Positions 1-64,000 of a stretch of 64,000 bases of DNA are shown here, piece by piece. Made by a program: the position numbers and the translations under genes. The stretch's first letter is position 1. Each line of letters opens with the position of its first letter. The stretch is from Actinophytocola xanthii (GTDB lineage Bacteria > Actinomycetota > Actinomycetes > Mycobacteriales > Pseudonocardiaceae): positions 62,001 through 126,000 of the forward strand of contig NZ_MSIE01000034.1 of assembly GCF_001921205.1 (NCBI RefSeq), read 5' to 3'. The notes beneath the pieces are model-generated. The model was not told the DNA's origin, did no database searches, and worked only from the letters and a program-made list of their open reading frames with translations.

Positions 1-857
1 GTCCCCTCGTCGTCGCCGGACACCCAGGCCCACAGTGTGGTCCGGTCGTCGTCGGCCGCGTACGCCGGGCCGTGGACCGACCGCTCGCCGCCGTAGTAGA
101 CCCAGCCGCGGAAGACGAACCGGTCGCCGTCGGTGCGGATCCAGGTCGGCACGCCGTCGGTGTGGCTCCAGCCCACCGCGTACAGGCCGGATCGGGGCAG
201 CGCGACCACGCCGGGGCCGACGTTGGTCCGCGTGTGCACGTGGCCGTGCGCGGTCAGCTCGTTGGGCACCTCGCCCCAGGAGCTGCCGCCGTCCCCGGAC
301 CGCAGCTGCCGCAGTCGGTTGCGGGTGAACGCGGGATACACCGCGCGCACCCGGTTGACGTCGTCGGCGAACGGGCCGAACCGGCAGCTGTGGTAGCCGT
401 AGGCGGGAAACATCGTCGCGTCGGGGTCGCTGCCGTGGTCGAGCCCGAGGCAGTGACCGAGCTCGTGGGTGAGCACGCCCTGCATCTCGATCTCGCCGCT
501 GACCGCGTTGCGGGGCACGAAGTTCCACGGCGTGCCGTCGCCGTTGCGGCGGTGGAACACGATGATGAGCCGGTTGTACTGGCCGAAGGTGGACGCCAGT
601 CGCGACTCGTTGGGATGGTGCAGGCGGTTCATCGAGATCACCAGCTCGCCGTCGGCGGACTCGGTGTTGGTGGTGTAGCCGAAGAACTGGAACCGCAGGT
701 CCACCCCGGCCAGGTGCTGCCAGCGCGTGTAGGCGTTCACCACCGCCTCGGTGAACGGGCCCTGCCAGTCGTTCGGGATCCCCTCCGCGACGAACGAGCT
801 CCAGTTGACGAGGATCCGCGGCCGCGTTCCCGCCGGGTACCACTGCTGGTCTGCCAT
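1..857 (-). CDS. Matrixin-type zinc metalloprotease, C-terminus cut by window edge
   Basis: The reading frame runs from ATG at 857 off the left end (285 codons visible). Residues 131-141 read HELGHCLGLDH, the HExxHxxGxxH zinc site of matrixins/metzincins, with His131, His135 and His141 as expected ligands and Glu132 as catalytic base. A Met about nine residues later (DPDATMFPAYG) fits the metzincin Met-turn. After the catalytic domain an Asp-box-like segment (SGDGGSSWGEVP) and repeated Trp-rich strands suggest the start of a BNR/sialidase-like beta-propeller that continues outside the window. No signal peptide is seen at this start, so either export is non-classical or the protein is intracellular. 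It is divergent from the oxidoreductase at 975. Domain identity is firm; substrate is unknown. Confidence 0.85.
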   Translation of the reverse strand, partial: MADQQWYPAGTRPRILVNWSSFVAEGIPNDWQGPFTEAVVNAYTRWQHLAGVDLRFQFFGYTTNTESADGELVISMNRLHHPNESRLASTFGQYNRLIIVFHRRNGDGTPWNFVPRNAVSGEIEMQGVLTHELGHCLGLDHGSDPDATMFPAYGYHSCRFGPFADDVNRVRAVYPAFTRNRLRQLRSGDGGSSWGEVPNELTAHGHVHTRTNVGPGVVALPRSGLYAVGWSHTDGVPTWIRTDGDRFVFRGWVYYGGERSVHGPAYAADDDRTTLWAWVSGDDEG

Positions 858-974
858 CGAGAACCCCCTTGCGCGAGAACGGGTGCACCCCACAGAACCA
901 CCCCACCGACCGCCTTCGTCACCCCCTGGCGCACACCGTGAGAGGATCGTTTCCGGTCTGTTCAAGGGGGTTTT

Positions 975-1877
975 ATGTTCGCGCTGGTCGTGGACCCGCG
1001 CGCGGAGGAGGCCGTCCGCCTCGCGGAGGTGGACGAACCCGTGGCCGCGCCGGGGGAGCTGGTCGTCGCGGTGCGGCACGCGTCGCTCAACCACGGGGAT
1101 CTCAACGACGCGCGGTCCGGCCGCGTACCGCCGGGAGCGGTGCTGGGCTCCGACGTCGCGGGCGTGGTCGTGACGCCGGGAGAGTCCGGGCTGGAGCCCG
1201 GCACGCGGGTTGTCGCGCTGGCCGCCGGCGCGTTCGCCGAGCGGGTCGCCGTCGGCGCGAACATGGTGGCCGAGGTGCCGCCGTCGGTCGACCTGGCCCA
1301 GGCCGCTGCCCTCCCCGTGGCGGGCGTCGCGGCGTTGCGGGCGCTACGGCTGGGTGGCTCGCTGCTCGGCCGCCGGGTCCTGGTCACCGGCGCGTCCGGC
1401 GGAGTCGGCCGCTTCGCTGTCCGGCTCGCCTCGGTCGGTGGTGCGTACGTGGTCGCCTCGGTCGGCTCCCCGGCCCGCGCCGAGGGACTGGACATGGTCG
1501 GGGCGGACGAGGTCCTGGTCGGGCCGGACGGACCCGAGGAGCGGGTGGACCTGGTCCTGGACAACGTCGGCGGGCCGTGGCTGGTGGCCGGGTGGCAGGC
1601 GCTCGCACCCGGCGGCACCCTGGTGAGCATCGGCTGCGCCTCCGGGGAGGCGGCGGTCCTGCCCCCCTACTCGACGGTCGGGCCGCACCGGTCGCTGGTC
1701 TCGTTCATCAACTCCGGCCCCGTCGCCGGGGACCTGCGCGACCTCGTGCGCATGGTCGGCTCCGGTGCCCTGCCCGTGGAGATCGGCTGGCGCGGCGCGC
1801 TGGAGCGGTTCGGAGAGGCCGCACGGGCGTTGCGCGGTCGTCGGGTCGCCGGCAAGGCCGTACTCGACGTCGTCTGA
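975..1877 (+). CDS. Zinc-less MDR family oxidoreductase (quinone reductase-like)
   Basis: A 300-residue medium-chain dehydrogenase/reductase. The N-terminal GroES-like half contains the HASLNHGDLNDARSG region typical of quinone oxidoreductase relatives, and the Rossmann dinucleotide fingerprint is LVTGASGGVGRFAVRLA at about residues 136-152. The cysteine cluster of the structural zinc site is absent, as in quinone reductase-like members. ATG at 975 follows AAGGGGG about five bases upstream, a good ribosome binding site. The protein is slightly shorter than the usual 320-340 residues but complete. It probably reduces an activated double bond or quinone with NAD(P)H; the substrate cannot be read from sequence. 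Confidence 0.85.
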   Translation: MFALVVDPRAEEAVRLAEVDEPVAAPGELVVAVRHASLNHGDLNDARSGRVPPGAVLGSDVAGVVVTPGESGLEPGTRVVALAAGAFAERVAVGANMVAEVPPSVDLAQAAALPVAGVAALRALRLGGSLLGRRVLVTGASGGVGRFAVRLASVGGAYVVASVGSPARAEGLDMVGADEVLVGPDGPEERVDLVLDNVGGPWLVAGWQALAPGGTLVSIGCASGEAAVLPPYSTVGPHRSLVSFINSGPVAGDLRDLVRMVGSGALPVEIGWRGALERFGEAARALRGRRVAGKAVLDVV

Positions 1878-1933
1878 GCGTCGGGCGAAATGGGGTGCGG
1901 CCGGACCCGGCGGCCCCGTAGCGTCCCCCGGCC

Positions 1934-2446
1934 ATGACACCTCCCCGAGTACGTCCGGACTTCACCGCCGACGAGCGCAGCCAGCTGGTGGGCTGGTTCG
2001 ACCTGCAACGCGCGATCATCCACTGGAAGTGCGAGGGCGTCAGCGAGGCCGACGCGCACCGCGCGGTGCTGCCGAAGTCGCCGCTGATGACCCTCGCCGG
2101 CCTGGTCTCGCACCTGCGCTGGACCGAGCACTGCTGGTTCGAGGTCCTGTTCGGCAACACCGGCGCCGAGACCAACCCGCAGTTCTCCGAAACCGAGGAC
2201 GCCGACTGGGCGGTCGGGGACGTCGCCCTGGCCACCCTGCTCGAGGACTACCAGCGCCAGTGCGACCGCTCGAACCAGATCCTCGCCGAGCACTCGCTCG
2301 ACGAGCGCGGGCAGAACCCCGACTACGGCGCGGGCAGCGCGTCGCTGCGCTGGATGGTCCTGCACATGATCGAGGAGACCGCCCGGCACGCCGGCCACGC
2401 GGACGCCGTCCGCGAGCTCCTCGACGGCGGCACGGGCTACTACTGA
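1934..2446 (+). CDS. DinB/DUF664 family protein
   Basis: 170 residues with the four-helix-bundle pattern of the DinB superfamily: an early helix HWKCEGVSEADAHRAVLPKSPL, the LVSHLRWTEHCWFEVLFG helix carrying a conserved His-x3-Glu pair, and the C-terminal LRWMVLHMIEETARHAGHAD helix with two further His. These His are the usual metal ligands of the family. Actinobacterial members include mycothiol-dependent transferases, so thiol chemistry or detoxification is possible, but this is family knowledge only. A second member of the same family lies at 7329-7829 on the other strand. Confidence 0.85.
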   Translation: MTPPRVRPDFTADERSQLVGWFDLQRAIIHWKCEGVSEADAHRAVLPKSPLMTLAGLVSHLRWTEHCWFEVLFGNTGAETNPQFSETEDADWAVGDVALATLLEDYQRQCDRSNQILAEHSLDERGQNPDYGAGSASLRWMVLHMIEETARHAGHADAVRELLDGGTGYY

Positions 2447-2474
2447 CCGGGCCGACTCGTCCACCCGAAGGGGT

Positions 2475-2497
2475 GTTTTCGCAGCTCAAATGGGCTA
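2475..2497 (+). promoter_or_regulatory. Possible SigB/SigF-type stress promoter
   Basis: GTTT (2475-2478) and GGGCTA (2492-2497) separated by 13 bases resemble the general stress sigma pattern GTTT-N14-16-GGGTA, about 60 bases before the phosphatase start. The spacing is one short and the -10 carries a mismatch, so this is a weak call. A stress promoter would fit a SpoIIE-type phosphatase module. Confidence 0.25.
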
Positions 2498-2558
2498 GCG
2501 CCACCGCCCGACACGGCCATGGCGCAGTGACTAGGATGAGCGAACCCGTATCGACCAG

Positions 2559-3806
2559 ATGGAGGTCGGCACCCGGGAGATGAGGGAACGGCAGGTGCCG
2601 ATGGTGACCGGGGACGTCGCGTGGGACGGGACGCAGGCCGCGGAGAGAACCGGTCAGACCCGGGTGTTGCTGATCGAGGACGACGACGGGGACGCGCTCC
2701 TGGTCGAGGAGCTGCTGCTGGACGGTGGCGCGGCCGTCGAGCTGCGGCGGGCCCGCTCGATGGCCGAGGCCAAGGAGGAGCTGGCCGGCGCCGCCTGCGT
2801 ACTGCTCGACCTCGGCCTGCCGGACACCCACGAGCTCAACGGGCTGCGCTGGTTGCAGCGGAACGTCCCCCGGATCGCCGTTGTCGTGCTCACCGGCCTC
2901 GCCGACGAGCACCTCGGCGAGGAGGCGGTCCGCGTCGGCGCCCAGGACTACCTGGTCAAGGGACAGGTGGACGGGCAGGGCCTGGCCAGGGTGATCCGCT
3001 ACGCGGTCGAACGCGAGCGGTCCGAGGAGCTCCAGCGCCAGCTGCGCGAGGCGCAGATCTACGCCGAGGAGAACGGCCGACTGGAGCGTGGACTGCTGCC
3101 CTCGCCGCTGGTCTCCGACGGCGGGCTGGACGTGGCGGCCCGCTACTCCCCCGGCGGGCAGCGGCTGCTGCTCGGCGGTGACTTCTACGACGTGGTCGAG
3201 ACCGCGGACGGATGGGTGCACGCGGTGGTCGGCGACGTGTGCGGGCACGGCCCGGACGAGGCCGCGCTCGGCGTGTCGATGCGGGTCGCCTGGCGCACGA
3301 TGGTGCTCGCCGACCGGCCGGCGACCGAGGTGCTGACCGTCGTCGACCAGGTCTTCCGGCACGAGCGGTTCAAGCGGCACCTGTTCACCACCCTCTGCAT
3401 GATCTCCATCGACCCGTCCCGCACCGCCGGGCGGCTGTTCCTCGTCGGGCACCCGCCGCCGCTGCTGCTCACGCCGGAGGGTGTGCGGGAGCTCAGCGCC
3501 CCGGTGCGCAGTCCGGTCGGGGTCGGCGACCGGGACCGGTGGCCGAGCGTCGAGATCGAGCTCGGCGACCGGTGGTCGCTGCTGATGTACACCGACGGGC
3601 TGATCGACGGGCGGATGGGCGCCGAGCGCCGCCGCCTGGACGTCGAGGGGCTGGCCGGGCTGGTCGAGACGGCGCACGGCCGGGGCCAGGTGGGCGAACC
3701 GCTGCTGGACGACGTGGTCAGCCGGGTCCGCGAGCTCAACGGCGGCGACCTGGACGACGACATGGCGGTCGTGGCGCTGCGCTGGCCCGCCGGGGAGTCG
3801 GCGTGA
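2559..3806 (+). CDS. Response regulator with SpoIIE/PP2C phosphatase output
   Basis: 415 residues. An N-terminal receiver domain (about residues 30-150) carries acidic residues in IEDDDGDA and the phospho-acceptor Asp84 in LLDLGLPD. A coiled linker (RSEELQRQLREAQIYAEENGRLE) leads to a PP2C_SIG/SpoIIE phosphatase domain with the metal motif GGDFYD at about 206-211, GDVCGHG, and a final DDDMAVVALR. Phosphorylation presumably controls dephosphorylation of a STAS anti-sigma antagonist; a STAS gene sits far away at 54865. The stop overlaps the GTG start of the kinase (GTGA), so the genes are co-transcribed. Alternative starts at 2581 or 2601 would remove only a short unstructured leader. Confidence 0.9.
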   Translation: MEVGTREMRERQVPMVTGDVAWDGTQAAERTGQTRVLLIEDDDGDALLVEELLLDGGAAVELRRARSMAEAKEELAGAACVLLDLGLPDTHELNGLRWLQRNVPRIAVVVLTGLADEHLGEEAVRVGAQDYLVKGQVDGQGLARVIRYAVERERSEELQRQLREAQIYAEENGRLERGLLPSPLVSDGGLDVAARYSPGGQRLLLGGDFYDVVETADGWVHAVVGDVCGHGPDEAALGVSMRVAWRTMVLADRPATEVLTVVDQVFRHERFKRHLFTTLCMISIDPSRTAGRLFLVGHPPPLLLTPEGVRELSAPVRSPVGVGDRDRWPSVEIELGDRWSLLMYTDGLIDGRMGAERRRLDVEGLAGLVETAHGRGQVGEPLLDDVVSRVRELNGGDLDDDMAVVALRWPAGESA

Positions 3807-5437
3807 GGACTGCCGCCCGCTGGCCGCTGCGCCGGATCATCACCGTCAGCGTGGCCGCCGTCGCGCTGTTCTCCGTGGCCGCGATCCTGGTCGGCGGGAT
3901 CGCGCTGACCACGCTCGCCGAGTCCCGGGAGCGGGTGGTGCGGCGGATCGACCCGGCACTGCTGCAGTCGCTGCGGCTCGAGGCGGCGCTGGTCGACCAG
4001 GAGACCGGGGTGCGCGGGTACGCCCTGGGCGCCCACGAGAGCCTGCTGCGGCCGTTCATCGGCGGACAGCAGTCGCAGCGGGACGCCGTGGGGCAGCTCG
4101 AGGGCCTGGTCACCGACCTGCCAGCGGCCGAGACGGCACTCGGCCAGGTCACCGAGCGGGCCGCCCGGTGGCGCTCGGAGTACGCCGACCCCACCGTCGA
4201 GGAGGTCGACACCACCGGGCGACCGGTGGCCTCGGACACCAACCAGGGCCAGGTCATCTTCGACACCGTGCGGGCCGCGCTCAACCGGCTGCAGGACAGC
4301 CTCATCCGGGAACGGGAGGTGGCCGCCGACGCCCTGGAGTCCTCCGCCGCGACCCTGAACGTCGTCTGCATCCTGATCGCGGTCGGCTTCGTGCTGATCG
4401 TCGTCACGCTCGGCATCACGCTGCGGTACGCGGCGCTTCGCCCGGTGTCCCGGCTGGCCGAGGAGGTCCGCGTGGTCGCCGGCGGCGACATTCACCACGT
4501 GGTCGAGCAGAGCGGCCCCAAGGAGGTCCGCGAGCTGGGCGCGGACGTCAACCGGATGCGCGAGCGGATCGTCCAGGAGCTGGCGGCGTTGCAGGACGCG
4601 CACGCCGTGCTGGACGCCCGTACCCAGGACCTGGAGCGGTCGAACCAGGAGCTCGAGCAGTTCGCCTACGTGGCCTCCCACGACCTGCAGGAGCCGCTGC
4701 GCAAGGTGGCGAGCTTCTGCCAGCTGCTCGAACGGCGCTACGCCGGCAAGCTCGACGAGCGGGCCGACCAGTACATCGGCTTCGCCGTGGACGGCGCCAA
4801 GCGGATGCAGATCCTGATCAACGACCTGCTCGCGTTCAGCCGGGTCGGCCGAATGGTGCGGGAACCGGTGGTCGTGTCGTGCAACGCGGTCGTCGACCAG
4901 GCCATCGCCAACGTGGCCACGGCCATCGAGCAGAGCGAGGCCACCATCGAGGCCGGCGAGCTGCCCGAGGTCAGGGCCGAGGTGCCGCTGCTCACGACGG
5001 TCTTCCAGAACCTGATCAGCAACGCGCTCAAGTTCCGCGGCGAGGACCCGCCGCACGTCACGGTGAGCGCCAACCGCGAGGGCGAGTTCTGGGAGTTCGC
5101 CGTCGCGGACAACGGGATCGGCATCGACGCCGAGTACGCCGAGCGCATCTTCGTCATCTTCCAGCGCCTGCACAACAAGGCCGACTACCCCGGTACGGGC
5201 ATCGGACTGGCGATGTGCCGCAAGATTGTCGAGTATCACGGGGGCACGATCTGGCTCGACACCAGCGTGCGGAAGGGCTCGCGGTTCTGCTTCACCCTTC
5301 CGGCACTGCCCGATCCCGAGCCGGTGCCCGACGAGTCGCCTGACGAGTCGGCCGACGAGGAGGTGAGCGCTGGCGAGGGCGCCAGGGCCGCCGAGAACAC
5401 CAAGCCGCCCAAGGAAGAGGACACCACCGATGGCTGA
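3803..5437 (+). CDS. CHASE3-HAMP sensor histidine kinase
   Basis: 544 residues from GTG 3803, overlapping the phosphatase stop. It has a membrane segment at about 10-32, an extracytoplasmic helical CHASE3-like domain (including [15 protein letters not shown]), a second membrane segment at about 187-207, HAMP, and a coiled coil. The HisKA box [13 protein letters not shown] has phospho-acceptor His293. The HATPase boxes are [15 protein letters not shown] and [13 protein letters not shown]. The SHDLQEPL type of kinase is commonly paired with Rcp1-like single-domain receivers, exactly as here. The acidic tail after about 500 is disordered. It is the probable phosphodonor for the receivers on both sides. 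Confidence 0.92.
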
Positions 5438-5873
5438 GCCCACACCGCTCGACGTGATCGACGTGCTGCTCGTCGAGGACGACGACGGCGACGTGCTGAT
5501 GACGAAAGAGGCCTTCGAGCACCACAAGATCCGCAACCACTTGCACGTGGTGAACGACGGTGAGCAGGCTCTGCAGTTCCTGCGGCGCGAGGGCGAGTAC
5601 GCCGACGCACCGCGCCCGGGCCTGATCCTGCTCGACCTCAACCTGCCCCGCCGGGACGGCCGGGAGGTGCTCGCCGAGCTGAAGGACGACGCGGAGCTGC
5701 GGCTGATCCCGGTCGTGGTGCTGACCACCTCCGAGGCGGAGGAGGACATCGTGCGCAGCTACTCGCTGCACGCCAACGCCTACGTCAGCAAGCCGGTGGA
5801 CTTCGAGCGGTTCATCGAGGTCATTCGCCAGATCGACGACTTCTTCGTCACGGTGGTCAAGCTTCCCGGCTGA
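5430..5873 (+). CDS. Rcp1-like single-domain response regulator
   Basis: 147 residues, a stand-alone receiver with no output domain. [18 protein letters not shown] provides the acidic pocket, Asp69 in [11 protein letters not shown] is the phospho-acceptor, and TTS and the K of SKPVDF complete the active site. This is the family of cyanobacterial Rcp1 and of receivers paired with SHDLQEPL kinases. ATG 5430 overlaps the kinase stop by 8 bases (ATGGCTGA), so the pair is translationally coupled. It likely acts as phosphate shuttle or sink between the kinase and the phosphatase. Confidence 0.92.
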
Positions 5874-5892
5874 ACGGCGGCATGATGGGCAC

Positions 5893-7332
5893 ATGGCTCT
5901 CGTGCTGCACGACGTCACGCTCGGTCTGACCGGCCGACGCGCCACCGTCCGGGTCGAGGACGGCCGCGTCGCGGCCATCGAGCCGGTCGGCAGGACCGGC
6001 GACATCGACGGCCGGGGTGGGACGCTGCTGCCCGGTCTCGTCGACGCGCACGTCCACATGCTCCAGTGGGCCGCCACGCGGCGACGGATCTCGTTGGCCG
6101 GCGCCGGGTCCGCGGCGGACGCGGCGGCGATGGTGGCGGCCGCCGCGCCGCCCGGCGACGACCTGGTCCAAGGCGGAAACCTGCACGCCGGCCTCTGGCC
6201 TGACCGTCCACACAAGACTTTGCTGGACCGCGCCCTGCCCGGCCGGCCGGTCGCGTTGTTCAGCAACGACCTGCACTCGCTGTGGCTCAGTTCGGCCGCG
6301 CTGCGCCTGGTCGGGCTGGACCACCCGACCGGCGTGTTCATCGAGGACGAGTGCATGGCGCTGGCCGCGGCGCTGCCCGCTCCAGCGCTCGAGGTGTCCG
6401 ACCGGTGGGTGCTCGAGGCGGCCGAGGCCGCGGCCGCCCGCGGCGTCACCACGATCGCCGACTACGAGTACTCGGACACGGTCGCGGACTGGACGAGGCG
6501 CTTCTCGGTCCGGCCGCCGGCGACGCGGATCCGGTGCGTGGTCGCGAAGTTCATGCTGGAGGAGACGATCGCGCTCGGTCGGCGCACCGGGCAGGTCGTC
6601 GCCGGCTCGGACGGGCTGCTGACCGTCGGCCCGCTGAAGCTGTTCGTGGACGGCTCACTCAACACGCGCACGGCCTACTGCCGCGACCACTACCCCGGCG
6701 CCGACGGCTACCACGGCGAGCTGCTGCTGCCACTGGAAGACCTGCTGCCGCTGGTCCACCGGGCCAGCGAGAACGGCATCGGCCTCGCCCTGCACGCGAT
6801 CGGCGACCGCGCCAACACCGTCGCGCTCGACGCGTTCGCCGCGCTCGGGACCGGCGGGCGGATCGAGCACGCGCAGCTGCTGGACCCGGCCGACATCCCC
6901 CGCTTCGCCCGGCTCGGGGTGGTCGCCGGAGTCCAACCCGCACACGCCCCCGACGACCGCGACGTCGCCGACCGTCACTGGGCCGGCCGCACCCCCCACG
7001 CGTTCGCCTATGCCGCGCTGCTGGCCGCCGGCGCCCGCCTCGAGTTCGGCTCCGACGCACCGGTGTCCCCTTTGGACCCGTGGGACGCCGTCGCCTCCGC
7101 CGTCACCCGAACCGACGACGACCGCCCGCCGTGGCACCCCGAACAGGCCCTGTCGCTGGCCGACGCCCTGGCCGCGAGCACCGGCGGCACCACCACGGTC
7201 GAGGTCGGCGACCCGGCCGACCTCGTGCTGGTCGGCCGGGACCTGCGCGACCTGCCCCCGGACGAGCTCCGGGAGGTCCCGGTCACCGCGACCCTCCTGG
7301 CCGGCCGGCCGACGCACCTCGGCCCACCCTAG
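5893..7332 (+). CDS. Amidohydrolase family protein (YtcJ-like)
   Basis: 479 residues of the metal-dependent amidohydrolase superfamily. The strand-1 motif GLVDAHVHM supplies two metal-binding His, later His occur in LALHAIGDRAN and RIEHAQLL, and the strand-8 Asp is in LEFGSDAPVSPLDPW. The arrangement and length resemble YtcJ-type enzymes that hydrolyse N-acyl or imidazolone-type substrates. It starts 19 bases after the receiver gene, so it may ride on the same transcript although the function looks unrelated. Its stop overlaps the stop of the convergent DinB gene by a few bases. Confidence 0.88.
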   Translation: MALVLHDVTLGLTGRRATVRVEDGRVAAIEPVGRTGDIDGRGGTLLPGLVDAHVHMLQWAATRRRISLAGAGSAADAAAMVAAAAPPGDDLVQGGNLHAGLWPDRPHKTLLDRALPGRPVALFSNDLHSLWLSSAALRLVGLDHPTGVFIEDECMALAAALPAPALEVSDRWVLEAAEAAAARGVTTIADYEYSDTVADWTRRFSVRPPATRIRCVVAKFMLEETIALGRRTGQVVAGSDGLLTVGPLKLFVDGSLNTRTAYCRDHYPGADGYHGELLLPLEDLLPLVHRASENGIGLALHAIGDRANTVALDAFAALGTGGRIEHAQLLDPADIPRFARLGVVAGVQPAHAPDDRDVADRHWAGRTPHAFAYAALLAAGARLEFGSDAPVSPLDPWDAVASAVTRTDDDRPPWHPEQALSLADALAASTGGTTTVEVGDPADLVLVGRDLRDLPPDELREVPVTATLLAGRPTHLGPP

Positions 7333-7829
7333 ACGCCGACCACTCCGTCGATCCCCTCGCGGAGGAGGTCGGCGTGGCCGTTGTGCCGGGCGTACTCGTG
7401 GATGAGGTGCAGCATCACCAGCCGCAGCGACACCTCCTCGCCGGACCTGGCGTGGTGGCCGGTCACGTCGAGCGACTCGGCCTCGCGCTCGATCCGGCGC
7501 GCGTGCTCGACCTCCGCCTCCCAGGCGGCGAACGCCTCCGCGCGGCTCGCGTCCGCGGCCTCGTAGGCCACCTGGTAGTCCCCGTCCGCCGACCACACCA
7601 GCGGGAGGTCCTCGCCGGCGATGACCCGGCGGAACCAGGTGCGCTCCACCTCGGCCAGGTGCCGGACCAGCCCGAGCAGGCTCAGCGTCGACGGCGGCAT
7701 CGACCGCCGGCGCAGGTCCTCGTCGGAGAGCCCGGCGCACTTCATGGCCAGCGTGGCGCGGTGGAAGTCGAGGAACGCCCGCAGCGTCTCCCGCTCCCCC
7801 GCCGTCAACGGAGGTCCGACTCGTTCCAC
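7329..7829 (-). CDS. DinB/DUF664 family protein
   Basis: 166 residues. The pattern of DUF664 is clear: ETLRAFLDFHRATLAMKCAGLSDEDL, then LLGLVRHLAEVERTWFRRVIAGE, then a C-terminal LRLVMLHLIHEYARHNGHADLLREGIDG helix. The conserved His and Glu residues for a metal site are present. It is homologous to the protein at 1934. The coding strand is opposite to the amidohydrolase and the two genes meet tail to tail. Confidence 0.87.
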   Translation of the reverse strand: MERVGPPLTAGERETLRAFLDFHRATLAMKCAGLSDEDLRRRSMPPSTLSLLGLVRHLAEVERTWFRRVIAGEDLPLVWSADGDYQVAYEAADASRAEAFAAWEAEVEHARRIEREAESLDVTGHHARSGEEVSLRLVMLHLIHEYARHNGHADLLREGIDGVVGV

Positions 7830-7852
7830 CCGGACAGGTTAGGCGGGCACCC

Positions 7853-9109
7853 TCAGGTCGTCGTGCCGGCCACCACGACGAGCACCGAACGGACCTGGTC
7901 GACGATCGCGCGCTGGTTGGCCTCGAACACCGGATCGGTCAGCTCGGTTGTGTTTCCCTCGGCGAACTGCAGCACCGGAGTGTGCAGGTGACCGCCCGGG
8001 ATGTCCAGGCCCAGCGCGTCGCGCAGCAGCGTCGTACGGTAGGCGATCTCGTTGGACAGGTAGTTCCCGCCGCCGCCGGCCCGGGCGGTGGACCCCGGCG
8101 TGGGACCGGCGGGACGGGTCACCGGTTCGGTCTGGCCGGCCGGGATCTCCACGACCGAGGTGTTGTCGAACACCGGGAACGGACCCGTCGGGGTGGCCAC
8201 GATCTCCTGGTAGGGCAGCGTGGTCGGCACGAACTCGGGCGGCGGGGTCACGGTGGGCACGCTCGGCGGGATCGGGATGACGCCGGTGCTCGAGACGAGC
8301 TCGTTGTCCGGGAATCCGCCGCGCCAGCGGCCGTTGTGGCGTTCGACATCGAACCGGCCGACCCGCCCCTGGCTGACCGTGGTGAACGCGTCCACCCGGT
8401 CCAGCCAGGGCAAAAACGTGCGCTCGACGACGCCCTGCGCGAACGGGTCCCACAGGACGGGGAACATCGCGGTCTCGATCCGCGCCGGCCCGGCCGCGGT
8501 CTGGACCAGCGCGCCGTCCAGAGCGAGCGCCGACGCGCCGGACGGGTTGCTGCGGCGGATGTCGGCGTCGAGCTGGAACGGGTCGAAGCCGCTGACCAGG
8601 ACACGGCGCACCCCGGAGGGGTAGCGGATCGAGTCCTGTCCGCGGGAGGACCGCTCCAGCACGGCGAGCAGCCGCGTCCGCTCGACCGCGCTCAGCCCAA
8701 ACGAGGGGGTCCACTGGCGCAGGGCCCTGGTCAGCTGGAGCCGCGCCCAGTACAGCGGCCGGTCGTCGGTGACCGGCAGCGTTCCCGGTGGGAGCGCGCC
8801 GCGGGCGCGGGCCACCGCCGCCTCCCACAGCACCCGGCCCTGCGCGGCGACCGCGACCTCCGCCACGGCCCGGTTCGGCAGGGCGCACAGGGCGGGCGTG
8901 AACGCCGCCGCGAAGCGGTCGAAACCGCTGCGGGCCAGGATCTCCCCCGGTTGGGGTTGGCTCAGTCGCTGCTCCTCGACGGTCAGCGCGACGCCCGGGT
9001 CCGCACAGACCGGCGGTGCCGCGGGGGCGGCCAGGGCCGGCACGGCCGGCAACAGTGCGGCGGACATCCCTACCAGCACGACGAACAACCCGCGTAACGA
9101 CACCTTCAC
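7853..9109 (-). CDS. Secreted pyroglutamyl-peptidase-like (C15) protein with Cys-to-Ser active site
   Basis: 418 residues from GTG 9109, opening with a signal peptide (basic start, hydrophobic LFVVLVGMSAALLPAVPALA, cleavage near AAPA). The C15 fold is recognisable from VLVSGFDPFQLD and RRSNPSGASALALDG near the middle. Expected catalytic residues map to Glu256 (GRFDVERHN), Ser352 (GGNYLSNEIAYRT) and His376 (GGHLHTPVL). In pyroglutamyl peptidase I the middle residue is Cys and lies 24 residues before the His; the spacing is identical here but the residue is Ser. A Pro-rich insert separates the Glu strand from the Ser. It could be a serine-type variant, an inactive homologue or a binding protein. 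The frame stays open further upstream, but the signal peptide sets the start. Confidence 0.8.
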   Translation of the reverse strand: MKVSLRGLFVVLVGMSAALLPAVPALAAPAAPPVCADPGVALTVEEQRLSQPQPGEILARSGFDRFAAAFTPALCALPNRAVAEVAVAAQGRVLWEAAVARARGALPPGTLPVTDDRPLYWARLQLTRALRQWTPSFGLSAVERTRLLAVLERSSRGQDSIRYPSGVRRVLVSGFDPFQLDADIRRSNPSGASALALDGALVQTAAGPARIETAMFPVLWDPFAQGVVERTFLPWLDRVDAFTTVSQGRVGRFDVERHNGRWRGGFPDNELVSSTGVIPIPPSVPTVTPPPEFVPTTLPYQEIVATPTGPFPVFDNTSVVEIPAGQTEPVTRPAGPTPGSTARAGGGGNYLSNEIAYRTTLLRDALGLDIPGGHLHTPVLQFAEGNTTELTDPVFEANQRAIVDQVRSVLVVVAGTTT

Positions 9110-9183
9110 GCCCGACTCCCTCGCTGCGTCCTCCGGTCCGCCCCCACCCTGTCGGGCGGAACCGGCGCAGGCAAGGGCTTGCC

Positions 9184-10236
9184 TCACAACCGGTCCAGCA
9201 GCTCCCGGGTGAACGACTCGGTGGTCGCCGTGCCGCCGAGGTCCGGCGTGCGCACGGCCGTGTTGCCGAGCACGTCCGCCATGGCCGAGCGGACCTCGGC
9301 GCTGGCCTCGGGGTGACCGAGGTGGTCCACCATCATCGCCGCCGACCAGATCGCGCCGAGCGGGTTGGCGACGCCTCGGCCGGCGATGTCGGGCGCGGAG
9401 CCGTGCACTGGCTCGAACATCGAGGGGAACTCCCGCTCGGGGTTGAGGTTGGCGGCCGGGGCGACGCCGATGCTGCCGGCGACCGCGGCGGCGAGGTCGG
9501 AGAGGATGTCCCCGAACAGGTTGGAGCCGACGATCACGTCGAACCGCGCCGGGTCCAGCACGATCTTCGCGACCAGCGCGTCGATGTGCTCCTGGTGCCA
9601 GCTCACCTCCGGGTGTCGTTCGCCGGCCTCCTCGACCAGCTCGTCCCAGAACGGCATCGTGTGCACGATTCCATTGGATTTCGTGGCCGAGGTGAGAACG
9701 CCGCGGCGGGTGGCCGCGAGCGAGAAGGCGTAGTCGAGGATGCGCGTGACGCCCGGCCGGGTGAACACGGCCTCCTGCACGGCCAGCTCGTCGGGGAAGC
9801 CGCGGCGGAAGCGCCCACCCACCTCCGAGTACTCCCCCTCGACGTTCTCCCGGACGACGACGAACTCCAGTCCCGGCTCGGCCGCGCGCACCGGGCTGGG
9901 CACGCCCGGCAGTACGGCGATCGGGCGGAGGTTGACGTACTGGTCGAACTGCCGGCGGATCGGAATGAGCAGGCCCCACAGCGAGACGTGGTCGGGCACG
10001 CCCGGCCAGCCGACCGCGCCGAGCAGGATGGCGTCGTGGTGGCGGATCCGGTCGAGCCCGTCGGCCGGCATCATGGCGCCCTCGCGCAGGTATCGCTCGC
10101 AGGACCAGTCGAACTCGTCGTACCGGAAGCGGATCCCGTGGCGGCGGCCGACCCGGTCGAGGACCGCTGTCGCCGGCGGCAGCACCTCGGCACCGATGCC
10201 GTCGCCGGGGATGAGCGCGATGCGGTGTTCGGTCAT
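9184..10236 (-). CDS. Tartrate / D-malate dehydrogenase (isopropylmalate dehydrogenase family)
   Basis: 350 residues from ATG 10236. The beta-decarboxylating dehydrogenase family is shown by IALIPGDGIGAEV at the N-terminus, VVRENVEGEYSEVGG, the catalytic Lys of TSATKSNG, the metal-binding Asp motif IVGSNLFGDILSDLAA, and FEPVHGSAPDIAG. The segment WHQEHIDALVAKIVLDPARFD and the hydrophilic early region match tartrate/D-malate dehydrogenases rather than LeuB. It would oxidise and decarboxylate D-malate or tartrate with NAD+. A perfect 11-bp dyad lies 54-80 bases upstream and may control it. It is not linked to leucine biosynthesis genes. Confidence 0.85.
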   Translation of the reverse strand: MTEHRIALIPGDGIGAEVLPPATAVLDRVGRRHGIRFRYDEFDWSCERYLREGAMMPADGLDRIRHHDAILLGAVGWPGVPDHVSLWGLLIPIRRQFDQYVNLRPIAVLPGVPSPVRAAEPGLEFVVVRENVEGEYSEVGGRFRRGFPDELAVQEAVFTRPGVTRILDYAFSLAATRRGVLTSATKSNGIVHTMPFWDELVEEAGERHPEVSWHQEHIDALVAKIVLDPARFDVIVGSNLFGDILSDLAAAVAGSIGVAPAANLNPEREFPSMFEPVHGSAPDIAGRGVANPLGAIWSAAMMVDHLGHPEASAEVRSAMADVLGNTAVRTPDLGGTATTESFTRELLDRL

Positions 10237-10289
10237 ACCGGCCAGTGCAGCGGGTCCCCGGCGGCGCCGTCCAAGACCGGCTTCCTCGC

Positions 10290-10316
10290 CCGCCGATAGG
10301 GCAGGCCTATCGGCGG
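10290..10316. promoter_or_regulatory. 11-bp perfect inverted repeat upstream of the tartrate dehydrogenase gene
   Basis: CCGCCGATAGG (10290-10300), spacer GCAGG, then CCTATCGGCGG (10306-10316). The inner ATAGG-N5-CCTAT fits the T-N11-A style of LysR sites or a GntR operator. It lies between two divergent genes (start codons at 10236 minus and 10439 plus) where no terminator is needed, so an operator is the better reading. Confidence 0.55.
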
Positions 10317-10438
10317 TGCGCATCCCCCGCGAGAGCTACCCCGGTCGTCCACCCGACGGGGATTTCTCCGCGCCCGCGGGCTCCTAGCGTTTCCCTCGGC
10401 CGTCCGGACCAGGCGGCCAGGACGGAGAGAGGACCTCG

Positions 10439-11287
10439 ATGAGCACGACGGACAACGCGCGACCAGGACTGACGCACTCGGCGGTCGGCCGCTTCGGCCG
10501 CTCCCCGCTCGGCTGGCTGCTGGTCGGGGTGCTCGGGGTCGCCGCGGTGTCCGCGGTGACCTCGGGCGGCCCGCCGGTGCTGGCCGCCGTGGGCGCTGTC
10601 GCCGCTGTCGCCGTGTACTGGGCGGTCGTGCGGTTCGTGGCGCACCGGCCGACCCCGGAGATCGGCCGGGACAGGGCGGGGCGCAGGGCGTTGCTCGGTG
10701 GTGTCGTCGGCTTCGGGTTCATCGCAGTGTCGATGATCGCCGTCCTCTCGGAGTTCTCGTTCGCCCCGGGCACCGGTGACGCGGTGCCGGTCGTCGCGTC
10801 GATCCTGGCGGTGTCGCTCGGCGCGGCGGTGACCGAGGAGCTGCTGTTCCGCGGGCTGGCCCTGCAGGCGCTGGAACGGCTGTTCGGTAGCTGGGTCGCC
10901 CTGGCGACCACGGCGCTGCTGTTCGGCGCCCTGCACCTGGCCAACCCGGGCGCCACCGTCTGGAGCTCGCTCGCGATCGCCGTCGAGGCCGGCGTGCTGC
11001 TCGGCGCGGCGTTCCTCGTGACGCGCAGTCTCTGGTTCGTCGTCGGCCTGCACCTCGCCTGGAACGCGACCGTGGCGCTGCTCGGCCTGCCGGTCTCCGG
11101 CCACCCCTCCTCCGGCCTGCTGACCGCCACCCCGACCGGCCCGACCCTCGTCACCGGCGGCGACTTCGGGATCGAGGCCTCGGTCGTGCCGGTCGTCGTG
11201 GCCCTGCTGCTGGCCGTCCCGATGCTGGTCACCGCGCACCGGCGCGGCCGGCTGGTGCCCCGCCGCCGCCCTGCGGACGTGCCCTAG
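10439..11287 (+). CDS. CPBP family intramembrane metalloprotease
   Basis: 282 residues, about eight hydrophobic segments. The CPBP/Abi motifs are intact: EELLFRG with Glu133-Glu134 in motif 1, FGALHL with the motif 2 His, and HLAWN in motif 3. These residues form the intramembrane active site of type II CAAX-protease-like (Rce1) enzymes. Bacterial members have been tied to bacteriocin self-protection and protein maturation; the target here is unknown. The histidine kinase starts 9 bases after its stop, so the protease and the two-component pair probably form one operon. Confidence 0.9.
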   Translation: MSTTDNARPGLTHSAVGRFGRSPLGWLLVGVLGVAAVSAVTSGGPPVLAAVGAVAAVAVYWAVVRFVAHRPTPEIGRDRAGRRALLGGVVGFGFIAVSMIAVLSEFSFAPGTGDAVPVVASILAVSLGAAVTEELLFRGLALQALERLFGSWVALATTALLFGALHLANPGATVWSSLAIAVEAGVLLGAAFLVTRSLWFVVGLHLAWNATVALLGLPVSGHPSSGLLTATPTGPTLVTGGDFGIEASVVPVVVALLLAVPMLVTAHRRGRLVPRRRPADVP

Positions 11288-11296
11288 GCTCGGTCG

Positions 11297-12487
11297 GTGT
11301 TCGCCCGGACGGCCTCCCGCCTTCGGTCGGTCCTCGGCCGGTGGCGGGACCGGTCTCCGTCCACGAAGGACACCGCGCTGGCCTTGGCCGTGACCGGACT
11401 CGCGTTCGTGCCCACGCTGTCCCACCTCGGACCGGAGATCGGCGACCTGCCCCCGGGCCACACCGGCACCGGGGGCGCCGCAACGGGCGTGGCGCTGACC
11501 ATGGCGCTGTGCCTGCCGCTGGCGGTGCGCACCCGGTGGCCGGATCTCTGCCTCGCGGTCGTCGGCGTCGCGTTCGCCGCCGACCAGGTGCTGGGCTACC
11601 CGGACACCGTCGGCAAGATCGGGCTCCTCCTCGCGCTCTACGCCGCGGGCGCTCACCTCGACCGGCACCGCCGGGTGGTCGCCGCGCTGGCCACGGCGGC
11701 CTACGTCGTGCTCGTGCTTGTCCTGCACGACCTCGGCTCCCCGCAGGGGCCGCCCGACTTCGTGGCCTTCTACCTGGTGCTGGTGGGGATATGGCTGGCT
11801 GGGGCCGGTGTGCGGAGGTGGCGCATGGAGGAGGCCGAGCGGCGGCGGTTGGCCGCGGAGGTGGCGGCGGCCGCCGAGCGGGCGCGGATCGCCCGCGACC
11901 TGCACGACGTGGTCACCCACCACGTCACGGCGATGGTCGTCCAGGCCGACGCCGCCCAGTTCCTGCTCGAGAGCGCGCCGGGGCGGGCCGGGGAAGGGCT
12001 CGGCGCGATCAGCGACACCGGTCGCCGGGCGCTGACCGAGCTGCGGTCGCTGCTGGGCATCCTGGAGGCGACGGGCTACTCCGCCCCCGCCGACCGCGAA
12101 CCCACCCTGGGCAGGGTCGCCGACCTGGTCGAGCGCGCCCGGCTCTCCGGTCAACCGGTCGACTGGACCGAGGAGGGTGAGCGGCGGGCGTGGCCCGTCG
12201 ATGTCGAGCTGGCCGTGTACCGGGTGGTGCAGGAGGCGCTCACCAACGCGCTCAAGTACGCGGCCGGGCAGCCGACCACCGTCCGGCTCCGCCACGCCGA
12301 GGAGCAGGTCGAGGTCGAGGTGGTCACCGAGGGGTCCACCGTCGACGCGACCACCCCGTCGGGTGGACGAGGGCTCGCCGGGTTGCGGGAGCGGGTCCGG
12401 ATGCTCGGTGGTGAACTGGTGGCCGGCACCCGAGCCGAGGGCGGCTACGGCGTCCGTGCCCTGATCCCGTCCAGGAGTGCCCCATGA
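11297..12487 (+). CDS. NarL-type sensor histidine kinase
   Basis: 396 residues from GTG 11297. Several N-terminal membrane segments (about residues 25-165) are followed by a HisKA_3 dimerisation domain, RIARDLHDVVTHHVTAMV, with phospho-acceptor His203, and a compact HATPase with QEALTNALKYA and GRGLAGLRERVRMLGGEL. This is the common actinobacterial kinase architecture with no large extracellular sensor. Its stop overlaps the start of the LuxR-type regulator by ATGA at 12484-12487, marking a cognate pair. Confidence 0.92.
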   Translation: MFARTASRLRSVLGRWRDRSPSTKDTALALAVTGLAFVPTLSHLGPEIGDLPPGHTGTGGAATGVALTMALCLPLAVRTRWPDLCLAVVGVAFAADQVLGYPDTVGKIGLLLALYAAGAHLDRHRRVVAALATAAYVVLVLVLHDLGSPQGPPDFVAFYLVLVGIWLAGAGVRRWRMEEAERRRLAAEVAAAAERARIARDLHDVVTHHVTAMVVQADAAQFLLESAPGRAGEGLGAISDTGRRALTELRSLLGILEATGYSAPADREPTLGRVADLVERARLSGQPVDWTEEGERRAWPVDVELAVYRVVQEALTNALKYAAGQPTTVRLRHAEEQVEVEVVTEGSTVDATTPSGGRGLAGLRERVRMLGGELVAGTRAEGGYGVRALIPSRSAP

Positions 12488-13167
12488 CCGCGCCGACCCG
12501 GGTCCTGATCTGCGAGGACCAGGAGCTGGTCCGCACCGGCTACGTCACCATCCTCTCCGCCCAGCCGGACCTGGCCGTGGTCGGTGAGGCCGCGGACGGG
12601 CGGGCGGCGGTGGAGGCGGCACGGCGGCTGGAGCCGGACGTGGTCGTGATGGACATCCGCATGCCGCTCCTGGACGGCATCGAGGCGACCCGGCAGCTGG
12701 CCGGCCCCGGGGTCGAGTCGCCGCGCAAGGTGCTGGTGGTGACCACCTTCAACGTCGACGAGTACGTCTACGAGGCGCTGCGTGCCGGTGCCAGCGGGTT
12801 CCTGCTCAAGGACGCGCCACCGGCCGAGCTGGTCAACGGCATCCGGACGATCGCCCGCGGAGAGGCCCTGCTGGCACCGGCGGTCACCAGGACGCTCATC
12901 GGCCACTTCGCCGAGCGGCTGCGCCCCGCCGAGGATGCCAGCCCGGCTCGCGCGAACGTCGTGCGTTCGCTGACCGCTCGCGAGCTCGAGGTGTTCGAGC
13001 ACGTCGCCGCGGGTCTTTCCAACGCCGAGATCGCCGCCGCACTGTTCGTCACCACCGAGACCGTGAAGACCTACGTGTCCCGCATCCTCACCAAGCTCGA
13101 CCTCCGTGACCGCGTCCAGGTGGTCGTCCTCGCGCACCGGGTCGGCCTGGTCGCCTCGGTGGACTGA
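12484..13167 (+). CDS. NarL/LuxR-family response regulator
   Basis: 227 residues. A receiver domain with CEDQELVR and phospho-acceptor Asp57 (VVMDIRMPLLDG) is followed by a LuxR-type helix-turn-helix (LTARELEVFEHVAAGLSNAEIAAALFVTTETVKTYVSRILTKLDL). It is translationally coupled to the kinase at 11297 and probably regulates the CPBP protease operon or membrane-stress genes. Confidence 0.93.
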   Translation: MTAPTRVLICEDQELVRTGYVTILSAQPDLAVVGEAADGRAAVEAARRLEPDVVVMDIRMPLLDGIEATRQLAGPGVESPRKVLVVTTFNVDEYVYEALRAGASGFLLKDAPPAELVNGIRTIARGEALLAPAVTRTLIGHFAERLRPAEDASPARANVVRSLTARELEVFEHVAAGLSNAEIAAALFVTTETVKTYVSRILTKLDLRDRVQVVVLAHRVGLVASVD

Positions 13168-13173
13168 GCGTGC

Positions 13174-14058
13174 TCAGCCCGGCTCGCCCACGCCGGCCGT
13201 GGCCAGGAACCGGGCCGCCGCCGGGCTGAGCGCGCCGTTCCGGTGGACGAGGCACACGTGCAGCACCTCGTCGGAGGCCAGGTCGCGCACGACGGCGCCG
13301 GCGTCGGCGGCGAGCCCGCGCCAGGACTCGCTGAGCACCGCCACCCCCACCCCCGCGAGCACGAGCGGCAGCACGGCCTCCCGGTGCTCGACCTCCACCG
13401 CGACCCGCGCCCCCTCCGCCGCGGCGAGCACGGCGTCGGCGGCGCGGCGCATGCCGGTTCCCGGCTGGCCGACGATCAGCCGGCACCCGGCGAGGCTCTC
13501 CGGCGGTACCGGGTCCACCGCCGGCAGGTCGTCCTCGCGCCCGGCGACGAGGACGAACCGCTGGGTGCCCAGCGGCCACGCGGCGATGCCGGCCACCGCG
13601 GGCCGCTCCGCCGCACCGAGCACGCCGAGCTCCGCCGTGCCCACCCGCACCGCCTCGAGCACCTCGGCCGGCGTCGCCGCCGCCCGCACGACGATCTCGA
13701 CCAGGGGGTACTCCGTGGCGAACCGGCTGATCATCCCGGTCAGCGGACGCACCGCCTGGGAGGGCATCGAGGACAGGAGCAGCCGCCCGCCGCGCAGCCC
13801 GCCCACGGCGGCGACCGTCGACCTGGCCAGCCGCAGCCCCCGCAGCACGTCCCGGGCCGGCCCGACCAGCGACTCCCCCGCCGAGGTGAGCACCAGCCGC
13901 CGCCCGGTCCGGTGGAAGAGCTCGGTTCCGAGGTCGCGCTCGAGCCCGCGCAGGGCCTGGGAGACCGACGGCTGGGCCACGAACAGCTCCCTGGCCGCGC
14001 CGTGCACGCTGCCGTGGTCGACAACCGCGAGGAAGTACCGCAGCTGGCGAACGTCCAT
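13174..14058 (-). CDS. LysR-family transcriptional regulator
   Basis: 294 residues. The N-terminal winged helix MDVRQLRYFLAVVDHGSVHGAARELFVAQPSVSQALRGLERDLG is textbook LysR, followed by the effector-binding domain with the FHRTGRRLVLT boundary. It sits 7 bases downstream of the flavin reductase stop on the same strand, so the two may be co-transcribed, which is not the usual divergent arrangement of LysR genes. The effector is unknown. Confidence 0.92.
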   Translation of the reverse strand: MDVRQLRYFLAVVDHGSVHGAARELFVAQPSVSQALRGLERDLGTELFHRTGRRLVLTSAGESLVGPARDVLRGLRLARSTVAAVGGLRGGRLLLSSMPSQAVRPLTGMISRFATEYPLVEIVVRAAATPAEVLEAVRVGTAELGVLGAAERPAVAGIAAWPLGTQRFVLVAGREDDLPAVDPVPPESLAGCRLIVGQPGTGMRRAADAVLAAAEGARVAVEVEHREAVLPLVLAGVGVAVLSESWRGLAADAGAVVRDLASDEVLHVCLVHRNGALSPAAARFLATAGVGEPG

Positions 14059-14065
14059 CGGGTGG

Positions 14066-15442
14066 TCAGGCGAGGCGGCTGAGCGCGTCCTCGATCGCCC
14101 GGTGGAAGGTGGGGTAGGCGTAGATCATCTGGGCGAGCCGCCTGGTCGGCACCTCGGCGTGCACCGCGACCACCAGGGCGCCGAGCACCTCGCCGCCGTT
14201 GGGGCCGGCCGAGGTCGCGCCGACCAGCACGCCGCGCTCGGCGTCCTCGACCAGCTTGATGAACCCCTCGTTGCCGAACTTGTGCACGAACCCGCGCGAG
14301 GAGGCCGAGAGCTGGGAGACGCCGACCCGGACCGACAGCCCGCGCTCCCGGGCCGCCGCCTCGCTGAGCCCGACCGAGCCGATCTCCGGGTCGGTGAAGG
14401 TCACCCGGGGCACCGCCCGGTAGTCGGCGGTCTCGGCGTCGGGCTCCTCGAGGATGTCCGCCGCCGCGATCCTCGCCTGGTACATCGACATGTGCGTGAA
14501 CGCCCCCTGGCCGGTGATGTCGCCGATCGCCCACAGGCCGTCCGCGGCACGCATCCGCTCGTCGGTGTGCACACCGCGCGCGTTCTCGGGCAGCCCGACC
14601 GCGCCCACGCCCAGGGCCGCCATGTCGGTGCTCCGGCCGGCCGCCACCAGCAGCCGGTCGGCGGCCAGCGCCTCGCCGTTGTCCAGCTTGATGGCGAACT
14701 GCCCGGACTCGTACCGCACCATCGCGGCCGACAGCCCGGTTCGCACGGCGATCCCCTCCGCCTCGAACCGCGCCGCCAGCAGCTCGCCGGCCTCCGGCTC
14801 GTCTGCCGGCAGCAGGCGGTCCGCGTGCTGGACGACGGTCACCGCGCTGCCGAACCGGGAGAACACCTGCGCTAGCTCGCAGCCGACCGGCCCGCCGCCC
14901 AGCACGACCAGCGAGGCCGGCACCTCTTCCACGGCCACCGCGTCCCGGTTGGTCCAGTACGGCGTCTCGACCAGGCCGTCGATCGCCGGCACCGCCGGAT
15001 CGGTGCCGGTGTTCAGCACGATGCCGCGCCGCGCGGTGAAGACCTGCTCGCCTTCCGAAGTAGACACGGTGACCTCACGGGGTGCGGTGATCCGCCCGCG
15101 GCCGCGGACGAACCGCCCGCCGGCGTCGGTGAACCTGTTCACCGCGACCGTGTCGTCCCAGTTGTCGGTCGCCTCGTCGCGGATCCGCCGCGCCACCGGC
15201 CGCCAGTCCGGGGCGACCTGGGCCGAGCCGGCGAGCGCGTCCACCCGGCGTGCCTCGCCGAGCGCGTCAGTGGCCCGGATCATGATCTTGGTGGGGATGC
15301 AGGCGTAGTACGGGCACTCGCCACCGACCAGGCGCGCGTCCACACCCACCACGGACAGGCCGGCCCGGGCCAGTCGGGCGCCCACGTCCTCACCACCCGG
15401 CCCCATCCCGATGACGACGACATCCACCTCGGTACCCGGCAT
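14066..15442 (-). CDS. FAD-dependent pyridine nucleotide-disulfide oxidoreductase (LpdA/MerA-like)
   Basis: 458 residues from ATG 15442. The FAD fingerprint is VVVIGMGPGGEDVGARLARAG, the redox pair is GGECPYYACIPTK (Cys-x4-Cys), the NAD(P) fingerprint is VVLGGGPVGCELAQVFSRFG, and the second FAD motif is GLWAIGDITG. The C-terminal segment YAYPTFHRAIEDAL has Tyr where dihydrolipoamide dehydrogenase has the catalytic His (HPTxxE), so a lipoamide role is unlikely. A quinone, metal or other disulfide substrate is better supported, as for mycobacterial LpdA or MerA-type proteins. A longer start at 15484 adds a leader with no family match. Confidence 0.85.
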   Translation of the reverse strand: MPGTEVDVVVIGMGPGGEDVGARLARAGLSVVGVDARLVGGECPYYACIPTKIMIRATDALGEARRVDALAGSAQVAPDWRPVARRIRDEATDNWDDTVAVNRFTDAGGRFVRGRGRITAPREVTVSTSEGEQVFTARRGIVLNTGTDPAVPAIDGLVETPYWTNRDAVAVEEVPASLVVLGGGPVGCELAQVFSRFGSAVTVVQHADRLLPADEPEAGELLAARFEAEGIAVRTGLSAAMVRYESGQFAIKLDNGEALAADRLLVAAGRSTDMAALGVGAVGLPENARGVHTDERMRAADGLWAIGDITGQGAFTHMSMYQARIAAADILEEPDAETADYRAVPRVTFTDPEIGSVGLSEAAARERGLSVRVGVSQLSASSRGFVHKFGNEGFIKLVEDAERGVLVGATSAGPNGGEVLGALVVAVHAEVPTRRLAQMIYAYPTFHRAIEDALSRLA

Positions 15443-15521
15443 ATCGACTCCCAGCAGATCGTGTGTGCGTGCACAGCACAGCACGTCCCGCCGAGCAACG
15501 CACCGGGGGGAGGCGGAACAC

Positions 15522-15554
15522 AGCGGGCCCGCACCGTCTCGGTGCGGGCCCGCT
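15522..15554 (-). terminator. Intrinsic terminator hairpin after the M15 peptidase gene
   Basis: A perfect 15-bp stem, AGCGGGCCCGCACCG (15522-15536) against its exact complement (15540-15554) with a TCT loop, begins about 20 bases after the stop of the secreted peptidase gene. There is no long U-run, as is common for actinobacterial terminators. Confidence 0.8.
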
Positions 15555-15573
15555 GGTCACTGCTCCGACCGGG

Positions 15574-16314
15574 TCAGCAGTTCGGCGCGCTCCAGCTCTG
15601 GCTGGACTTGTTGCCGACGTGGACGTGGTCGTTGTGGCCCGGGTAGCCGGGGCCGAGGAGCTCCTCGAACCCCGCGGACTTGCCCGCGTTCCACATCTGG
15701 CACTGCGAGGGGGCGCTGGACAGGCCCAGGTCGACCCCCTGGCCGGACATGTGCAGGCTGGTCGACGAGCCGCCGACCGAGGAGTTGCACGACACGCTGC
15801 GGAAGCCCGAGGTGATCACCAGCGCCCGGTCGCCGAGCTTGTGCCGCATGGCCTCCAGCTGCCACATGATGCGCCGGATGTTCTCCCGCGCCGTCGCAGC
15901 CGACACCCTGCCGCCGTTGAAGTTGTTCGCACCGCAGTTGTCGTCGAACTCGCCGTAGGCGAAGTGGATCGGCGTGCAGTCGTCGTCCTGCAGCTCGTAG
16001 ATCTTGTTGAACGTCTGCGGACCGGCGATGCCGTCGGCGCCCAGGCCGTAGCCGGCCTGGAACCGGCGGACGGCGTTCGCCGTGGCCGGACCGTACTGCC
16101 CGTCGAGGCTGAGGGACTCTCCGGAGGCCACCCAGCCGGCCACGCGAATCTGGAGCTGGGTGACGTCGGCACCGCTGGCGCCCTGCTGGAGGGTGCGGTT
16201 CCAGGTGAAGCATCCGTCGGCGGCCGCGGTCGCGGGGGCCAGCACACCCACCGTGACCGAGCCGGTGATCGCGAGTAACACCGCCGACAGAAGGGAAACA
16301 AGACGTCTGCGCAT
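15574..16314 (-). CDS. Secreted peptidoglycan-binding M15-type D,D-carboxypeptidase
   Basis: 246 residues from ATG 16314. A signal peptide (MRRRLVSLLSAVLLAITGSV, cleavage near ATAAA) precedes a PG_binding_1 domain (LQQGASGADVTQLQIRVAGW through GIAGPQTFNKIYEL). A peptidase M15A/M15_3 domain follows, with metal-site residues in SGFRS, SLHMSGQGVDLG and NDHVHVG. It probably trims peptide stems of peptidoglycan outside the cell. Paired cysteines (for example DDDC, DDNC, VSCNSS, SQC) could form disulfides in the secreted protein. The gene stands alone with a strong terminator and a long leader. Confidence 0.88.
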   Translation of the reverse strand: MRRRLVSLLSAVLLAITGSVTVGVLAPATAAADGCFTWNRTLQQGASGADVTQLQIRVAGWVASGESLSLDGQYGPATANAVRRFQAGYGLGADGIAGPQTFNKIYELQDDDCTPIHFAYGEFDDNCGANNFNGGRVSAATARENIRRIMWQLEAMRHKLGDRALVITSGFRSVSCNSSVGGSSTSLHMSGQGVDLGLSSAPSQCQMWNAGKSAGFEELLGPGYPGHNDHVHVGNKSSQSWSAPNC

Positions 16315-16329
16315 AACGCCTCCAATTGT

Positions 16330-16357
16330 GCGACGGTGCAGGGGAGGTTCCCGTCGC
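16330..16357 (-). promoter_or_regulatory. 5' leader hairpin of the M15 peptidase gene
   Basis: GCGACGG (16330-16336) pairs with CCGTCGC (16351-16357) across a 14-base loop, some 16 bases before the start codon. The surrounding leader is noticeably less GC-rich than coding DNA, and a TTGACT hexamer (minus strand, 16394-16389) could be the -35 of its promoter. The hairpin could influence translation; no known riboswitch class is recognisable. Confidence 0.3.
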
Positions 16358-16481
16358 CGCGGAGATCGTGACAGTGCACAACGCGATAAGTCAATGAATT
16401 GTTGGAGAATTTCCTTCCTTGATCGTGGCAAGCTTCACCGTTGCTCTTTAGGACCGTCCAGGCCGGGGCATGCGCCGCCGG

Positions 16482-18122
16482 TCAGGCCACTCCGGTCCGC
16501 CGGATGATCGCCGCCGCGTCCACACCGGACGGCAGGGTGCCGAACGCGACACCCCAGTCGCCGTCGAGCCGGGAAGCGCAGAAGGCGTCGGCGACGGCCT
16601 GGTCCCCGTGCCGGACGAGCAGCGATCCCTGGAGTACCAACGCCAACCGTTCGACCAGCCGCCGCGCTTCGGCCTGGGCGGCGGCGGGATCGGACAGTCC
16701 ACTGAGATCCTTCCGCAGGCGGGCGACCGCGTCGTCGAGCCGGCGGTCGGCCCCCGTCGCCTCACTGACCTCGTCGAAGAACGCCTCGGTGCCGACCGAG
16801 CCCATCGCGCGCAGCACGTCCAGCGCCGCGACGTTGCCCGAGCCCTCCCAGATCGAGATGAGCGGGGCCTCCCGGTAGAGGCGGGGCATGCCGGACTCCT
16901 CCACGTAGCCGTTGCCGCCGAGGCACTCCAGCGCCTCCGCCGCGTGGGCCGAGGTCCGCTTGCACACCCAGTACTTGCCGACGGCGAGCCCCAGCCGACG
17001 GAAGGCCGCCTCCCGCTCGTCGCCGGCGACGGCGCGGTCGGTGGCGCCGGCCAGGCGCATGGCCAGCGTCGTGGCCGCCTCCGACTCCACGGCCAGGTCG
17101 GCCAGGACGTTGCCCATCAGCGGGGTGTCGATCAGGTGGTCGCCGAAGGCGGTGCGGTGGACCGCGTGGTGCACCGCCTGCACGAGCGCGGCCCGCATTC
17201 CGGCGGCCCCGGCGATCACGCAGTCCAGCCTGGTCGTGTTGACCATCTGGATGATCGTGCGCACCCCCCGGCCCTCCTCGCCGACCGGCCAGGCGAGCGC
17301 CTCGTCGTACTCGACCTCCGAGGAGGCGTTCGAGCGGTTGCCCAGCTTGTCCTTGAGCCGCTGGAGGTGCATCCGGTTGCGGGTGCCGTCGGGCAGCACC
17401 CTCGGGAGCAGGAAGCAGGTCAGCCCGCCCGGCGCCTGCGCGAGCACGAGGAACAGGTCGCCCATCGGCGCCGAGGTGAACCACTTGTGCCCGGTGAGCG
17501 AGTAGCTGCCGTCGGACTGGGGCACCGCGCGGGTGGTGTTCGCCCGGACGTCGGACCCGCCCTGCTTCTCGGTCATCGACATGCCGGCGGTGAGCCCACG
17601 CTTGCTGTCGGGGACGCGCGAGCCCGGGTCGTAGACCGGCGCCGCCAGCAGCGGCTCGAACCGCTCGGCCAGGGCCGGGGCGTGCCGCAGGGCGGGGACA
17701 ACCGCGTAGGTCATCGAGATCGGGCAGCCGTGGCCGGCCTCGACCTGGCCCCAGGCGTAGAACTTGGCGGCCCGCGCCACATGCGCCCCGGCCCGCGCGT
17801 CCCGCCAGGGCGCGCCGTGCATGCCGTACCCGACGGCGACGGTCATCAGCTCGTGGTAGGCGGGGTGGTACTCGACCTCGTCGATCCGGTTGCCGAACCG
17901 GTCGTGGGTGCGCAGGACCGGTTCGTTCTCGTTGGCCAGCCGCGCCCACTCCTGGGCACGCGCGGTGCCGGCCAGCCGGCCCACCTCGTGCACCGACTCC
18001 TCGGCCCAGCCCGCCCCCTCCCGACGCAGGCCCTCGAGCAGGGCCGCGTCCTCGGCGACGTCGTGGTCGAGCAGCGGCGGAACCTGGTTGGTCACAGCGT
18101 GCGTAGCCGGCATGCCAGCCAT
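16482..18122 (-). CDS. Acyl-CoA dehydrogenase, AidB-like subfamily
   Basis: About 546 residues, longer than ordinary acyl-CoA dehydrogenases, as in AidB. The N-terminal extension covers residues about 1-180. The FAD-binding core shows GMSMTEKQGGSDVRANTT, LTGHKWFTSAPMGDLFLVLAQ and the C-terminal ECLGGNGYVEESGMPRLYREAPLISIWEGSGNV, all signature AidB blocks. AidB proteins are associated with protection against alkylating agents, but many actinobacterial homologues may simply oxidise acyl-CoAs. The start is uncertain among 18140, 18122 and 18113; none has a clear ribosome binding site. It is divergent from a PaaX-type regulator. Confidence 0.87.
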   Translation of the reverse strand: MAGMPATHAVTNQVPPLLDHDVAEDAALLEGLRREGAGWAEESVHEVGRLAGTARAQEWARLANENEPVLRTHDRFGNRIDEVEYHPAYHELMTVAVGYGMHGAPWRDARAGAHVARAAKFYAWGQVEAGHGCPISMTYAVVPALRHAPALAERFEPLLAAPVYDPGSRVPDSKRGLTAGMSMTEKQGGSDVRANTTRAVPQSDGSYSLTGHKWFTSAPMGDLFLVLAQAPGGLTCFLLPRVLPDGTRNRMHLQRLKDKLGNRSNASSEVEYDEALAWPVGEEGRGVRTIIQMVNTTRLDCVIAGAAGMRAALVQAVHHAVHRTAFGDHLIDTPLMGNVLADLAVESEAATTLAMRLAGATDRAVAGDEREAAFRRLGLAVGKYWVCKRTSAHAAEALECLGGNGYVEESGMPRLYREAPLISIWEGSGNVAALDVLRAMGSVGTEAFFDEVSEATGADRRLDDAVARLRKDLSGLSDPAAAQAEARRLVERLALVLQGSLLVRHGDQAVADAFCASRLDGDWGVAFGTLPSGVDAAAIIRRTGVA

Positions 18123-18163
18123 GTTACGTTTTCCAAACACGCGACACTAGAGATGTAAGGAAG

Positions 18164-18913
18164 ATGGTCGTGCCCCTGCCCGAGCTGCCCGGCCTGCGGC
18201 CGCTGACCGCCCGCTCGGTGGTGCTGAGCACGCTGCTCGGCGCGCACCCACCGCGGCTGCCCGCGCGGAGCCTGGTGCGGGCGGGCGAGCTGTTCGAGAT
18301 CGCCGAGGGGACGGTCCGGGTCGCGCTGTCGCGCATGGTCGCCGCCGGGGACCTGCGGCACGTGGACGGGGACTACGAGCTCAGCGACCGCCTCGTGCGC
18401 CGCCAGACCCGGCAGGACCAGAGCCGCTCCCCCGCAGTGCGGCCCTGGTCCGGGGACTGGGAGATCGCGGTCGTGACCGCCGACCGGCGCACGCCCACCG
18501 ACCGCGCGGCCTTCCGCCAGACCATGGCCGCGCTGCGGCTGGCCGAGGCGCGGGAGGGCACGTGGCTGCGGCCGGCGAACCTGGACCGACCGTTGGAGCT
18601 CCCCTGCCTGGTCCTGCTGGGCAGGCCCACCACCGACCCGGCCGAGCTGGCCGCGTCCCTGTGGAACCTGCCGGCCTGGGCCGACGGCGCCCGCCGGCTG
18701 CACGCCGCCCTCGACCGCGCGGAGGACCTCGCGGCCGGCTTCATGGTGTCGGCGGCCGTGCTGCGTCACCTGGTCGCCGACCCGCTGCTGCCCGAGCCGC
18801 TGCTGCCGCCGGACTGGCCGGGTGGGCGGCTGCGTGCCCGCTACGAGCAGTTCGACCGGACCTTCCAGACGGTGCTGCGCGACCGCCTCGGCGTCGCCGT
18901 CCCCCGCGTGTAG
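18164..18913 (+). CDS. PaaX-family transcriptional regulator
   Basis: 249 residues. An N-terminal winged helix (RSVVLSTLLGAHPPRLPARSLVRAGELFEIAEGTVRVALSRMVAAGDL) is followed by the PaaX central and C-terminal domains (WSGDWEIAVVTADRR; LRARYEQFDRTFQTVLRDRL). PaaX proteins repress aromatic/CoA-ester catabolic genes and respond to aryl-CoA thioesters. The divergent position suggests it controls the AidB-like dehydrogenase; the 41-base gap holds an AT-rich motif (TTTGGAAAACGT on the minus strand) that may be its site. Confidence 0.88.
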   Translation: MVVPLPELPGLRPLTARSVVLSTLLGAHPPRLPARSLVRAGELFEIAEGTVRVALSRMVAAGDLRHVDGDYELSDRLVRRQTRQDQSRSPAVRPWSGDWEIAVVTADRRTPTDRAAFRQTMAALRLAEAREGTWLRPANLDRPLELPCLVLLGRPTTDPAELAASLWNLPAWADGARRLHAALDRAEDLAAGFMVSAAVLRHLVADPLLPEPLLPPDWPGGRLRARYEQFDRTFQTVLRDRLGVAVPRV

Positions 18914-18935
18914 AGCGCCGGCCGCCGGCTCCGTC
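18909..18935 (+). promoter_or_regulatory. Possible ECF42-type promoter before the SRPBCC operon
   Basis: TGTAGA (18909-18914) and CGTC (18932-18935) with a 17-base spacer differ by one base from the TGTCGA / CGTC pattern reported for ECF42 sigma factors. It overlaps the last codons of the PaaX gene and lies 38 bases before the operon start. A weak call, suggested by the ECF42 gene in the same operon. Confidence 0.25.
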
Positions 18936-18972
18936 CTCCGGGTGACGCGTTCCCGTCGACGGAGGAGGAGAC

Positions 18973-19506
18973 ATGACCGAACTGGCGGACACCGTGACCG
19001 GTACCCAGGTGTCGGTGGCGCTGCTGGTGGACCTGCCGGCCGACCGGCTGTGGGAGCTGGTGACCGACGTGGGCCGGTACGGCGAGTGGAGCCCGGAGTG
19101 CGTGGGCACCGAGTGGCTCGCGGACGCGGGCGGCCGTCCACCCCGGCTCGGGGACCGGTTCGTCGGCCACAACCGGCTCGGCCCGCCCGGGGACCTGGTC
19201 GAGTCCAGCGTGGTGTGCGTGGTGACCCACGCGACCGCGCCGCGGAGCTTCGGCTACGCGGTACTGGACGGCCACGGTCGACCCGCGTCCCTGTGGCGGT
19301 TCGAGCTCACGCCGGCCGACCGACCGGACCAGACCCGGCTGTGGCACGGTTTCGAGCACGGCCCCGGGGAGACCTGGGGACGGCTGCGGGCGGCCGACGC
19401 CCCTGCCGAGTGGGCGCAGCGGCTGGTCCAGCTGCGCCGGAACATGACCACGACGCTGGCCGCGATGCTGGCGGGCGTGAGCCACCGGGAGGTGCGGACG
19501 GCATGA
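18973..19506 (+). CDS. SRPBCC (START/Bet v1-like) family protein
   Basis: 177 residues. The polyketide-cyclase/dehydrase pattern is clear: VSVALLVDLPADRLWELVTDVGRYGEWSPECVGTEWL at the N-terminus, repeated beta strands, and a long C-terminal helix (AEWAQRLVQLRRNMTTTLAAML). Such proteins bind hydrophobic ligands in a cavity. It is first in an operon with a YciI protein (ATGA overlap) and the ECF42 sigma factor, preceded by GGAGGAGGAG, an excellent ribosome binding site. Confidence 0.87.
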   Translation: MTELADTVTGTQVSVALLVDLPADRLWELVTDVGRYGEWSPECVGTEWLADAGGRPPRLGDRFVGHNRLGPPGDLVESSVVCVVTHATAPRSFGYAVLDGHGRPASLWRFELTPADRPDQTRLWHGFEHGPGETWGRLRAADAPAEWAQRLVQLRRNMTTTLAAMLAGVSHREVRTA

Positions 19507-19898
19507 GGTACCTGCTGCTCATCTACACGAACGCGGAGAACTGGGAGCACCCGATCTTCCTGCGCGACCCGCGGTTCCTGGCCCTTCCCCAGGCCGAGCG
19601 CGACGAGCTGGTCCGGCAGACAGAGGCCCTCCACAAGGAGATCATGTCCTCCGGCGAGCTCGTCGCCGACGCCGCGCTCGCCGCACCCGCGGCGGCCAGG
19701 TCGGTCCGGACGCGTGACGGCGCGCCGGTCAGCACCGACGGCCCCTACGTCGAGGCGAAGGAGCAGCTGGCCGGGTTCGTCATGGTCGACTGCGAGACCC
19801 CGGAACGAGCCGCCGAGATCGCCTCCCGCTTCCCCGACGCCCGGTTCTCCGCCGTGGAGGTGCGCCCGGTCATGGACGACCTCGGCCAGGAGATGTGA
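19503..19898 (+). CDS. YciI/DGPF-domain protein
   Basis: 131 residues, opening with MRYLLLIYTN and carrying the DGPYVEAKEQLAGFVMVDCETPERAAEIASRFP block that defines DGPF (YCII-related) proteins. These proteins are the hallmark neighbours of ECF42 sigma factors. Translation is coupled at both ends: ATG 19503 overlaps the SRPBCC stop and the GTG of the sigma gene overlaps its own stop. The conserved His/Asp site of YciI is only partly recognisable. Confidence 0.9.
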   Translation: MRYLLLIYTNAENWEHPIFLRDPRFLALPQAERDELVRQTEALHKEIMSSGELVADAALAAPAAARSVRTRDGAPVSTDGPYVEAKEQLAGFVMVDCETPERAAEIASRFPDARFSAVEVRPVMDDLGQEM

Positions 19899-21106
19899 CC
19901 ACCCGCGGGGAGGTCGAGGACCTGCTGCGCCGACTCGCGCCGCGGGTCCTCGCCGCGCTCGTCCGCCGGTACGACAACGTCGAGACCGCCGAGGACGCCG
20001 TCCAGGAGGCCCTGCTCGCCGCCGCGGACCGGTGGCCGGAGCAGGGCCTGCCGGACCGCCCGGACGCGTGGCTGATCACCGTCGCCGCCCGCCGGCTGGT
20101 GGACCAGCTGCGCAGCGAGCGAGCCGCGCGGCGCCGGGAGGCGGCCGCACTGCCGCCCACCGAGCCGCTGGACCCGCCGGCCGACGACCCGCCCCAGCAC
20201 GACGACACGCTCCGCCTGCTACTGCTCTGCTGTCATCCCGCGCTCACCCCTTCCTCGCAGGTCGCTCTCACACTGCGCGCGGTCGGCGGCCTGACCACGG
20301 CCGAGATCGCCCGCGCCTTCCTGGTGCCGGAGGCCACGATGGCCCAGCGGATCAGCCGTGCCAAACAACGCCTCCGGGACAGCGGCGCCCGGTTCGACAC
20401 CCCGCCGGACCCGGCGCGCCTCCCCGCGGTGCTGCACGTGCTCTACCTCGTCTTCAACGAGGGCTACACCGCGACCTCGGGCGCGGCCCTGCACCGCGGC
20501 TCCATGACCCGGGACGCCCTCCGACTCACCCGCATGCTGCACCGGCTGCTGCCCGAGGACGGCGAGGTCACCGGCCTGCTCGCCCTCATGCTGCTCACCG
20601 AGGCCCGCCGACCGGCCCGGACCCGCGCCGACGGTTCACTCGTCCCGCTGGCCGAGCAGGACCGCTCGCTGTGGCGGCGCGAACAGCTCGACGAGGGCAT
20701 CGCGCTGGTCCGCCGGACCCTGGCCACCGCCCGGGTGGGGCCCTACCTGCTCCAGGCCGCGATCGCCGCCGTGCACGCCGAGGCCGTGCACCCCGAGGAC
20801 ACGGACTGGCCTCAAATCGTCGCGCTGTACCAGCTGCTCGCCGAGCTCGACCCGAACCCGGTCGTCACGCTCAACCAGGCGGTGGCGGTGGCGATGGCCG
20901 ACGGGCCCGAGGCGGGGCTGGCGCTGCTCGCGCCCCTCGACGAGCGGCTGGCCCGCCACCACCGGCTGCACGCGGTCCGCGGCCACCTGCTCGAGCTCGC
21001 CGGGGACCACGAGCGGGCCGAGGTCTGCTACCGCACGGCCGCGCGGCTGACCACGAGCCTGCCCGAGCAGCACTACCTCAACGAACGCGCCGATCGGCTC
21101 AGATGA
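19895..21106 (+). CDS. ECF42-group RNA polymerase sigma factor
   Basis: 403 residues from GTG 19895. Region 2 (VRRYDNVETAEDAVQEALLAAADRWP) and region 4 (VALTLRAVGGLTTAEIARAFLVPEATMAQRISRAKQRLR) occupy the first half. The long C-terminal extension (LHVLYLVFNEGYTAT onward, with several helical repeats like TLNQAVAVAMADGPEAGLALL) is diagnostic of ECF42. There is no anti-sigma gene; control is thought to lie in the extension. The YciI and SRPBCC genes upstream are likely targets or partners. Its 3' end overlaps the 3' end of the convergent ECF41/SigJ-like gene by 8 bases. Confidence 0.92.
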   Translation: MTTRGEVEDLLRRLAPRVLAALVRRYDNVETAEDAVQEALLAAADRWPEQGLPDRPDAWLITVAARRLVDQLRSERAARRREAAALPPTEPLDPPADDPPQHDDTLRLLLLCCHPALTPSSQVALTLRAVGGLTTAEIARAFLVPEATMAQRISRAKQRLRDSGARFDTPPDPARLPAVLHVLYLVFNEGYTATSGAALHRGSMTRDALRLTRMLHRLLPEDGEVTGLLALMLLTEARRPARTRADGSLVPLAEQDRSLWRREQLDEGIALVRRTLATARVGPYLLQAAIAAVHAEAVHPEDTDWPQIVALYQLLAELDPNPVVTLNQAVAVAMADGPEAGLALLAPLDERLARHHRLHAVRGHLLELAGDHERAEVCYRTAARLTTSLPEQHYLNERADRLR

Positions 21107-21947
21107 ACTCCACCTCCATCTCGGCCATACGGTCGGGTGCGGCGACCAGCTCGATGCCGGTGATCCTGTCCTCGACGAACGTGAAGACGAAGACCACTTT
21201 CGGCGTGCCGCCCGGCCCCCACACCACACCCGGCACGCCGCCGAGTAACGCAGCTCGGCCACCTCTGGCACGGCCGGCGAAGGTTCTCGCCACGGCGGCC
21301 GCGCCGCGCACCTCCGGCTCGGCGCCGGCGGCGACGGTCACCGCGTCGGCCCTGAGCACGACCGACGGGTCGAGCAGCGCGACCAACCCGACCAGGTCAC
21401 CGCCCCGGGAGGCGGCGAGGAACGCCGCGACGATCGAACGCTGGCGTGCGTGGTCGGCAGCCGGCTCCGGCGCTCCGCGCACCCGGCGCCTGGCCCGGCT
21501 CGCCAGCTGCCGGACGGCCGCGGTGGACCGCCCGACGACCGCGGCGATGTCGTCGAACGGGACCCCGAACGTGTCGTGCAGGACGAACGCCACCCGCTCG
21601 GCCGGCGCGAGCGTGTCCAGCACGACCAGCAGCGCCGGCCCGACCGCGTCCGCGAGCAGCACCTCCGCCTCCGGATCCGTCCCACCCGGTGCGTTGGGCG
21701 GCGGGTGGACCCCGTGCGGCTCCTCCCGGCGCGCCCGCCGGGTGCGCAGCATGTCCAGCGCCACCCGGCCGACGACCGTGGTCAGCCAGGCGCTCAGGTT
21801 CGCCACCCCGCTCATGTCGGTCCGGCTGACCCGCAGCCAGGCCTCCTGGACGGCGTCATCGGCCTCGGGCACCGACCCGAGCATCCGATAGGCCACCGCA
21901 CGCAGGTGTTGCCGGTCCGCTTCGAACCGTTCGGCCAGCCCCTCCAT
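21099..21947 (-). CDS. ECF41/SigJ-like sigma factor with SnoaL-like C-terminus
   Basis: 282 residues from ATG 21947 (GTG 21959 is an equally possible start with a closer AAGGAT). Region 2 (LRAVAYRMLGSVPEADDAVQEAWLRV) and region 4 (LAPAERVAFVLHDTFGVPFDDIAAVVGRSTAAVRQLASRARRRV) are followed by a SnoaL-like domain (AFLAASRGGDLVGLVALLDPSVVLRAD). ECF41 hallmarks of the extension are only partly kept: AAPDRM may replace the NPDKL motif, and the DGGGR motif is not evident. It therefore sits at the edge of the ECF41/SigJ group. A TGTCACA / CGTC promoter pair lies in front of the gene. Confidence 0.88.
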   Translation of the reverse strand: MEGLAERFEADRQHLRAVAYRMLGSVPEADDAVQEAWLRVSRTDMSGVANLSAWLTTVVGRVALDMLRTRRARREEPHGVHPPPNAPGGTDPEAEVLLADAVGPALLVVLDTLAPAERVAFVLHDTFGVPFDDIAAVVGRSTAAVRQLASRARRRVRGAPEPAADHARQRSIVAAFLAASRGGDLVGLVALLDPSVVLRADAVTVAAGAEPEVRGAAAVARTFAGRARGGRAALLGGVPGVVWGPGGTPKVVFVFTFVEDRITGIELVAAPDRMAEMEVEFI

Positions 21948-21988
21948 CGCCCCAGTCACATCCTTCCTTCGGGAACCGTCGAAGCACT

Positions 21989-22016
21989 GACGGTCGGCGA
22001 CACCGCCGATGTGACA
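21989..22016 (-). promoter_or_regulatory. ECF41-type promoter motif upstream of the sigma gene
   Basis: On the minus strand TGTCACA (22016-22010), a 17-base spacer and CGTC (21992-21989) match the -35/-10 pattern described for ECF41-dependent promoters, about 40 bases before the sigma factor start. This implies autoregulation. The divergent VOC gene starts only 16 bases away on the other side. Confidence 0.6.
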
Positions 22017-22031
22017 CATCAGGAGGAAGTC

Positions 22032-22373
22032 ATGACCAACGGCATCCGCACCACCATCTACCCCGTCACCGACATTCAGGCCGCCAAGGCGCTGTTCACC
22101 ACGCTGCTCGGGGCCCGGCCCGCCGTGGACGAGCCGTACTACGTCCATTTCGACCTCGGTGGACAGGAGGTCGGGCTCGACCCGAAGGGCCGGGCCAAGG
22201 GCATGACCGGCCCGACCACCTACTGGCACGTGGACGACATCGCCGCGGTCAGGGAGGAGCTGCTCGCCGCCGGTGCCGAGCCGGCCGAGGACGTGCGCGA
22301 CGTCGGCAACGGGCGGCTGGTGGCCAGCGTCAGGGACGGCGACGGCAACCTCATCGGCCTCTTACAGCCCTGA
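22032..22373 (+). CDS. VOC (glyoxalase/bleomycin-resistance) family protein
   Basis: 113 residues. TTIYPVTDIQAAKALFTTLLGARPAVDEPYYVHFDLGG and WHVDDIAAVREELLAAGAEPAEDVRDVGNGRLVASVRDGDGNLIGLLQP are the two beta-alpha-beta-beta-beta modules of a vicinal oxygen chelate fold. The start follows AGGAGGAAG. It is divergent from the ECF41/SigJ-like gene; ECF41 targets are usually a single neighbouring redox or hydrolase gene, so this could be the target. Its own promoter is not obvious. Confidence 0.88.
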   Translation: MTNGIRTTIYPVTDIQAAKALFTTLLGARPAVDEPYYVHFDLGGQEVGLDPKGRAKGMTGPTTYWHVDDIAAVREELLAAGAEPAEDVRDVGNGRLVASVRDGDGNLIGLLQP

Positions 22374-22376
22374 GGC

Positions 22377-22406
22377 CGGGCGCGCTCATCACGTGCCGCG
22401 CGCCCG
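22377..22406 (+). terminator. Terminator-like hairpin after the VOC gene
   Basis: CGGGCGCG (22377-22384) pairs with CGCGCCCG (22399-22406), followed by TCTT. It begins 3 bases after the VOC stop codon and ends about 20 bases before the next gene. Confidence 0.55.
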
Positions 22407-22425
22407 TCTTGGGTAGCGTGCGGGT

Positions 22426-23160
22426 GTGATCGGGTTGCCAGACCACGTGACAGCATGCTTGTTCGACCTCGACGGGGTGCTCACCGGCACCGCCGCGCTG
22501 CATCGCGCGGCATGGAAGGAGGCGTTCGACGCCTTCCTGAGGCAGCGCGACGGCGCGGCCTTCCGGGAGTTCACCGAGGCGGACTACAACAGCTTCGTCG
22601 ACGGCCGCCCCCGTTTCGACGGGGTCCGGGCCTTCCTCGCCTCCCGCGGCATCACGCTGCCCGAGGGGAGCCCGGACGCGCCGCCGTCCAACGACACCGT
22701 CCAGGGGGTGGGTAACCAGAAGAACCAGCGGGTGCAGGAGATCATCGCCGAGCGCGGTGTCTCCCCCTATCCCGGCTCGGTGCGCTACCTGGAGGCGGCG
22801 CGGAAGGCAGGGCTGCGGATCGCGGTGGTGACCTCCTCGGCGAACGGAGCGTCGGTGCTCGACGCCGCGGACCTGACGAAGTTCGTCGAGGCACGGATCG
22901 ACGGTGTCGTGATCGCGGAGCGGGGCCTGTCCGGCAAGCCGGCGCCGGACAGCTTCCTCGCCGGCGCGGAGGCTCTCGGGGTGGAGCCGAGCCAGGCGGC
23001 GGTGTTCGAGGACGCGCTGTCGGGGGTCCAGGCGGGACGGGCCGGGCGGTTCGGCTACGTGGTCGGGGTGGACCGGGCCGGGCAGGCGGACGCGCTACGG
23101 CAGCAGGGCGCGGACGTCGTGGTCACCGACCTGGCCCAGCTGCTCGAGGAGCAGGCATGA
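22426..23160 (+). CDS. HAD-family beta-phosphoglucomutase
   Basis: 244 residues from GTG 22426. The HAD nucleophile motif FDLDGVLTGTAALHRAAWK (Asp14 and Asp16) and the helical cap are typical of beta-phosphoglucomutase. TSSANG is motif II, the GKPAPDSFLAGAEALGVEP block is motif III, and VFEDALSGVQAG is motif IV. It converts beta-glucose 1-phosphate, the product of GH65 phosphorylases, to glucose 6-phosphate. The stop overlaps the start of the GH65 gene by ATGA, confirming a two-step pathway operon. Confidence 0.9.
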   Translation: MIGLPDHVTACLFDLDGVLTGTAALHRAAWKEAFDAFLRQRDGAAFREFTEADYNSFVDGRPRFDGVRAFLASRGITLPEGSPDAPPSNDTVQGVGNQKNQRVQEIIAERGVSPYPGSVRYLEAARKAGLRIAVVTSSANGASVLDAADLTKFVEARIDGVVIAERGLSGKPAPDSFLAGAEALGVEPSQAAVFEDALSGVQAGRAGRFGYVVGVDRAGQADALRQQGADVVVTDLAQLLEEQA

Positions 23161-25505
23161 ACGAGCACGGCTTCCAGGTCGCACCGTGGGACCTGCGCTG
23201 GAACAGCCTCGACCTGCCCGCGCTCGAGCAGACCGAGTCGATCTTCGCGCTGTCCAACGGGCACATCGGGATCCGCGGCAGCCTCGAGGAGGGTGAGCCG
23301 ACCGTCCTGCCCGGCACCTATCTCAACGGCTTCTACGAGCAGCACCAGCTCCCCTACGCCGAGGGCGGCTACGGCTACCCCGAGGACGGGCAGACGGTGG
23401 TCAACGTCACCGACGGCAAGATCATCCGGCTGCTGGTGCAGGACGAACCGCTGGACATGCGCTACGGACGGGCGCTCGAGCACCACCGCACGCTCGACTT
23501 CCGGTCCGGCACCCTGCGCCGCGACACGGTCTGGGAGTCGCCGACGGGGCGCCGGGTCCGGGTGCGCAGTGAGCGGCTGGTCTCGTTCACCCAGCGCTCG
23601 GTCGTGGCGATCCGGTACGAGGTCGAGCCGCTGGACGGCAACGTGCAGCTGGTCGTGCAGTCCGACCTGCTGGCCAACGAGCCGATCGAGTCGGCGAGCA
23701 AGGACCCGCGGGTCGCGGCGACGCTGAAGGACCCACTGGTCAGCGAGGACGCCTTCGCCGAGGGCATGCGCGCGGTGCTGGTGCACGGGACCAGGCACTC
23801 CAAGCTGCGGGTGGCCGCGGCGATGGACCACGAGCTGACCACAGACGACGGTCTGCGCACCGAGATCCACGCGGAGGAGGACCTCGCCCGGCTCACCGCC
23901 GCCGTCGACGTGCCGCTGGGCTCGCGGTTACGAGTAGTCAAGTACCTCGGCTACGGCTGGTCGGCCCGCCGGTCCGCGCCGGCACTGCGGGCCCAGGTGG
24001 ACGCCGCGCTGGCCGGTGCCATCCAGACCGGGTGGGACGGTCTGCTCGCCGAGCAGCGCCGGTTCCTCGACGACTTCTGGGACAGCGCCGACATCGTGGT
24101 CGAGGGCGACGCCGAGCTCCAGCAGGCAGTCCGCTTCGCACTGTTCCACGTGGTCCAGGCCGGGGCCCGCGGCGAGAGCAGGGCGATCCCGGCCAAGGGG
24201 CTGACCGGACCGGGCTACGACGGACACTCCTTCTGGGACACCGAGACGTTCGTGCTGCCGGTGCTCACCTACACGATGCCCGAGTCCGCACGGGACGCGT
24301 TGCGCTGGCGACACAGCACAGTGGACAAGGCCAAGGAACGCGCCGCGGCGCTGGGGTTGGGCGGCGCGGCCTTCCCGTGGCGCTCGATCAACGGCGCGGA
24401 GTGCTCGGCGTACTGGCCGGCCGGTACCGCGGCGTTCCACGTCGCCGCCGACGTCGCGGACGCGGTGGGGCGCTACCTCGGAGCCACCGGAGACGAGGAC
24501 TTCGAACGGGAGAGCGCCACCGAGCTGCTGGTGGAGACGGCGCGGTTGTGGATGTCGCTCGGGCACCACGACCTGCACGGCGGGTTCCGGATCGACGGCG
24601 TGACCGGTCCGGACGAGTACTCGGCCGTGGTGGACAACAACGTCTACACCAACCTCATGGCGCAGCGGAACCTGCGCGAGGCGGCCACGGTGTGCCGTCG
24701 ACAGCGCGAGGTCGCCGCCGAGCTCGGGGTGAGCGACGAGGAGGTGGACTCCTGGCTCGCGGCGGCCGAGAAGATGGTGGTGCCCTACGACCCGGTGCTC
24801 GAGGTGCACCCGCAGTCGGAGCGGTTCACCGAGCACGCGGAGTGGGACTTCGAGGGGACGCCCGCGGAGCACTATCCGCTGCTGCTGCACTACCCCTACT
24901 TCGACCTGTACCGCAAGCAGGTGGTCAAGCAGGCGGACCTGGTGTTCGCGATGTACCTGCGTGGTGACGCCTTCACTCCCGAGCAGAAGGCACGCAACGT
25001 CGCCTACTACGAGGAGCGGACGGTTCGGGACTCGTCACTCTCGGCGTGTCCGCAGGCAGTCATGGCGGCCGAGGTCGGGCACCTCGACCTCGCCTACGAC
25101 TACTTCGCCGAGGCCGCTCTGACCGACCTGCACGACCTGCACCACAACGTGCGCAACGGGCTGCACATCGCCTCGCTCGCCGGCGCCTGGATCGTGGCCG
25201 TCGCCGGGTTCGGCGGGATGCGTGACCACGACCGGTCGCTGGGCTTCGCGCCGCGGCTGCCCCCGGCCCTGTCCCGGCTCGCCTTCCGGATGGTCTACCG
25301 GGGCAGCAGGTTCGCCGTCGACGTCTCCCGGACCGAGGCGACCTACAGCCTGCTGTCCGGCGACCCGCTGACGGTGACCCATCACGGCGAGGAGATCACC
25401 ATCGCGGAGGACCCCCTGCGGATGAAGATCCCGCCCCTGGCCGAGCCGGAACCGGTCCGGCAGCCGGCCGGACGCGCGCCGGTGCGGCGCCGCCCTACAG
25501 AATGA
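23157..25505 (+). CDS. GH65 disaccharide phosphorylase (trehalose/maltose/kojibiose type)
   Basis: 782 residues. The GH65 architecture is complete: N-terminal beta-sandwich (NGHIGIRGSLEEGEP; YLNGFYE), linker, and an (alpha/alpha)6 barrel with HSFWDTETFVLPVL, the catalytic acid Glu487 in DGVTGPDEYSAVVDNNVYTN and the phosphate-site block FDLYRKQVVKQADLV. It would phosphorolyse an alpha-linked glucose disaccharide with inversion to beta-glucose 1-phosphate, which the coupled mutase then uses. Sequence alone does not separate trehalose, maltose and kojibiose specificity. No sugar transporter is adjacent. The 3' end overlaps the RHH gene at 25495 by 11 bases. Confidence 0.9.
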   Translation: MNEHGFQVAPWDLRWNSLDLPALEQTESIFALSNGHIGIRGSLEEGEPTVLPGTYLNGFYEQHQLPYAEGGYGYPEDGQTVVNVTDGKIIRLLVQDEPLDMRYGRALEHHRTLDFRSGTLRRDTVWESPTGRRVRVRSERLVSFTQRSVVAIRYEVEPLDGNVQLVVQSDLLANEPIESASKDPRVAATLKDPLVSEDAFAEGMRAVLVHGTRHSKLRVAAAMDHELTTDDGLRTEIHAEEDLARLTAAVDVPLGSRLRVVKYLGYGWSARRSAPALRAQVDAALAGAIQTGWDGLLAEQRRFLDDFWDSADIVVEGDAELQQAVRFALFHVVQAGARGESRAIPAKGLTGPGYDGHSFWDTETFVLPVLTYTMPESARDALRWRHSTVDKAKERAAALGLGGAAFPWRSINGAECSAYWPAGTAAFHVAADVADAVGRYLGATGDEDFERESATELLVETARLWMSLGHHDLHGGFRIDGVTGPDEYSAVVDNNVYTNLMAQRNLREAATVCRRQREVAAELGVSDEEVDSWLAAAEKMVVPYDPVLEVHPQSERFTEHAEWDFEGTPAEHYPLLLHYPYFDLYRKQVVKQADLVFAMYLRGDAFTPEQKARNVAYYEERTVRDSSLSACPQAVMAAEVGHLDLAYDYFAEAALTDLHDLHHNVRNGLHIASLAGAWIVAVAGFGGMRDHDRSLGFAPRLPPALSRLAFRMVYRGSRFAVDVSRTEATYSLLSGDPLTVTHHGEEITIAEDPLRMKIPPLAEPEPVRQPAGRAPVRRRPTE

Positions 25506-25749
25506 CGATCTCGCGGATGCCGCCCGGACCCGCCACCGTGAGCTGCTCGCCATTCTGGCGGGCGGCCCGGTAGACGAAGTCGCCGTAGCCGACGAGTCGG
25601 CGCAGCGCCTCGGTGAGGGTGACCCCCTCGCGCTTGATCACGTTGTCCAGCGCCCGGACGGTGTCGGGCGATATGGCGACGTTGATCCGCTTCGGTTCGG
25701 TGCAGGCCGGGCTCTGCTGAGCGGCGGCATCCGGGTGATGACCCGACAT
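25495..25749 (-). CDS. Ribbon-helix-helix (CopG-like) regulator, copy 1
   Basis: 84 residues from ATG 25749 (preceded by AGGAAGAGGA, seven bases upstream). After a variable 17-residue N-terminus comes an RHH domain: the beta strand PKRINVAISP, helix A TVRALDNVIKREG and helix B TLTEALRRLVGYGDF, then a conserved tail ending REIVIL. Copy 2 at 26668-26922 is the same length and matches at 53 of 67 residues from EPKR to the end. It probably binds the box shared by both promoters. It is divergent from the membrane protein at 25897. Confidence 0.82.
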   Translation of the reverse strand: MSGHHPDAAAQQSPACTEPKRINVAISPDTVRALDNVIKREGVTLTEALRRLVGYGDFVYRAARQNGEQLTVAGPGGIREIVIL

Positions 25750-25782
25750 GACCACATCCTCTTCCTCGCTCGCCTCAGTTTG

Positions 25783-25811
25783 ACACGCTTTATACATAGA
25801 TTCAACACGTA
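25783..25811 (-). promoter_or_regulatory. RHH-locus promoter/operator box 1
   Basis: Reading toward RHH copy 1, the segment starts TACGTGTTGAATC and continues TATGTATAAAGCGTGT. The same pattern with a one-base shift occurs before RHH copy 2 (26572-26600). It is strikingly AT-rich for this genome and includes a plausible -10 (TATAAA). A probable shared promoter/operator for autoregulation. Confidence 0.5.
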
Positions 25812-25896
25812 CATACCACGAAATCAACATTGCTCGCGTGGAACATCCGCGTTAAGCTGGGCGGGAGAACGATCGCCACGCGTCTTCGGAGCGCCG

Positions 25897-26334
25897 ATGA
25901 GAGCCCCACACCCCCGCATGCTCCGCCGGCTGAGGCGGCGCGGACCCGTGGGCGGGCTGGACACCACTCGCGAGGGCTCCGCCGCCGAGGGTCAGCGGGT
26001 GGCAGTCTGCGGCGAGGACCTTGACCTGCACGCGCAGCAGGCGGAGATCGAAGCGCGCTCGGCCGCGCGCCGACACTTCCTCCGGATGCAGACCTGGATC
26101 CTGCTGGGCGTGGGTTCATTGATCGTCCTGACGATCTTCGTCCTGGTGCTCGGCCTGTGGGTGGACGCGATCAGCAGCTCCTTCGCGACCGAACTGGCGC
26201 GAACGACCCTGCCGATCCTGCTCGGCGCGGCGGCGACGATCGTCGGTGCCTTCTTCGGGGTCGGCTCGGGCCTGAACCCCGGCAGCGGGTTCGAGAGCTC
26301 CCGGCAGCGCAGGCGCCGCCGGGATCAGGAGTGA
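25897..26334 (+). CDS. Small two-helix membrane protein of the RHH locus
   Basis: 145 residues from ATG 25897. A hydrophilic basic N-terminal half (RRLRRRGPVGG; DLDLHAQQAEIEARSAARRHFLRMQ) precedes two membrane segments, WILLGVGSLIVLTIFVLVLGLWV at about 69-91 and TTLPILLGAAATIVGAFFGVGSG at about 102-124. A basic tail (SSRQRRRRRDQE) ends the protein. No known family is recognised. It is divergent from RHH copy 1 and its last 10 bases overlap the end of the convergent acidic gene. The orientation of the termini is not clear. Confidence 0.6.
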   Translation: MRAPHPRMLRRLRRRGPVGGLDTTREGSAAEGQRVAVCGEDLDLHAQQAEIEARSAARRHFLRMQTWILLGVGSLIVLTIFVLVLGLWVDAISSSFATELARTTLPILLGAAATIVGAFFGVGSGLNPGSGFESSRQRRRRRDQE

Positions 26335-26504
26335 TCTCGAGGTACCAGCAGGATCAGCGGGGTGTCCTGCACGGAGTCCGCCCAGTCGAACCACGTACCG
26401 TCGAGCGGTTCGACGCTGCTGTGCACAGGTTCTTCGTACAGGTCACCTTCCAGGTGCCACCGTTCCACGTGCCCGCGGTACGCGGCTTCACTGGTGTCCG
26501 GCAT
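26325..26504 (-). CDS. Small acidic protein of the RHH locus
   Basis: 59 residues from ATG 26504, with 13 Asp/Glu against three Arg and no Lys. The central segment RWHLEGDLYEEPVHSS and the Trp-rich GTWFDWADSVQD are followed by a hydrophobic C-terminal strand (TPLILLVPRD). No family is recognised. It is divergent from RHH copy 2 and ends inside the membrane-protein gene. Upstream start alternatives extend it to 80 residues (26567) but would run through the inverted repeat at 26526-26543. Confidence 0.5.
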   Translation of the reverse strand: MPDTSEAAYRGHVERWHLEGDLYEEPVHSSVEPLDGTWFDWADSVQDTPLILLVPRDHS

Positions 26505-26525
26505 CGTACGTCGCCCCTTAGTCGG

Positions 26526-26543
26526 GTTATCTGCGAGGATAAC
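26526..26543. promoter_or_regulatory. GTTATC-N6-GATAAC inverted repeat
   Basis: A perfect 6-bp dyad (26526-26531 and 26538-26543) lies 22 bases upstream of the small acidic gene start and about 30 bases from the RHH box 2. It is a candidate operator in the divergent promoter region. Confidence 0.4.
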
Positions 26544-26571
26544 GCGCTGCAGACAGAGTGACAACACTACG

Positions 26572-26600
26572 TAAGTGTCGATTATGTGTAGAGTGTGTGT
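26572..26600 (+). promoter_or_regulatory. RHH-locus promoter/operator box 2
   Basis: Reads TAAGTGTCGATT then ATGTGTAGAGTGTGTGT toward RHH copy 2, closely matching box 1 at 25783-25811. It overlaps the near-palindrome ACACT-N5-AGTGT (26564-26578). Further CACTTA-type half sites (around 26626 and 26650) occur before the start codon. Confidence 0.5.
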
Positions 26601-26667
26601 TGCAAACGCACCGACAGCCCACCTACACTTAACCCGATTGCCCCAACCTCACTTACGGGATGTGACC

Positions 26668-26922
26668 ATGACGGCCAAGGGCGCACGCACCGACTCCGCC
26701 ACAGGTACTCAACGCGCGGAGCCCAAGCGAATCAACGTCGCGGTATCCCCCGACACCGTGCGCGCCCTGGAGAACGTCATCGAGCGCGAGGGCGTCACGC
26801 TCACCGAAGCGCTCCGCCGCCTGATCGGCTACGGCGACTTCGTCTACCGGGCCGTCCGGGAGAACAACGAGCAACTGATGGTCAAGGGCGAGGAGTCGAC
26901 CCGCGAAGTGGTCATCCTCTGA
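26668..26922 (+). CDS. Ribbon-helix-helix (CopG-like) regulator, copy 2
   Basis: 84 residues from ATG 26668. The RHH core PKRINVAVSP / TVRALENVIEREG / TLTEALRRLIGYGDF and the tail ending REVVIL duplicate copy 1; differences cluster in the N-terminus and the six residues before the tail. A longer frame from 26575 is open but its extra residues have no counterpart in copy 1. The high conservation with opposite orientation points to an inverted duplication or to two regulators kept for heteromeric or competing binding. The 265 bases between this gene and glyS show no gene or clear signal. Confidence 0.82.
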   Translation: MTAKGARTDSATGTQRAEPKRINVAVSPDTVRALENVIEREGVTLTEALRRLIGYGDFVYRAVRENNEQLMVKGEESTREVVIL

Positions 26923-27187
26923 GGACTCCGGGAGACCGCTCCCCCGTGTCAGCTCCCGGCACGTACAGCGACCATCCGAACCACCGGTAAGGCGGGCCGA
27001 ACATCACCGCCACATAACGCACGCAGTTCCGTACAGCACCGCGCGACCACCCATGCCGAACCGCCCGCCGAACGTCCACACAAGACGCTGGTGGGACCGG
27101 AAACCATCACGGCGCGCCGCACAGCCGACCAGCCCCCCGAGCCGGCGCGGGACCACCAGTCAACCAGCGCATTCAGCCGCAGCGGCG

Positions 27188-30169
<2,982 letters not shown>

Positions 30170-30228
30170 CTGACAACCCTAATCTCCGCGGTCGTCGGGC
30201 GAGCCGACGGGCGCCCGGGAGCCATACG

Positions 30229-31125
30229 ATGGTCGTCGTGACCGCACGCCCCAGCCCCGGGAGCGCGGCCACGACGACCGACCGACCCCGCCGCCCAAGG
30301 CACACTCGACGAGTGCTGGTCCAGGTGCTCGTCGGGATCGTGCTGCTCGTCGTCGTCGTACTGACGTTGGCCTACGTCTTCCAACGCCGGCTCATCTACC
30401 TGCCCACGGGTGGTCCGGTTCCGCCGGCCGCCCAGGTGCTCGCCGGGGCGCGGGACGTTGAGCTGCACACGCGCGACGGGCTCACCCTCGCCGCCTGGTA
30501 CGTCCCCGCCAGGGGCACCGACACCGGCGTCTCGGTCCTGGTGGCCTCCGGCAACGGCGGCAACCGGACGATGCGGGCGCCGCTGGCCGCCGCGCTGGCC
30601 GACCGGGGCATGTCGGTGCTGCTGATCGACTACCGCGGGTACGGGGGCAACCCGGGCAGCCCGTCGGAGGAGGGCCTGGCGCTGGACGCGCGGGCCGGTC
30701 TCGACCGGCTCCGGGCGCTCGGCGCGGAGAAGATCATGTACTTCGGGGAGAGCCTGGGCTCGGCGGTCGTCGCGGAGCTCGCGACCGAGCACCCTCCCTG
30801 CGCCGGGATGCTGCTGCGCTCACCGTTCAGCGAACTCGCCGACACCGCGCGGGAGCATTACCCGTTCCTGCCGGTGCGGTTGCTGCTCAAGGACCGGTTC
30901 CGGGTCGTCGACCACGTCCGGCGCACGGCCGCGCCGGTCACGGTGGTCATCGGAACGGAGGACGAGGTCGTCCCCCCGTGGCAGAGCCGGGCCGTGGCGG
31001 AGGCTGCGGCTGGGCCGGTCACCACCATCGAGATGCCCGGTGTGGGTCACAACGACCCCGAGCTCCTCGACGGCCCCCGACTGGTCGACGCCGCGGCCCG
31101 GCTCGCACGTCAGGCGACGTGCTGA
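30229..31125 (+). CDS. Membrane-anchored alpha/beta hydrolase
   Basis: 298 residues. A single N-terminal transmembrane anchor (VLVQVLVGIVLLVVVVLTLAYVF, about residues 29-51) is followed by the RLIYLPTGG signature seen in BEM46/ABHD13-like hydrolases. The nucleophile elbow is YFGESLGSAV (Ser), then GTEDEVVPP (Asp) and GVGHND (His). It probably faces outward and cleaves a lipid or acyl ester. The gene is divergent from glyS, and its 3' end overlaps the 3' end of the whiB gene by 16 bases. Confidence 0.88.
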   Translation: MVVVTARPSPGSAATTTDRPRRPRHTRRVLVQVLVGIVLLVVVVLTLAYVFQRRLIYLPTGGPVPPAAQVLAGARDVELHTRDGLTLAAWYVPARGTDTGVSVLVASGNGGNRTMRAPLAAALADRGMSVLLIDYRGYGGNPGSPSEEGLALDARAGLDRLRALGAEKIMYFGESLGSAVVAELATEHPPCAGMLLRSPFSELADTAREHYPFLPVRLLLKDRFRVVDHVRRTAAPVTVVIGTEDEVVPPWQSRAVAEAAAGPVTTIEMPGVGHNDPELLDGPRLVDAAARLARQATC

Positions 31126-31409
31126 CCGCGCCGCTTGCGGTGCTGGTACGCGGCACGCCGCTCGCTCTCGTCGAGCCCGCCCCAGATGCCGTAGGGCTCG
31201 TGCACGGTCAGCGCGTGGTGACGGCATTCGACGATGACGGGGCAGGTGCGGCAGATTTCCTTGGCGCGCTCGATGCGCTCCTCGCGAGCCTGGCCGCGCT
31301 CGGCCCGCGGGTGGAAGAACATATCGCTGTTCTGGCCTCGGCAGGCTCCGAGCCGCTGCCAGTCCCAGGTCTCCGAGATGGGACCCGGCAACCTCGACAC
31401 GTCAACCAT
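31110..31409 (-). CDS. WhiB-family iron-sulfur regulator (WhiB3/WhiD-like)
   Basis: 99 residues from ATG 31409. The four cluster-binding cysteines are Cys23, Cys53, Cys56 and Cys62 (CRTCPVIVEC), followed by the beta-turn YGIWGGLDESER and a basic C-terminus (HRKRRGQ) for DNA contact. The segment WDWQRLGACRGQNSDMFFHPRAERG closely resembles WhiB3/WhiD. Such proteins carry a 4Fe-4S cluster, bind the primary sigma factor and respond to O2/NO. It is divergent from ku across a 131-base region. Confidence 0.92.
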   Translation of the reverse strand: MVDVSRLPGPISETWDWQRLGACRGQNSDMFFHPRAERGQAREERIERAKEICRTCPVIVECRHHALTVHEPYGIWGGLDESERRAAYQHRKRRGQHVA

Positions 31410-31540
31410 GGGTGCTCCTCTGTCATCGCGCTTGGCCGTGCGCACGGGTGGTACCCAGGTGTATGGGATGGCAAACACGACTGGTGCTCGGTTCCTGTAA
31501 CGCGTCATGATGATCCGGTACGAGCGGTGACCGGGAGGCG

Positions 31541-32521
31541 ATGACAGTGGCACGACCGATCTGGAGCGGGGCGATCAACTTCGGTCTGGTCACCATCCCG
31601 GTGGAGCTGTACAGCGCGACCGAGGACCACACGATCAGCTTCCGTCAGTTCGAGCGGGGCACGTCGGACCGGATCCGGTACAAGCGGATCAACGAGCGGA
31701 CCGGCAAGGAGGTCGCGTTCTCCGACATCGTCAAGGGCGCCGACCTCGGCGGCGGCGAGTACGTGATCATCGAGCCGGAGGAGCTGGAGGCGATCGCCCC
31801 GGGCCGGTCGCGGACCATCGACATCAACTCGTTCGTCGAGCTGGACGACATCGATCCGATCCATTTCCAGAAGACCTACTGGCTGGCGCCGGCCAAGGAG
31901 GAGTACGGCCGGTCCTACTCGCTGCTGCTGCAGGCGATGGAGAAGACCAACCGGGCCGGGATCGCCTCGTTCGTGATGCGCGGTAAGGAGTACCTGACCG
32001 CGGTGCGTGCCGGCGACGGGCTGCTGGTGCTCAACACCCTGCTCTTCCCCGAGGACATCCGCGACCCGGCCAAGGAGCTCAAGTCCGTCCCGGAGGTCAC
32101 CACGGCCCGGGGCAAGGAGCTCGACATGGCGGTCAACCTGATCGAGTCGATGACCGACGAGTGGCGCCCCGAGGACTACCACGACACCTACACCCAGCAG
32201 GTCGAGAAGCTCATCGAGGACAAGCGCGAGGGCCGCGAGATCGTCGCGGAGACCGAACCGAGCGAGCCGACGAAGGTGGTCGACCTGTTCGAGGCGCTCT
32301 CGCGCAGCGTCGAGAGCCGCAAGCAGCGCCGCGACGGGGGTGAGGAGGCCGCGCCGGCCCGGGCGAGCAAGGCCGCCGGGGCGGAGGACCTCGACGACCT
32401 CAGCAAGGCCGACCTGGACAAGCTCGCCCGCGAGCTCGACATCAAGGGCCGCTCCAAGATGAGCCGGGACGAGCTGGCCACGGCGGTCGCCGACGCCCGC
32501 CGCAAGGCCGGGGCCGCCTGA
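31541..32521 (+). CDS. ku: Ku protein for non-homologous end joining
   Basis: 326 residues. The bacterial Ku core is complete: ARPIWSGAINFGLVTIPVELYSATED, VAFSDIVKGADLGGGEYVIIEPEEL, and KELDMAVNLIESMTDEWRPEDYHDTY. The C-terminal extension carries a SAP/Rho_N-like helical motif (DLDDLSKADLDKLARELDIKGRSKMSRDELATAVADARR) expected to bind DNA. It loads onto double-strand ends and recruits ligase D; no ligD lies in the window. Confidence 0.94.
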   Translation: MTVARPIWSGAINFGLVTIPVELYSATEDHTISFRQFERGTSDRIRYKRINERTGKEVAFSDIVKGADLGGGEYVIIEPEELEAIAPGRSRTIDINSFVELDDIDPIHFQKTYWLAPAKEEYGRSYSLLLQAMEKTNRAGIASFVMRGKEYLTAVRAGDGLLVLNTLLFPEDIRDPAKELKSVPEVTTARGKELDMAVNLIESMTDEWRPEDYHDTYTQQVEKLIEDKREGREIVAETEPSEPTKVVDLFEALSRSVESRKQRRDGGEEAAPARASKAAGAEDLDDLSKADLDKLARELDIKGRSKMSRDELATAVADARRKAGAA

Positions 32522-32655
32522 GCGATCCACCACCGCCACCACGATCGGGTTACCCGCACCCGTCCAGGGGGTGTTCCTCGGGCACTCAGTCACGTTCGGC
32601 GCGCCGCACACGCTCCAACCCTGCGTGTGACCTCCGGCGCGTAGGGAAGGTGACG

Positions 32656-34056
32656 ATGGCGGACAACCCATTCAGCAGGAACCCGTCCGGCCGCTGGGCG
32701 CACCGGCGCCCCTCGCTCGGCATGTTCGCCGCGGTGCCCGCGGCGATCATCCTCGTCGGCGGGGTGGCGGTCCTCCCGGACAACCTCCAGCTCGTCGCGC
32801 TCCGCGCGGCGCTGCTGCTCGTGGTGTGCCTGCTGCCGGCGGTCCTGTGGTACCTGTTCATCACGACGCGCCGGGCCAGCCTGCTCAACGAGTTCCTCGC
32901 CAACCTCGACCGCCTCGGGCTGATGGACAGGCAGACCGGCGAGAGCGAGGTGCCGAAGAGGCGCCGCATCTCGGGCTACCTCCAGCGGTTCGGCGCGGCC
33001 TACGGCGACCTGCCGGAGAAGGTCCACGAGACGGTGCAGGGCAACCGGTTCGCCCGGTACACGCGGTCGGACTTCGACTCCTCGACGGGGACGACCACCG
33101 CCGCGATCCCGGTCCTGACCTCCACGGTCCTGATCTCGATCGGCTGGCTGCTCACCCTGCCCCCGATCCACGTGGGCGCGCCGCCCTCCGACGGTCCGGA
33201 GTCGGCGGTCGCGGTGGTGGCGTGGTTCCACGCGCTCACGCCCGAGCTGCAGCCGGTCACGCTCGCGTTCGTCGGGGCGTACTTCTTCTCGCTCCAGATG
33301 CTGTTCCGCCGCTACGCGCTCAAGGACCTGCGCGGCAGCGCCTACATCGCGGTGTCGATCCGGGTCATCCTGGCGATCATCGGCACCTGGGTGCTGACGG
33401 TGGTGAACCAGGAGACCAAGCTGCTCGACCCGGCCGTGCTCGCGACGGTGTCGTTCACGCTCGGGGTGTTCCCGCTGGTGCTGTGGCAGCTCATCACCCA
33501 GCACCTCAAGCGCCAGACCTACCTCACCGTGCCGGGCATGCGCACGCCGCTGTCGCTGGACCAGCTGGACGGGCTCACCGTCTGGCACCAGGCACGCCTG
33601 GAGGAGGAGGACATCGAGAACATCCCGAACATGGCCACCGCCGACCTCGTCGACCTGCTGCTGAACACCCGACTGGCGCCGAACCGGATCATCGACTGGA
33701 CCGACCAGGCCATCCTCTACACCCACCTCGGTCCGACCGCGCGCGACGGGGCCAGCGGGGAGCGGCACGAGAAGCGCGAGCGGCTGCACGCCCTCGGCAT
33801 CCGGACCGCCACCGCCTTCCTCCGCGTCGCCGAGGCCAACCGGGACGCCCGGTGGTTCGCGACCCTCCTCGACGAAGGCGGGCACCGCAAGGTGACGGCC
33901 ACCCTCGAGACGGCACTCCGGGCGAACGCCAACCTCAGGTTGGTCCAGTGCTGGCGCCGTCCCTGCGAGCCGGCCGCGGCGCCGGAGCCCGAACGGCCCA
34001 GCGAGCCGATCGTCCTGTCGGTGCCGATCGCGCCAGCCGTTCCGGGGGGACGCTAG
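32656..34056 (+). CDS. Multi-spanning membrane protein with C-terminal helical domain, unknown
   Basis: 466 residues from ATG 32656 (GTG 32650 is also possible). Two membrane segments near the N-terminus (about residues 22-65), a cytoplasmic helical stretch, then four more hydrophobic segments (about 145-290). The soluble C-terminal domain contains LDQLDGLTVWHQARLEEEDIENIPNMATADLVDLLLNTRL and WTDQAILYTHLG, which reads like a helix-hairpin-helix/SAM-like module. No function is assigned. Its TAG stop is directly followed by the terminal repeat of the 161-bp element. Confidence 0.75.
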   Translation: MADNPFSRNPSGRWAHRRPSLGMFAAVPAAIILVGGVAVLPDNLQLVALRAALLLVVCLLPAVLWYLFITTRRASLLNEFLANLDRLGLMDRQTGESEVPKRRRISGYLQRFGAAYGDLPEKVHETVQGNRFARYTRSDFDSSTGTTTAAIPVLTSTVLISIGWLLTLPPIHVGAPPSDGPESAVAVVAWFHALTPELQPVTLAFVGAYFFSLQMLFRRYALKDLRGSAYIAVSIRVILAIIGTWVLTVVNQETKLLDPAVLATVSFTLGVFPLVLWQLITQHLKRQTYLTVPGMRTPLSLDQLDGLTVWHQARLEEEDIENIPNMATADLVDLLLNTRLAPNRIIDWTDQAILYTHLGPTARDGASGERHEKRERLHALGIRTATAFLRVAEANRDARWFATLLDEGGHRKVTATLETALRANANLRLVQCWRRPCEPAAAPEPERPSEPIVLSVPIAPAVPGGR

Positions 34057-34217
34057 GGCACGTCCGCACAGTCCCGGTCGATGGGCTTGGTGATCCAGGT
34101 CGTCGCCGGCAAGGCGGAGGGCAGGCCTCGTACCGGGTCGTACTCGGCCTGTCCCGACAACGCCGCCAGCGGCGAACTGGGCGCGAAGACCGCGACCGAG
34201 GGCTGTGCCGACGTGCC
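34057..34217. repeat. MITE-like 161-bp repeat, full copy A
   Basis: Begins GGCACGTCCGCACAG and ends with CTGTGCCGACGTGCC, a 15-bp terminal inverted repeat with one mismatch that extends imperfectly inward for about ten more bases. Copy B at 55175-55335 is the same length and differs at five positions. It starts immediately after the TAG stop of the preceding gene. About three bases past its right end a GGGCGCGTC segment looks like the first bases of another degenerate copy. An open frame (MGLVIQVVAGKAEG...) crosses it but has no known homologue. Confidence 0.85.
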
Positions 34218-34276
34218 ACAGGGCGCGTCTGGTGGATCTCCGGCCGCGCGGTCCGCGCCCGGATGGCCCCCGGCGG

Positions 34277-35368
34277 CTAGGCGCGCTTGTAGAACGGGAG
34301 CGCCACGACCTGGACGGGGAAGGTCCGGCCGCGCAGGTCGACCGCGAGCGGCGTTCCCGGCTCGGACAGCGCGGGCGGGACGTAGGCCATGGCGATCGGG
34401 TGGCCCAGTGTCGGGGACAGGGCGCCGCTGGTGACCGTGCCGATCGGCGCGCCTCCGTCCAGGACGGGGTAGCCGTGGCGGGGCGCGCGGCGGCCCTCGC
34501 CCACCAGCCCGACCCGGACGTGCGCCGCCGGCGCCTTGCGGCGCTCCTCCAGAGCGGCGCGGCCGACGAAGTCCGCCGGCTTGTCGAACTTGACGATCCG
34601 CCCGAGCCCGGCGTCGAACGGGCTCATCTCCACCGACAGCTCGTTGCCGTACAGCGGCATCCCCGCCTCCAGCCGCAGGGTGTCCCGGCTGGCGAGCCCT
34701 GCCGGCAGCAGGCCGTCGTCGGCGCCGGCCTCGGTCAGGGTCTGCCAGACGTCGGCCGCGTGCGCCGCCTCGGCGAAGACCTCGAAGCCGTCCTCGCCGG
34801 TGTAGCCGGTCCGCGCGAGCAGCACGTCGTGCCCGCCCACCCTGGTGGGGACGCTGCCGTAGTAGGAGAGGCCGGACAGGTCGGCGTCACAGACGCGGCC
34901 GATGATGGCCGCCGAGCGCGGGCCCTGGCAGGCCACCAGGGCGCAGTCGCGGGAGCGGTCGACGACCTCGACGGTGAAGCCCTCGGCCCGGGTGGTCAGC
35001 TCCCCCGCCACGAGCGCGGCGTTGGAGGCGTTGGCCACCACCATGAAGTGGTCCTCGCCGAGCCGGTACACGACCAGGTCGTCGAGCACTCCCCCGTCCG
35101 CGTCACAGATCATCGTGTACCGCGCGCGGCCCACCTTGAGCCCGGACAGGTTCCCCACCAGCGCGTAGTCCAGCGCCCGGCCCGCCTCCGGCCCGGTCAG
35201 CTCGATCTCACCCATGTGCGACAGGTCGAACAGCCCGGCTGCCTCCCGCACCGCCCGGTGCTCGGCCAGCTCGCTGCCGTAGCGCAGCGGCATCGACCAC
35301 CCGGCGAAGTCGGTGAACGAGGCCCCGAGCGCGGTGTGCACGTCGTGCAGGGGGGAGAGTGTGCTCAT
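34277..35368 (-). CDS. gcvT: Aminomethyltransferase, glycine cleavage T protein
   Basis: 363 residues from ATG 35368. GcvT signatures include SFTDFAGWSMPLRYGSELAEHRAVREAAGLFDLSHMGEI, ALVACQGPRSA, ARTGYTGEDGFEVF, GLASRDTLRLEAGMPLYGNEL and FVGRAAL. It transfers the methylene group from the H-protein to tetrahydrofolate. The gene stands alone here; gcvP and gcvH are not in the window. Its start codon overlaps the start of the divergent membrane protein at 35367. Confidence 0.94.
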   Translation of the reverse strand: MSTLSPLHDVHTALGASFTDFAGWSMPLRYGSELAEHRAVREAAGLFDLSHMGEIELTGPEAGRALDYALVGNLSGLKVGRARYTMICDADGGVLDDLVVYRLGEDHFMVVANASNAALVAGELTTRAEGFTVEVVDRSRDCALVACQGPRSAAIIGRVCDADLSGLSYYGSVPTRVGGHDVLLARTGYTGEDGFEVFAEAAHAADVWQTLTEAGADDGLLPAGLASRDTLRLEAGMPLYGNELSVEMSPFDAGLGRIVKFDKPADFVGRAALEERRKAPAAHVRVGLVGEGRRAPRHGYPVLDGGAPIGTVTSGALSPTLGHPIAMAYVPPALSEPGTPLAVDLRGRTFPVQVVALPFYKRA

Positions 35369-35933
35369 GTCCCCGATCCTGCCTGGCCCGGCGCCCACCG
35401 GGAACAACGGGGGTATCGCCCGGCTCGGGCCGCCGCCGTGGGCGTTGGCCGCCGGGGTCGGCTACGCGGCCCTCGGCGCGACCTTCCCCAGCCACGGCGT
35501 CCCCGCGCTGGTGGCCGTCTTGGTACCCGGCGTGGCGGCTCTCGCCGCGGTAGCCCTCAACCGCCGCCCACGCACCATCGAACGACTGGCCGTCGAAGAC
35601 TCTGCCCCCAGTGAACAACCCCCACCCGTTCCCGGGGGCGTCCCGCCTTGCCAGCGTATCGACGTTCGGGGGTTGGCGGGGGGTTCGGGGAAATCTGTGG
35701 ACAACTCGGCGGTGCGAACGGCGGGTGGGGGTCGGGTGCGGTTCGGGCGGCGGCACCGGGCGTGGTTGGTGTGGGCGCTCGCGTTCACGGTGTGGGAGGT
35801 GGCGTCGCTGGTGCTCGGGGAGCTGTCGTTCAGCCTGCTGCTGGACCCGGTGCTGGAGGTCTACCCGCTGCGGGTCGGCGGGTGGGTGCTGTGGCTGGCC
35901 GGGCTGTGGCTGTTGGTGCGGAGGCAGCAGTGA
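35367..35933 (+). CDS. Membrane protein paired with a DUF6186 protein
   Basis: 188 residues from ATG 35367, whose first bases overlap the gcvT start on the other strand. Four hydrophobic segments are visible: two near residues 25-70 and two in the C-terminal block (AWLVWALAFTVWEVASLVLG; VGGWVLWLAGLWLLVRR). A hydrophilic Pro/Gly-rich linker of about 50 residues lies between the pairs. Function unknown. Its stop overlaps the GTG of the next gene. Confidence 0.7.
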   Translation: MSPILPGPAPTGNNGGIARLGPPPWALAAGVGYAALGATFPSHGVPALVAVLVPGVAALAAVALNRRPRTIERLAVEDSAPSEQPPPVPGGVPPCQRIDVRGLAGGSGKSVDNSAVRTAGGGRVRFGRRHRAWLVWALAFTVWEVASLVLGELSFSLLLDPVLEVYPLRVGGWVLWLAGLWLLVRRQQ

Positions 35934-36127
35934 TCTCGGTGGTGATGGGCGTGGGGTTCGTCGTGCTGGCGCTGGTCGGGCTGGCGATCGAGCTGGTCGC
36001 GCGGCGGGCTGTGCCACCCCGCCCCACGGTCGGCGAGCTGGTCGACATCCTCGTCGCGACGCGAACCGGGCGGCTGGTCGTGGTCGCGCTGTGGGTGTGG
36101 GTGGGGTGGCACTTCCTGGCGCGGTGA
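35930..36127 (+). CDS. DUF6186-like small membrane protein
   Basis: 65 residues from GTG 35930 (GTGA overlap with the previous stop). One N-terminal membrane helix (VMGVGFVVLALVGLAIELVARR), a short PTVGELVDILVATRTGRL segment and a second helix ending GWHFLAR. The GRL...W.WVGWHF.AR ending is typical of the DUF6186 family of actinobacteria. No function is known. Confidence 0.75.
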   Translation: MISVVMGVGFVVLALVGLAIELVARRAVPPRPTVGELVDILVATRTGRLVVVALWVWVGWHFLAR

Positions 36128-36130
36128 GGG

Positions 36131-36982
36131 TCAGCGGAACAAAATCATCCGGGCGTCCAGCGCGATACCGCGGAGCTCGTCGACGTTCAGCGGCGGCTCC
36201 GGGAAACGCGGCCGGTTGCCGTCAGAGGCGCGGTTGAACGCGGTCAGGTGGATGGTGGTCCCCTCGGCTTTGGCGACCACCACCGAGTGTTGGCGGACGC
36301 CGTCGATGTACTCCTCGCTGTGGGCGAAAACCTCCTCGCCTCCCGGCACCTCAAACACCCGGCAGAACGTCTGCGTCCGGTCGTCGGGTACCCCTCCGCA
36401 CTCCATACGAGACGCCGGTTCGACAGAGACGGAGATCGAGACGCTGCCGAACCTGCCGTCTCGCAAGATGTCGGCGTGCGCGGCGTAGTAGAAGTAGGAG
36501 ACCTCGCACCAGTTGAAGGTCGGTGCCTCCCTGGCGGGATCGTAGTTCCCGAAGAACTCCAGCGGCTCGTAGCGGGCCCCGTACCGGTCCACCGAGGCAG
36601 CCGAGGGGACGAGGGTGGCGCCGTCGGGAAGCTGCTGCTGCACCAGGGGCCTCACCAGCATGGTCAACCGGGCCCTCACGTCCTGGTGCGGCTCGCTGCC
36701 ACCCAGGGACATCTCGAAGGAGTCGCAGCGGCGCGGCCGGTCGGCCGGTGCCGACGCGGTGGGCGAGGCCGCCACCTGGAGCTCCGAGCCTCCCCGCTCA
36801 CGCTGGGGGAAGGCGCCGGCCCCGGCGACCAGCAGCACCACGGCCACGCCCACCCCCACGACGGGGTTCACCACGGCGCGCACGCGCGCCGCCCGCCGGC
36901 CCCGGGCCATCGCCGCGTCCACGTCCACGGTCGACGGGGGGACCTCACCGATCGCTTCGTCGAACATGCCGCTGTCCATCAT
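36131..36982 (-). CDS. Membrane protein downstream of a SigE-family sigma factor
   Basis: 283 residues from ATG 36982 with GGAGGGGAG close upstream. A cytoplasmic N-terminus of about 45 residues, one membrane helix (NPVVGVGVAVVLLVAGAGAF), then a large extracytoplasmic domain with conserved cysteines (RRCDSFEMS; FNWCEVSYFYY; MECGG; TFCRVFE). The layout is that of a single-pass anti-sigma-like or sensory partner, but no zinc-binding anti-sigma domain is seen. It starts 10 bases after the sigma gene and is surely co-transcribed. Confidence 0.7.
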   Translation of the reverse strand: MMDSGMFDEAIGEVPPSTVDVDAAMARGRRAARVRAVVNPVVGVGVAVVLLVAGAGAFPQRERGGSELQVAASPTASAPADRPRRCDSFEMSLGGSEPHQDVRARLTMLVRPLVQQQLPDGATLVPSAASVDRYGARYEPLEFFGNYDPAREAPTFNWCEVSYFYYAAHADILRDGRFGSVSISVSVEPASRMECGGVPDDRTQTFCRVFEVPGGEEVFAHSEEYIDGVRQHSVVVAKAEGTTIHLTAFNRASDGNRPRFPEPPLNVDELRGIALDARMILFR

Positions 36983-36992
36983 CGCTCCCCTC

Positions 36993-37484
36993 CTAGTCCG
37001 TCGCCGCGAGGGCTCGTGCGCGCAGGCCGTCGAGGCCACGCGCGGTCTGGCTCTTCACCGTCCCGGTGCTGCACCCGAGGATCTCCGCGGTCTCCTCGAC
37101 CGAGAGGTCGCAGTAGATGCGCAGCACGACCGCGGCCCGGCGCCTCGGCGGCATGCCCTCCAGCAGGTCCAGCAGCCCGGACCGCTCGACCACTCCGTGC
37201 TCGACCGATGACACCACCTCCGGCAGCACCTCGGTCGGCTCCTCGCGTCGCCACGGCCGCCGGCGCTCGTCCAGCCAGACCCGTAACAGGATCCGCCGGA
37301 CGTACCCGTCGATCCGGGGGTCGTCCCGAAGCCGCGGAAAGTGCCGGTAGAGCTTGGTGATGCTGATCGACACGAGGTCGTCGGCGGTATGCCAGTCCTG
37401 GCAGAGCAGATACGCGAGTCGCCGCATCGACTCCATGCGCGCGCTCACGTACTCGCGGAACGCCGCTTCGTCCGACCGCTTCAC
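36993..37484 (-). CDS. SigE-family (streptomycete type) ECF sigma factor
   Basis: 163 residues. Region 2 (AFREYVSARMESMRRLAYLLCQDWHTADDLVSISITKLYRHF) and region 4 (MPPRRRAAVVLRIYCDLSVEETAEILGCSTGTVKSQTARGLDGLR) match the SigE_fam_strep group of short ECF factors. The membrane protein at 36131 is its likely partner or regulator. Confidence 0.9.
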   Translation of the reverse strand: MKRSDEAAFREYVSARMESMRRLAYLLCQDWHTADDLVSISITKLYRHFPRLRDDPRIDGYVRRILLRVWLDERRRPWRREEPTEVLPEVVSSVEHGVVERSGLLDLLEGMPPRRRAAVVLRIYCDLSVEETAEILGCSTGTVKSQTARGLDGLRARALAATD

Positions 37485-37543
37485 CCCAGCCTCCCCGTGG
37501 TGGTCCCCATCACCTCTACGGAACTGACACGAAGCGGGGTTGC

Positions 37544-38281
37544 TCAGTCCAGAGAAAAACCGTACGGAAGTTCCAGCCGGTGGGCGGCGAGCAGGTCGGT
37601 GTCGGCGAGCAGGTCGCGGGTGGGCCCGTCCGCCACGACCACACCGCCGTCGATCAGGACGCTGCGTGGGCAGAGCTGCAGAGCGTACGGCAGGTCGTGG
37701 GTGACCATGAGCGTGGTGCGGCCCAGCGACAGCAGGACCTCGGCCAGCTCACGCCTCGCCACCGGCTCCAGGTTCGACGACGGCTCGTCCAGGACGAGGA
37801 TCTCCGGGTCGCAGGCGAGCACCGTCGCCAGCGCGACCCGCCGGCGCTGGCCGCCGGACAGGTGCAGGGGCGAGCGGTCGACGTGCTCGGTCATCCCCAC
37901 CGCGTCCAGCGCCTGCCGTACACGTACCCGCAGCGCCTCGCCGGTCAGCCCGAAGTTCGCCGGCCCGAACGCCACGTCCTCGCCGACGGTCGGCATGAAC
38001 AGCTGGTCGTCCGGGTCCTGGAAGACGATGCCGACGCGGCGGCGGATCTCCCGCAGGGTGGACCTCGACACCGGGAGTCCGGCGACCTCGATACGACCGC
38101 TCCCGCCGGAGAGCACGCCGTTCAGGTGCAGCACCAGCGTGGTCTTGCCCGCGCCGTTCGGGCCGAGCACGGCCACCCGCTCCCCCGGCTCGACCCGCAG
38201 GTCCACCCCGTACAACGCCTGGTGCCCGTCGGGATAGGCGTAGGCCAGCCGCTCGACGAGCAGCGCCGGCGGCCCGGTCAC
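37544..38281 (-). CDS. cbiO: Energy-coupling factor transporter ATPase
   Basis: 245 residues. Walker A is LGPNGAGKTTL, the Q-loop region is FQDPDDQLF, the signature is LSGGQRRRVALA, and Walker B is ILVLDEPSSNL followed by the H-loop VTHD. FQDPDDQLFMPTVGEDVAFGPAN is characteristic of CbiO. It is last in the cbiMNQO operon and starts inside the cbiQ stop (4-base overlap). Confidence 0.93.
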   Translation of the reverse strand: MTGPPALLVERLAYAYPDGHQALYGVDLRVEPGERVAVLGPNGAGKTTLVLHLNGVLSGGSGRIEVAGLPVSRSTLREIRRRVGIVFQDPDDQLFMPTVGEDVAFGPANFGLTGEALRVRVRQALDAVGMTEHVDRSPLHLSGGQRRRVALATVLACDPEILVLDEPSSNLEPVARRELAEVLLSLGRTTLMVTHDLPYALQLCPRSVLIDGGVVVADGPTRDLLADTDLLAAHRLELPYGFSLD

Positions 38282-39108
38282 CGAAGCAGTACCGCGGCCG
38301 CCAGCACCGTCGCGGCGAGGACGACCGGCGTCAGACCCGCGAGCCAGGCACCGGCTCCGGCGGTGGTGCCGCCGTCGGGCATCCGACCGGTCCAGCCGCG
38401 GGACACCATCGCGAGGTGCACCCGCTCACCGCGCTCGTAGCTGCGCACGAACAACGCCCCGATCCCGCGGGCCGTCGCTCCGACCTGCCAGAGGAACCGG
38501 GGGTCGTGACCGCGGGAGATCCGCGCCGTGCGCATCCGGCGGGCCTCGGCGGCGATCACCTCGAGGTAGCGGAGCATGAGCGTGGCGATGGTGGTCAGCA
38601 CGGCCGGGGCGTGCAGCCGCTGCAGGCCGACCACCAGCTCGCGGGGCGTGGTCGTCGCGGCCAGGGTCAGCGAGACCAGCACCCCGAGCGTGCCCTTGGC
38701 CAGGATGTTCCATCCGGCCAGCGCCCCCTGCTCGGACAGGCTCATGCCGAGGAACCGGAACCGCTCCCCGCCGCCGAGGAACGGCATCACCAGCGCGACC
38801 ACCACGAAAGGGACCTCGATTACGGCGCGCCGGGCGACGTGGCCGACCGGGACGGCCGCGGCGGCCCAGACCGCGGCGAGCAGCACCAGGTACGCCCCGA
38901 ACGCCCAGAACTGGGTGCGAGGGGTCGCCACGACGCAGACCACCGCGAGCAGCGCGCACACGATCTTGACCTGCGCGGGCAGCCGGTGCACCGCGGAGCT
39001 CCCCGGCCGGTACAGCACGAGCGTCCCGCCGGCCGGCGCGGGACGCGGGCCCGGTGGTCTCCGGAGGTTTCGGCCCAGCGCGGGGAGGCTAGTCACCGGG
39101 CTGGTCAC
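38278..39108 (-). CDS. cbiQ: ECF transporter transmembrane T component
   Basis: 276 residues. Several hydrophobic helices and the cytoplasmic coupling helices with ARRMRTARISRGHDPRF and ERGERVHLAMVSRGWTG, the two Ala-Arg-Gly motifs that dock onto CbiO. An unusually long, Pro-rich N-terminus (about 45 residues) precedes the first helix, and its first codons overlap the end of cbiN by 20 bases. Confidence 0.9.
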   Translation of the reverse strand: MTSPVTSLPALGRNLRRPPGPRPAPAGGTLVLYRPGSSAVHRLPAQVKIVCALLAVVCVVATPRTQFWAFGAYLVLLAAVWAAAAVPVGHVARRAVIEVPFVVVALVMPFLGGGERFRFLGMSLSEQGALAGWNILAKGTLGVLVSLTLAATTTPRELVVGLQRLHAPAVLTTIATLMLRYLEVIAAEARRMRTARISRGHDPRFLWQVGATARGIGALFVRSYERGERVHLAMVSRGWTGRMPDGGTTAGAGAWLAGLTPVVLAATVLAAAVLLR

Positions 39109-39454
39109 CTCGTCTGCGCAGCAGCCAGAACAGCCCGCCGGCCACCAGCAGCGTGGCCAGCACCCCGATCACCCCGGCCACCCCGGTGAACCGGTCGTCG
39201 CCGCCGACGGAGTAGTCGGCGAGCGGGCTGTCGGCCAGGTCGTGCTCGCCGGCGTTCCTGGCGATGCAGTCGCCGACCAGCTCCTCGCCGCCGTCGGTCT
39301 CGACCACCTCACACCCCTCGAGGGTCGCGGTGTCCAGGCCGTCGGGATCGGAGTCGGCGAAGTACGACAGCGCTCCCGCGATCACCAGGGCGACCAGCGC
39401 GAACCCGGTGAAGAACAGCCCAAGCCGCCGGTTGCGGCGGACCTCGGTGCTCAT
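39089..39454 (-). CDS. cbiN: CbiN-like PDGLE-domain protein
   Basis: 121 residues. Two membrane helices flank an extracytoplasmic loop beginning SDPDGLDTATLEG, the PDGLE signature of CbiN-related proteins, with two cysteines (GCEVV; GDCIARN) that could pair. CbiN assists CbiM in metal capture. Its ATG overlaps the 5' side of the cbiM stop region (4-base coupling). Confidence 0.87.
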   Translation of the reverse strand: MSTEVRRNRRLGLFFTGFALVALVIAGALSYFADSDPDGLDTATLEGCEVVETDGGEELVGDCIARNAGEHDLADSPLADYSVGGDDRFTGVAGVIGVLATLLVAGGLFWLLRRRGDQPGD

Positions 39455-39455
39455 G

Positions 39456-40151
39456 TCAGGCCTCCTTGGGTGCGGCCGGCACGGTGCGCAGCTCCAGGGG
39501 CCGCGCGGTCCCGCGCAGCAGGTGGACGAGGTCGGGCCGCACGCTCGCCACGGCCCCGACGGTCAGCGCCGTGATGAGGCCCTCCCCGATCCCGATCAGG
39601 CAGTGCAGCCCGAGCACCGAGCCGGCGACGGCACCGAGGGAGAACGCGGGGTCGCCGCCGAGCGCGAACTGCAGGATGAACCCGCCGGAGGCGACGACCG
39701 TGTTGACGAACGCCGCGACGAAGCACACCGCCAGCAGGCCTGGCCTGTTCCGCCGCGCCAGCCGACGCAGCAGCACGGCGACGCCGTAGCCGGCGCAGAC
39801 ACCGATCAGGGCCATGTTGGTGATGTTGGCGCCGAGGGCGGTCAGCCCGCCGTCGGCGAACACCAGCGCCTGCACCACGAGCACGATGCCCACACACAGG
39901 GCGCCGACCCACGGGCCGACCAGGATCGCGGCCAGCGCCCCACCGAGCAGGTGACCGCTGACCCCGGGCAGGATCGGGAAGTTCAACATCTGGGTGGCGA
40001 ACACGAACGCGGCGACCAGACCGGCCATCGGCGCGGTCCGGTCGTCCAGGTCCCGACGCGCCCCGGCCATCGCGGCGGCCATGCCGGCCACGGCCACGGC
40101 GCCGAACACCGCCGAGACGGGTGCGTTGATCAACCCGTCGCTCATGTGCAT
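39456..40151 (-). CDS. cbiM: ECF transporter substrate-binding membrane protein for Co2+/Ni2+
   Basis: 231 residues from ATG 40151. The mature start MHMSDGLINAPV supplies the N-terminal amine and His2 metal ligand that define CbiM/NikM (canonical MHIPDGFL). Six to seven membrane helices follow, with the GALCVGIVLVVQALVFADGG and GVSGHLLGGALAA motifs. The set M-N-Q-O forms a complete cobalt (or nickel) importer. The promoter region is only about 100 bases and holds no cobalamin riboswitch; TTGCAA and TTGCGC half sites there might bind a Fur-family regulator (weak). Confidence 0.92.
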   Translation of the reverse strand: MHMSDGLINAPVSAVFGAVAVAGMAAAMAGARRDLDDRTAPMAGLVAAFVFATQMLNFPILPGVSGHLLGGALAAILVGPWVGALCVGIVLVVQALVFADGGLTALGANITNMALIGVCAGYGVAVLLRRLARRNRPGLLAVCFVAAFVNTVVASGGFILQFALGGDPAFSLGAVAGSVLGLHCLIGIGEGLITALTVGAVASVRPDLVHLLRGTARPLELRTVPAAPKEA

Positions 40152-40252
40152 TGCTACTGAGGCGGACACCCTCCCACCCTAGTTACCAGCCGGGCGCAAC
40201 CACCAGAGTCTTGCAACAACGAACGCGCGGCGAACGGCCTAACATCGCGCGC

Positions 40253-41059
40253 GTGACGACCTTCGTCGAGGGCCGGCCGGCCGACCCGGTCTCCACCCTG
40301 CTCACCAGGAGCTACCTGGGCTTCACGCAGCCGGCGAGCAGCGGCACGAGCTGGCTCGCGACGCCGGTCCCGGTGGTCACGGTGATCATCAACACCGGCG
40401 CTCCCTTCGGCGGGCTGCCCAGGGCGTTCGTCGCCGGGCTGGCCGACCGGCCGGACCTGGTCGAGCAGCACGGCGAGATCGAGTGCGTGGACCTCAAGCT
40501 GACCCCGCTGGGGGCCTACCGGCTGCTCGGGGTGCCGATGACGGAGCTGACCGGGCAGACCGTGGACCTCACCGCGGTACTCGGCCGGGTGGCCGGCGAG
40601 CTCACTGACCGGCTCGCCGAGGCCCCGACCTGGCCGGCCCGGTTCGCGCTGCTCGACGAGTTCCTGCTGGCCCGCCTGTCCCGTGGGCCCCACCCGGCGC
40701 CCGAGGTGGCACTGGCCTGGCGGCGGCTCGTGGCGGGCGGCGGCACCGTGCGCGTCGGGGAGCTGGCCGAGGAGGTCGGCTGGAGCCGGCGGCACCTGAC
40801 GGCGCGGTTCCACCAGCAGGTCGGCCTGCCGCCGAAGACCGCCGCGCGGATCATCCGCTTCGAGGCGCTGCTGCGGCGGCTGGCCGCGGGCGGCGAGCCG
40901 GCGCGGACCGCCGTCGAGTGCGGGTACTACGACCAGTCCCACATGGACCGGGACTTCCGTGAGTTCGCCGCCACCACGCCGGGCGCGTTCCTCGCCCGGC
41001 TGCCCGCACCGGCGGCCGAGGTCACATCCGTCCAATACACCTGGGTGCCTGCGACCTAG
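40253..41059 (+). CDS. AraC-family transcriptional regulator
   Basis: 268 residues from GTG 40253. The C-terminal pair of helix-turn-helix units is intact: VRVGELAEEVGWSRRHLTARFHQQVGLPPKTAARIIRFEALLRRL and ARTAVECGYYDQSHMDRDFREFAATTPGAFLA. The N-terminal 150 residues form a DUF6597-like/cupin-type sensing domain (LRSYLGFTQP style). It is divergent from cbiM but next to a VOC gene 10 bases downstream, which is its more likely partner. Confidence 0.9.
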   Translation: MTTFVEGRPADPVSTLLTRSYLGFTQPASSGTSWLATPVPVVTVIINTGAPFGGLPRAFVAGLADRPDLVEQHGEIECVDLKLTPLGAYRLLGVPMTELTGQTVDLTAVLGRVAGELTDRLAEAPTWPARFALLDEFLLARLSRGPHPAPEVALAWRRLVAGGGTVRVGELAEEVGWSRRHLTARFHQQVGLPPKTAARIIRFEALLRRLAAGGEPARTAVECGYYDQSHMDRDFREFAATTPGAFLARLPAPAAEVTSVQYTWVPAT

Positions 41060-41069
41060 CCTCCCCGGC

Positions 41070-41468
41070 ATGACGATCTACGCGGCACTGAACTACCAGG
41101 ACCCGGACGAGGCCGTGCGCTTTCTGTGCGCGGCGTTCGGGTTCGACGAGCACTCGGTCAGCCGGGCCGAGGACGGCGGCTTCCAGCACGGCGAGCTGCG
41201 GCTCGGGGAGAGCCTGGTGCTGATCGCCGGCCCGCGCGAGCCCGGCTGGCTCGGCAGCACCGGTGCCGAGCCGCTGGCCTCGCCGATCAGCCTCTACGCC
41301 GTCGTGGACGACCCCGCGGCGCACTGCGAGCGCGCCAGGGCGGCGGGGGCGCGGGTCGTGCGTGAGCCCGAGCACACCGACTACGGGTCCCACGAGTACT
41401 CGGCCCGCGACCCCGAGGGCAACCTCTGGTCGTTCGGCACCTACCGGCCGGTCACACGAACGCGTTGA
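41070..41468 (+). CDS. VOC (glyoxalase-like) family protein
   Basis: 132 residues. IYAALNYQDPDEAVRFLCAAFGFDEHSVSRAEDGGFQHGELRLGESLVLI and the ending HEYSARDPEGNLWSFGTYRP are typical of glyoxalase-like proteins of the PhnB/bleomycin-resistance type. It is co-directional with the AraC gene and likely in an operon. Its 3' end overlaps the 3' end of the convergent acyl-CoA dehydrogenase gene by 17 bases. Confidence 0.9.
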   Translation: MTIYAALNYQDPDEAVRFLCAAFGFDEHSVSRAEDGGFQHGELRLGESLVLIAGPREPGWLGSTGAEPLASPISLYAVVDDPAAHCERARAAGARVVREPEHTDYGSHEYSARDPEGNLWSFGTYRPVTRTR

Positions 41469-42603
41469 GCCCGGTCAGCGAGCGGCCGATGAGCAGCTTC
41501 TGCACCTGACTCGTGCCCTCGTACAGGGTCATCACCCGGGCGTCGCGGAGGATCTTGGCGACCGGGTACTCGTCGAGGTAGCCGTAGCCGCCGTAGACCT
41601 GGATCGCCAGGTTGGCGGCCTGCACGGCGTTCTCGCTCGCGTACAGCTTCGCCATCGAGGCCTCGGTGCGGAACGGCAGGCCCCGGTCGACGAGGTCGGC
41701 GACCCGCCACACGAGCAGGCGCGCGGCGTCGGTGCCGACCGCCATGTCGGCCAGCATCTGCTGCACGAGCTGGAAGCCGGCGATGGGGCGGCCGAACTGC
41801 TGGCGCTCGCCGGCGTAGCGGGTCGACGCCTCCAGCGCCGCCCTGGCGAGCCCAACACAGCCGGCGCCGACCGACATCCGGCCCTTGTCCAGCGCCGCCA
41901 TGGCGATCTTGAAGCCCTGGCCCTCGTCCCCGAGCCGGGCGCTGTCCGGCACGCGCACGCCGTCGAGGATCAGCTCCCCGGTGGACTGCCCGCGCAGGCC
42001 CAGCTTGCCCTTGATCTCCCGGTGCTCGAAGCCGGGACTCGCGGTGGGCACCAGGAACGCGGTCACCCCGCGCGGGCCGGGCTCGCCGGTACGGGCGAAC
42101 ACCAGCGCCAGGTCGGCCCAGGTGCCGTTGGTGATGAACATCTTGGTGCCCGACAGCACCCAGTCCTCACCGTCGCGCAGGGCCTTGGTCGACAGGTTGC
42201 CCGCGTCCGACCCGGTGTCCGGCTCGGTCAGCCCGAAGCAGGACAGCGACTCGCCCGAGCACAGCCTCGGCAGCCACTCCCGCTTCTGGTCCTCGCTGCC
42301 GAAGGAGAGGATCGTCTTGCCGACCAGGCCGAGCGAGACCGACACGATCCCGCGGATGGCCGAGTCGCCGCGGCCGATCTCCTCCATCATCAGGCAGTAG
42401 GCCAGGTGGTCCCCGCCCGAGCCGCCGTACTCCTCGGGCACGGTGAGCCCGAGGAAGCCGACCTCGCCCAGCTTCCCGACGATCGACCGGTCGACCTGTT
42501 CGGCCAGGTCCCAGTCGCGCACGTGCGGCACGACCTCCCGGTCGACGAACTCGCGCGCGAGCTCGCGCAGCGCTGCCTGCTCTTCGGTGAGGGCCAGATC
42601 CAT
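41452..42603 (-). CDS. Acyl-CoA dehydrogenase
   Basis: 383 residues from ATG 42603. FAD-binding and substrate blocks are standard: SCFGLTEPDTGSDAGNLSTKA, WVLSGTKMFITNG, RPIAGFQLVQQMLADM, and YGGYGYLDEYPVAKILRDARVMTLYEGTSQVQ with the catalytic Glu in LYEGTSQ. Chain-length preference cannot be judged. A perfect dyad 15-30 bases before the start codon looks like a TetR-family operator, so the gene is probably induced by an acyl-CoA or fatty acid. Confidence 0.92.
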   Translation of the reverse strand: MDLALTEEQAALRELAREFVDREVVPHVRDWDLAEQVDRSIVGKLGEVGFLGLTVPEEYGGSGGDHLAYCLMMEEIGRGDSAIRGIVSVSLGLVGKTILSFGSEDQKREWLPRLCSGESLSCFGLTEPDTGSDAGNLSTKALRDGEDWVLSGTKMFITNGTWADLALVFARTGEPGPRGVTAFLVPTASPGFEHREIKGKLGLRGQSTGELILDGVRVPDSARLGDEGQGFKIAMAALDKGRMSVGAGCVGLARAALEASTRYAGERQQFGRPIAGFQLVQQMLADMAVGTDAARLLVWRVADLVDRGLPFRTEASMAKLYASENAVQAANLAIQVYGGYGYLDEYPVAKILRDARVMTLYEGTSQVQKLLIGRSLTGLNAFV

Positions 42604-42617
42604 GCTGGCGACGATAC

Positions 42618-42633
42618 CTAAGCGAGCGCTTAG
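42618..42633. promoter_or_regulatory. TetR-type operator before the acyl-CoA dehydrogenase gene
   Basis: CTAAGCG (42618-42624), two bases, then CGCTTAG (42627-42633): a perfect 7-bp dyad 15 bases upstream of the dehydrogenase start. The TAAGC-N4-GCTTA style is common for TetR-family repressors of acyl-CoA metabolism in actinobacteria. It overlaps the end of cvnD. Confidence 0.6.
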
Positions 42634-43235
42634 CCGACACCCGCTCCGTGTGCGGCGACCCAGCGCTCCATCGCGTACTCGACCAGGGTGATCAACGTCT
42701 GCTTGACCGACTCCCGGTCCCGGGCGTCGCACCGCACGATCGGCACCTCCTCCCCGATGGCCAGCGCGTCGCGCACCTCGTCGACGGCGTGGTCCTGCCG
42801 GCCGTCGAAGCAGTTGAGCCCGACGACGTAGGGCAGGCCGCGGTCCTCGAAGAAGTCGATCGGGGAGAACGAGTCGGCGAGCCGTCTGGTGTCGGTCAGC
42901 ACGACGGCACCGATCGCGCCGCGGACGAGGTCGTCCCACATGAACCAGAACCGCTCCTGGCCGGGCGTGCCGAACAGGTACAGCACGAGGTCCTCGTCGA
43001 GCGAGACGCGGCCGAAGTCCATCGCCACGGTGGTCGTCGTCTTGGTCGGGGTGGCGTGCAGGTCGTCGATCCCCGTACTCGCCTCGGTCATCACCGCCTC
43101 GGTGGTCAGCGGCATGATCTCGGAGACCGACCCCACGAACGTCGTCTTCCCCGCACCGAACCCTCCTCCGACAACGATCTTGACCGATGTCATCGAGGAG
43201 CTCTCGCCGGAAGCCTCAAAGGCGACGGAGTCCAC
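42630..43235 (-). CDS. cvnD: Conservon small GTPase
   Basis: 201 residues. P-loop GGGFGAGKTTF near residues 24-34, switch region with TTTTVAMDFGRV, and the G3-like FGTPGQERFWFMWDDLVRGAIGAVVLTD. The N-terminal leader VDSVAFEASGESSS before SVKIVVGGG matches other CvnD proteins, supporting the GTG at 43235 over ATG 43193. It is last of the cvnABCD operon; conservon proteins form a membrane-associated complex that resembles eukaryotic G-protein signalling. Confidence 0.92.
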   Translation of the reverse strand: MDSVAFEASGESSSMTSVKIVVGGGFGAGKTTFVGSVSEIMPLTTEAVMTEASTGIDDLHATPTKTTTTVAMDFGRVSLDEDLVLYLFGTPGQERFWFMWDDLVRGAIGAVVLTDTRRLADSFSPIDFFEDRGLPYVVGLNCFDGRQDHAVDEVRDALAIGEEVPIVRCDARDRESVKQTLITLVEYAMERWVAAHGAGVG

Positions 43236-43752
43236 TCAACACCCTTTCCATCAACACGAGGTGCGCCTTGTTGGCGCCACCGGTAGCGGTCTTGTGCACG
43301 ACGACCAGGCCCAGCCCGGCCATGTCCCCGAGCAGTACCTTGGCCACGCCGAGCGGCACCCCGAGCGTCGTCGCCACCTCGGCGACCGACCGCGGCTCGG
43401 TGCACAGCCGGGCGATCGAGCGGTGCTCGACCTGCGGCATGCCCTCGATGTCCTCCCCCAGCTCGCTGGTGGACACCATCGCCTCGATCCGCATGTCCAC
43501 AGCGGACCGGGTCCGCCCCCTGGTCCAGGTGTACGGCCGGACGATCGCCGCATCACCCTCGAAGGCGTAGTCGGCCGCTGACGGCGGAGGCCAGTCGATG
43601 CGTTTCATGATTTCCTGGCTGGACGGGGGGTCGTTCGCCGGCGAGTCCGAAGCGGACGGCCGCTGCTGCCTGCCGCGTCGCCGGCCGCGGCCGAAGGTCA
43701 GGCCGTTCAGCACGTCGGCGAACCTGCCGGGGTCCGGGTCGTCGGAACTCAC
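43216..43752 (-). CDS. cvnC: Conservon DUF742 protein
   Basis: 178 residues from GTG 43752. The DUF742 core is RPYTWTRGRTRSAVDMRIEAMVSTSE followed by VEHRSIARLCTEPRSVAEVATTLGVPLGVAKVLLGDMAGLGLVVV, a winged-helix-like fold. A charged 70-residue N-terminal region precedes it. Its start overlaps the cvnB stop by 4 bases and its end overlaps cvnD by 20 bases. Confidence 0.9.
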   Translation of the reverse strand: MSSDDPDPGRFADVLNGLTFGRGRRRGRQQRPSASDSPANDPPSSQEIMKRIDWPPPSAADYAFEGDAAIVRPYTWTRGRTRSAVDMRIEAMVSTSELGEDIEGMPQVEHRSIARLCTEPRSVAEVATTLGVPLGVAKVLLGDMAGLGLVVVHKTATGGANKAHLVLMERVLSGLRRL

Positions 43753-44189
43753 ACCGGCAGCCCAACCATCCTCCCGCTTGCGCCCTTGAGCTGAGCGCGA
43801 AGCTCGGGAGTCAGGAGCTGGCCGACGCGGTCGACCAGCATCGTCATCTCGTACGCCACCTGGCCGATGTCGCAGGTCGGCGAGGCGAGCACGGCGAGGC
43901 AGGACCCGTCGCTGATGGCCATCAGCAGCATGATCCCGCCCTGCATCTCGACGATCGTCTCCTTGACCCCGCCCGCCTCGAAGCAGCGCGCGGCGCCCTG
44001 GGTGAGGCTGACCAGACCGGAGGCGACGGCCGCGAGCTGGTCGGCTCGGTCGGCCGGGAGCCGGGCCGAGGACGTGAGCAGGAGCCCGTCCGCGGACACC
44101 ACGACGGCGTGCGCGACACCGGGGACGCGTTCGGCGAAGTCGTTGACCAACCACCCGAACTGGCTCGGTTGGGACTGTGGCGACGTCAT
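43749..44189 (-). CDS. cvnB: Conservon Roadblock/LC7 protein
   Basis: 146 residues. The Roadblock/LC7 fold is seen as FGWLVNDFAERVPGVAHAVVVSADGLLLTSSARLPADRADQLAAVASGLVSLTQGAA and then VEMQGGIMLLMAISDGSCLAVLASPTCDIGQVAYEM. It likely modulates the CvnD GTPase. The cvnA stop at 44190 is immediately next to the cvnB start. Confidence 0.92.
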   Translation of the reverse strand: MTSPQSQPSQFGWLVNDFAERVPGVAHAVVVSADGLLLTSSARLPADRADQLAAVASGLVSLTQGAARCFEAGGVKETIVEMQGGIMLLMAISDGSCLAVLASPTCDIGQVAYEMTMLVDRVGQLLTPELRAQLKGASGRMVGLPV

Positions 44190-47100
44190 TCACTCTCCTG
44201 TGGGTACGGATCGCGGGTTGGCGTTGGTCGCGGCGCGCTCGGCCAGGCTGCGTCTGCCCCGCGACAGTCCTCTTTGGAAGCTGTCGAGCCGCCCGCGCAG
44301 CTCCGCCGCCTGCTCCCGGCGGGGCGGCGGCCCCTCTCCGGACGCGGTGATGCTGCCGGGAACGAGGTTGCCGAGCGGGACGCGCCGAGGCAGCCCGCCC
44401 GAGGTGAAGTCCGGCGGCGGCGACCCAGCCACCGGCTCGGCGAAATGCCAGTCCTCGGCGTGCTCGAGCGGGGCGTCCCGCTGGCAGTGCCGGTTGCCGC
44501 CCTGGTGGTCCCGGGCCCGGCGGACCCCGTGGCGGTAGTCGCTGAGCCGGTCCCGGACGCTCTCCGCCGCCTTGCCGTGCCGCGGCGGGCCGGCCGGGGT
44601 GTCGTTGGCGACGCTGCCGGGGACGAGGTACTGGCTCGGGTTGCGCCGGGGGAGGCCGGTGTCGGTGAACTCGGCCGGCTCGGCCCGCGACACCGTCCGC
44701 GCCGCCTGGAAACCGGCGTCGGCGGTGAACCGCCATGGCTCCCCCTCGGGCGACCGGCCTGGTTCCGACTGGTCGGTGACCGCCCGGAACCAGGCGGTGA
44801 CCATCTCGTCGAAGATCGGCGTGGTCTCGGCCAGCGCCGCCGGGTCGACCGGGGTGCCCGGGCCGCGCGGCGTCCACCAGCCGCCGGGTCCGTGCCGGTG
44901 GCCTGCAGGATGCGAACGGGGCGGCTGACCGGGCGGCGGCGCGGCGGGCAGCCCGGCCGGCGGGGCGAGCGGAGGCCGTGGGTGGGCGATGTCGGGCAGC
45001 ATCCGGCCGGGCCTGCCGCTGGGCGCGCGCCGGGGCAGCGGCATGCGGGGGTGGAGCTGCTCGGGGGGGTGGGACGTGGGACCGGCCCCTGCACCGGTCC
45101 CCGTCCCGGATGTGCGGTCAGCGAGGTCGTCGCCTGGCAAGGGCCAGGTGGGAGCGAGGTCCTCGCTGGCCTGGCCGCCCGTGACCGCCCCGGGCCGGTC
45201 CACCGGCGGCGGGGCGTCGGCCGCCGACCGCTGCGAGGACGCCCGCTCCCCCTCGGCCGGATCCACCGCCGGGGGTGGGGTGGCGGCGGCCACGTTCTCG
45301 GCCTCAGCTCCAGCCGCGACCGCTCCCACCTGGTCGTCGCCAGACCTCGGGGTCTCCCGGCGATCGTCACCCGAGCCGGCGGAGGCGTCATCGTCGGGCC
45401 CGGCCTCGACCGTTCCCTCCGCAACGGACTCCACCTCGCCGGCCGTCTGTGCCGAACCCACCGCCGAGCCGCGGTCACGCTCGTCCCCCAGCTGGGGGGC
45501 GAAGCCGCGAGCCGCCTCGGCGGCGGTCACGGGCTCGCCGTCCGCCCACGTCGGCGCCGGGCCTTCGGTGCCTCCGAACAGAACGCCCGACCAGCTCCTC
45601 GGCTCGTCCCCGTCGCCAGCCACATCGGACCCCGCCTCGCCCACCGGCTCCAGCCCGGGCACCGTCACCTCTTCGGGGCCCGTCGACCGCCAGAGGTCGA
45701 CAGCGGTGGTCTCGGCCGGCGAGTCGCCGGCGGGCTCCTGTGGAAGGTCCGGTTCGTCGAGCCAGAGGCGGCGCGGCAGCGGGGACGGCGTGAGGCCGGT
45801 CGCGCCGACCAGCCCGGGTGCCGCGGGCGTCCTGGGATGTCCGTTGGCCGGCGGGGTGAACGGGACCAGTCCGCTCGCCGGGCTCTCTCCGGTCGACGGC
45901 TCGACGACGACCGCCGGGTCAGCGATCAGCTCGGGCGGGACGGTGACGACGGCCCGCACGCCCCGCGCCTCGTGGGCGTGGTCGAGCTCGACCTCGATGT
46001 CGTGCCGGGACGCGAGCCGGCCGATCACGAACAGGCCCATCCGCCGGCTGGTCGTCACGTCGATCGACCCGATGTCGGCGAGCTTCGCGTTCGCCTGGTC
46101 CAGCTCGTCCTGGGTCATCCCGATGCCCTCGTCGAGCACCTCGACGTCCACCGCACCGTCCTCGTACGAATGGCAGGTGATCGTCACGCTGGTCTCCGGC
46201 GGAGAGAACGCCGTCGCGTTGTCCAGCAGCTCGGCCACCAGGCGCACCAGGTCGCCGACCGCGTAGCCGACCACGAGGACCGACGGCGGCGGGAGCATGA
46301 CCACCCGCTGGTACTGCTCGATCTCCGACACCGCGGCCCGCAACAGGTCGGCCAGGGTCGTCGGGGGCTGGTTGCGCCGGCCGACGTCGCTGCCGGACAG
46401 CACCATCAGGTTCTCGTTGTTGCGCCGCATCCGGGTCGCGAGGTGGTCCAGCTGGAACAGCGTCGCCAGCTGGTCCGCGTCCTCCTCGTCCCGCTCGAGC
46501 CGCTCGAGCAGGTGCAGCTGGCGCTGGACGAGTCCCTGGCTGCGGCGCGACAGGTTGACGAACACGCTCGAGTACTGCGCCCGCAGGCCCGCCTGCTCGG
46601 ACGCCAGCCGCAGCGCCTGGCACTGCACGGCCTCGAACGCGCGGGCCACCTGACCGACCTCGTCCCGCGAGGTCACCGGGACCGGCTCGAGCGCGATCGA
46701 GTCGGCGTCCTCGCCACCCTCCCGGATCCGGGCGACGGCCGCCGGCAGCCGGTGCTTCGCCACCTCGAGCACGCTCGTGTGCAGGGCGCTCAGCGAGCTC
46801 AGCAGGTGCCGGCCGACCACCGCCATCACCCCGAGCGCCACGACCAGCGCGACCAGCAGGATCACCGCGGCCAGCCCGGCCCCGTCGCTCGCCTCGTCCT
46901 GGAGCGCGGCCGAGCGCTCCCGCAGCTGGCGGCCCAGCAGCTCGGCTACGCCGGCGACACCGCGGGCGGTGGCCTCCGAGGCGCTGTTCCACTCCGCCAC
47001 CGTGGCCGGGACGGGCGTCCGGGCCGGGCTGGCCACGACCGTGGCCACCAGGCTGGCCCGCCCGGCCGCGACCTGCTCGCCGGCGACCCGGTCGAAGGCC

Positions 47101-47867
47101 TGGACGACGGGTGCCGCGGCGATCGCGTGGAAGTCCGCGGTCGTGTCCTCGAGCCGGGCCAGGGAGGCCCGCAGCTCCGCGAGCTCGGTGCCGCCGAGCC
47201 CGCCGCGCTCGATCCCGGCGGCGACCAACGCGTGCTGGTACCGCAGCTGCTCGGCGATCACGCCGAGGTCGTGCAGACTCGCCGAGGCGGCCACGAGACG
47301 GGGGTCGATCGCCTCGGCCGACAGCGCCCGGTCGAACCGGAGCAGCGCGTCGGTGACGGCGGTGAGACGCACGACCGCGGTCGGCGTGTCCAGGCGGCTG
47401 TCGTCGATCTGCTGACGGACGCCGCGCAGCTCGCGCAGCGTGGCCAGGACCTCCCCGTAGCGGGCGGCGGCGACCTCGCCGTCGAGGGTCACCCGCCGGG
47501 TCGCCCGGGTGAAGGCGTCCCGCGCGGTGTCGACAGCGGCCCGCTCGTCCCGCAGGGCCGTGCCCGCATCGGGGACGGCCGCGGCCAGCAGCGAGACGGT
47601 GGCCGTGCGCTCCCGCTGCACCGCAGCGACCAGGGAGCGCAGTTCCTCGTTCACCACCACCAGCCGGTCGACCCGGCGGTAGGAGCTCGCGCGGTCGACC
47701 TGGTCGGCGATCTGCATCGCGCCCAGCACGATCGCGAAGACCACCGGAACCAGGGTGACGGCGGCGAGCTTGACCGGGATGTCCCAGTCGCGCCAGCCGG
47801 CCAGCACCCTTCCCAGCGCCGCAAGCCGGGACACCGGCTCCCCGGTTCGCGTCAGCTTGTCAGTCAA
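44190..47867 (-). CDS. cvnA: Conservon sensor histidine kinase-like protein
   Basis: 1225 residues from a TTG codon at 47867. A membrane helix (PVKLAAVTLVPVVFAIVLGAMQ, about 30-51), a nitrate/sulfonate-sensing-like helical domain to about 330, and a second helix (LAAVILLVALVVALGVMAVV). HAMP and a DHp-like segment (FQLDHLATRMRRNNENLMVLSG) follow, then the HATPase boxes (LVAELLDNATAFSPP; DEGIGM). From about 680 on the protein is Pro/Ala/Gly-rich and disordered. Near the end GLPRRNPSQYLVPGS and GLPRRVPLGNLVPGS are tandem copies of a CvnA tail motif. No better start codon is seen; a TTG start is unusual. Confidence 0.88.
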   Translation of the reverse strand: MTDKLTRTGEPVSRLAALGRVLAGWRDWDIPVKLAAVTLVPVVFAIVLGAMQIADQVDRASSYRRVDRLVVVNEELRSLVAAVQRERTATVSLLAAAVPDAGTALRDERAAVDTARDAFTRATRRVTLDGEVAAARYGEVLATLRELRGVRQQIDDSRLDTPTAVVRLTAVTDALLRFDRALSAEAIDPRLVAASASLHDLGVIAEQLRYQHALVAAGIERGGLGGTELAELRASLARLEDTTADFHAIAAAPVVQAFDRVAGEQVAAGRASLVATVVASPARTPVPATVAEWNSASEATARGVAGVAELLGRQLRERSAALQDEASDGAGLAAVILLVALVVALGVMAVVGRHLLSSLSALHTSVLEVAKHRLPAAVARIREGGEDADSIALEPVPVTSRDEVGQVARAFEAVQCQALRLASEQAGLRAQYSSVFVNLSRRSQGLVQRQLHLLERLERDEEDADQLATLFQLDHLATRMRRNNENLMVLSGSDVGRRNQPPTTLADLLRAAVSEIEQYQRVVMLPPPSVLVVGYAVGDLVRLVAELLDNATAFSPPETSVTITCHSYEDGAVDVEVLDEGIGMTQDELDQANAKLADIGSIDVTTSRRMGLFVIGRLASRHDIEVELDHAHEARGVRAVVTVPPELIADPAVVVEPSTGESPASGLVPFTPPANGHPRTPAAPGLVGATGLTPSPLPRRLWLDEPDLPQEPAGDSPAETTAVDLWRSTGPEEVTVPGLEPVGEAGSDVAGDGDEPRSWSGVLFGGTEGPAPTWADGEPVTAAEAARGFAPQLGDERDRGSAVGSAQTAGEVESVAEGTVEAGPDDDASAGSGDDRRETPRSGDDQVGAVAAGAEAENVAAATPPPAVDPAEGERASSQRSAADAPPPVDRPGAVTGGQASEDLAPTWPLPGDDLADRTSGTGTGAGAGPTSHPPEQLHPRMPLPRRAPSGRPGRMLPDIAHPRPPLAPPAGLPAAPPPGQPPRSHPAGHRHGPGGWWTPRGPGTPVDPAALAETTPIFDEMVTAWFRAVTDQSEPGRSPEGEPWRFTADAGFQAARTVSRAEPAEFTDTGLPRRNPSQYLVPGSVANDTPAGPPRHGKAAESVRDRLSDYRHGVRRARDHQGGNRHCQRDAPLEHAEDWHFAEPVAGSPPPDFTSGGLPRRVPLGNLVPGSITASGEGPPPRREQAAELRGRLDSFQRGLSRGRRSLAERAATNANPRSVPTGE

Positions 47868-48577
47868 GACGCCAGCCCCATTTCTGGAATGAGGAACAGT
47901 GAAACCGAATCGAACGCAGCGGAAATTACGGCACCACTACTCGGGACATACTGCGTGGGCCGTCTTTATTCGATGGCAGTACTCGCTCCCTCCTCGAAGG
48001 CACGGCAATGCCGAACCCGGTTCTCGACGCACCGCGAAGACGAGAACTGAGCAACGATCGTACATCAATCACCAGACCTGGGAAGTCGTCCGAGAAATGG
48101 CCGTTGACCTGCGGAACGACACCGGAAACGAGCGAAGGAGAGTCGGTCCGGGAAGGACGGGAGTGAGTTGATCACCCGAGTTCTACTGTGCGTCGATGTC
48201 TTTCCCTCGAATGACTCGACCGAGTGGACGAAGGGGGGCGCGTCAGGATGAACCGGTCACTGCGGAACCATGCCGCCGAACCGGTGCGACCCCCGTGCGC
48301 GCCCGAAGCCACCTGGGCGGGGTGCACGACGACCGGCGGAGCCGAACCGGCCGACGGCGAGTTGCGGAACGAAGGCCGCCCAACCCGGGTGCCGCGACGG
48401 GCCGTCACTCCTTCATCGCCCCATCGTGTGATTCCGACCGCGACGAGACGGCTTCGCCGTAGGATGTCGTCACCGCCCAGGTTTGACGGCTGTTCCCCTT
48501 CTCGACGTATAGTCCGTGAAGGTTTCCACCAGGGGCCCAAACTCGGCGGCTAAACCCTGTGTTCTCCGGAGGAACAT
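47868..48577. other. 710-base intergenic region without a convincing gene
   Basis: The region between the divergent cvn and symporter operons is much less GC-rich than its surroundings. Small frames occur, the longest on the plus strand at 48224-48553, but none has family features, a ribosome binding site or codon bias. It holds the promoters of both operons, and the plus-side one is listed separately. Confidence 0.6.
48483..48513 (+). promoter_or_regulatory. Possible SigA-type promoter of the acetate symporter operon
   Basis: TTGACG (48483-48488) and TATAGT (48508-48513) resemble -35 and -10 boxes; the 19-base spacer is long. The start codon is 65 bases further on, with GGAGGAA just before it. 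Confidence 0.4.
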
Positions 48578-49000
48578 ATGACTCAGGTGGTTCACCACCG
48601 GATCACGTCCCGGTCACGCGCACCCGGCGGCGACTTCGGTGGAATCATCGGGGAGACCGACCGGATCTCGACCGGGATACCGGCGGCACAAAGGGAGCCG
48701 GACTACGTGGCCATCCGGGAAAGCCCCGAGTTCGTCGCCCTCAGGCGCTCATTCCGGTGGTGCGTTTTTCCACTGGCCGCTTTGTTCTTCCTGTGGTATC
48801 TGACCTATGTCCTGCTCGCCGCCTTCGCCCACGGGCTGATGAGCCACCGGCTGGTCGGCTCGGTCACCGTGGGCCTCGTGCTGGGGCTGCTGCAGTTCGC
48901 CTCCACGATCGCGATCACCGCCTGCTACGTGCTCTACGCACGACGGCGGCTCGACCCCCAGGCCGAGGCGATCCGCGACGGCGTGGAGGCCGGGCGGTGA
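48578..49000 (+). CDS. DUF485 membrane protein of the acetate symporter operon
   Basis: 140 residues. A hydrophilic N-terminus of about 55 residues, then FVALRRSFRWCVFPLAALFFLWYLTYVLLAAFAHGLMSHRLVG and a second helix (TVGLVLGLLQFASTIAITACYVLYARRRLDP), the DUF485 signature. DUF485 proteins (YjcH-like) are regularly encoded upstream of ActP-type acetate symporters. Its stop overlaps the GTG of the symporter gene. Confidence 0.92.
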   Translation: MTQVVHHRITSRSRAPGGDFGGIIGETDRISTGIPAAQREPDYVAIRESPEFVALRRSFRWCVFPLAALFFLWYLTYVLLAAFAHGLMSHRLVGSVTVGLVLGLLQFASTIAITACYVLYARRRLDPQAEAIRDGVEAGR

Positions 49001-50577
49001 ACGAGGGCGCCGGGTCGACCGGGAGCCCGGTCCTCAACATGCTCGTGTTCGCCGGTTTCGTCGCGATCACCCTGTACGTGGTGTACCGGGTGAGCCACCA
49101 CAACAAGTCCACATCGGACTACTACGCCGCGGGCAGCGCCTTCTCCGGTGCGCAGAACGGGATCGCGATCACCGGCGACTACCTGTCCGCCGCGTCGTTC
49201 CTCGGGATCGCTGGCGCGATCGCGGTGCACGGCTACGACGGGTTCCTCTACTCGATCGGTTTCCTCGTCGCCTGGCTGGTGGCCCTGCTGCTGGTGGCCG
49301 AGCTCGTGCGCAACACCGGCCGGTTCACGATGGGCGACGTGTTGGCCTACCGGATGCGCCAGCGCCCGGTCCGCGCCGCCGCGGCCACCTCGACACTGGT
49401 CATCTCGTTCTTCTACATGCTGGCGCAGATGGCCGGCGCCGGCGGACTCGTGGCGCTGCTGCTGGACGTGCCGGGCAGGGGCGGGCAGGCGCTGGTGATC
49501 TGCGTCGTCGGGCTGGTGATGATCTGCTACGTCCTGGTCGGCGGCATGAAGGGCACGACCTGGGTGCAGATCATCAAGGCCACGATGCTCGTGCTGTGCG
49601 TGGTGCTGATGACCGTGTTCCTGCTCGGCAAGTTCGGCTTCAGTATGTCCGCGCTGCTCGAGGAGGCGGCGGCGAACAACAGCCAGGGCGAGCGGGTGCT
49701 GGAGCCCGGCACGCAGTACGGGACGACGACGAGCCAGCTGAACTTCATCTCGCTGTCGCTGGCCCTGGTCCTCGGCGCCGCCGGCCTGCCGCACGTGCTC
49801 ATGCGGTTCTACACGGTGCCCGACGCCCGCCAGGCGCGCCGGTCGGTGGTCTGGGCGGTCTGCACGATGGCGGTGTTCTACCTGGCCACGCTGGTGATCG
49901 GGTACGGCGCCTCGGCACTGGTGGGCTCGGAGCGGATCCTCGGCTCCACCGGCCGGGAGAACTCGGCCGCGCCGCTGCTCGCGTTCGAGATCGGCGGCAC
50001 CGTGCTCCTCGGGATCGTCTCGGCGGTGGCGTTCGCGACGATCCTCGCCGTGGTCGCCGGGCTGACGCTCACCGCCTCGGCGTCGTTCGCCCACGACGTC
50101 TACGCCACCATCTTCCGCCGGGGTGACGTGGAGCCCGAGGCCGAGGTCCGGGTCGCGCGGCTGACGGCCGTGGTGGTCGGGGTGCTGGCGATCATCGGGG
50201 GCATCCTCGCCAACGGGCAGAACGTGGCGTTCCTGGTGGCACTCGCGTTCGCGTTCGCGGCCTCGGCGAACCTGTCGACACTTCTCTACTCGTTGTTCTG
50301 GCCGCGGTTCAACACGGTGGGCACGCTGTGGGCCATGTACGGCGGGCTCGGGTCCTGCCTGCTGTTGGTGTTGGTGTCGCCGGTGGTGTCCGGAGCTCCC
50401 ACGTCGCTGTTCCCGGGGCTGGACTTCCAGCTCTTCCCGCTGACCAACCCCGGGCTGGTCTCGATCCCGGTCTCGTTCCTCGCCGGGTACCTGGGAACGG
50501 TGCTGAGCGGGGAGCCGGCCGACCCGGTGAAGCAGGCCGAGATGGAGGTCCGGTCGCTGACCGGGCTCGGCCGATGA
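48997..50577 (+). CDS. actP: Cation/acetate symporter
   Basis: 526 residues from GTG 48997. It has the sodium:solute symporter fold with about 13 helices. Family blocks are YYAAGSAFSGAQNGIAITGDYLSAASFLGIAGAI, QIIKATMLVLCVVLMTVFLLGKFGF, LPHVLMRFYTVPDARQARRSVVWA and SASFAHDVYATIF. It takes up acetate and similar short carboxylates with Na+ or H+. It is translationally coupled to the DUF485 protein. Confidence 0.92.
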   Translation: MNEGAGSTGSPVLNMLVFAGFVAITLYVVYRVSHHNKSTSDYYAAGSAFSGAQNGIAITGDYLSAASFLGIAGAIAVHGYDGFLYSIGFLVAWLVALLLVAELVRNTGRFTMGDVLAYRMRQRPVRAAAATSTLVISFFYMLAQMAGAGGLVALLLDVPGRGGQALVICVVGLVMICYVLVGGMKGTTWVQIIKATMLVLCVVLMTVFLLGKFGFSMSALLEEAAANNSQGERVLEPGTQYGTTTSQLNFISLSLALVLGAAGLPHVLMRFYTVPDARQARRSVVWAVCTMAVFYLATLVIGYGASALVGSERILGSTGRENSAAPLLAFEIGGTVLLGIVSAVAFATILAVVAGLTLTASASFAHDVYATIFRRGDVEPEAEVRVARLTAVVVGVLAIIGGILANGQNVAFLVALAFAFAASANLSTLLYSLFWPRFNTVGTLWAMYGGLGSCLLLVLVSPVVSGAPTSLFPGLDFQLFPLTNPGLVSIPVSFLAGYLGTVLSGEPADPVKQAEMEVRSLTGLGR

Positions 50578-50592
50578 CGCCGCGGCGGAAAC

Positions 50593-50639
50593 GGCGAGCT
50601 GGGCGCGAAGACCGCGACCGAGGGCTGTGCGGACGTGCC
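50593..50639. repeat. MITE-like repeat, right-end fragment D
   Basis: 47 bases match the right end of the 161-bp element (two differences from copy A), ending with the terminal repeat CTGTGCGGACGTGCC. The outer edge is directly next to the TAG stop of the minus-strand DUF3817 gene, the same junction as copy A. Confidence 0.8.
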
Positions 50640-51011
50640 CTACAGCCGGACGCCCTCGCGGACCTTGCGCGAGACCGACCGCTCGGCGACGAACGAGACG
50701 AACGGGACCACGCCGGAGAGCATCACCAGCACGGTGCCCTTCATCGACCACCTGGCCTTGATCGCGAGGTCCACCGTGGCCACCAGGTACACGATGTAGA
50801 GGAAGCCGTGGACCGGCCCGACGAGCGCGGTGTACCGGTCCTCGTCGAAGCCGTACTCCATGACCATCGAGAAGCACAGTGCGAGCAGGCCGACGCCGAC
50901 GATGTAGGCCATCACCCGGTAGCGGGCGAGGGCGCCGTGTACCCCGGCCGCGCCGGTCGCCTGGACCGGGTTCTCCTCGTCGCTGGTCACCGGCGTCTCG
51001 GGGGGTGTCAT
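50640..51011 (-). CDS. DUF3817 membrane protein
   Basis: 123 residues. RYRVMAYIVGVGLLALCFSMVMEYGFDEDRYTALVGPVHGFLYIVYLVATVDLAIKARW and a last helix (VLVMLSGVVPFVSFVAERSV) form the DUF3817 integral membrane domain, related to the YdzA/MscS-neighbour group. An acidic leader of about 25 residues precedes it. Its start overlaps the stop of the upstream gene (ATGA). Confidence 0.88.
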   Translation of the reverse strand: MTPPETPVTSDEENPVQATGAAGVHGALARYRVMAYIVGVGLLALCFSMVMEYGFDEDRYTALVGPVHGFLYIVYLVATVDLAIKARWSMKGTVLVMLSGVVPFVSFVAERSVSRKVREGVRL

Positions 51012-51385
51012 CGGGACTCCTGCTGATCCATCTCGTTGAGGCGGGCCAGGTAGCGGTTGTACTCGGCCAGCTCGGGGTCGTCCTCATCCTTGTCGGTCCG
51101 GGCGGCCGGCCGCGGGGCGGGCTCCCACGACTCCCCCGCCTCGGCCGCGGGCGAGGCTGGTGCCGGCGGCTCGGGGTCGTGGCGGAGCTTGCGCAGGCGC
51201 CAGAACATGAACGCGGGGAACAGGCCGAACAGCGGCCACTGCAGTACGTACCCCAGGTTCTGCCAGCTGCCGCTGGAGGACTCGAAGCGCTGCCACTGCC
51301 ACCAGGCCAGCCCGACGCACCCGATCAGGGACACCACGCACACCACGACGATGCCCAGCCGACGCGCCGTCAGTCCGCCCTTCAC
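51008..51385 (-). CDS. Small two-helix membrane protein, unknown
   Basis: 125 residues. Two helices (RLGIVVVCVVSLIGCVGLAWWQW; NLGYVLQWPLFGLFPAFMFW) and a charged Pro-rich tail ending in the helical LAEYNRYLARLNEMDQQ. The WQW...RFESSSGSWQNLGYVLQWPLFGLF.AF.FW.R pattern is conserved in actinobacterial proteins encoded before DUF3817 genes, from general recall only. Function unknown. Confidence 0.75.
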   Translation of the reverse strand: MKGGLTARRLGIVVVCVVSLIGCVGLAWWQWQRFESSSGSWQNLGYVLQWPLFGLFPAFMFWRLRKLRHDPEPPAPASPAAEAGESWEPAPRPAARTDKDEDDPELAEYNRYLARLNEMDQQESR

Positions 51386-51409
51386 GTTCCCGACGCTAAC
51401 ACTCCGGGG

Positions 51410-52216
51410 CTACCCCGCCGTCCGCGCGTAGCCGTCGGCCAGGCCGAAGACCTTCTGGCCGTAGGGCAGCGAGTTGTTGTACGAGAACACCGCGGCCCAC
51501 CAGTCGGCTGGCACGGCCAGGTCGCGACCGCCAGCACACAGGTAGCGACCGGCGGCGAGGGCGGCGTCGTCGATCTGCTGCGGATCGCCCCGGCCGTCGA
51601 GGTTGGCGTCGGCGGCCCAGCGGTGCCAGGTGGAGGGGATGAACTGCATCGGCCCGACCGCCCGGTCCACCCGGTCGTCGCCGTCGAACCGGCCCGCGTC
51701 GGTGTCGGAGATCGCGCGCACCCCGGCCGAACCGTCGAGCGGCACCCCGATGATGGGTCGGGAGGGTCGACCGTCGTCGTTCAGCGTGGCGCCGCCGAAG
51801 CGGCCGTGGTCGGACTCGATGCGGCCGATGCCGGCAAGGGTGGCCCAGGAGAGGTGGCAGCCGGGGTCCTCGGTGCGCAGGACGAGCTCGGCGTTGCCAT
51901 AGGCCATGAGGGCTCGGGCGGGGATGCCGGTCGGCGCGGCCAGGCCGGTCGCCCACGAGCGGAGCGGGTCGCCGCCGGACGTGCGCGGGGAGTCCAGGTG
52001 GGCGGCCGCGCTCGCCGGGGTGACCTCGCCGGGGTCCACGTCCGCCGCGGGGATGGTCGCGGCGAGGTTCTCCGTGCTGGGCGGGCCGGTCTCGGGCGAG
52101 GTCGCGGCCCGCAGCAACAACACACCACCCGTCCCCACGGCCAGGATCAGGAGCACGATGCCGAGCCGAAGGAGTACACCGAACCGGGGACCCCCGTCGG
52201 TGTGGGCTGTGATCAC
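51410..52216 (-). CDS. Lytic murein transglycosylase
   Basis: 268 residues. A single N-terminal anchor or signal helix (GVLLRLGIVLLILAVGTGGVLLL) is followed by an SLT-type domain: IPARALMAYGNAELVL, the catalytic Glu in WATLAGIGRIESDHGRFGG, and VGPMQFIPSTWHRWAADANLDGRGDPQQIDDAALAAGRYLC with the end FSYNNSLPYGQKVFGLADGYA. It cleaves peptidoglycan glycan strands at the outer face of the membrane. Confidence 0.9.
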   Translation of the reverse strand: MITAHTDGGPRFGVLLRLGIVLLILAVGTGGVLLLRAATSPETGPPSTENLAATIPAADVDPGEVTPASAAAHLDSPRTSGGDPLRSWATGLAAPTGIPARALMAYGNAELVLRTEDPGCHLSWATLAGIGRIESDHGRFGGATLNDDGRPSRPIIGVPLDGSAGVRAISDTDAGRFDGDDRVDRAVGPMQFIPSTWHRWAADANLDGRGDPQQIDDAALAAGRYLCAGGRDLAVPADWWAAVFSYNNSLPYGQKVFGLADGYARTAG

Positions 52217-52253
52217 ACGTGGTCAACGACGCTCGCGCCGCCGCGTTACGACA

Positions 52254-52745
52254 TCAGGCGGAGCGGCGCTCGTTCTGTCGCTGCAGGCGGGCCACGCACC
52301 AGGCGGGGGCGCTGCCCTTGCGGAGGTGCTGGAGCACGGTCAGCGGACCGAGCCGGCGGCTGAGGTCGGAGGGGGCGAGACCGGCGGCGCGGTAGTCCAG
52401 CGCACGCTGGTCGAGCGGGCTGATGCCGGCGTCCCACCACTCCTTGGCCTCGGCGAGGCCGCCGACCATCTGCCACCAGCCGGCCGCCGCGGAGAGCAGT
52501 TCGGCGGGCACTTCCGGCAGTCGCTCACGCATGGCGGCGAAGAAACGGGGGTCGGTGGCCTCGACGGCCGCCCAGGAGCCGCTGCCGCCCCTGGCGCGCT
52601 GGCCGGGGATCCCGGTTCGCGGCTGCACCGGCACGTCCGCGAGCCACTCCGACGCGATCCGGTTGATCTCGTCCGACTCGGTGGCCTTGGAGTGATCTTC
52701 TGTCCACTGCCGTACCAGGTCATCCACACCGGAATCGTCGAGCAT
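52254..52745 (-). CDS. Hypothetical soluble protein
   Basis: 163 residues. It is acidic and helical at the N-terminus (DDSGVDDLVRQWTEDHSKATESDEINRIASEWLADVP), then Trp-rich with a basic end (WCVARLQRQNERRSA). No family is recognised. It may be co-transcribed with the downstream transglycosylase, 37 bases away. The 259 bases upstream to 53004 show no gene. Confidence 0.6.
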   Translation of the reverse strand: MLDDSGVDDLVRQWTEDHSKATESDEINRIASEWLADVPVQPRTGIPGQRARGGSGSWAAVEATDPRFFAAMRERLPEVPAELLSAAAGWWQMVGGLAEAKEWWDAGISPLDQRALDYRAAGLAPSDLSRRLGPLTVLQHLRKGSAPAWCVARLQRQNERRSA

Positions 52746-53004
52746 CCTGCCTCCTCCGAGAGAACTGCGGACCAGCCCGCGAAAGTCGATGCGGGAACCG
52801 TAAAGGCCGGCACCGACAGTCCGCCAGACCTGATCTCGAGGAAAGCTGTCAAACAGGGGTTGGAGAGGCAGAATCCACCCGTACGGTCCAATGTGGCGCT
52901 AGATGCGGGCAACCATTGTCACGGTCGGTGACCCGTTGACCAGGTGTTCGGACACGGATGAGCCCGCCACCACGGAGACCGGGTGACGAGCGTGACCTCC
53001 TCGA

Positions 53005-53166
53005 TCAGGCGAAGAGGTTCCTCATGAACGTGATGATCGCTTCGGCGCCGTCCTGCAGCCAGCCGAGGATGCCCTGCACCGCCTCCGCCGCCTGCGTGGG
53101 CTGCGTGATCACGTAGAACAGCACCAGTGCCACGCCGATCAGGATCATGGCCTTCTTCGCGTTCAC
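53005..53166 (-). CDS. 53-residue single-pass membrane protein
   Basis: Starts at GTG 53166 with GGAGTGAGAC upstream. An N-terminal membrane helix (AMILIGVALVLFYVITQP) is followed by an amphipathic segment (AEAVQGILGWLQDGAEAIITFMRNLF). This type of small protein is common and conserved in actinobacteria; function unknown. A longer frame from 53229 lacks the expected start context. Confidence 0.7.
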   Translation of the reverse strand: MNAKKAMILIGVALVLFYVITQPTQAAEAVQGILGWLQDGAEAIITFMRNLFA

Positions 53167-53314
53167 CGTCTCACTCCGTCCGCTGCTACCCCTCCGGCGT
53201 CCAGCGCCGGCTCCGCGCGCCTGTGTCACACCGATGGCCGTAACAGCCTACGGTGCGTGCACTACCCCACACAGACCTTACGTCGATCGACTTCGACTCG
53301 CGAGGTGACACGCC

Positions 53315-54079
53315 ATGATCGAAACCGTCCTCGTCGAACGGTCCGGCCCGGTGACAACGGTGCTGATCAACCGTCCTGACCAGCGCAACTGCGTCGACGG
53401 TCCGACCGCCGCGGCGCTGGCCGACGCGTTCCGCGCGTTCGAGGAGGACTCCTCCGCACGGGTGGCGGTGCTCGCCGGGGTGGGTCCCTCGTTCTGCGCG
53501 GGCGCGGATCTGAAGGCGATGGGCACCCAACGGAGTAACCGATTGGCTACCGATGGTGATGGACCGATGGGTCCCACCCGCCTCTCGCTCGGCAAGCCGG
53601 TGATCGCCGCGGTGGCGGGGCACGCGGTGGCCGGCGGGCTCGAGCTGGCGCTGTGGTGCGACCTGCGGGTGGTCGACGAGACCGCGGTGTTCGGGGTGTT
53701 CTCCCGGCGGTGGGGCGTGCCGCTGATCGACGGCGGGACCGTGCGGCTGCCGCGGCTGGTCGGCCAGAGCCGGGCGATGGACATGGTGCTGACGGGTCGG
53801 CGGGTGGACGCGAGGGAGGCACTGGTGATGGGGCTGGCGAACCGGGTTGTCCCGGCGGGGCGGGCACGCGCGGAGGCGGAGGAGCTGGCGGGGCGGTTGG
53901 CCGCGTTCCCGCAGGGGTGCCTGCGGAGGGACCGCGCGTCGGTGCTCGCGCAGTGGGGTGAGTCGGAGGGGGCGGCGCTGGCCGCGGAGTTCGCGGGCGG
54001 GGTGGAGGTGCTGGGCGAAGGGCTCGCCGGGGCGGCGCGGTTCGCCCAGGGCGCGGGGCGGGGCGGGCGGTTCGACTGA
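53315..54079 (+). CDS. Enoyl-CoA hydratase/isomerase (crotonase) family
   Basis: 254 residues. VTTVLINRPDQRNCVDGPTAAALADAF, the oxyanion-hole loop GVGPSFCAGADLKAM and the second glycine-rich loop KPVIAAVAGHAVAGGLELALWCDLRV are canonical. The two glutamates of true hydratases are replaced: the first catalytic site reads ETAVFGVFSRRWGVP, so a different crotonase reaction is possible. No pathway genes are adjacent. Confidence 0.88.
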   Translation: MIETVLVERSGPVTTVLINRPDQRNCVDGPTAAALADAFRAFEEDSSARVAVLAGVGPSFCAGADLKAMGTQRSNRLATDGDGPMGPTRLSLGKPVIAAVAGHAVAGGLELALWCDLRVVDETAVFGVFSRRWGVPLIDGGTVRLPRLVGQSRAMDMVLTGRRVDAREALVMGLANRVVPAGRARAEAEELAGRLAAFPQGCLRRDRASVLAQWGESEGAALAAEFAGGVEVLGEGLAGAARFAQGAGRGGRFD

Positions 54080-54125
54080 GCTGGCTGGGCGGGCGGGGTG
54101 ACTGCCGGCGCTATCGTCGGCCGGC

Positions 54126-54743
54126 ATGACGATCCTCGACGAGCTCGACCGGCGGCTGGCACCCATCGGCTGGGCGCGGGCGGAACCCTGGGACGACGAC
54201 GAGTACGTCACCTACGCCCGGCGGCCGAACGACGAGATCTCCTTCGAGCTGGGTCTGGACGTCGAACCGCGGGAGTGGGGTCTGCGGCTGAACCCGGTGG
54301 TCGCCGTTCGCCACGTCGAGGTCGCCCGGCTCTCCGGTCTGTTCCTCGGCCTGCCGGCGGGGGCGTGCATGACCGCCGCGACGCTGGCGGATCTCGTCGC
54401 GCGGGCGGCTCCCTCCCGGTGGGACATGTCCTTCGCCGACGGCGTGCGCGGGGAGGAGGCCGCCGGCCAGCAGGTCGTGGCGGACCTGGTGGCCCAGGGG
54501 GAGCCGTTCCTGGCGAGCATGCCGACCCTTGCCGACATGATCGCCCGGATCAGTACGGACAGCCGACGGTCGCAGGTGGACGACGGCAACCTGGCCATCG
54601 CGTACATGCTGTCCGGGGACGACGACGGCGCCAGGCAGGCGTTGGGCGCGATGGAGGCGAAAGCCGTCGAGCGGCCGTTGCTGGCGCGCGGCCAGTTCGA
54701 CGTGTTCCTCCGCGGCTTCCGCGACTACTTCAACCTGGGCTAG
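54126..54743 (+). CDS. Hypothetical protein
   Basis: 205 residues, no recognised family. The first half is beta-rich (EYVTYARRPNDEISFELGLDVEPREWGLRLNPVVAVRHVEVARL) and the second half helical (TLADMIARISTDSRRSQVDDGNLAIAYMLSGDDDGARQALGAMEAKA). No signal peptide or membrane segment, so probably cytoplasmic. The codon usage and spacing (ATG 47 bases after the crotonase stop) support a real gene. Confidence 0.65.
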   Translation: MTILDELDRRLAPIGWARAEPWDDDEYVTYARRPNDEISFELGLDVEPREWGLRLNPVVAVRHVEVARLSGLFLGLPAGACMTAATLADLVARAAPSRWDMSFADGVRGEEAAGQQVVADLVAQGEPFLASMPTLADMIARISTDSRRSQVDDGNLAIAYMLSGDDDGARQALGAMEAKAVERPLLARGQFDVFLRGFRDYFNLG

Positions 54744-54864
54744 CGGGCTGGTCGCGCGGAGTGGGGAGAGGGGGCGGCCTCCGGCCCCCGGTCACCAGAG
54801 TACCGGGAGGGACCGACAGTTTCGGCGCGGTGAGGAGGCGGTGAAGGTGCGGGGAGAGCTGGGA

Positions 54865-55161
54865 TTAGGGCTTCGGGCAGATGACGTGGCGCACTTCCTC
54901 GTTGGGGATGACGCGCAGGGCCAGGGACTGCTTGGCGCATAACGCCCTCGCGTGCCGGACAGCCTCGACGGCTGCCTGGTCGCAGGCGGTCACGGTGCTC
55001 AGGTCCAGGGTCAGCACCTCCAGCTCGGCACACCCCACCGCCAGGAACTCCGCCACCACCCGGTTGACCTCGCCCACGGTCGTGGCGTCCAGCACCCCGG
55101 TCACGCCGACGCCGGCGCCCTCGTGCACCGACACCGTCACCGTGGAGATCTTCGTGCTCAT
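54865..55161 (-). CDS. STAS-domain anti-sigma antagonist-like protein
   Basis: 98 residues from ATG 55161. The STAS pattern is GVGVTGVLDATTVGEVNRVVAEFLAVG then LTLDLSTVTACDQAAVEAVRHARALC. At the position of the phosphorylated Ser in SpoIIAA-type antagonists (DSS) this protein has Asp61-Gln62, so it cannot be switched by the usual kinase and phosphatase. It may be locked active or serve another role. Repeat copy B lies directly upstream. Confidence 0.78.
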   Translation of the reverse strand: MSTKISTVTVSVHEGAGVGVTGVLDATTVGEVNRVVAEFLAVGCAELEVLTLDLSTVTACDQAAVEAVRHARALCAKQSLALRVIPNEEVRHVICPKP

Positions 55162-55174
55162 GAGGCAGAGACTA

Positions 55175-55335
55175 GGCGCGTCCGCACAGTCCCGGTCGAT
55201 GGGCTTCGTGATCCAGGTCGTCGCTGGCAAGGCGGAGGGCAGGCCTCGTACCGGGTCGTACTCGGCCTGTCCCGACAACGCCGCCAGCGGCGAACTGAGC
55301 GCGAAGACCGCGACCGAGGGCTGTGCGGACGTGCC
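55175..55335. repeat. MITE-like 161-bp repeat, full copy B
   Basis: Same length as copy A and different at five positions. Starts GGCGCGTCCGCACAG and ends CTGTGCGGACGTGCC (14 of 15 in the inverted repeat). Both edges touch CTA/TAG: CTAG before it and CCTAG after it. A truncated copy C follows three bases downstream. Confidence 0.88.
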
Positions 55336-55338
55336 TAG

Positions 55339-55394
55339 GGCGCGTCCGCACAGTCCCGGTCGATGGGCTTCGTGATCCAGGTCGTCGCTGGCAA
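55339..55394. repeat. MITE-like repeat, left-end fragment C
   Basis: The first 56 bases of the element, identical to copy B over that stretch, in direct tandem with copy B after a TAG trinucleotide. It breaks off in the middle of the element, just short of the stop codon of the CaiB-family gene. Confidence 0.8.
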
Positions 55395-55401
55395 ACCGCC
55401 C

Positions 55402-56544
55402 CTACGCCACGATGCCCTCCGCCCGTAGGCGGTCCACCTCCTCGGGCTGGTAGCCCAGCTCGGCGAGGACGTCGGGGGTGTCGGCCCGGGGGGCATGGGG
55501 GGCCACGGGGTCGGCGGGCGGCGTGCGGCTGAAGCGCGGCGCCGGGGCCGGCTGGCGGTGCCCGTCGAGGGTCACGAACGTGCCGCGGGCGACGTTGTGC
55601 GGGTGCTCCGCCGCCTCCTCGGGGGTGAGAACCGGCGTGAGGCACGCGTCGGTGCCTTCGGCGAGGGCCGCCCACTCGTCCCGGGTGCGGGTGCGCAGCA
55701 CCGCGGCCAGGCGCTCCCGCACGGCCCCCCACTGCTCGGGGTCCAGCCGACCCGCCAGCTCCTCCGGGTCCAGCTCCAGCACCTTCACCAGGGCCTGCCA
55801 GAACCGCTCCTCGATCGCGCCCACCGCCACGTAGCGGCCGTCGGCGGTCTCGTAGGTGTCGTAGAACGGGGCACCGCCGTCGAGCATGTTGCGGCCCCGG
55901 CCCCTGCTCCACAGGCCGATGTTGCGCAGGCCGTGCATGCCGGCGGTCAGCAGGGCGGCCCCGTCCACCATCGACGCGTCGACCACCTGGCCGCGGCCGG
56001 AGGAGGCGCGCTCGACCAGGGCCGCCAGCACCCCCAGCGCCAGCAGCATGCCACCGCCGCCGAAGTCACCCAGCAGGTTCAGCGGGGGAACCGGACGCTC
56101 GCCCTCGCGGCCGATCGGCTCCAGCGCACCGGCCAGGCCGATGTAGTTGATGTCGTGGCCGGCCGCCTGGGCCAGCGGGCCGTCCTGGCCCCACCCCGTC
56201 ACGCGGCCGTAGACCAGGCCCGGGTTGCGGGCGAGGCAGTCCTCGGGGCCCAGGCCCAGGCGCTCGGTGACGCCCGGGCGGAACCCCTCCAGCAGCACGT
56301 CGGCCCGGTCGACCAGGCGCAGCACGACCTCCCGCCCCGCGGGCTGCTTGGTGTCCACGCCGATCCAGCGGCGGGCGCGGGAGAGCGGGTCGTGCGGGAA
56401 CGTGAGCACGTCGGCGCCGGGCCTGGGCCGGTCGACCCGCACCACGTCCGCGCCGAGGTCGGCGAGCACCGTCGTGGCGAACGGCGCGGGCGCGAGGCCC
56501 GCGAGCTCCACCACCCTGAGCCCGACGAGGGGTCCTGCGCCCAT
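55402..56544 (-). CDS. CaiB/BaiF family CoA-transferase (alpha-methylacyl-CoA racemase-like)
   Basis: 380 residues from ATG 56544. LRVVELAGLAPAPFATTVLADLGADVVRVDRP, the GRDxxxLDL-like WIGVDTKQPAGREVVLRLVDRADVLLEGFRPGVTERLGLGPED, and GHDINYIGLAGALEPIGR match alpha-methylacyl-CoA racemase. The catalytic His and Asp of that family are in GHDINY and the later D of ERFWQALV-type segments. It epimerises 2-methylacyl-CoAs before oxidation. It lies 20 bases after the dehydrogenase gene and must be in one operon. Confidence 0.87.
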   Translation of the reverse strand: MGAGPLVGLRVVELAGLAPAPFATTVLADLGADVVRVDRPRPGADVLTFPHDPLSRARRWIGVDTKQPAGREVVLRLVDRADVLLEGFRPGVTERLGLGPEDCLARNPGLVYGRVTGWGQDGPLAQAAGHDINYIGLAGALEPIGREGERPVPPLNLLGDFGGGGMLLALGVLAALVERASSGRGQVVDASMVDGAALLTAGMHGLRNIGLWSRGRGRNMLDGGAPFYDTYETADGRYVAVGAIEERFWQALVKVLELDPEELAGRLDPEQWGAVRERLAAVLRTRTRDEWAALAEGTDACLTPVLTPEEAAEHPHNVARGTFVTLDGHRQPAPAPRFSRTPPADPVAPHAPRADTPDVLAELGYQPEEVDRLRAEGIVA

Positions 56545-56564
56545 CGACCTGCCTTCCGCCTCAC

Positions 56565-57728
56565 CTACAGGGACCGGGAGATGATCTCTTTCATGATCTC
56601 GTTGGTGCCGCCGAAGATCCGCTGCACGCGTGCCGCGGTCCACGCCCGGGAGATCGGGTACTCGCTCATGTAACCGTAACCGCCGAACAGCTGCAGGCAC
56701 TCGTCCGCCACTCGGGACAGCCGGTCGGTGGTCCACCACTTCGCCATCGCGGCGCCGGTGACGTCCAGCTCGCCGCGCAGGTGCCGCTCGACGCACTGGT
56801 CGAGGAACGCCTTGGCCACGGCGACCTCGGTGGCCGCCTCGGCGAGGGTGAACCTCGTGTTCTGGAACTGGAAGACCGGGCGGCCGAACGCCGTGCGCTC
56901 CTTGGTGTAGGCAACGGTCATCTCCACCGCGGCTTCCATCGCCGCGACCGCCCCGACAGCGATGATCAGCCGTTCCTGCGGCAGCTGCTGCATCAGCTGG
57001 ACGAACCCGAGCCCCTCGGTGCCGCCCAGCAGGTTCTCCGCCGGCACCCGGACCCCGTCGAAGAACAGCTCCGAGGTGTCCTGGCCGTGCAGTCCGATCT
57101 TGTCCAGCACCCGGCCCCGCCGGAACCCCGCCGCCCCCTCGGTCTCCACCAGCAGCAGCGAGACGCCCTGGGCCCGCTCCTCCGGGTTCGTCTTGGCCAC
57201 GACGACAACGAGCCCCGCCTGCGCGCCGTTGGTGATGAACGTCTTCGCGCCGTCCAGCACGTAGTGGTCGTCCCCGCCCTCGCTCGTGCGCACCGCCCTG
57301 GTCCGCACGTTCTGCAGGTCCGAGCCCGTGCCCGGTTCGGTCATCGCGATCGCGCCGACGAGCTCGCCACTCGCCAGCCGCGGCAGGTAGCGCCGCTTCT
57401 GGTCCTCCGTGCCGCAGGCCAGCAGGTAGTGGGCGACGATGCCGCTGTGCACGGAGTTGCCCCACGCGTCGTCGCCGACCCGCGCCTGCTCCTCCAGCAG
57501 CACCGCCTCGTGGGCGAAGGTGCCGCCGCCCCCGCCGTACTCCTCGGGGATGCTCAGGCACAGCAGGCCCACCTCGCCCGCCTTGTGCCACAGCTCGCGG
57601 TCGACCTGCTTGGCCACCGCCCAGCGCTCCAGGTTCGGCGCGATCTCCTTCTGGCAGAAGGTGCGGGCGAGATCCCGGAAGGCCTCGAGATCCTCGTTCA
57701 GCCAGGACGAGCGCTGGGTCAGCGGCAT
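56565..57728 (-). CDS. Acyl-CoA dehydrogenase
   Basis: 387 residues from ATG 57728, with GGAGATC upstream. Standard blocks: IAMTEPGTGSDLQNVRTRAV, VLDGAKTFITNGAQAGLVVVVAKT, FGRPVFQFQNTRFTLAEAATEVAVAKAFLDQC, and LFGGYGYMSEYPISRAWTAARVQRIFGGTNEIMKEII, where Gly occupies the usual Glu position (IFGGTNEI), as in isovaleryl-CoA or long-chain types. An earlier Met at 57758 is less likely. A TetR gene is divergent, with an operator between them. Confidence 0.9.
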   Translation of the reverse strand: MPLTQRSSWLNEDLEAFRDLARTFCQKEIAPNLERWAVAKQVDRELWHKAGEVGLLCLSIPEEYGGGGGTFAHEAVLLEEQARVGDDAWGNSVHSGIVAHYLLACGTEDQKRRYLPRLASGELVGAIAMTEPGTGSDLQNVRTRAVRTSEGGDDHYVLDGAKTFITNGAQAGLVVVVAKTNPEERAQGVSLLLVETEGAAGFRRGRVLDKIGLHGQDTSELFFDGVRVPAENLLGGTEGLGFVQLMQQLPQERLIIAVGAVAAMEAAVEMTVAYTKERTAFGRPVFQFQNTRFTLAEAATEVAVAKAFLDQCVERHLRGELDVTGAAMAKWWTTDRLSRVADECLQLFGGYGYMSEYPISRAWTAARVQRIFGGTNEIMKEIISRSL

Positions 57729-57754
57729 GCGATCTCCAAGAAACAATCCGAACG

Positions 57755-57783
57755 GCATGTAAAGTTTTCTCGAATGTACATGC
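57755..57783. promoter_or_regulatory. TetR operator candidate, GCATGTA-N15-TACATGC
   Basis: A perfect 7-bp dyad (57755-57761 and 57777-57783) in the divergent promoter between the dehydrogenase and TetR genes. A further TGTAC half site occurs at about 57793. Its position suggests autorepression plus control of the dehydrogenase/CaiB operon. Confidence 0.55.
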
Positions 57784-57817
57784 GTGCAGACCTGTACGTA
57801 AAGCCGAGGAGACCGTC

Positions 57818-58408
57818 ATGGCCGCGCCACACCGGACCCAGCAGGAGCGCAGCTCACGAACCCGGGCACGGCTGCTCGAGGCGACCGTCGAGTGCCTCGT
57901 GGAGCGGGGCTACGCCGGCACGACGGTCGCCGAGATCTGCCAGCGCGCGGGGCTCTCCCGAGGCGCGCAGCAACACCACTTCACCACCAAGGCCGAGCTG
58001 ATGACCAGGGCCCTCGAGCACCTGTTCACCCGGCTCGCCGACGAGATCGTCGCGACCCGGCTGCCGACCGGGCCCGATCGGCTGGAGAAGGGCATCGACC
58101 TGCTGTGGGAGGCCTACTCGGGCACGCTGTCGACCGCCGCGGTCGAGCTGTGGGTGGCCGCCCGGACCGACGAGGAGCTGCGCGGCCACCTGCTGCCGGT
58201 GGACCGGGCACTCGGCCACGCGACGCTGGAGTTCTACCGCCGGCTGGTCGGCGACGGGGACGCCGCGGAGCTGGAGACCGTGCTGCTGCTGACCGTGAAC
58301 CTGTTCCGGGGCCTGGCCCTCGACGCGATGATCGGCGGCGACGACGGGCGCCGGGCCGCGCTGCTGGCCGAGTGGAAGGCGCTTGTCCTGCGGCGCCGAG
58401 CCGGCTGA
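57818..58408 (+). CDS. TetR-family regulator
   Basis: 196 residues. N-terminal helix-turn-helix SSRTRARLLEATVECLVERGYAGTTVAEICQRAGLSRGAQQHHFTTKAELM, then a helical ligand domain. Divergent from the dehydrogenase/CaiB operon and probably its repressor, with an acyl-CoA as inducer. A strong hairpin follows its stop. Confidence 0.92.
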   Translation: MAAPHRTQQERSSRTRARLLEATVECLVERGYAGTTVAEICQRAGLSRGAQQHHFTTKAELMTRALEHLFTRLADEIVATRLPTGPDRLEKGIDLLWEAYSGTLSTAAVELWVAARTDEELRGHLLPVDRALGHATLEFYRRLVGDGDAAELETVLLLTVNLFRGLALDAMIGGDDGRRAALLAEWKALVLRRRAG

Positions 58409-58433
58409 CCCGCATGCACGCGTGAGACGACGG

Positions 58434-58472
58434 GCGGCGGTTGGCTCGGCCCTCGCGCGAGCCAACCGCCGC
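58434..58472. terminator. Terminator hairpin between TetR and NUDIX genes
   Basis: GCGGCGGTTGGCTCG (58434-58448) pairs perfectly with CGAGCCAACCGCCGC (58458-58472) across a 9-base loop. It sits between two convergent genes and can serve both. Confidence 0.75.
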
Positions 58473-58545
58473 TACCCACGTAGACGGGAGCAAGAGCGGA
58501 AAGTGACGTTTTCCAATGCAAAGCGTATACGATTCACGTTCTGCT

Positions 58546-59046
58546 TCAGTCCGCGAACTGCCAGAGGTCGTCGTGGCGGTAGTAGTCGGCGATCTCCTCC
58601 GCGGTCATCCGGTCCGCCTCCCGCCACGGCCCGACCGCGTCCAGCTCGTCGATCGACACCCAGGCCGACTCGTCGTAGTCGTACATGTTGGGCCGGGGCT
58701 CGCCGAGGTCCACGTCGAACACCGACTCGCTCGGCAGTTGGCAGCGCCAGATCCGCAGGGTCGCGTCGGCGGCCCGGTCCTCACCGGTGCGGTAGGAGTT
58801 CATCCGGCGGTCGGACAGGATCCGGTCGACACAGCGGACCGACACCCCGAACTCGGTGGTGAACTCCCGCTCGATCGCGCCGTGCTCCTCCTCGCCCTGG
58901 CGCAGCTCGTCGCCGGGCAGCTCCCAGAAGCCCGACACCGAGGCCGGCCGCGAGCGCCGGGCGACGAACAGCCGGAAGTCACGGATGATCGCGGCCCCCG
59001 CCACGATCACCTCCCGTGCCTCGTCCCCCGTGGTGACCTCGCTCAT
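58546..59046 (-). CDS. NUDIX hydrolase-like protein
   Basis: 166 residues from ATG 59046, after GAGGAGG. The fold is suggested by IVAGAAIIRDFRLFVARRSRPASVSGFWELPGDELRQGEEEHGAIEREFTTEFGVSV. The Nudix box is degenerate: REFTTEFG in place of RExxEExG. NTP-pyrophosphatase (MutT-like) activity is plausible but a changed metal site is possible. Between its stop and the terminator lies a low-GC stretch containing CGTATACG. Confidence 0.75.
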   Translation of the reverse strand: MSEVTTGDEAREVIVAGAAIIRDFRLFVARRSRPASVSGFWELPGDELRQGEEEHGAIEREFTTEFGVSVRCVDRILSDRRMNSYRTGEDRAADATLRIWRCQLPSESVFDVDLGEPRPNMYDYDESAWVSIDELDAVGPWREADRMTAEEIADYYRHDDLWQFAD

Positions 59047-59195
59047 TCCCAGCCTCCTCGTCGCCGGTGCCCAGTACCTCAGGTCGGTGGCGAGCGGCCC
59101 AGTGGCAGCCAGGAGACCCACGGGGCGGGCTGCGCGGCACGCCCGGGCGACGATTGCCGCCCTTGTGGGCATCGGTGGCGGGAATCACTGGCATC

Positions 59196-60542
59196 ATGCG
59201 TCCCGTGACTGCGCCGCCGCCCCCGCATCCCCAGTACCAACACGCCCCGGGTATGCACGCCCCCGCCCCGCCCCGACAGCGTCCGCGCCCCCGAGGCAAC
59301 GCGCTCGCGCTGGCCGCAGCCGTCACCACGGTGCTCGTGGCCGGCCTGGTGGTCGGCGGGCTGTTCGGGGCAACGCACAGCCTGCGGCACGTGTGGGCCG
59401 GTGGCGAGGAGGTGTTCGCCTACGACACCACCTGGTGGGGCCGCAGCGACAACGGGAGCACCGAACCGGTCGACGACCGCACGCTGCTCGCGGGGCTGCC
59501 GCTCGTCGGGGCGGCGCTGCTGCTCGTGCTGGCCGCCGTGTTCATCGCCCTGTCGAGCCGGTCGGTACGGCCGGGAGTGCGCTCGGCGGGGCTGTCGCTG
59601 CTGGCGGCCGGCGTCGGGGTGTTGGCCGGGGCCGCGCTGCTGCGGCTGATCAGCAGCCTCGACCAGATGAGCCTGGCCAACGAGGAGACCCTCGAGCCGG
59701 GCGACAGCATCGAGTTCTCGATCGGACTGGGGCTGTGGCTGCCGCTCGCCGGCCTCCTGCTCGGCATCGTCGCGCTGGTGCTCGCCCACCGCGGCCAGCG
59801 CCCGGTGCGCAACGAGCCGGTCACCCCGCCGATGGGCTTCCGGATGCCGCCGCAGTACGGGGGGCCGATGACCGGCCAGCAGCCCGCGGTCCGGGGTGTC
59901 GGGCAGTCCAGCGGGCAGTTCCCGCCCGTGCCCGGCCCGACCGACTCCGGCGTCGGCCAGTTCCCCCCGATCCAGGACCCCGGGCCGGGTGAGGGCAGTG
60001 GGCGGTTCGCGCCCGTGCCGCCGCCCGGCGCGGAGGACGACGCCACCGCCCGGGGCAGCGCGTCGGTGGCGTCCCGGTTGGACGAGGGCGGTGGGTCCGA
60101 CGACTCCGACGACTCCGACGGGGAGATCACTCAGCGCACGTCCGTCCCGAGTGCACCGCCCTCGGGTGGTGCCGCTCCCCCGCCACCGCCGCCCGCGCCG
60201 CCGGCCGCCCCGCCCGCTCCCGCCGCACCCGCGCCCCCGGCGGGTCCCTCGGTGACGGCGACCCAGGCGCCGCCGGCGCGGAGCACCCCGCCCGCCACCC
60301 CGGCGACTCCCGACACCGCGGCGTCCCCCGAGACAGCCACCGAGACAGCTACCGAGAAGCCGAGCGCACGGCCCGACGACGAGCCCGGCGACGGAACCGG
60401 CGACCAGCCCGGTGGGGAGACCGGCGAGCCGGCGGCCAGCACGCCGTCCACACCGGACCGCCCGGCTGAGCCCGCCCCGTTGGAGGTGCCACCGGCTCCC
60501 CCCGCGCCCGAGCTGGACCCGGAGCGGAAGAAGACCGACTGA
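59196..60542 (+). CDS. Four-helix membrane protein with long Pro-rich tail
   Basis: 448 residues from ATG 59196. Four membrane helices lie in residues 35-205. The rest, about 240 residues, is Pro/Ala/Gly/Asp-rich, with QFPPV/QFPPI repeats and a run of Pro (PPPPPPAPP); the tail reads as a disordered cytoplasmic or wall-spanning segment. No enzymatic domain is seen. It is followed by a hairpin and then by the PDZ kinase gene. Confidence 0.72.
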   Translation: MRPVTAPPPPHPQYQHAPGMHAPAPPRQRPRPRGNALALAAAVTTVLVAGLVVGGLFGATHSLRHVWAGGEEVFAYDTTWWGRSDNGSTEPVDDRTLLAGLPLVGAALLLVLAAVFIALSSRSVRPGVRSAGLSLLAAGVGVLAGAALLRLISSLDQMSLANEETLEPGDSIEFSIGLGLWLPLAGLLLGIVALVLAHRGQRPVRNEPVTPPMGFRMPPQYGGPMTGQQPAVRGVGQSSGQFPPVPGPTDSGVGQFPPIQDPGPGEGSGRFAPVPPPGAEDDATARGSASVASRLDEGGGSDDSDDSDGEITQRTSVPSAPPSGGAAPPPPPPAPPAAPPAPAAPAPPAGPSVTATQAPPARSTPPATPATPDTAASPETATETATEKPSARPDDEPGDGTGDQPGGETGEPAASTPSTPDRPAEPAPLEVPPAPPAPELDPERKKTD

Positions 60543-60548
60543 CGACGT

Positions 60549-60584
60549 CGCCTGGACGGAGGCGTGCACTCCTCCGTTCAGGCG
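60549..60584 (+). terminator. Terminator hairpin after the Pro-rich membrane protein
   Basis: A 13-bp stem with one G-U pair, CGCCTGGACGGAG (60549-60561) against CTCCGTTCAGGCG (60572-60584), loop of 10 bases, starting seven bases past the stop codon. Confidence 0.7.
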
Positions 60585-60647
60585 TAACTCGACCCGGGGA
60601 GCCCACTACACCGCCCCACCAGCCGTCCGTTCGGGCAGGCGTGGCGA

Positions 60648-62960
60648 ATGGCTCTGTCCCAAACTGTCCGGCTGCGAGATGATCCTGGGGTGTTCGGCCC
60701 GGCGGGCGTGCGGCGTGTACCCGCCTCGCTCCTACTGCTCACACTCGTACTCCTCGGGGTAGCCGTCTGGTGCGTCTGGTCACGGGCTGTGTCCCCCACC
60801 GACGGCACCACGGTCAGCCCCGCGGACAGCGGTGCCGTCTCCCTCGGCACCGTGGTGGTGTCCGACCGGGACCCGAGCAGCCCGTTCCGCATCGGCGACC
60901 AGATCGTGGCGATCGACGGGGTGGAGCTGGCCGAGCGGGCGGCGCGGCTGCCGGGCGGCGCACCCGTGGCGGAGGGCGACCGGCTCACCTACACCGTGCT
61001 GCGCGAGGGCCGGACCCTCGACCTCGACGTCGAGCTGCGCCCCTACCCCGTCGTGCGGAGCCTCACGACCTGGTGGCCGATGCTGCTCGTGGTCCCGCTC
61101 CTGCTGGCGGCCTCGTTCACCGTCGTGCGGGTGCGCCCCCGCGACCCCGCCGCGCACGCGGCGCTGCTGACCGCCGCGATCGGCGTCGTCTCGGTCGCCG
61201 GCGCGGGCCTGTTCCCGCTGTCCGCGCTGGACCTGGTGGCCGGCCACCAGTTCTGGCGCTGGTACACGGGCGAGCTGGCCTTCGCGCTGCTGTGGGGGGC
61301 GGTTCTGCACTTCACGATCGCCTTCCCGGCCGTAACCGACGACCGGCGGCACCGGTGGCGGGTGCTCGCCGGCTACCTCGGCACGCTCGCGCTCTACGGC
61401 CTGGCGTGGCTGGTCGCACTCGTCGCCCTGGACGAGCCGCTCGAACGGATGTACTTCGTCCTCGTGCCCGTGGTGGCGGCGCTGTTCGTCTACCCCGTAC
61501 TGATCGTGTTCCTGCTGGTACGCAGGATCGTCCGCTCCGACGACGACCGCACCCGGCGCCCGCTGCTGTGGCTGATCGGCGCGCTCGTGGTCAGCACCGG
61601 GACCTACGTCTCGCTGTGGGCGCTGCCGATCCTGGTCACCGGCCGACCGGTGATGCCCTACGAGTACCAGGGGCTGCCGTTCGCGCTGGTGCCGATCTCG
61701 ATGGCGGCTGCGGTCCTGCGGTACCGGGCGCTCAACATCGAGGTCGCGGTCAGCCGGTCGCTGGTGTACGGGTCGCTGTGGGCGGGCGCGGTCGGGGTCT
61801 ATCTCGCGGTCGTCGGCCTGCTGTCGCTGGTGTTCGGCCCCCTGGACGAGCCGTGGCAGCAGGCCGTCGTCGCCGCCACGATCGCCGTGCTCGTGCAGCC
61901 GTTCCGGGGCATGCTGCGCCGGTTGATCAACAAACGGCTCTACGGGGAGCACGACGACCCGTTCCGGGTCGTGTCCGCGCTCGCCTCCCGCCTGGAGAAC
62001 ACGCCGACGGCGAGCACCATGTTGCCCGAGATCGTCGAGACGGTCGCCGCGGCGCTGCGCCTGCCGTACCTGGCCATCGAGATCCAGGCGAGGGGCCGCA
62101 GCGAGACCGCGGCCAGCGTCGGCACCGCGACCGGCGAGCTGCACCGCATCCCGCTCACCTTCCACGGGGAGCGGGTCGGCAACCTCGTCGTCGGTCGGCG
62201 CGGGCAGCGGGAGCTGACCCGGCCGGACCGGATCGCCCTGGCCGAGGTGGCCCGGCACGCCGGGGCGGCGGTCTACACCGCACGCCTCACCCGGGACCTG
62301 CGCCGCAGCCGCGACCGGCTGGTCCGCGCCCGGGAGATGGAGCGCAGGCGGATCCTGCACGAGCTGCACGACGGAGTCGGTCCCACGCTCGCCGCGATCG
62401 CGCTCGGCCTGGACGTCAGCCGGCGCACGGTGGGCGAGTCCAGCCCGACCGGCGAGTTGTTGGGTCGGCTGCGCGACGAGCTCCAGGCCGCGATCGTGGA
62501 GATCCGCCGGCTGGCCCACGGCCTGCGCCCGCCGGTGCTGGACCGGATCGGCCTGATCCCGGCGATCCGCGAGTACGCCGGCGCGCTCGCCAGCCGCACG
62601 GCCGGCTCGGAGACCTCGGTGGCGGGCGTGACGATCGTGCTCGAGGTGCCGTCGAGCATGCCGAAGCTACCCGCGCCGGTGGACGTCGCGGCCTACCGGA
62701 TCATCTGCGAGGCCCTGACCAACGTCACCCGGCACGCGCGGGCGAGCTCCTGCGCGGTCCGGCTGTGGATCGACGACGACCTGCACATCGAGGTGGTGGA
62801 CGACGGCATCGGGCTGCCGGTGGTGACCAACGGCGGCGTCGGCCTCTCCTCGATGCGCGAGCGCGCCACCGAGCTCGGCGGCGAGTGCCTGGTCGAAGCC
62901 GACCACGACGGCGGCACACGCGTGTTCGCTACGCTGCCGTTGCCGAAGGAGGGCAGCTGA
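60648..62960 (+). CDS. PDZ-containing membrane sensor histidine kinase (NarL type)
   Basis: 770 residues. After one N-terminal helix comes an extracytoplasmic PDZ domain (about 45-130; SSPFRIGDQIVAIDGVEL...LTYTVLREGRTLDLDVEL). About seven membrane helices (135-400), a GAF-like domain (450-560), and the HisKA_3 motif RRRILHELHDGVGPTLAAIALGLDV with phospho-acceptor His574 follow. The HATPase end is CEALTNVTRHARAS and DDGIGLP. The architecture resembles ComP-like quorum sensors with PDZ domains. It overlaps the next gene by one base (TGATG). Confidence 0.9.
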   Translation: MALSQTVRLRDDPGVFGPAGVRRVPASLLLLTLVLLGVAVWCVWSRAVSPTDGTTVSPADSGAVSLGTVVVSDRDPSSPFRIGDQIVAIDGVELAERAARLPGGAPVAEGDRLTYTVLREGRTLDLDVELRPYPVVRSLTTWWPMLLVVPLLLAASFTVVRVRPRDPAAHAALLTAAIGVVSVAGAGLFPLSALDLVAGHQFWRWYTGELAFALLWGAVLHFTIAFPAVTDDRRHRWRVLAGYLGTLALYGLAWLVALVALDEPLERMYFVLVPVVAALFVYPVLIVFLLVRRIVRSDDDRTRRPLLWLIGALVVSTGTYVSLWALPILVTGRPVMPYEYQGLPFALVPISMAAAVLRYRALNIEVAVSRSLVYGSLWAGAVGVYLAVVGLLSLVFGPLDEPWQQAVVAATIAVLVQPFRGMLRRLINKRLYGEHDDPFRVVSALASRLENTPTASTMLPEIVETVAAALRLPYLAIEIQARGRSETAASVGTATGELHRIPLTFHGERVGNLVVGRRGQRELTRPDRIALAEVARHAGAAVYTARLTRDLRRSRDRLVRAREMERRRILHELHDGVGPTLAAIALGLDVSRRTVGESSPTGELLGRLRDELQAAIVEIRRLAHGLRPPVLDRIGLIPAIREYAGALASRTAGSETSVAGVTIVLEVPSSMPKLPAPVDVAAYRIICEALTNVTRHARASSCAVRLWIDDDLHIEVVDDGIGLPVVTNGGVGLSSMRERATELGGECLVEADHDGGTRVFATLPLPKEGS

Positions 62961-63640
62961 TGCAGGCCGAGGACCAGAAGCTGCGCGTGCTGGTCGTCGA
63001 CGACCACCCCCTGTTCCGGTTCGGTCTGTGCACGGTCCTCAACGCCGAGCCCAGCATCCAGATCGTCGGCGAGGCCGCCAACGGGCGGGACGCGGTGAGC
63101 GCCGCCCGAGCGTTCCAGCCGGACGTCGTCGTGATGGACCTGCACCTGCCCGACATCGACGGCATCGAGGCCACCCGCCAGATCGTCACCGAGCGCGCCC
63201 GTACCGGCGTGGTGGTGCTGACCATGTTCAACGACACCGAGTCGGTGTTCGCCGCCATGCGTGCCGGTGCCCGCGGCTACCTGCTGAAGGGCTCGGGCCA
63301 GGAGGAGATCATCCGCGCCGTGCACGCGGTCGGCCGAGGCGAGGCGATCTTCGGTCCGGACATCGCGAACCGGGTGATCGGCTTCTTCAACGCCGGGCCG
63401 GTCACGTCCGACCCGATCTTCCCGGAGCTCACCTCGCGGGAGCGCGAGGTGCTCGCGCTGATCGCGGACGGCGAGAGCAACTCGGTGATCGCCAGACGGC
63501 TGTCGCTGAGCCCGAAGACCGTCCGCAACCACGTGTCGAGCATCTTCACCAAGCTGCACGTCGCCGACCGCGCCCAGGCCATCGTCCGCGCCCGCAAGGC
63601 CGGCCTCGGTGAGCAGCCGCCCGGCGGCGGGCAGCAGTAG
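62960..63640 (+). CDS. NarL/LuxR-family response regulator
   Basis: 226 residues. Receiver with VVDDHPLFR and Asp60 (VVMDLHLPDIDG), then a LuxR helix-turn-helix (LTSREREVLALIADGESNSVIARRLSLSPKTVRNHVSSIFTKLHV). It is the cognate partner of the PDZ kinase. Its stop is two bases from the stop of the convergent TetR gene. Confidence 0.94.
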   Translation: MQAEDQKLRVLVVDDHPLFRFGLCTVLNAEPSIQIVGEAANGRDAVSAARAFQPDVVVMDLHLPDIDGIEATRQIVTERARTGVVVLTMFNDTESVFAAMRAGARGYLLKGSGQEEIIRAVHAVGRGEAIFGPDIANRVIGFFNAGPVTSDPIFPELTSREREVLALIADGESNSVIARRLSLSPKTVRNHVSSIFTKLHVADRAQAIVRARKAGLGEQPPGGGQQ

Positions 63641-63641
63641 C

Positions 63642-64000
63642 TCAGGCCAGCAGCTCGCGGGCCAGCACCGCACCCCACCACCGCTCCACCCGCTCCGGTG
63701 ACCAGCCGCGCTCGGCGATGAGCGTGGTGTAGACGTCGATCGAGCAGAGCGCGGCGTACACGTCGACCGCCGCCGGGACCTCGACGCGCAGGACGCCGTC
63801 GGGCCAGGAGGAGAACACCTCGTACCGGGTCTCGTCGCCTCGCCGGCGACCGTCCAGATAGGCCCGGGCGAGCTCGGGCTCGGTCCGGCCGGCCTCGCGC
63901 ACCAGCCTGATCACGTCGCCGGAGCGCTCGAACAGCCGCCGGTCGTAGCCGGCCATGGCGGCGAGCTGGCCGGCCGGCCCGGTCTCCGACAGCTCGGCGA
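63642..64000 (-). CDS. TetR-like regulator, N-terminus beyond window edge
   Basis: 119 codons of the C-terminal part are visible: AELSETGPAGQLAAMAGYDRRLFERSGDVIRLVREAGRTEPELARAYLDGRRRGDE and VYAALCSIDVYTTLIAERGWSPERVERWWGAVLARELLA. These match the ligand-binding domain of TetR/AcrR proteins with the typical GWSPERVE.W ending. The DNA-binding domain lies past position 64000. Confidence 0.75.
   Translation of the reverse strand, partial: AELSETGPAGQLAAMAGYDRRLFERSGDVIRLVREAGRTEPELARAYLDGRRRGDETRYEVFSSWPDGVLRVEVPAAVDVYAALCSIDVYTTLIAERGWSPERVERWWGAVLARELLA

Follow-up and report, generated by a model that had tools for sequence, protein, structure and literature searches.

Bacterial MITEs are usually regarded as ephemeral remnants of a single insertion sequence (IS), and descriptions of the named families Correia/NEMIS, RUP, bcr1 and ERIC concern a single genus or a small number of relatives. 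In the sections of PMC3733652 and PMC10969869 that characterize them, bacterial MITEs are short and gene-less, possess terminal inverted repeats, form a stable hairpin and are mobilized by transposases that recognize their ends. REPs are 20-40 bp long and carry the tag GTAG or CGTC at one end, according to the definition given in PMC3733652, and the hairpin-forming R0 and R2 repeats of Pseudomonas fluorescens were suggested, in the part of PMC2718517 devoted to them, to be MITEs moved by IS transposases.

Here we analyzed a window of 64,000 nucleotides (contig NZ_MSIE01000034.1, positions 62,001 to 126,000) from the draft genome of Actinophytocola xanthii (8.34 Mb, 204 contigs). It contains a repeat that we consider likely to be a non-autonomous MITE of about 160 bp, moved into CTAG by IS5-family transposases and keeping a folded core while its ends differ. 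As claimed in the original prediction, the window holds two full copies of equal length, A and B (both 161 nt, 97% identical), and two fragments (Table 1). The outer edge of copy A was correctly placed directly after a TAG stop, which ends an ORF of 468 aa, and its right flank is probably a decayed CTAG; copy B is indeed flanked by CTAG on either side, with both CTAGs overlapping its terminal bases. The abutment on an opposite-strand TAG stop had been assigned to the wrong fragment: 55339-55394 stops 7 bases before the CTA at 55402, and it is the fragment 50593-50639 that adjoins such a stop, that of the minus-strand ORF 50640-51011, read as CTA.

Table 1. Copies, fragments, target sites and hairpin cores of the element in the window.
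Feature	Position	Strand	Remark
Copy A, left target copy CTAG	34053..34056	.	TAG is the stop of ORF 32650-34056
Copy A, full-length element, 161 bp	34057..34217	+	Right flank ACAG
Copy A, conserved hairpin core	34092..34182	+	Match of covariance model R1
Right end of element, truncated	50593..50639	+	Abuts minus-strand TAG stop 50640-50642
Copy B, left CTAG	55172..55175	.	Overlaps the first base given for copy B
Copy B, full-length element	55175..55335	+	Strictly 55176-55334 between the two CTAGs
Copy B, conserved hairpin core	55210..55300	+	Internal-loop strands CAAGGC and CAACGC; match of R1
CTAG common to copy B and the adjacent truncated copy	55335..55338	.	
Left end of a further copy, truncated	55339..55394	+	

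The predicted multiplicity of the element was borne out in the host genome. Copy B matches 41 places, 37 of which cover all or nearly all of it with at least 92% identity; this count omits 18 rows in which copies match themselves reversed (69-71% identity), a consequence of the imperfect palindrome formed by the entire element. A chance origin of the repeat is excluded. We collected 45 full-length copies, 38 belonging to subfamily 1 (the window's type) and seven to subfamily 2; their length is 158-162 bp, exactly 160 bp in 35 of them, and their terminal inverted repeats span approximately 15-18 bp. An element of this size holds at most 53 codons and has no room for a transposase gene, in agreement with the claim that the interior encodes none. 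The same end type stands at either side in 29 of the 38 subfamily-1 copies (22 GC, 6 TA, 1 TC), and the other nine are mixed. A search of the genome with the covariance model R1 returned 47 core places, the last of which is weak and lacks the ends. Five derivatives with similar ends have lost the core mostly or wholly (44, 44, 51, 87 and 113 bp), each found once among the matches listed; such single occurrences would be consistent with a contribution of the core to amplification, though in-place deletion of the palindrome also explains them.

The tabulation of flanking bases confirmed a TA-containing target: CTAG stands on at least one side of 43 of the 45 full copies (both sides in 25, one side in 18, neither in two), and this tetranucleotide is rare, with 25 occurrences in 123,965 other flank bases. 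Neighboring elements have a single CTAG in common in four cases, namely copy B and its adjacent fragment, an IS5-family element and a MITE at L111, a MITE end and an element at L108 that we take to be IS701-like, the family name coming from its Pfam domain, and two IS ends at L485. A duplicated target fits this arrangement of one CTAG per neighbor pair better than a CTAG carried by the element. On the basis of these flanks and the IS ends described below, the window element can be described as a CTAG-targeting MITE that would be moved in trans by IS5-family transposases.

A partner IS with the same ends had been anticipated, and this part of the prediction held for subfamily 2, whereas for the window's own type the ends come near only. 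The host genome has a 971-bp IS at L111 with the ends GGCGTGTCTGGTGGATCT and GGCGTGTCTGACGGATCT and CTAG flanks; all seven subfamily-2 copies agree with these ends at 16 of 18 bases, compared with 14 of 18 at most for ISs of other genomes. No autonomous element with exact subfamily-1 ends was found in the 204-contig draft. The end TAGGGCCCGTCCTCAAAG without MITE sequence after it occurs in 6 of 390 genomes of the family, none in the window's genus, in a search whose pattern fixes most of the end found. At L483 and L489, an inverted second end closes a 938-bp element with CTAG outside, and the interior of L483 contains two frames of an IS5-family transposase. Compared by eye, the end shared by L483 and L489 agrees with subfamily 1 at 15 of 16 bases in the TCAAAG form and at 13 of 16 in the commoner GCACAG form. 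Among named genomes, a subfamily-1 end without the MITE after it gave single matches in MAGs of Planctomycetota, Clostridiales and Oscillospiraceae.

The IS5-like assignment was upheld by the transposases of the two partners: NF033580 scored above its cut-off in all three frames scanned (the L483 pair and the N-terminal frame of L111), and the IS5-family partner ISs have two reading frames with DUF4096 and DDE domains. An IS701-type partner was rejected. PF13546 occurs at three places in the genome, and the element at L108, the only one of the three whose ends are clear, has CTAG but the ends CTTGAGTTTTAAC, so it has only the target in common with the MITE; a search of the genome with PF13359 returned no matches. 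Movement in trans into CTAG by IS5-family transposases thus appears well supported for subfamily 2 and is suggested by near matches for subfamily 1, and the MITE interpretation as a whole agrees with the copies, the CTAG flanks and the matching or near-matching IS5-family ends.

In most other genomes, delimited IS5-family ends do not match the local MITE ends, and the expectation that an own-genome IS would match the MITE better than foreign ISs failed for most of them. In G327, four of six MITE copies match a local IS at 15 of 18 bases, and a foreign IS matches equally. A search of 16 IS loci with a model named R2 found no core inside IS bounds; its two strong matches were adjoining MITE cores. 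An IS5-type element of G353 (L339) has a core immediately beyond its boundary, the second such neighbor pair after that at L111.

The element consists almost entirely of one hairpin, with a predicted fold of -120.1 kcal/mol (z -11.8). A common hairpin of 30 consensus pairs, 22 of which have compensated changes, is formed by 39 cores; BLAST gave 38 of these, and the remaining one adjoins the L111 IS. In a 68-sequence alignment (A3, in which 68 of 70 sources were retained, E below 9e-10), 94.2% of cells are paired and 27 of the 30 pairs have double changes; such double-change cells number 441, as against 132 in shuffled and 29-105 in slid structures. The stem encloses an asymmetric internal loop with the strands CAAGGC and CAACGC (or CAACAC), both present in 61 of the 68 sequences, a count to be read with the fact that the class-wide set and the alignments A2-A4 were gathered with R1, a covariance model that scores the loop. 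CAAGGC is missing in six of the seven exceptions, and the hairpins of L145 and L158 are fully paired at the loop position. Copies of the L145 kind, which have lost the loop, are present in multiple copies in G058, which suggests that the loop is not strictly needed. The two loop strands are spaced by 38 or 40-45 bases.

The conserved, structured hairpin interior was not seen in the original prediction. A scan of the element against Rfam gave no match at the gathering scores, and in E-value scans all matches fell below those scores and were mainly eukaryotic miRNA hairpins. Judged from the compensated stems and the kept loop, the core probably functions as a folded module. This conservation hints at an action of the core itself, and the proposal that the hairpin is under selection rests on sequence patterns.

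Matching elements exist in relatives; their ends differ, and the likeness is mostly in the interior. Interior-dominated matches were found in 24 of 100 genomes (own included), several of them weak; the end sequences differ from genome to genome while the length stays near 160 bp. With R1, matches were obtained in 80 of 394 sampled genomes (own included), representing 26 of 138 genera of the class. Boundaries could be found for 119 of 134 elements, and 107 of these 119 measure 157-163 bp; the 134 are hand-picked matches, several per genome, with one element counted twice (L111 and L218), and the lengths were sought within limits. With an actinomycete copy as query, blastn gave matches to nine Streptomyces plasmid records, over part of the core, and none to a phage. 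In a sample of the phylum, R1 matched 14 of 296 genomes, six of which do not belong to the class; the best scores in these six are 34-42 bits. Four of the outside-class loci were viewed in detail: L364 and L365 are elements of 159 and 160 bp, flanked by CTAG at one end and by CTAC or CTAA at the opposite end, L366 has a loop-like motif without CTAG-type ends, and L367 is cut by the contig start.

The same loop within long hairpins also occurs in viral contigs, apparently of Bacillota and Pseudomonadota; we infer these phyla from protein resemblances. The baseplate protein of L357 resembles counterparts in gut phages, among them a Faecalibacterium phage (50.8%), the terminase of L528 resembles that of a Pseudomonas phage (82.8%), and the L524 Kup protein resembles one on a Pseudomonas aeruginosa plasmid record (78.4%). 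The exact-loop pattern matched 10 viral contigs, and three of them (L351, L357 and L360) carry it within hairpins that have 52-53 flank pairs, the stretches concerned having 43-56% G+C; the R1 scores of these three are 39, 33 and 30 bits, respectively. The L360 element measures 158 bp and has CTAG at either side, and L351 and L357 are bounded at 152 bp by TATA at either side, so their target may differ from CTAG. The co-varied loop form GCC/CGGC lies in hairpins in two of 13 matches (L524 and L528), and a third form, GGC/CGCC, in none of 28. Over all motif forms, 5 of 51 viral matches stand in hairpins with 52-58 flank pairs, as against none of 9 and none of 33 in long hairpins for two loop-mutated control patterns, the best of which reached 21 flank pairs. 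Since these patterns demand the loop, only the hairpin, the length and the ends count as independent evidence. A relaxed viral scan added none with at least 50 flank pairs among the 86 listed matches that were folded, and a further scan of viral contigs gave no extra hairpin. With the L357, L360 and L528 elements as queries, blastn found one unannotated faecal phage record, in which the match lacks the exact loop.

These findings can be brought together in the following scheme. An IS5-family transposase of the NF033580 type would bind the terminal repeats in trans and insert the element at CTAG, with duplication of the tetranucleotide. CTAG is infrequent in the G+C-rich host genome and often coincides with TAG stops, so that about half of the copies would land directly behind genes, where little harm is expected. 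The stem would be held by selection or by arm-to-arm correction, and the core as a whole would be kept through selection on fold and loop, alone or together with such correction; the asymmetric loop would thereby have been kept across the class, and apparently across phyla, despite differing ends. Most likely, we infer, the folded core helps the mobilization or the tolerance of the element. The lineage would survive as its ends drift or are exchanged to suit local transposases, a step that is supported only in part. We also put forward, tentatively, a broader reading, in which an ancient hairpin of about 90 nt with a fixed asymmetric loop rides transposons of about 150-165 bp across several phyla, swapping or re-evolving the terminal repeats to use any transposase, and in which a conserved factor needed for movement or persistence recognizes the core as a DNA hairpin or as RNA.

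Alternatively, and in our estimate rather unlikely, the family may be an ordinary MITE, that is, an IS5-family deletion derivative with an inert interior, in which the likeness of the cores reflects descent and horizontal spread and the arms match through replication slippage or hairpin-templated repair. Stable hairpins are common in MITEs, at least in the part of PMC10969869 that treats them, the ends of subfamily 1 change in step in most copies, as arm-to-arm correction would give, and loop-less lineages persist. However, correction between the arms would be expected to remove an asymmetric loop, whereas it is the loop that is preserved best and the stems that are replaced; moreover, the loop recurs within long hairpins in contigs of other groups, and the R2 search, in which cores stood only beside the ISs, likewise does not favor a deletion derivative.

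The position of the copies relative to genes bears on a less probable explanation, namely that the hairpin is a structured RNA that sets mRNA 3' ends or stability, as a terminator or an RNase III site, the benefit conserving it and mobility only spreading it. The very stable fold and the covariation of the stem would agree with this, and an in-frame stop directly precedes 19 of the 38 first copies and 21 of the 45 overall, a stop being counted if its ORF has at least 80 codons with high third-position G+C. The original prediction that the element often targets stop codons is therefore right as to the abutment of 19 of 38 copies, but a separate preference for stops was not found, because the CTAG target is itself often a stop: among 21 further CTAG sites in the flanks of the 38 copies, 12 are in-frame stops on at least one strand. 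The position after stops thus follows from CTAG targeting, and the gathering-score scan of Rfam returned nothing. In addition, although the loop is strand-specific, the core has no strand bias towards the preceding gene (11 sense, 13 antisense), and we rejected a 3' UTR function on this ground. Least probable of all is a reading in which a DNA-binding factor of the host recognizes the two loop strands as conventional duplex sites, with the hairpin as a by-product. The near-invariance of both motifs agrees with this, but their spacing varies, and pairwise covariation is seen in the stems that lie between the motifs and beyond them.

If the core of this likely IS5-mobilized MITE is functional, then a non-autonomous element can persist over long times as a lineage that has its own structural component, which raises the question of what reads the hairpin. 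The interior seems to outlive the ends, the stems being rewritten with compensation and the loop staying fixed while the ends vary from one genome to another. The family also offers an annotation for unexplained intergenic repeats of actinomycetes, such as those in the nine Streptomyces plasmid records. A literature search restricted to open-access papers returned no paper on the hairpin MITE family of the window, and a description elsewhere is possible.

Among the described systems, Correia/NEMIS, RUP, bcr1 and ERIC have in common with the window element the MITE traits listed at the outset, as far as the cited sections describe them, but the window family differs in that it is G+C-rich, has CTAG as its target, and has one core that spans a class, and apparently phyla, under differing ends. 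The IS5 family of the NF033580 type (transpos_IS5_3) has the same target, and its ends match or nearly match those of the MITE, whereas the MITE lacks the transposase and the core was absent within the bounds of the ISs. REP/REPIN sequences with RAYT transposases are likewise palindromic, intergenic and non-autonomous; in contrast, the window family is approximately 160 bp long, has CTAG on both flanks and a DDE-type partner, and falls outside the REP definition as worded in the section cited above. The core of R0/R2, in the passages that describe it, is variable and forms the loop, which would set it apart from the window core. The present family stands apart from all of these in its conserved folded core, in which an asymmetric loop stays fixed while the ends vary, throughout a bacterial class and probably beyond it.

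CTAG is a target that the MITE has in common with a second transposase type in the window's own genome (G000), where an IS701-like element, so named from its Pfam domain, is inserted at the CTAG of a MITE end. The ends of two other DDE_Tnp_1 loci in the same genome, L118 and L112, differ from those of the MITE. In G353, another genome, a MITE core match lies directly outside the bounds of an IS5-type element, the second instance, after L111, of an adjoining IS and MITE.

Features of the loci and the window
Feature	Locus	Position or length	Remarks
Core match and IS5-type element	L339 (G353)	40-128 and 187-1521	IS 1327 bp, CTAG-flanked
IS701-like element	L108 (G000:C184)	40-1633	PF13546; CTAG on both flanks; ends CTTGAGTTTTAAC
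DDE_Tnp_1 locus	L118 (G000:C57)	1398-2395	inverted ends ATGGTTGATTC, CTAG outside
DDE_Tnp_1 locus	L112 (G000:C119)		inverted ends ACGAGTAAC, CTAG outside
Derivatives with MITE-like ends	L100; L101; L103; L105; L343	44; 51; 113; 87; 44 bp	
Hairpins with internal loop	L351; L357	9897-9948; 650-830	Bacillota-like contigs
STAS-like small ORF (anti-sigma antagonist)	window	54865-55161	named by eye
Acyl-CoA transferase-like ORF	window	55402-57819	named by eye

In the window, copy B and the truncated copy sit between the start of the STAS-like ORF and the 3' end of the acyl-CoA transferase-like ORF.

The core is largely or wholly missing in the shortened derivatives, each of which occurs once among the matches listed. 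The CAAGGC strand of the loop is gone in lineages L145, L158, L244 and L246, with the former loop now a paired stem in L145 and L158; multiple copies of the L145-kind element are carried by genome G058. The loop-bearing hairpins of the Bacillota-like contigs have TATA on both flanks and ends resembling TATAGTCAACACACTTGAAA, which suggests that their target or transposase may be other than that of the CTAG type.
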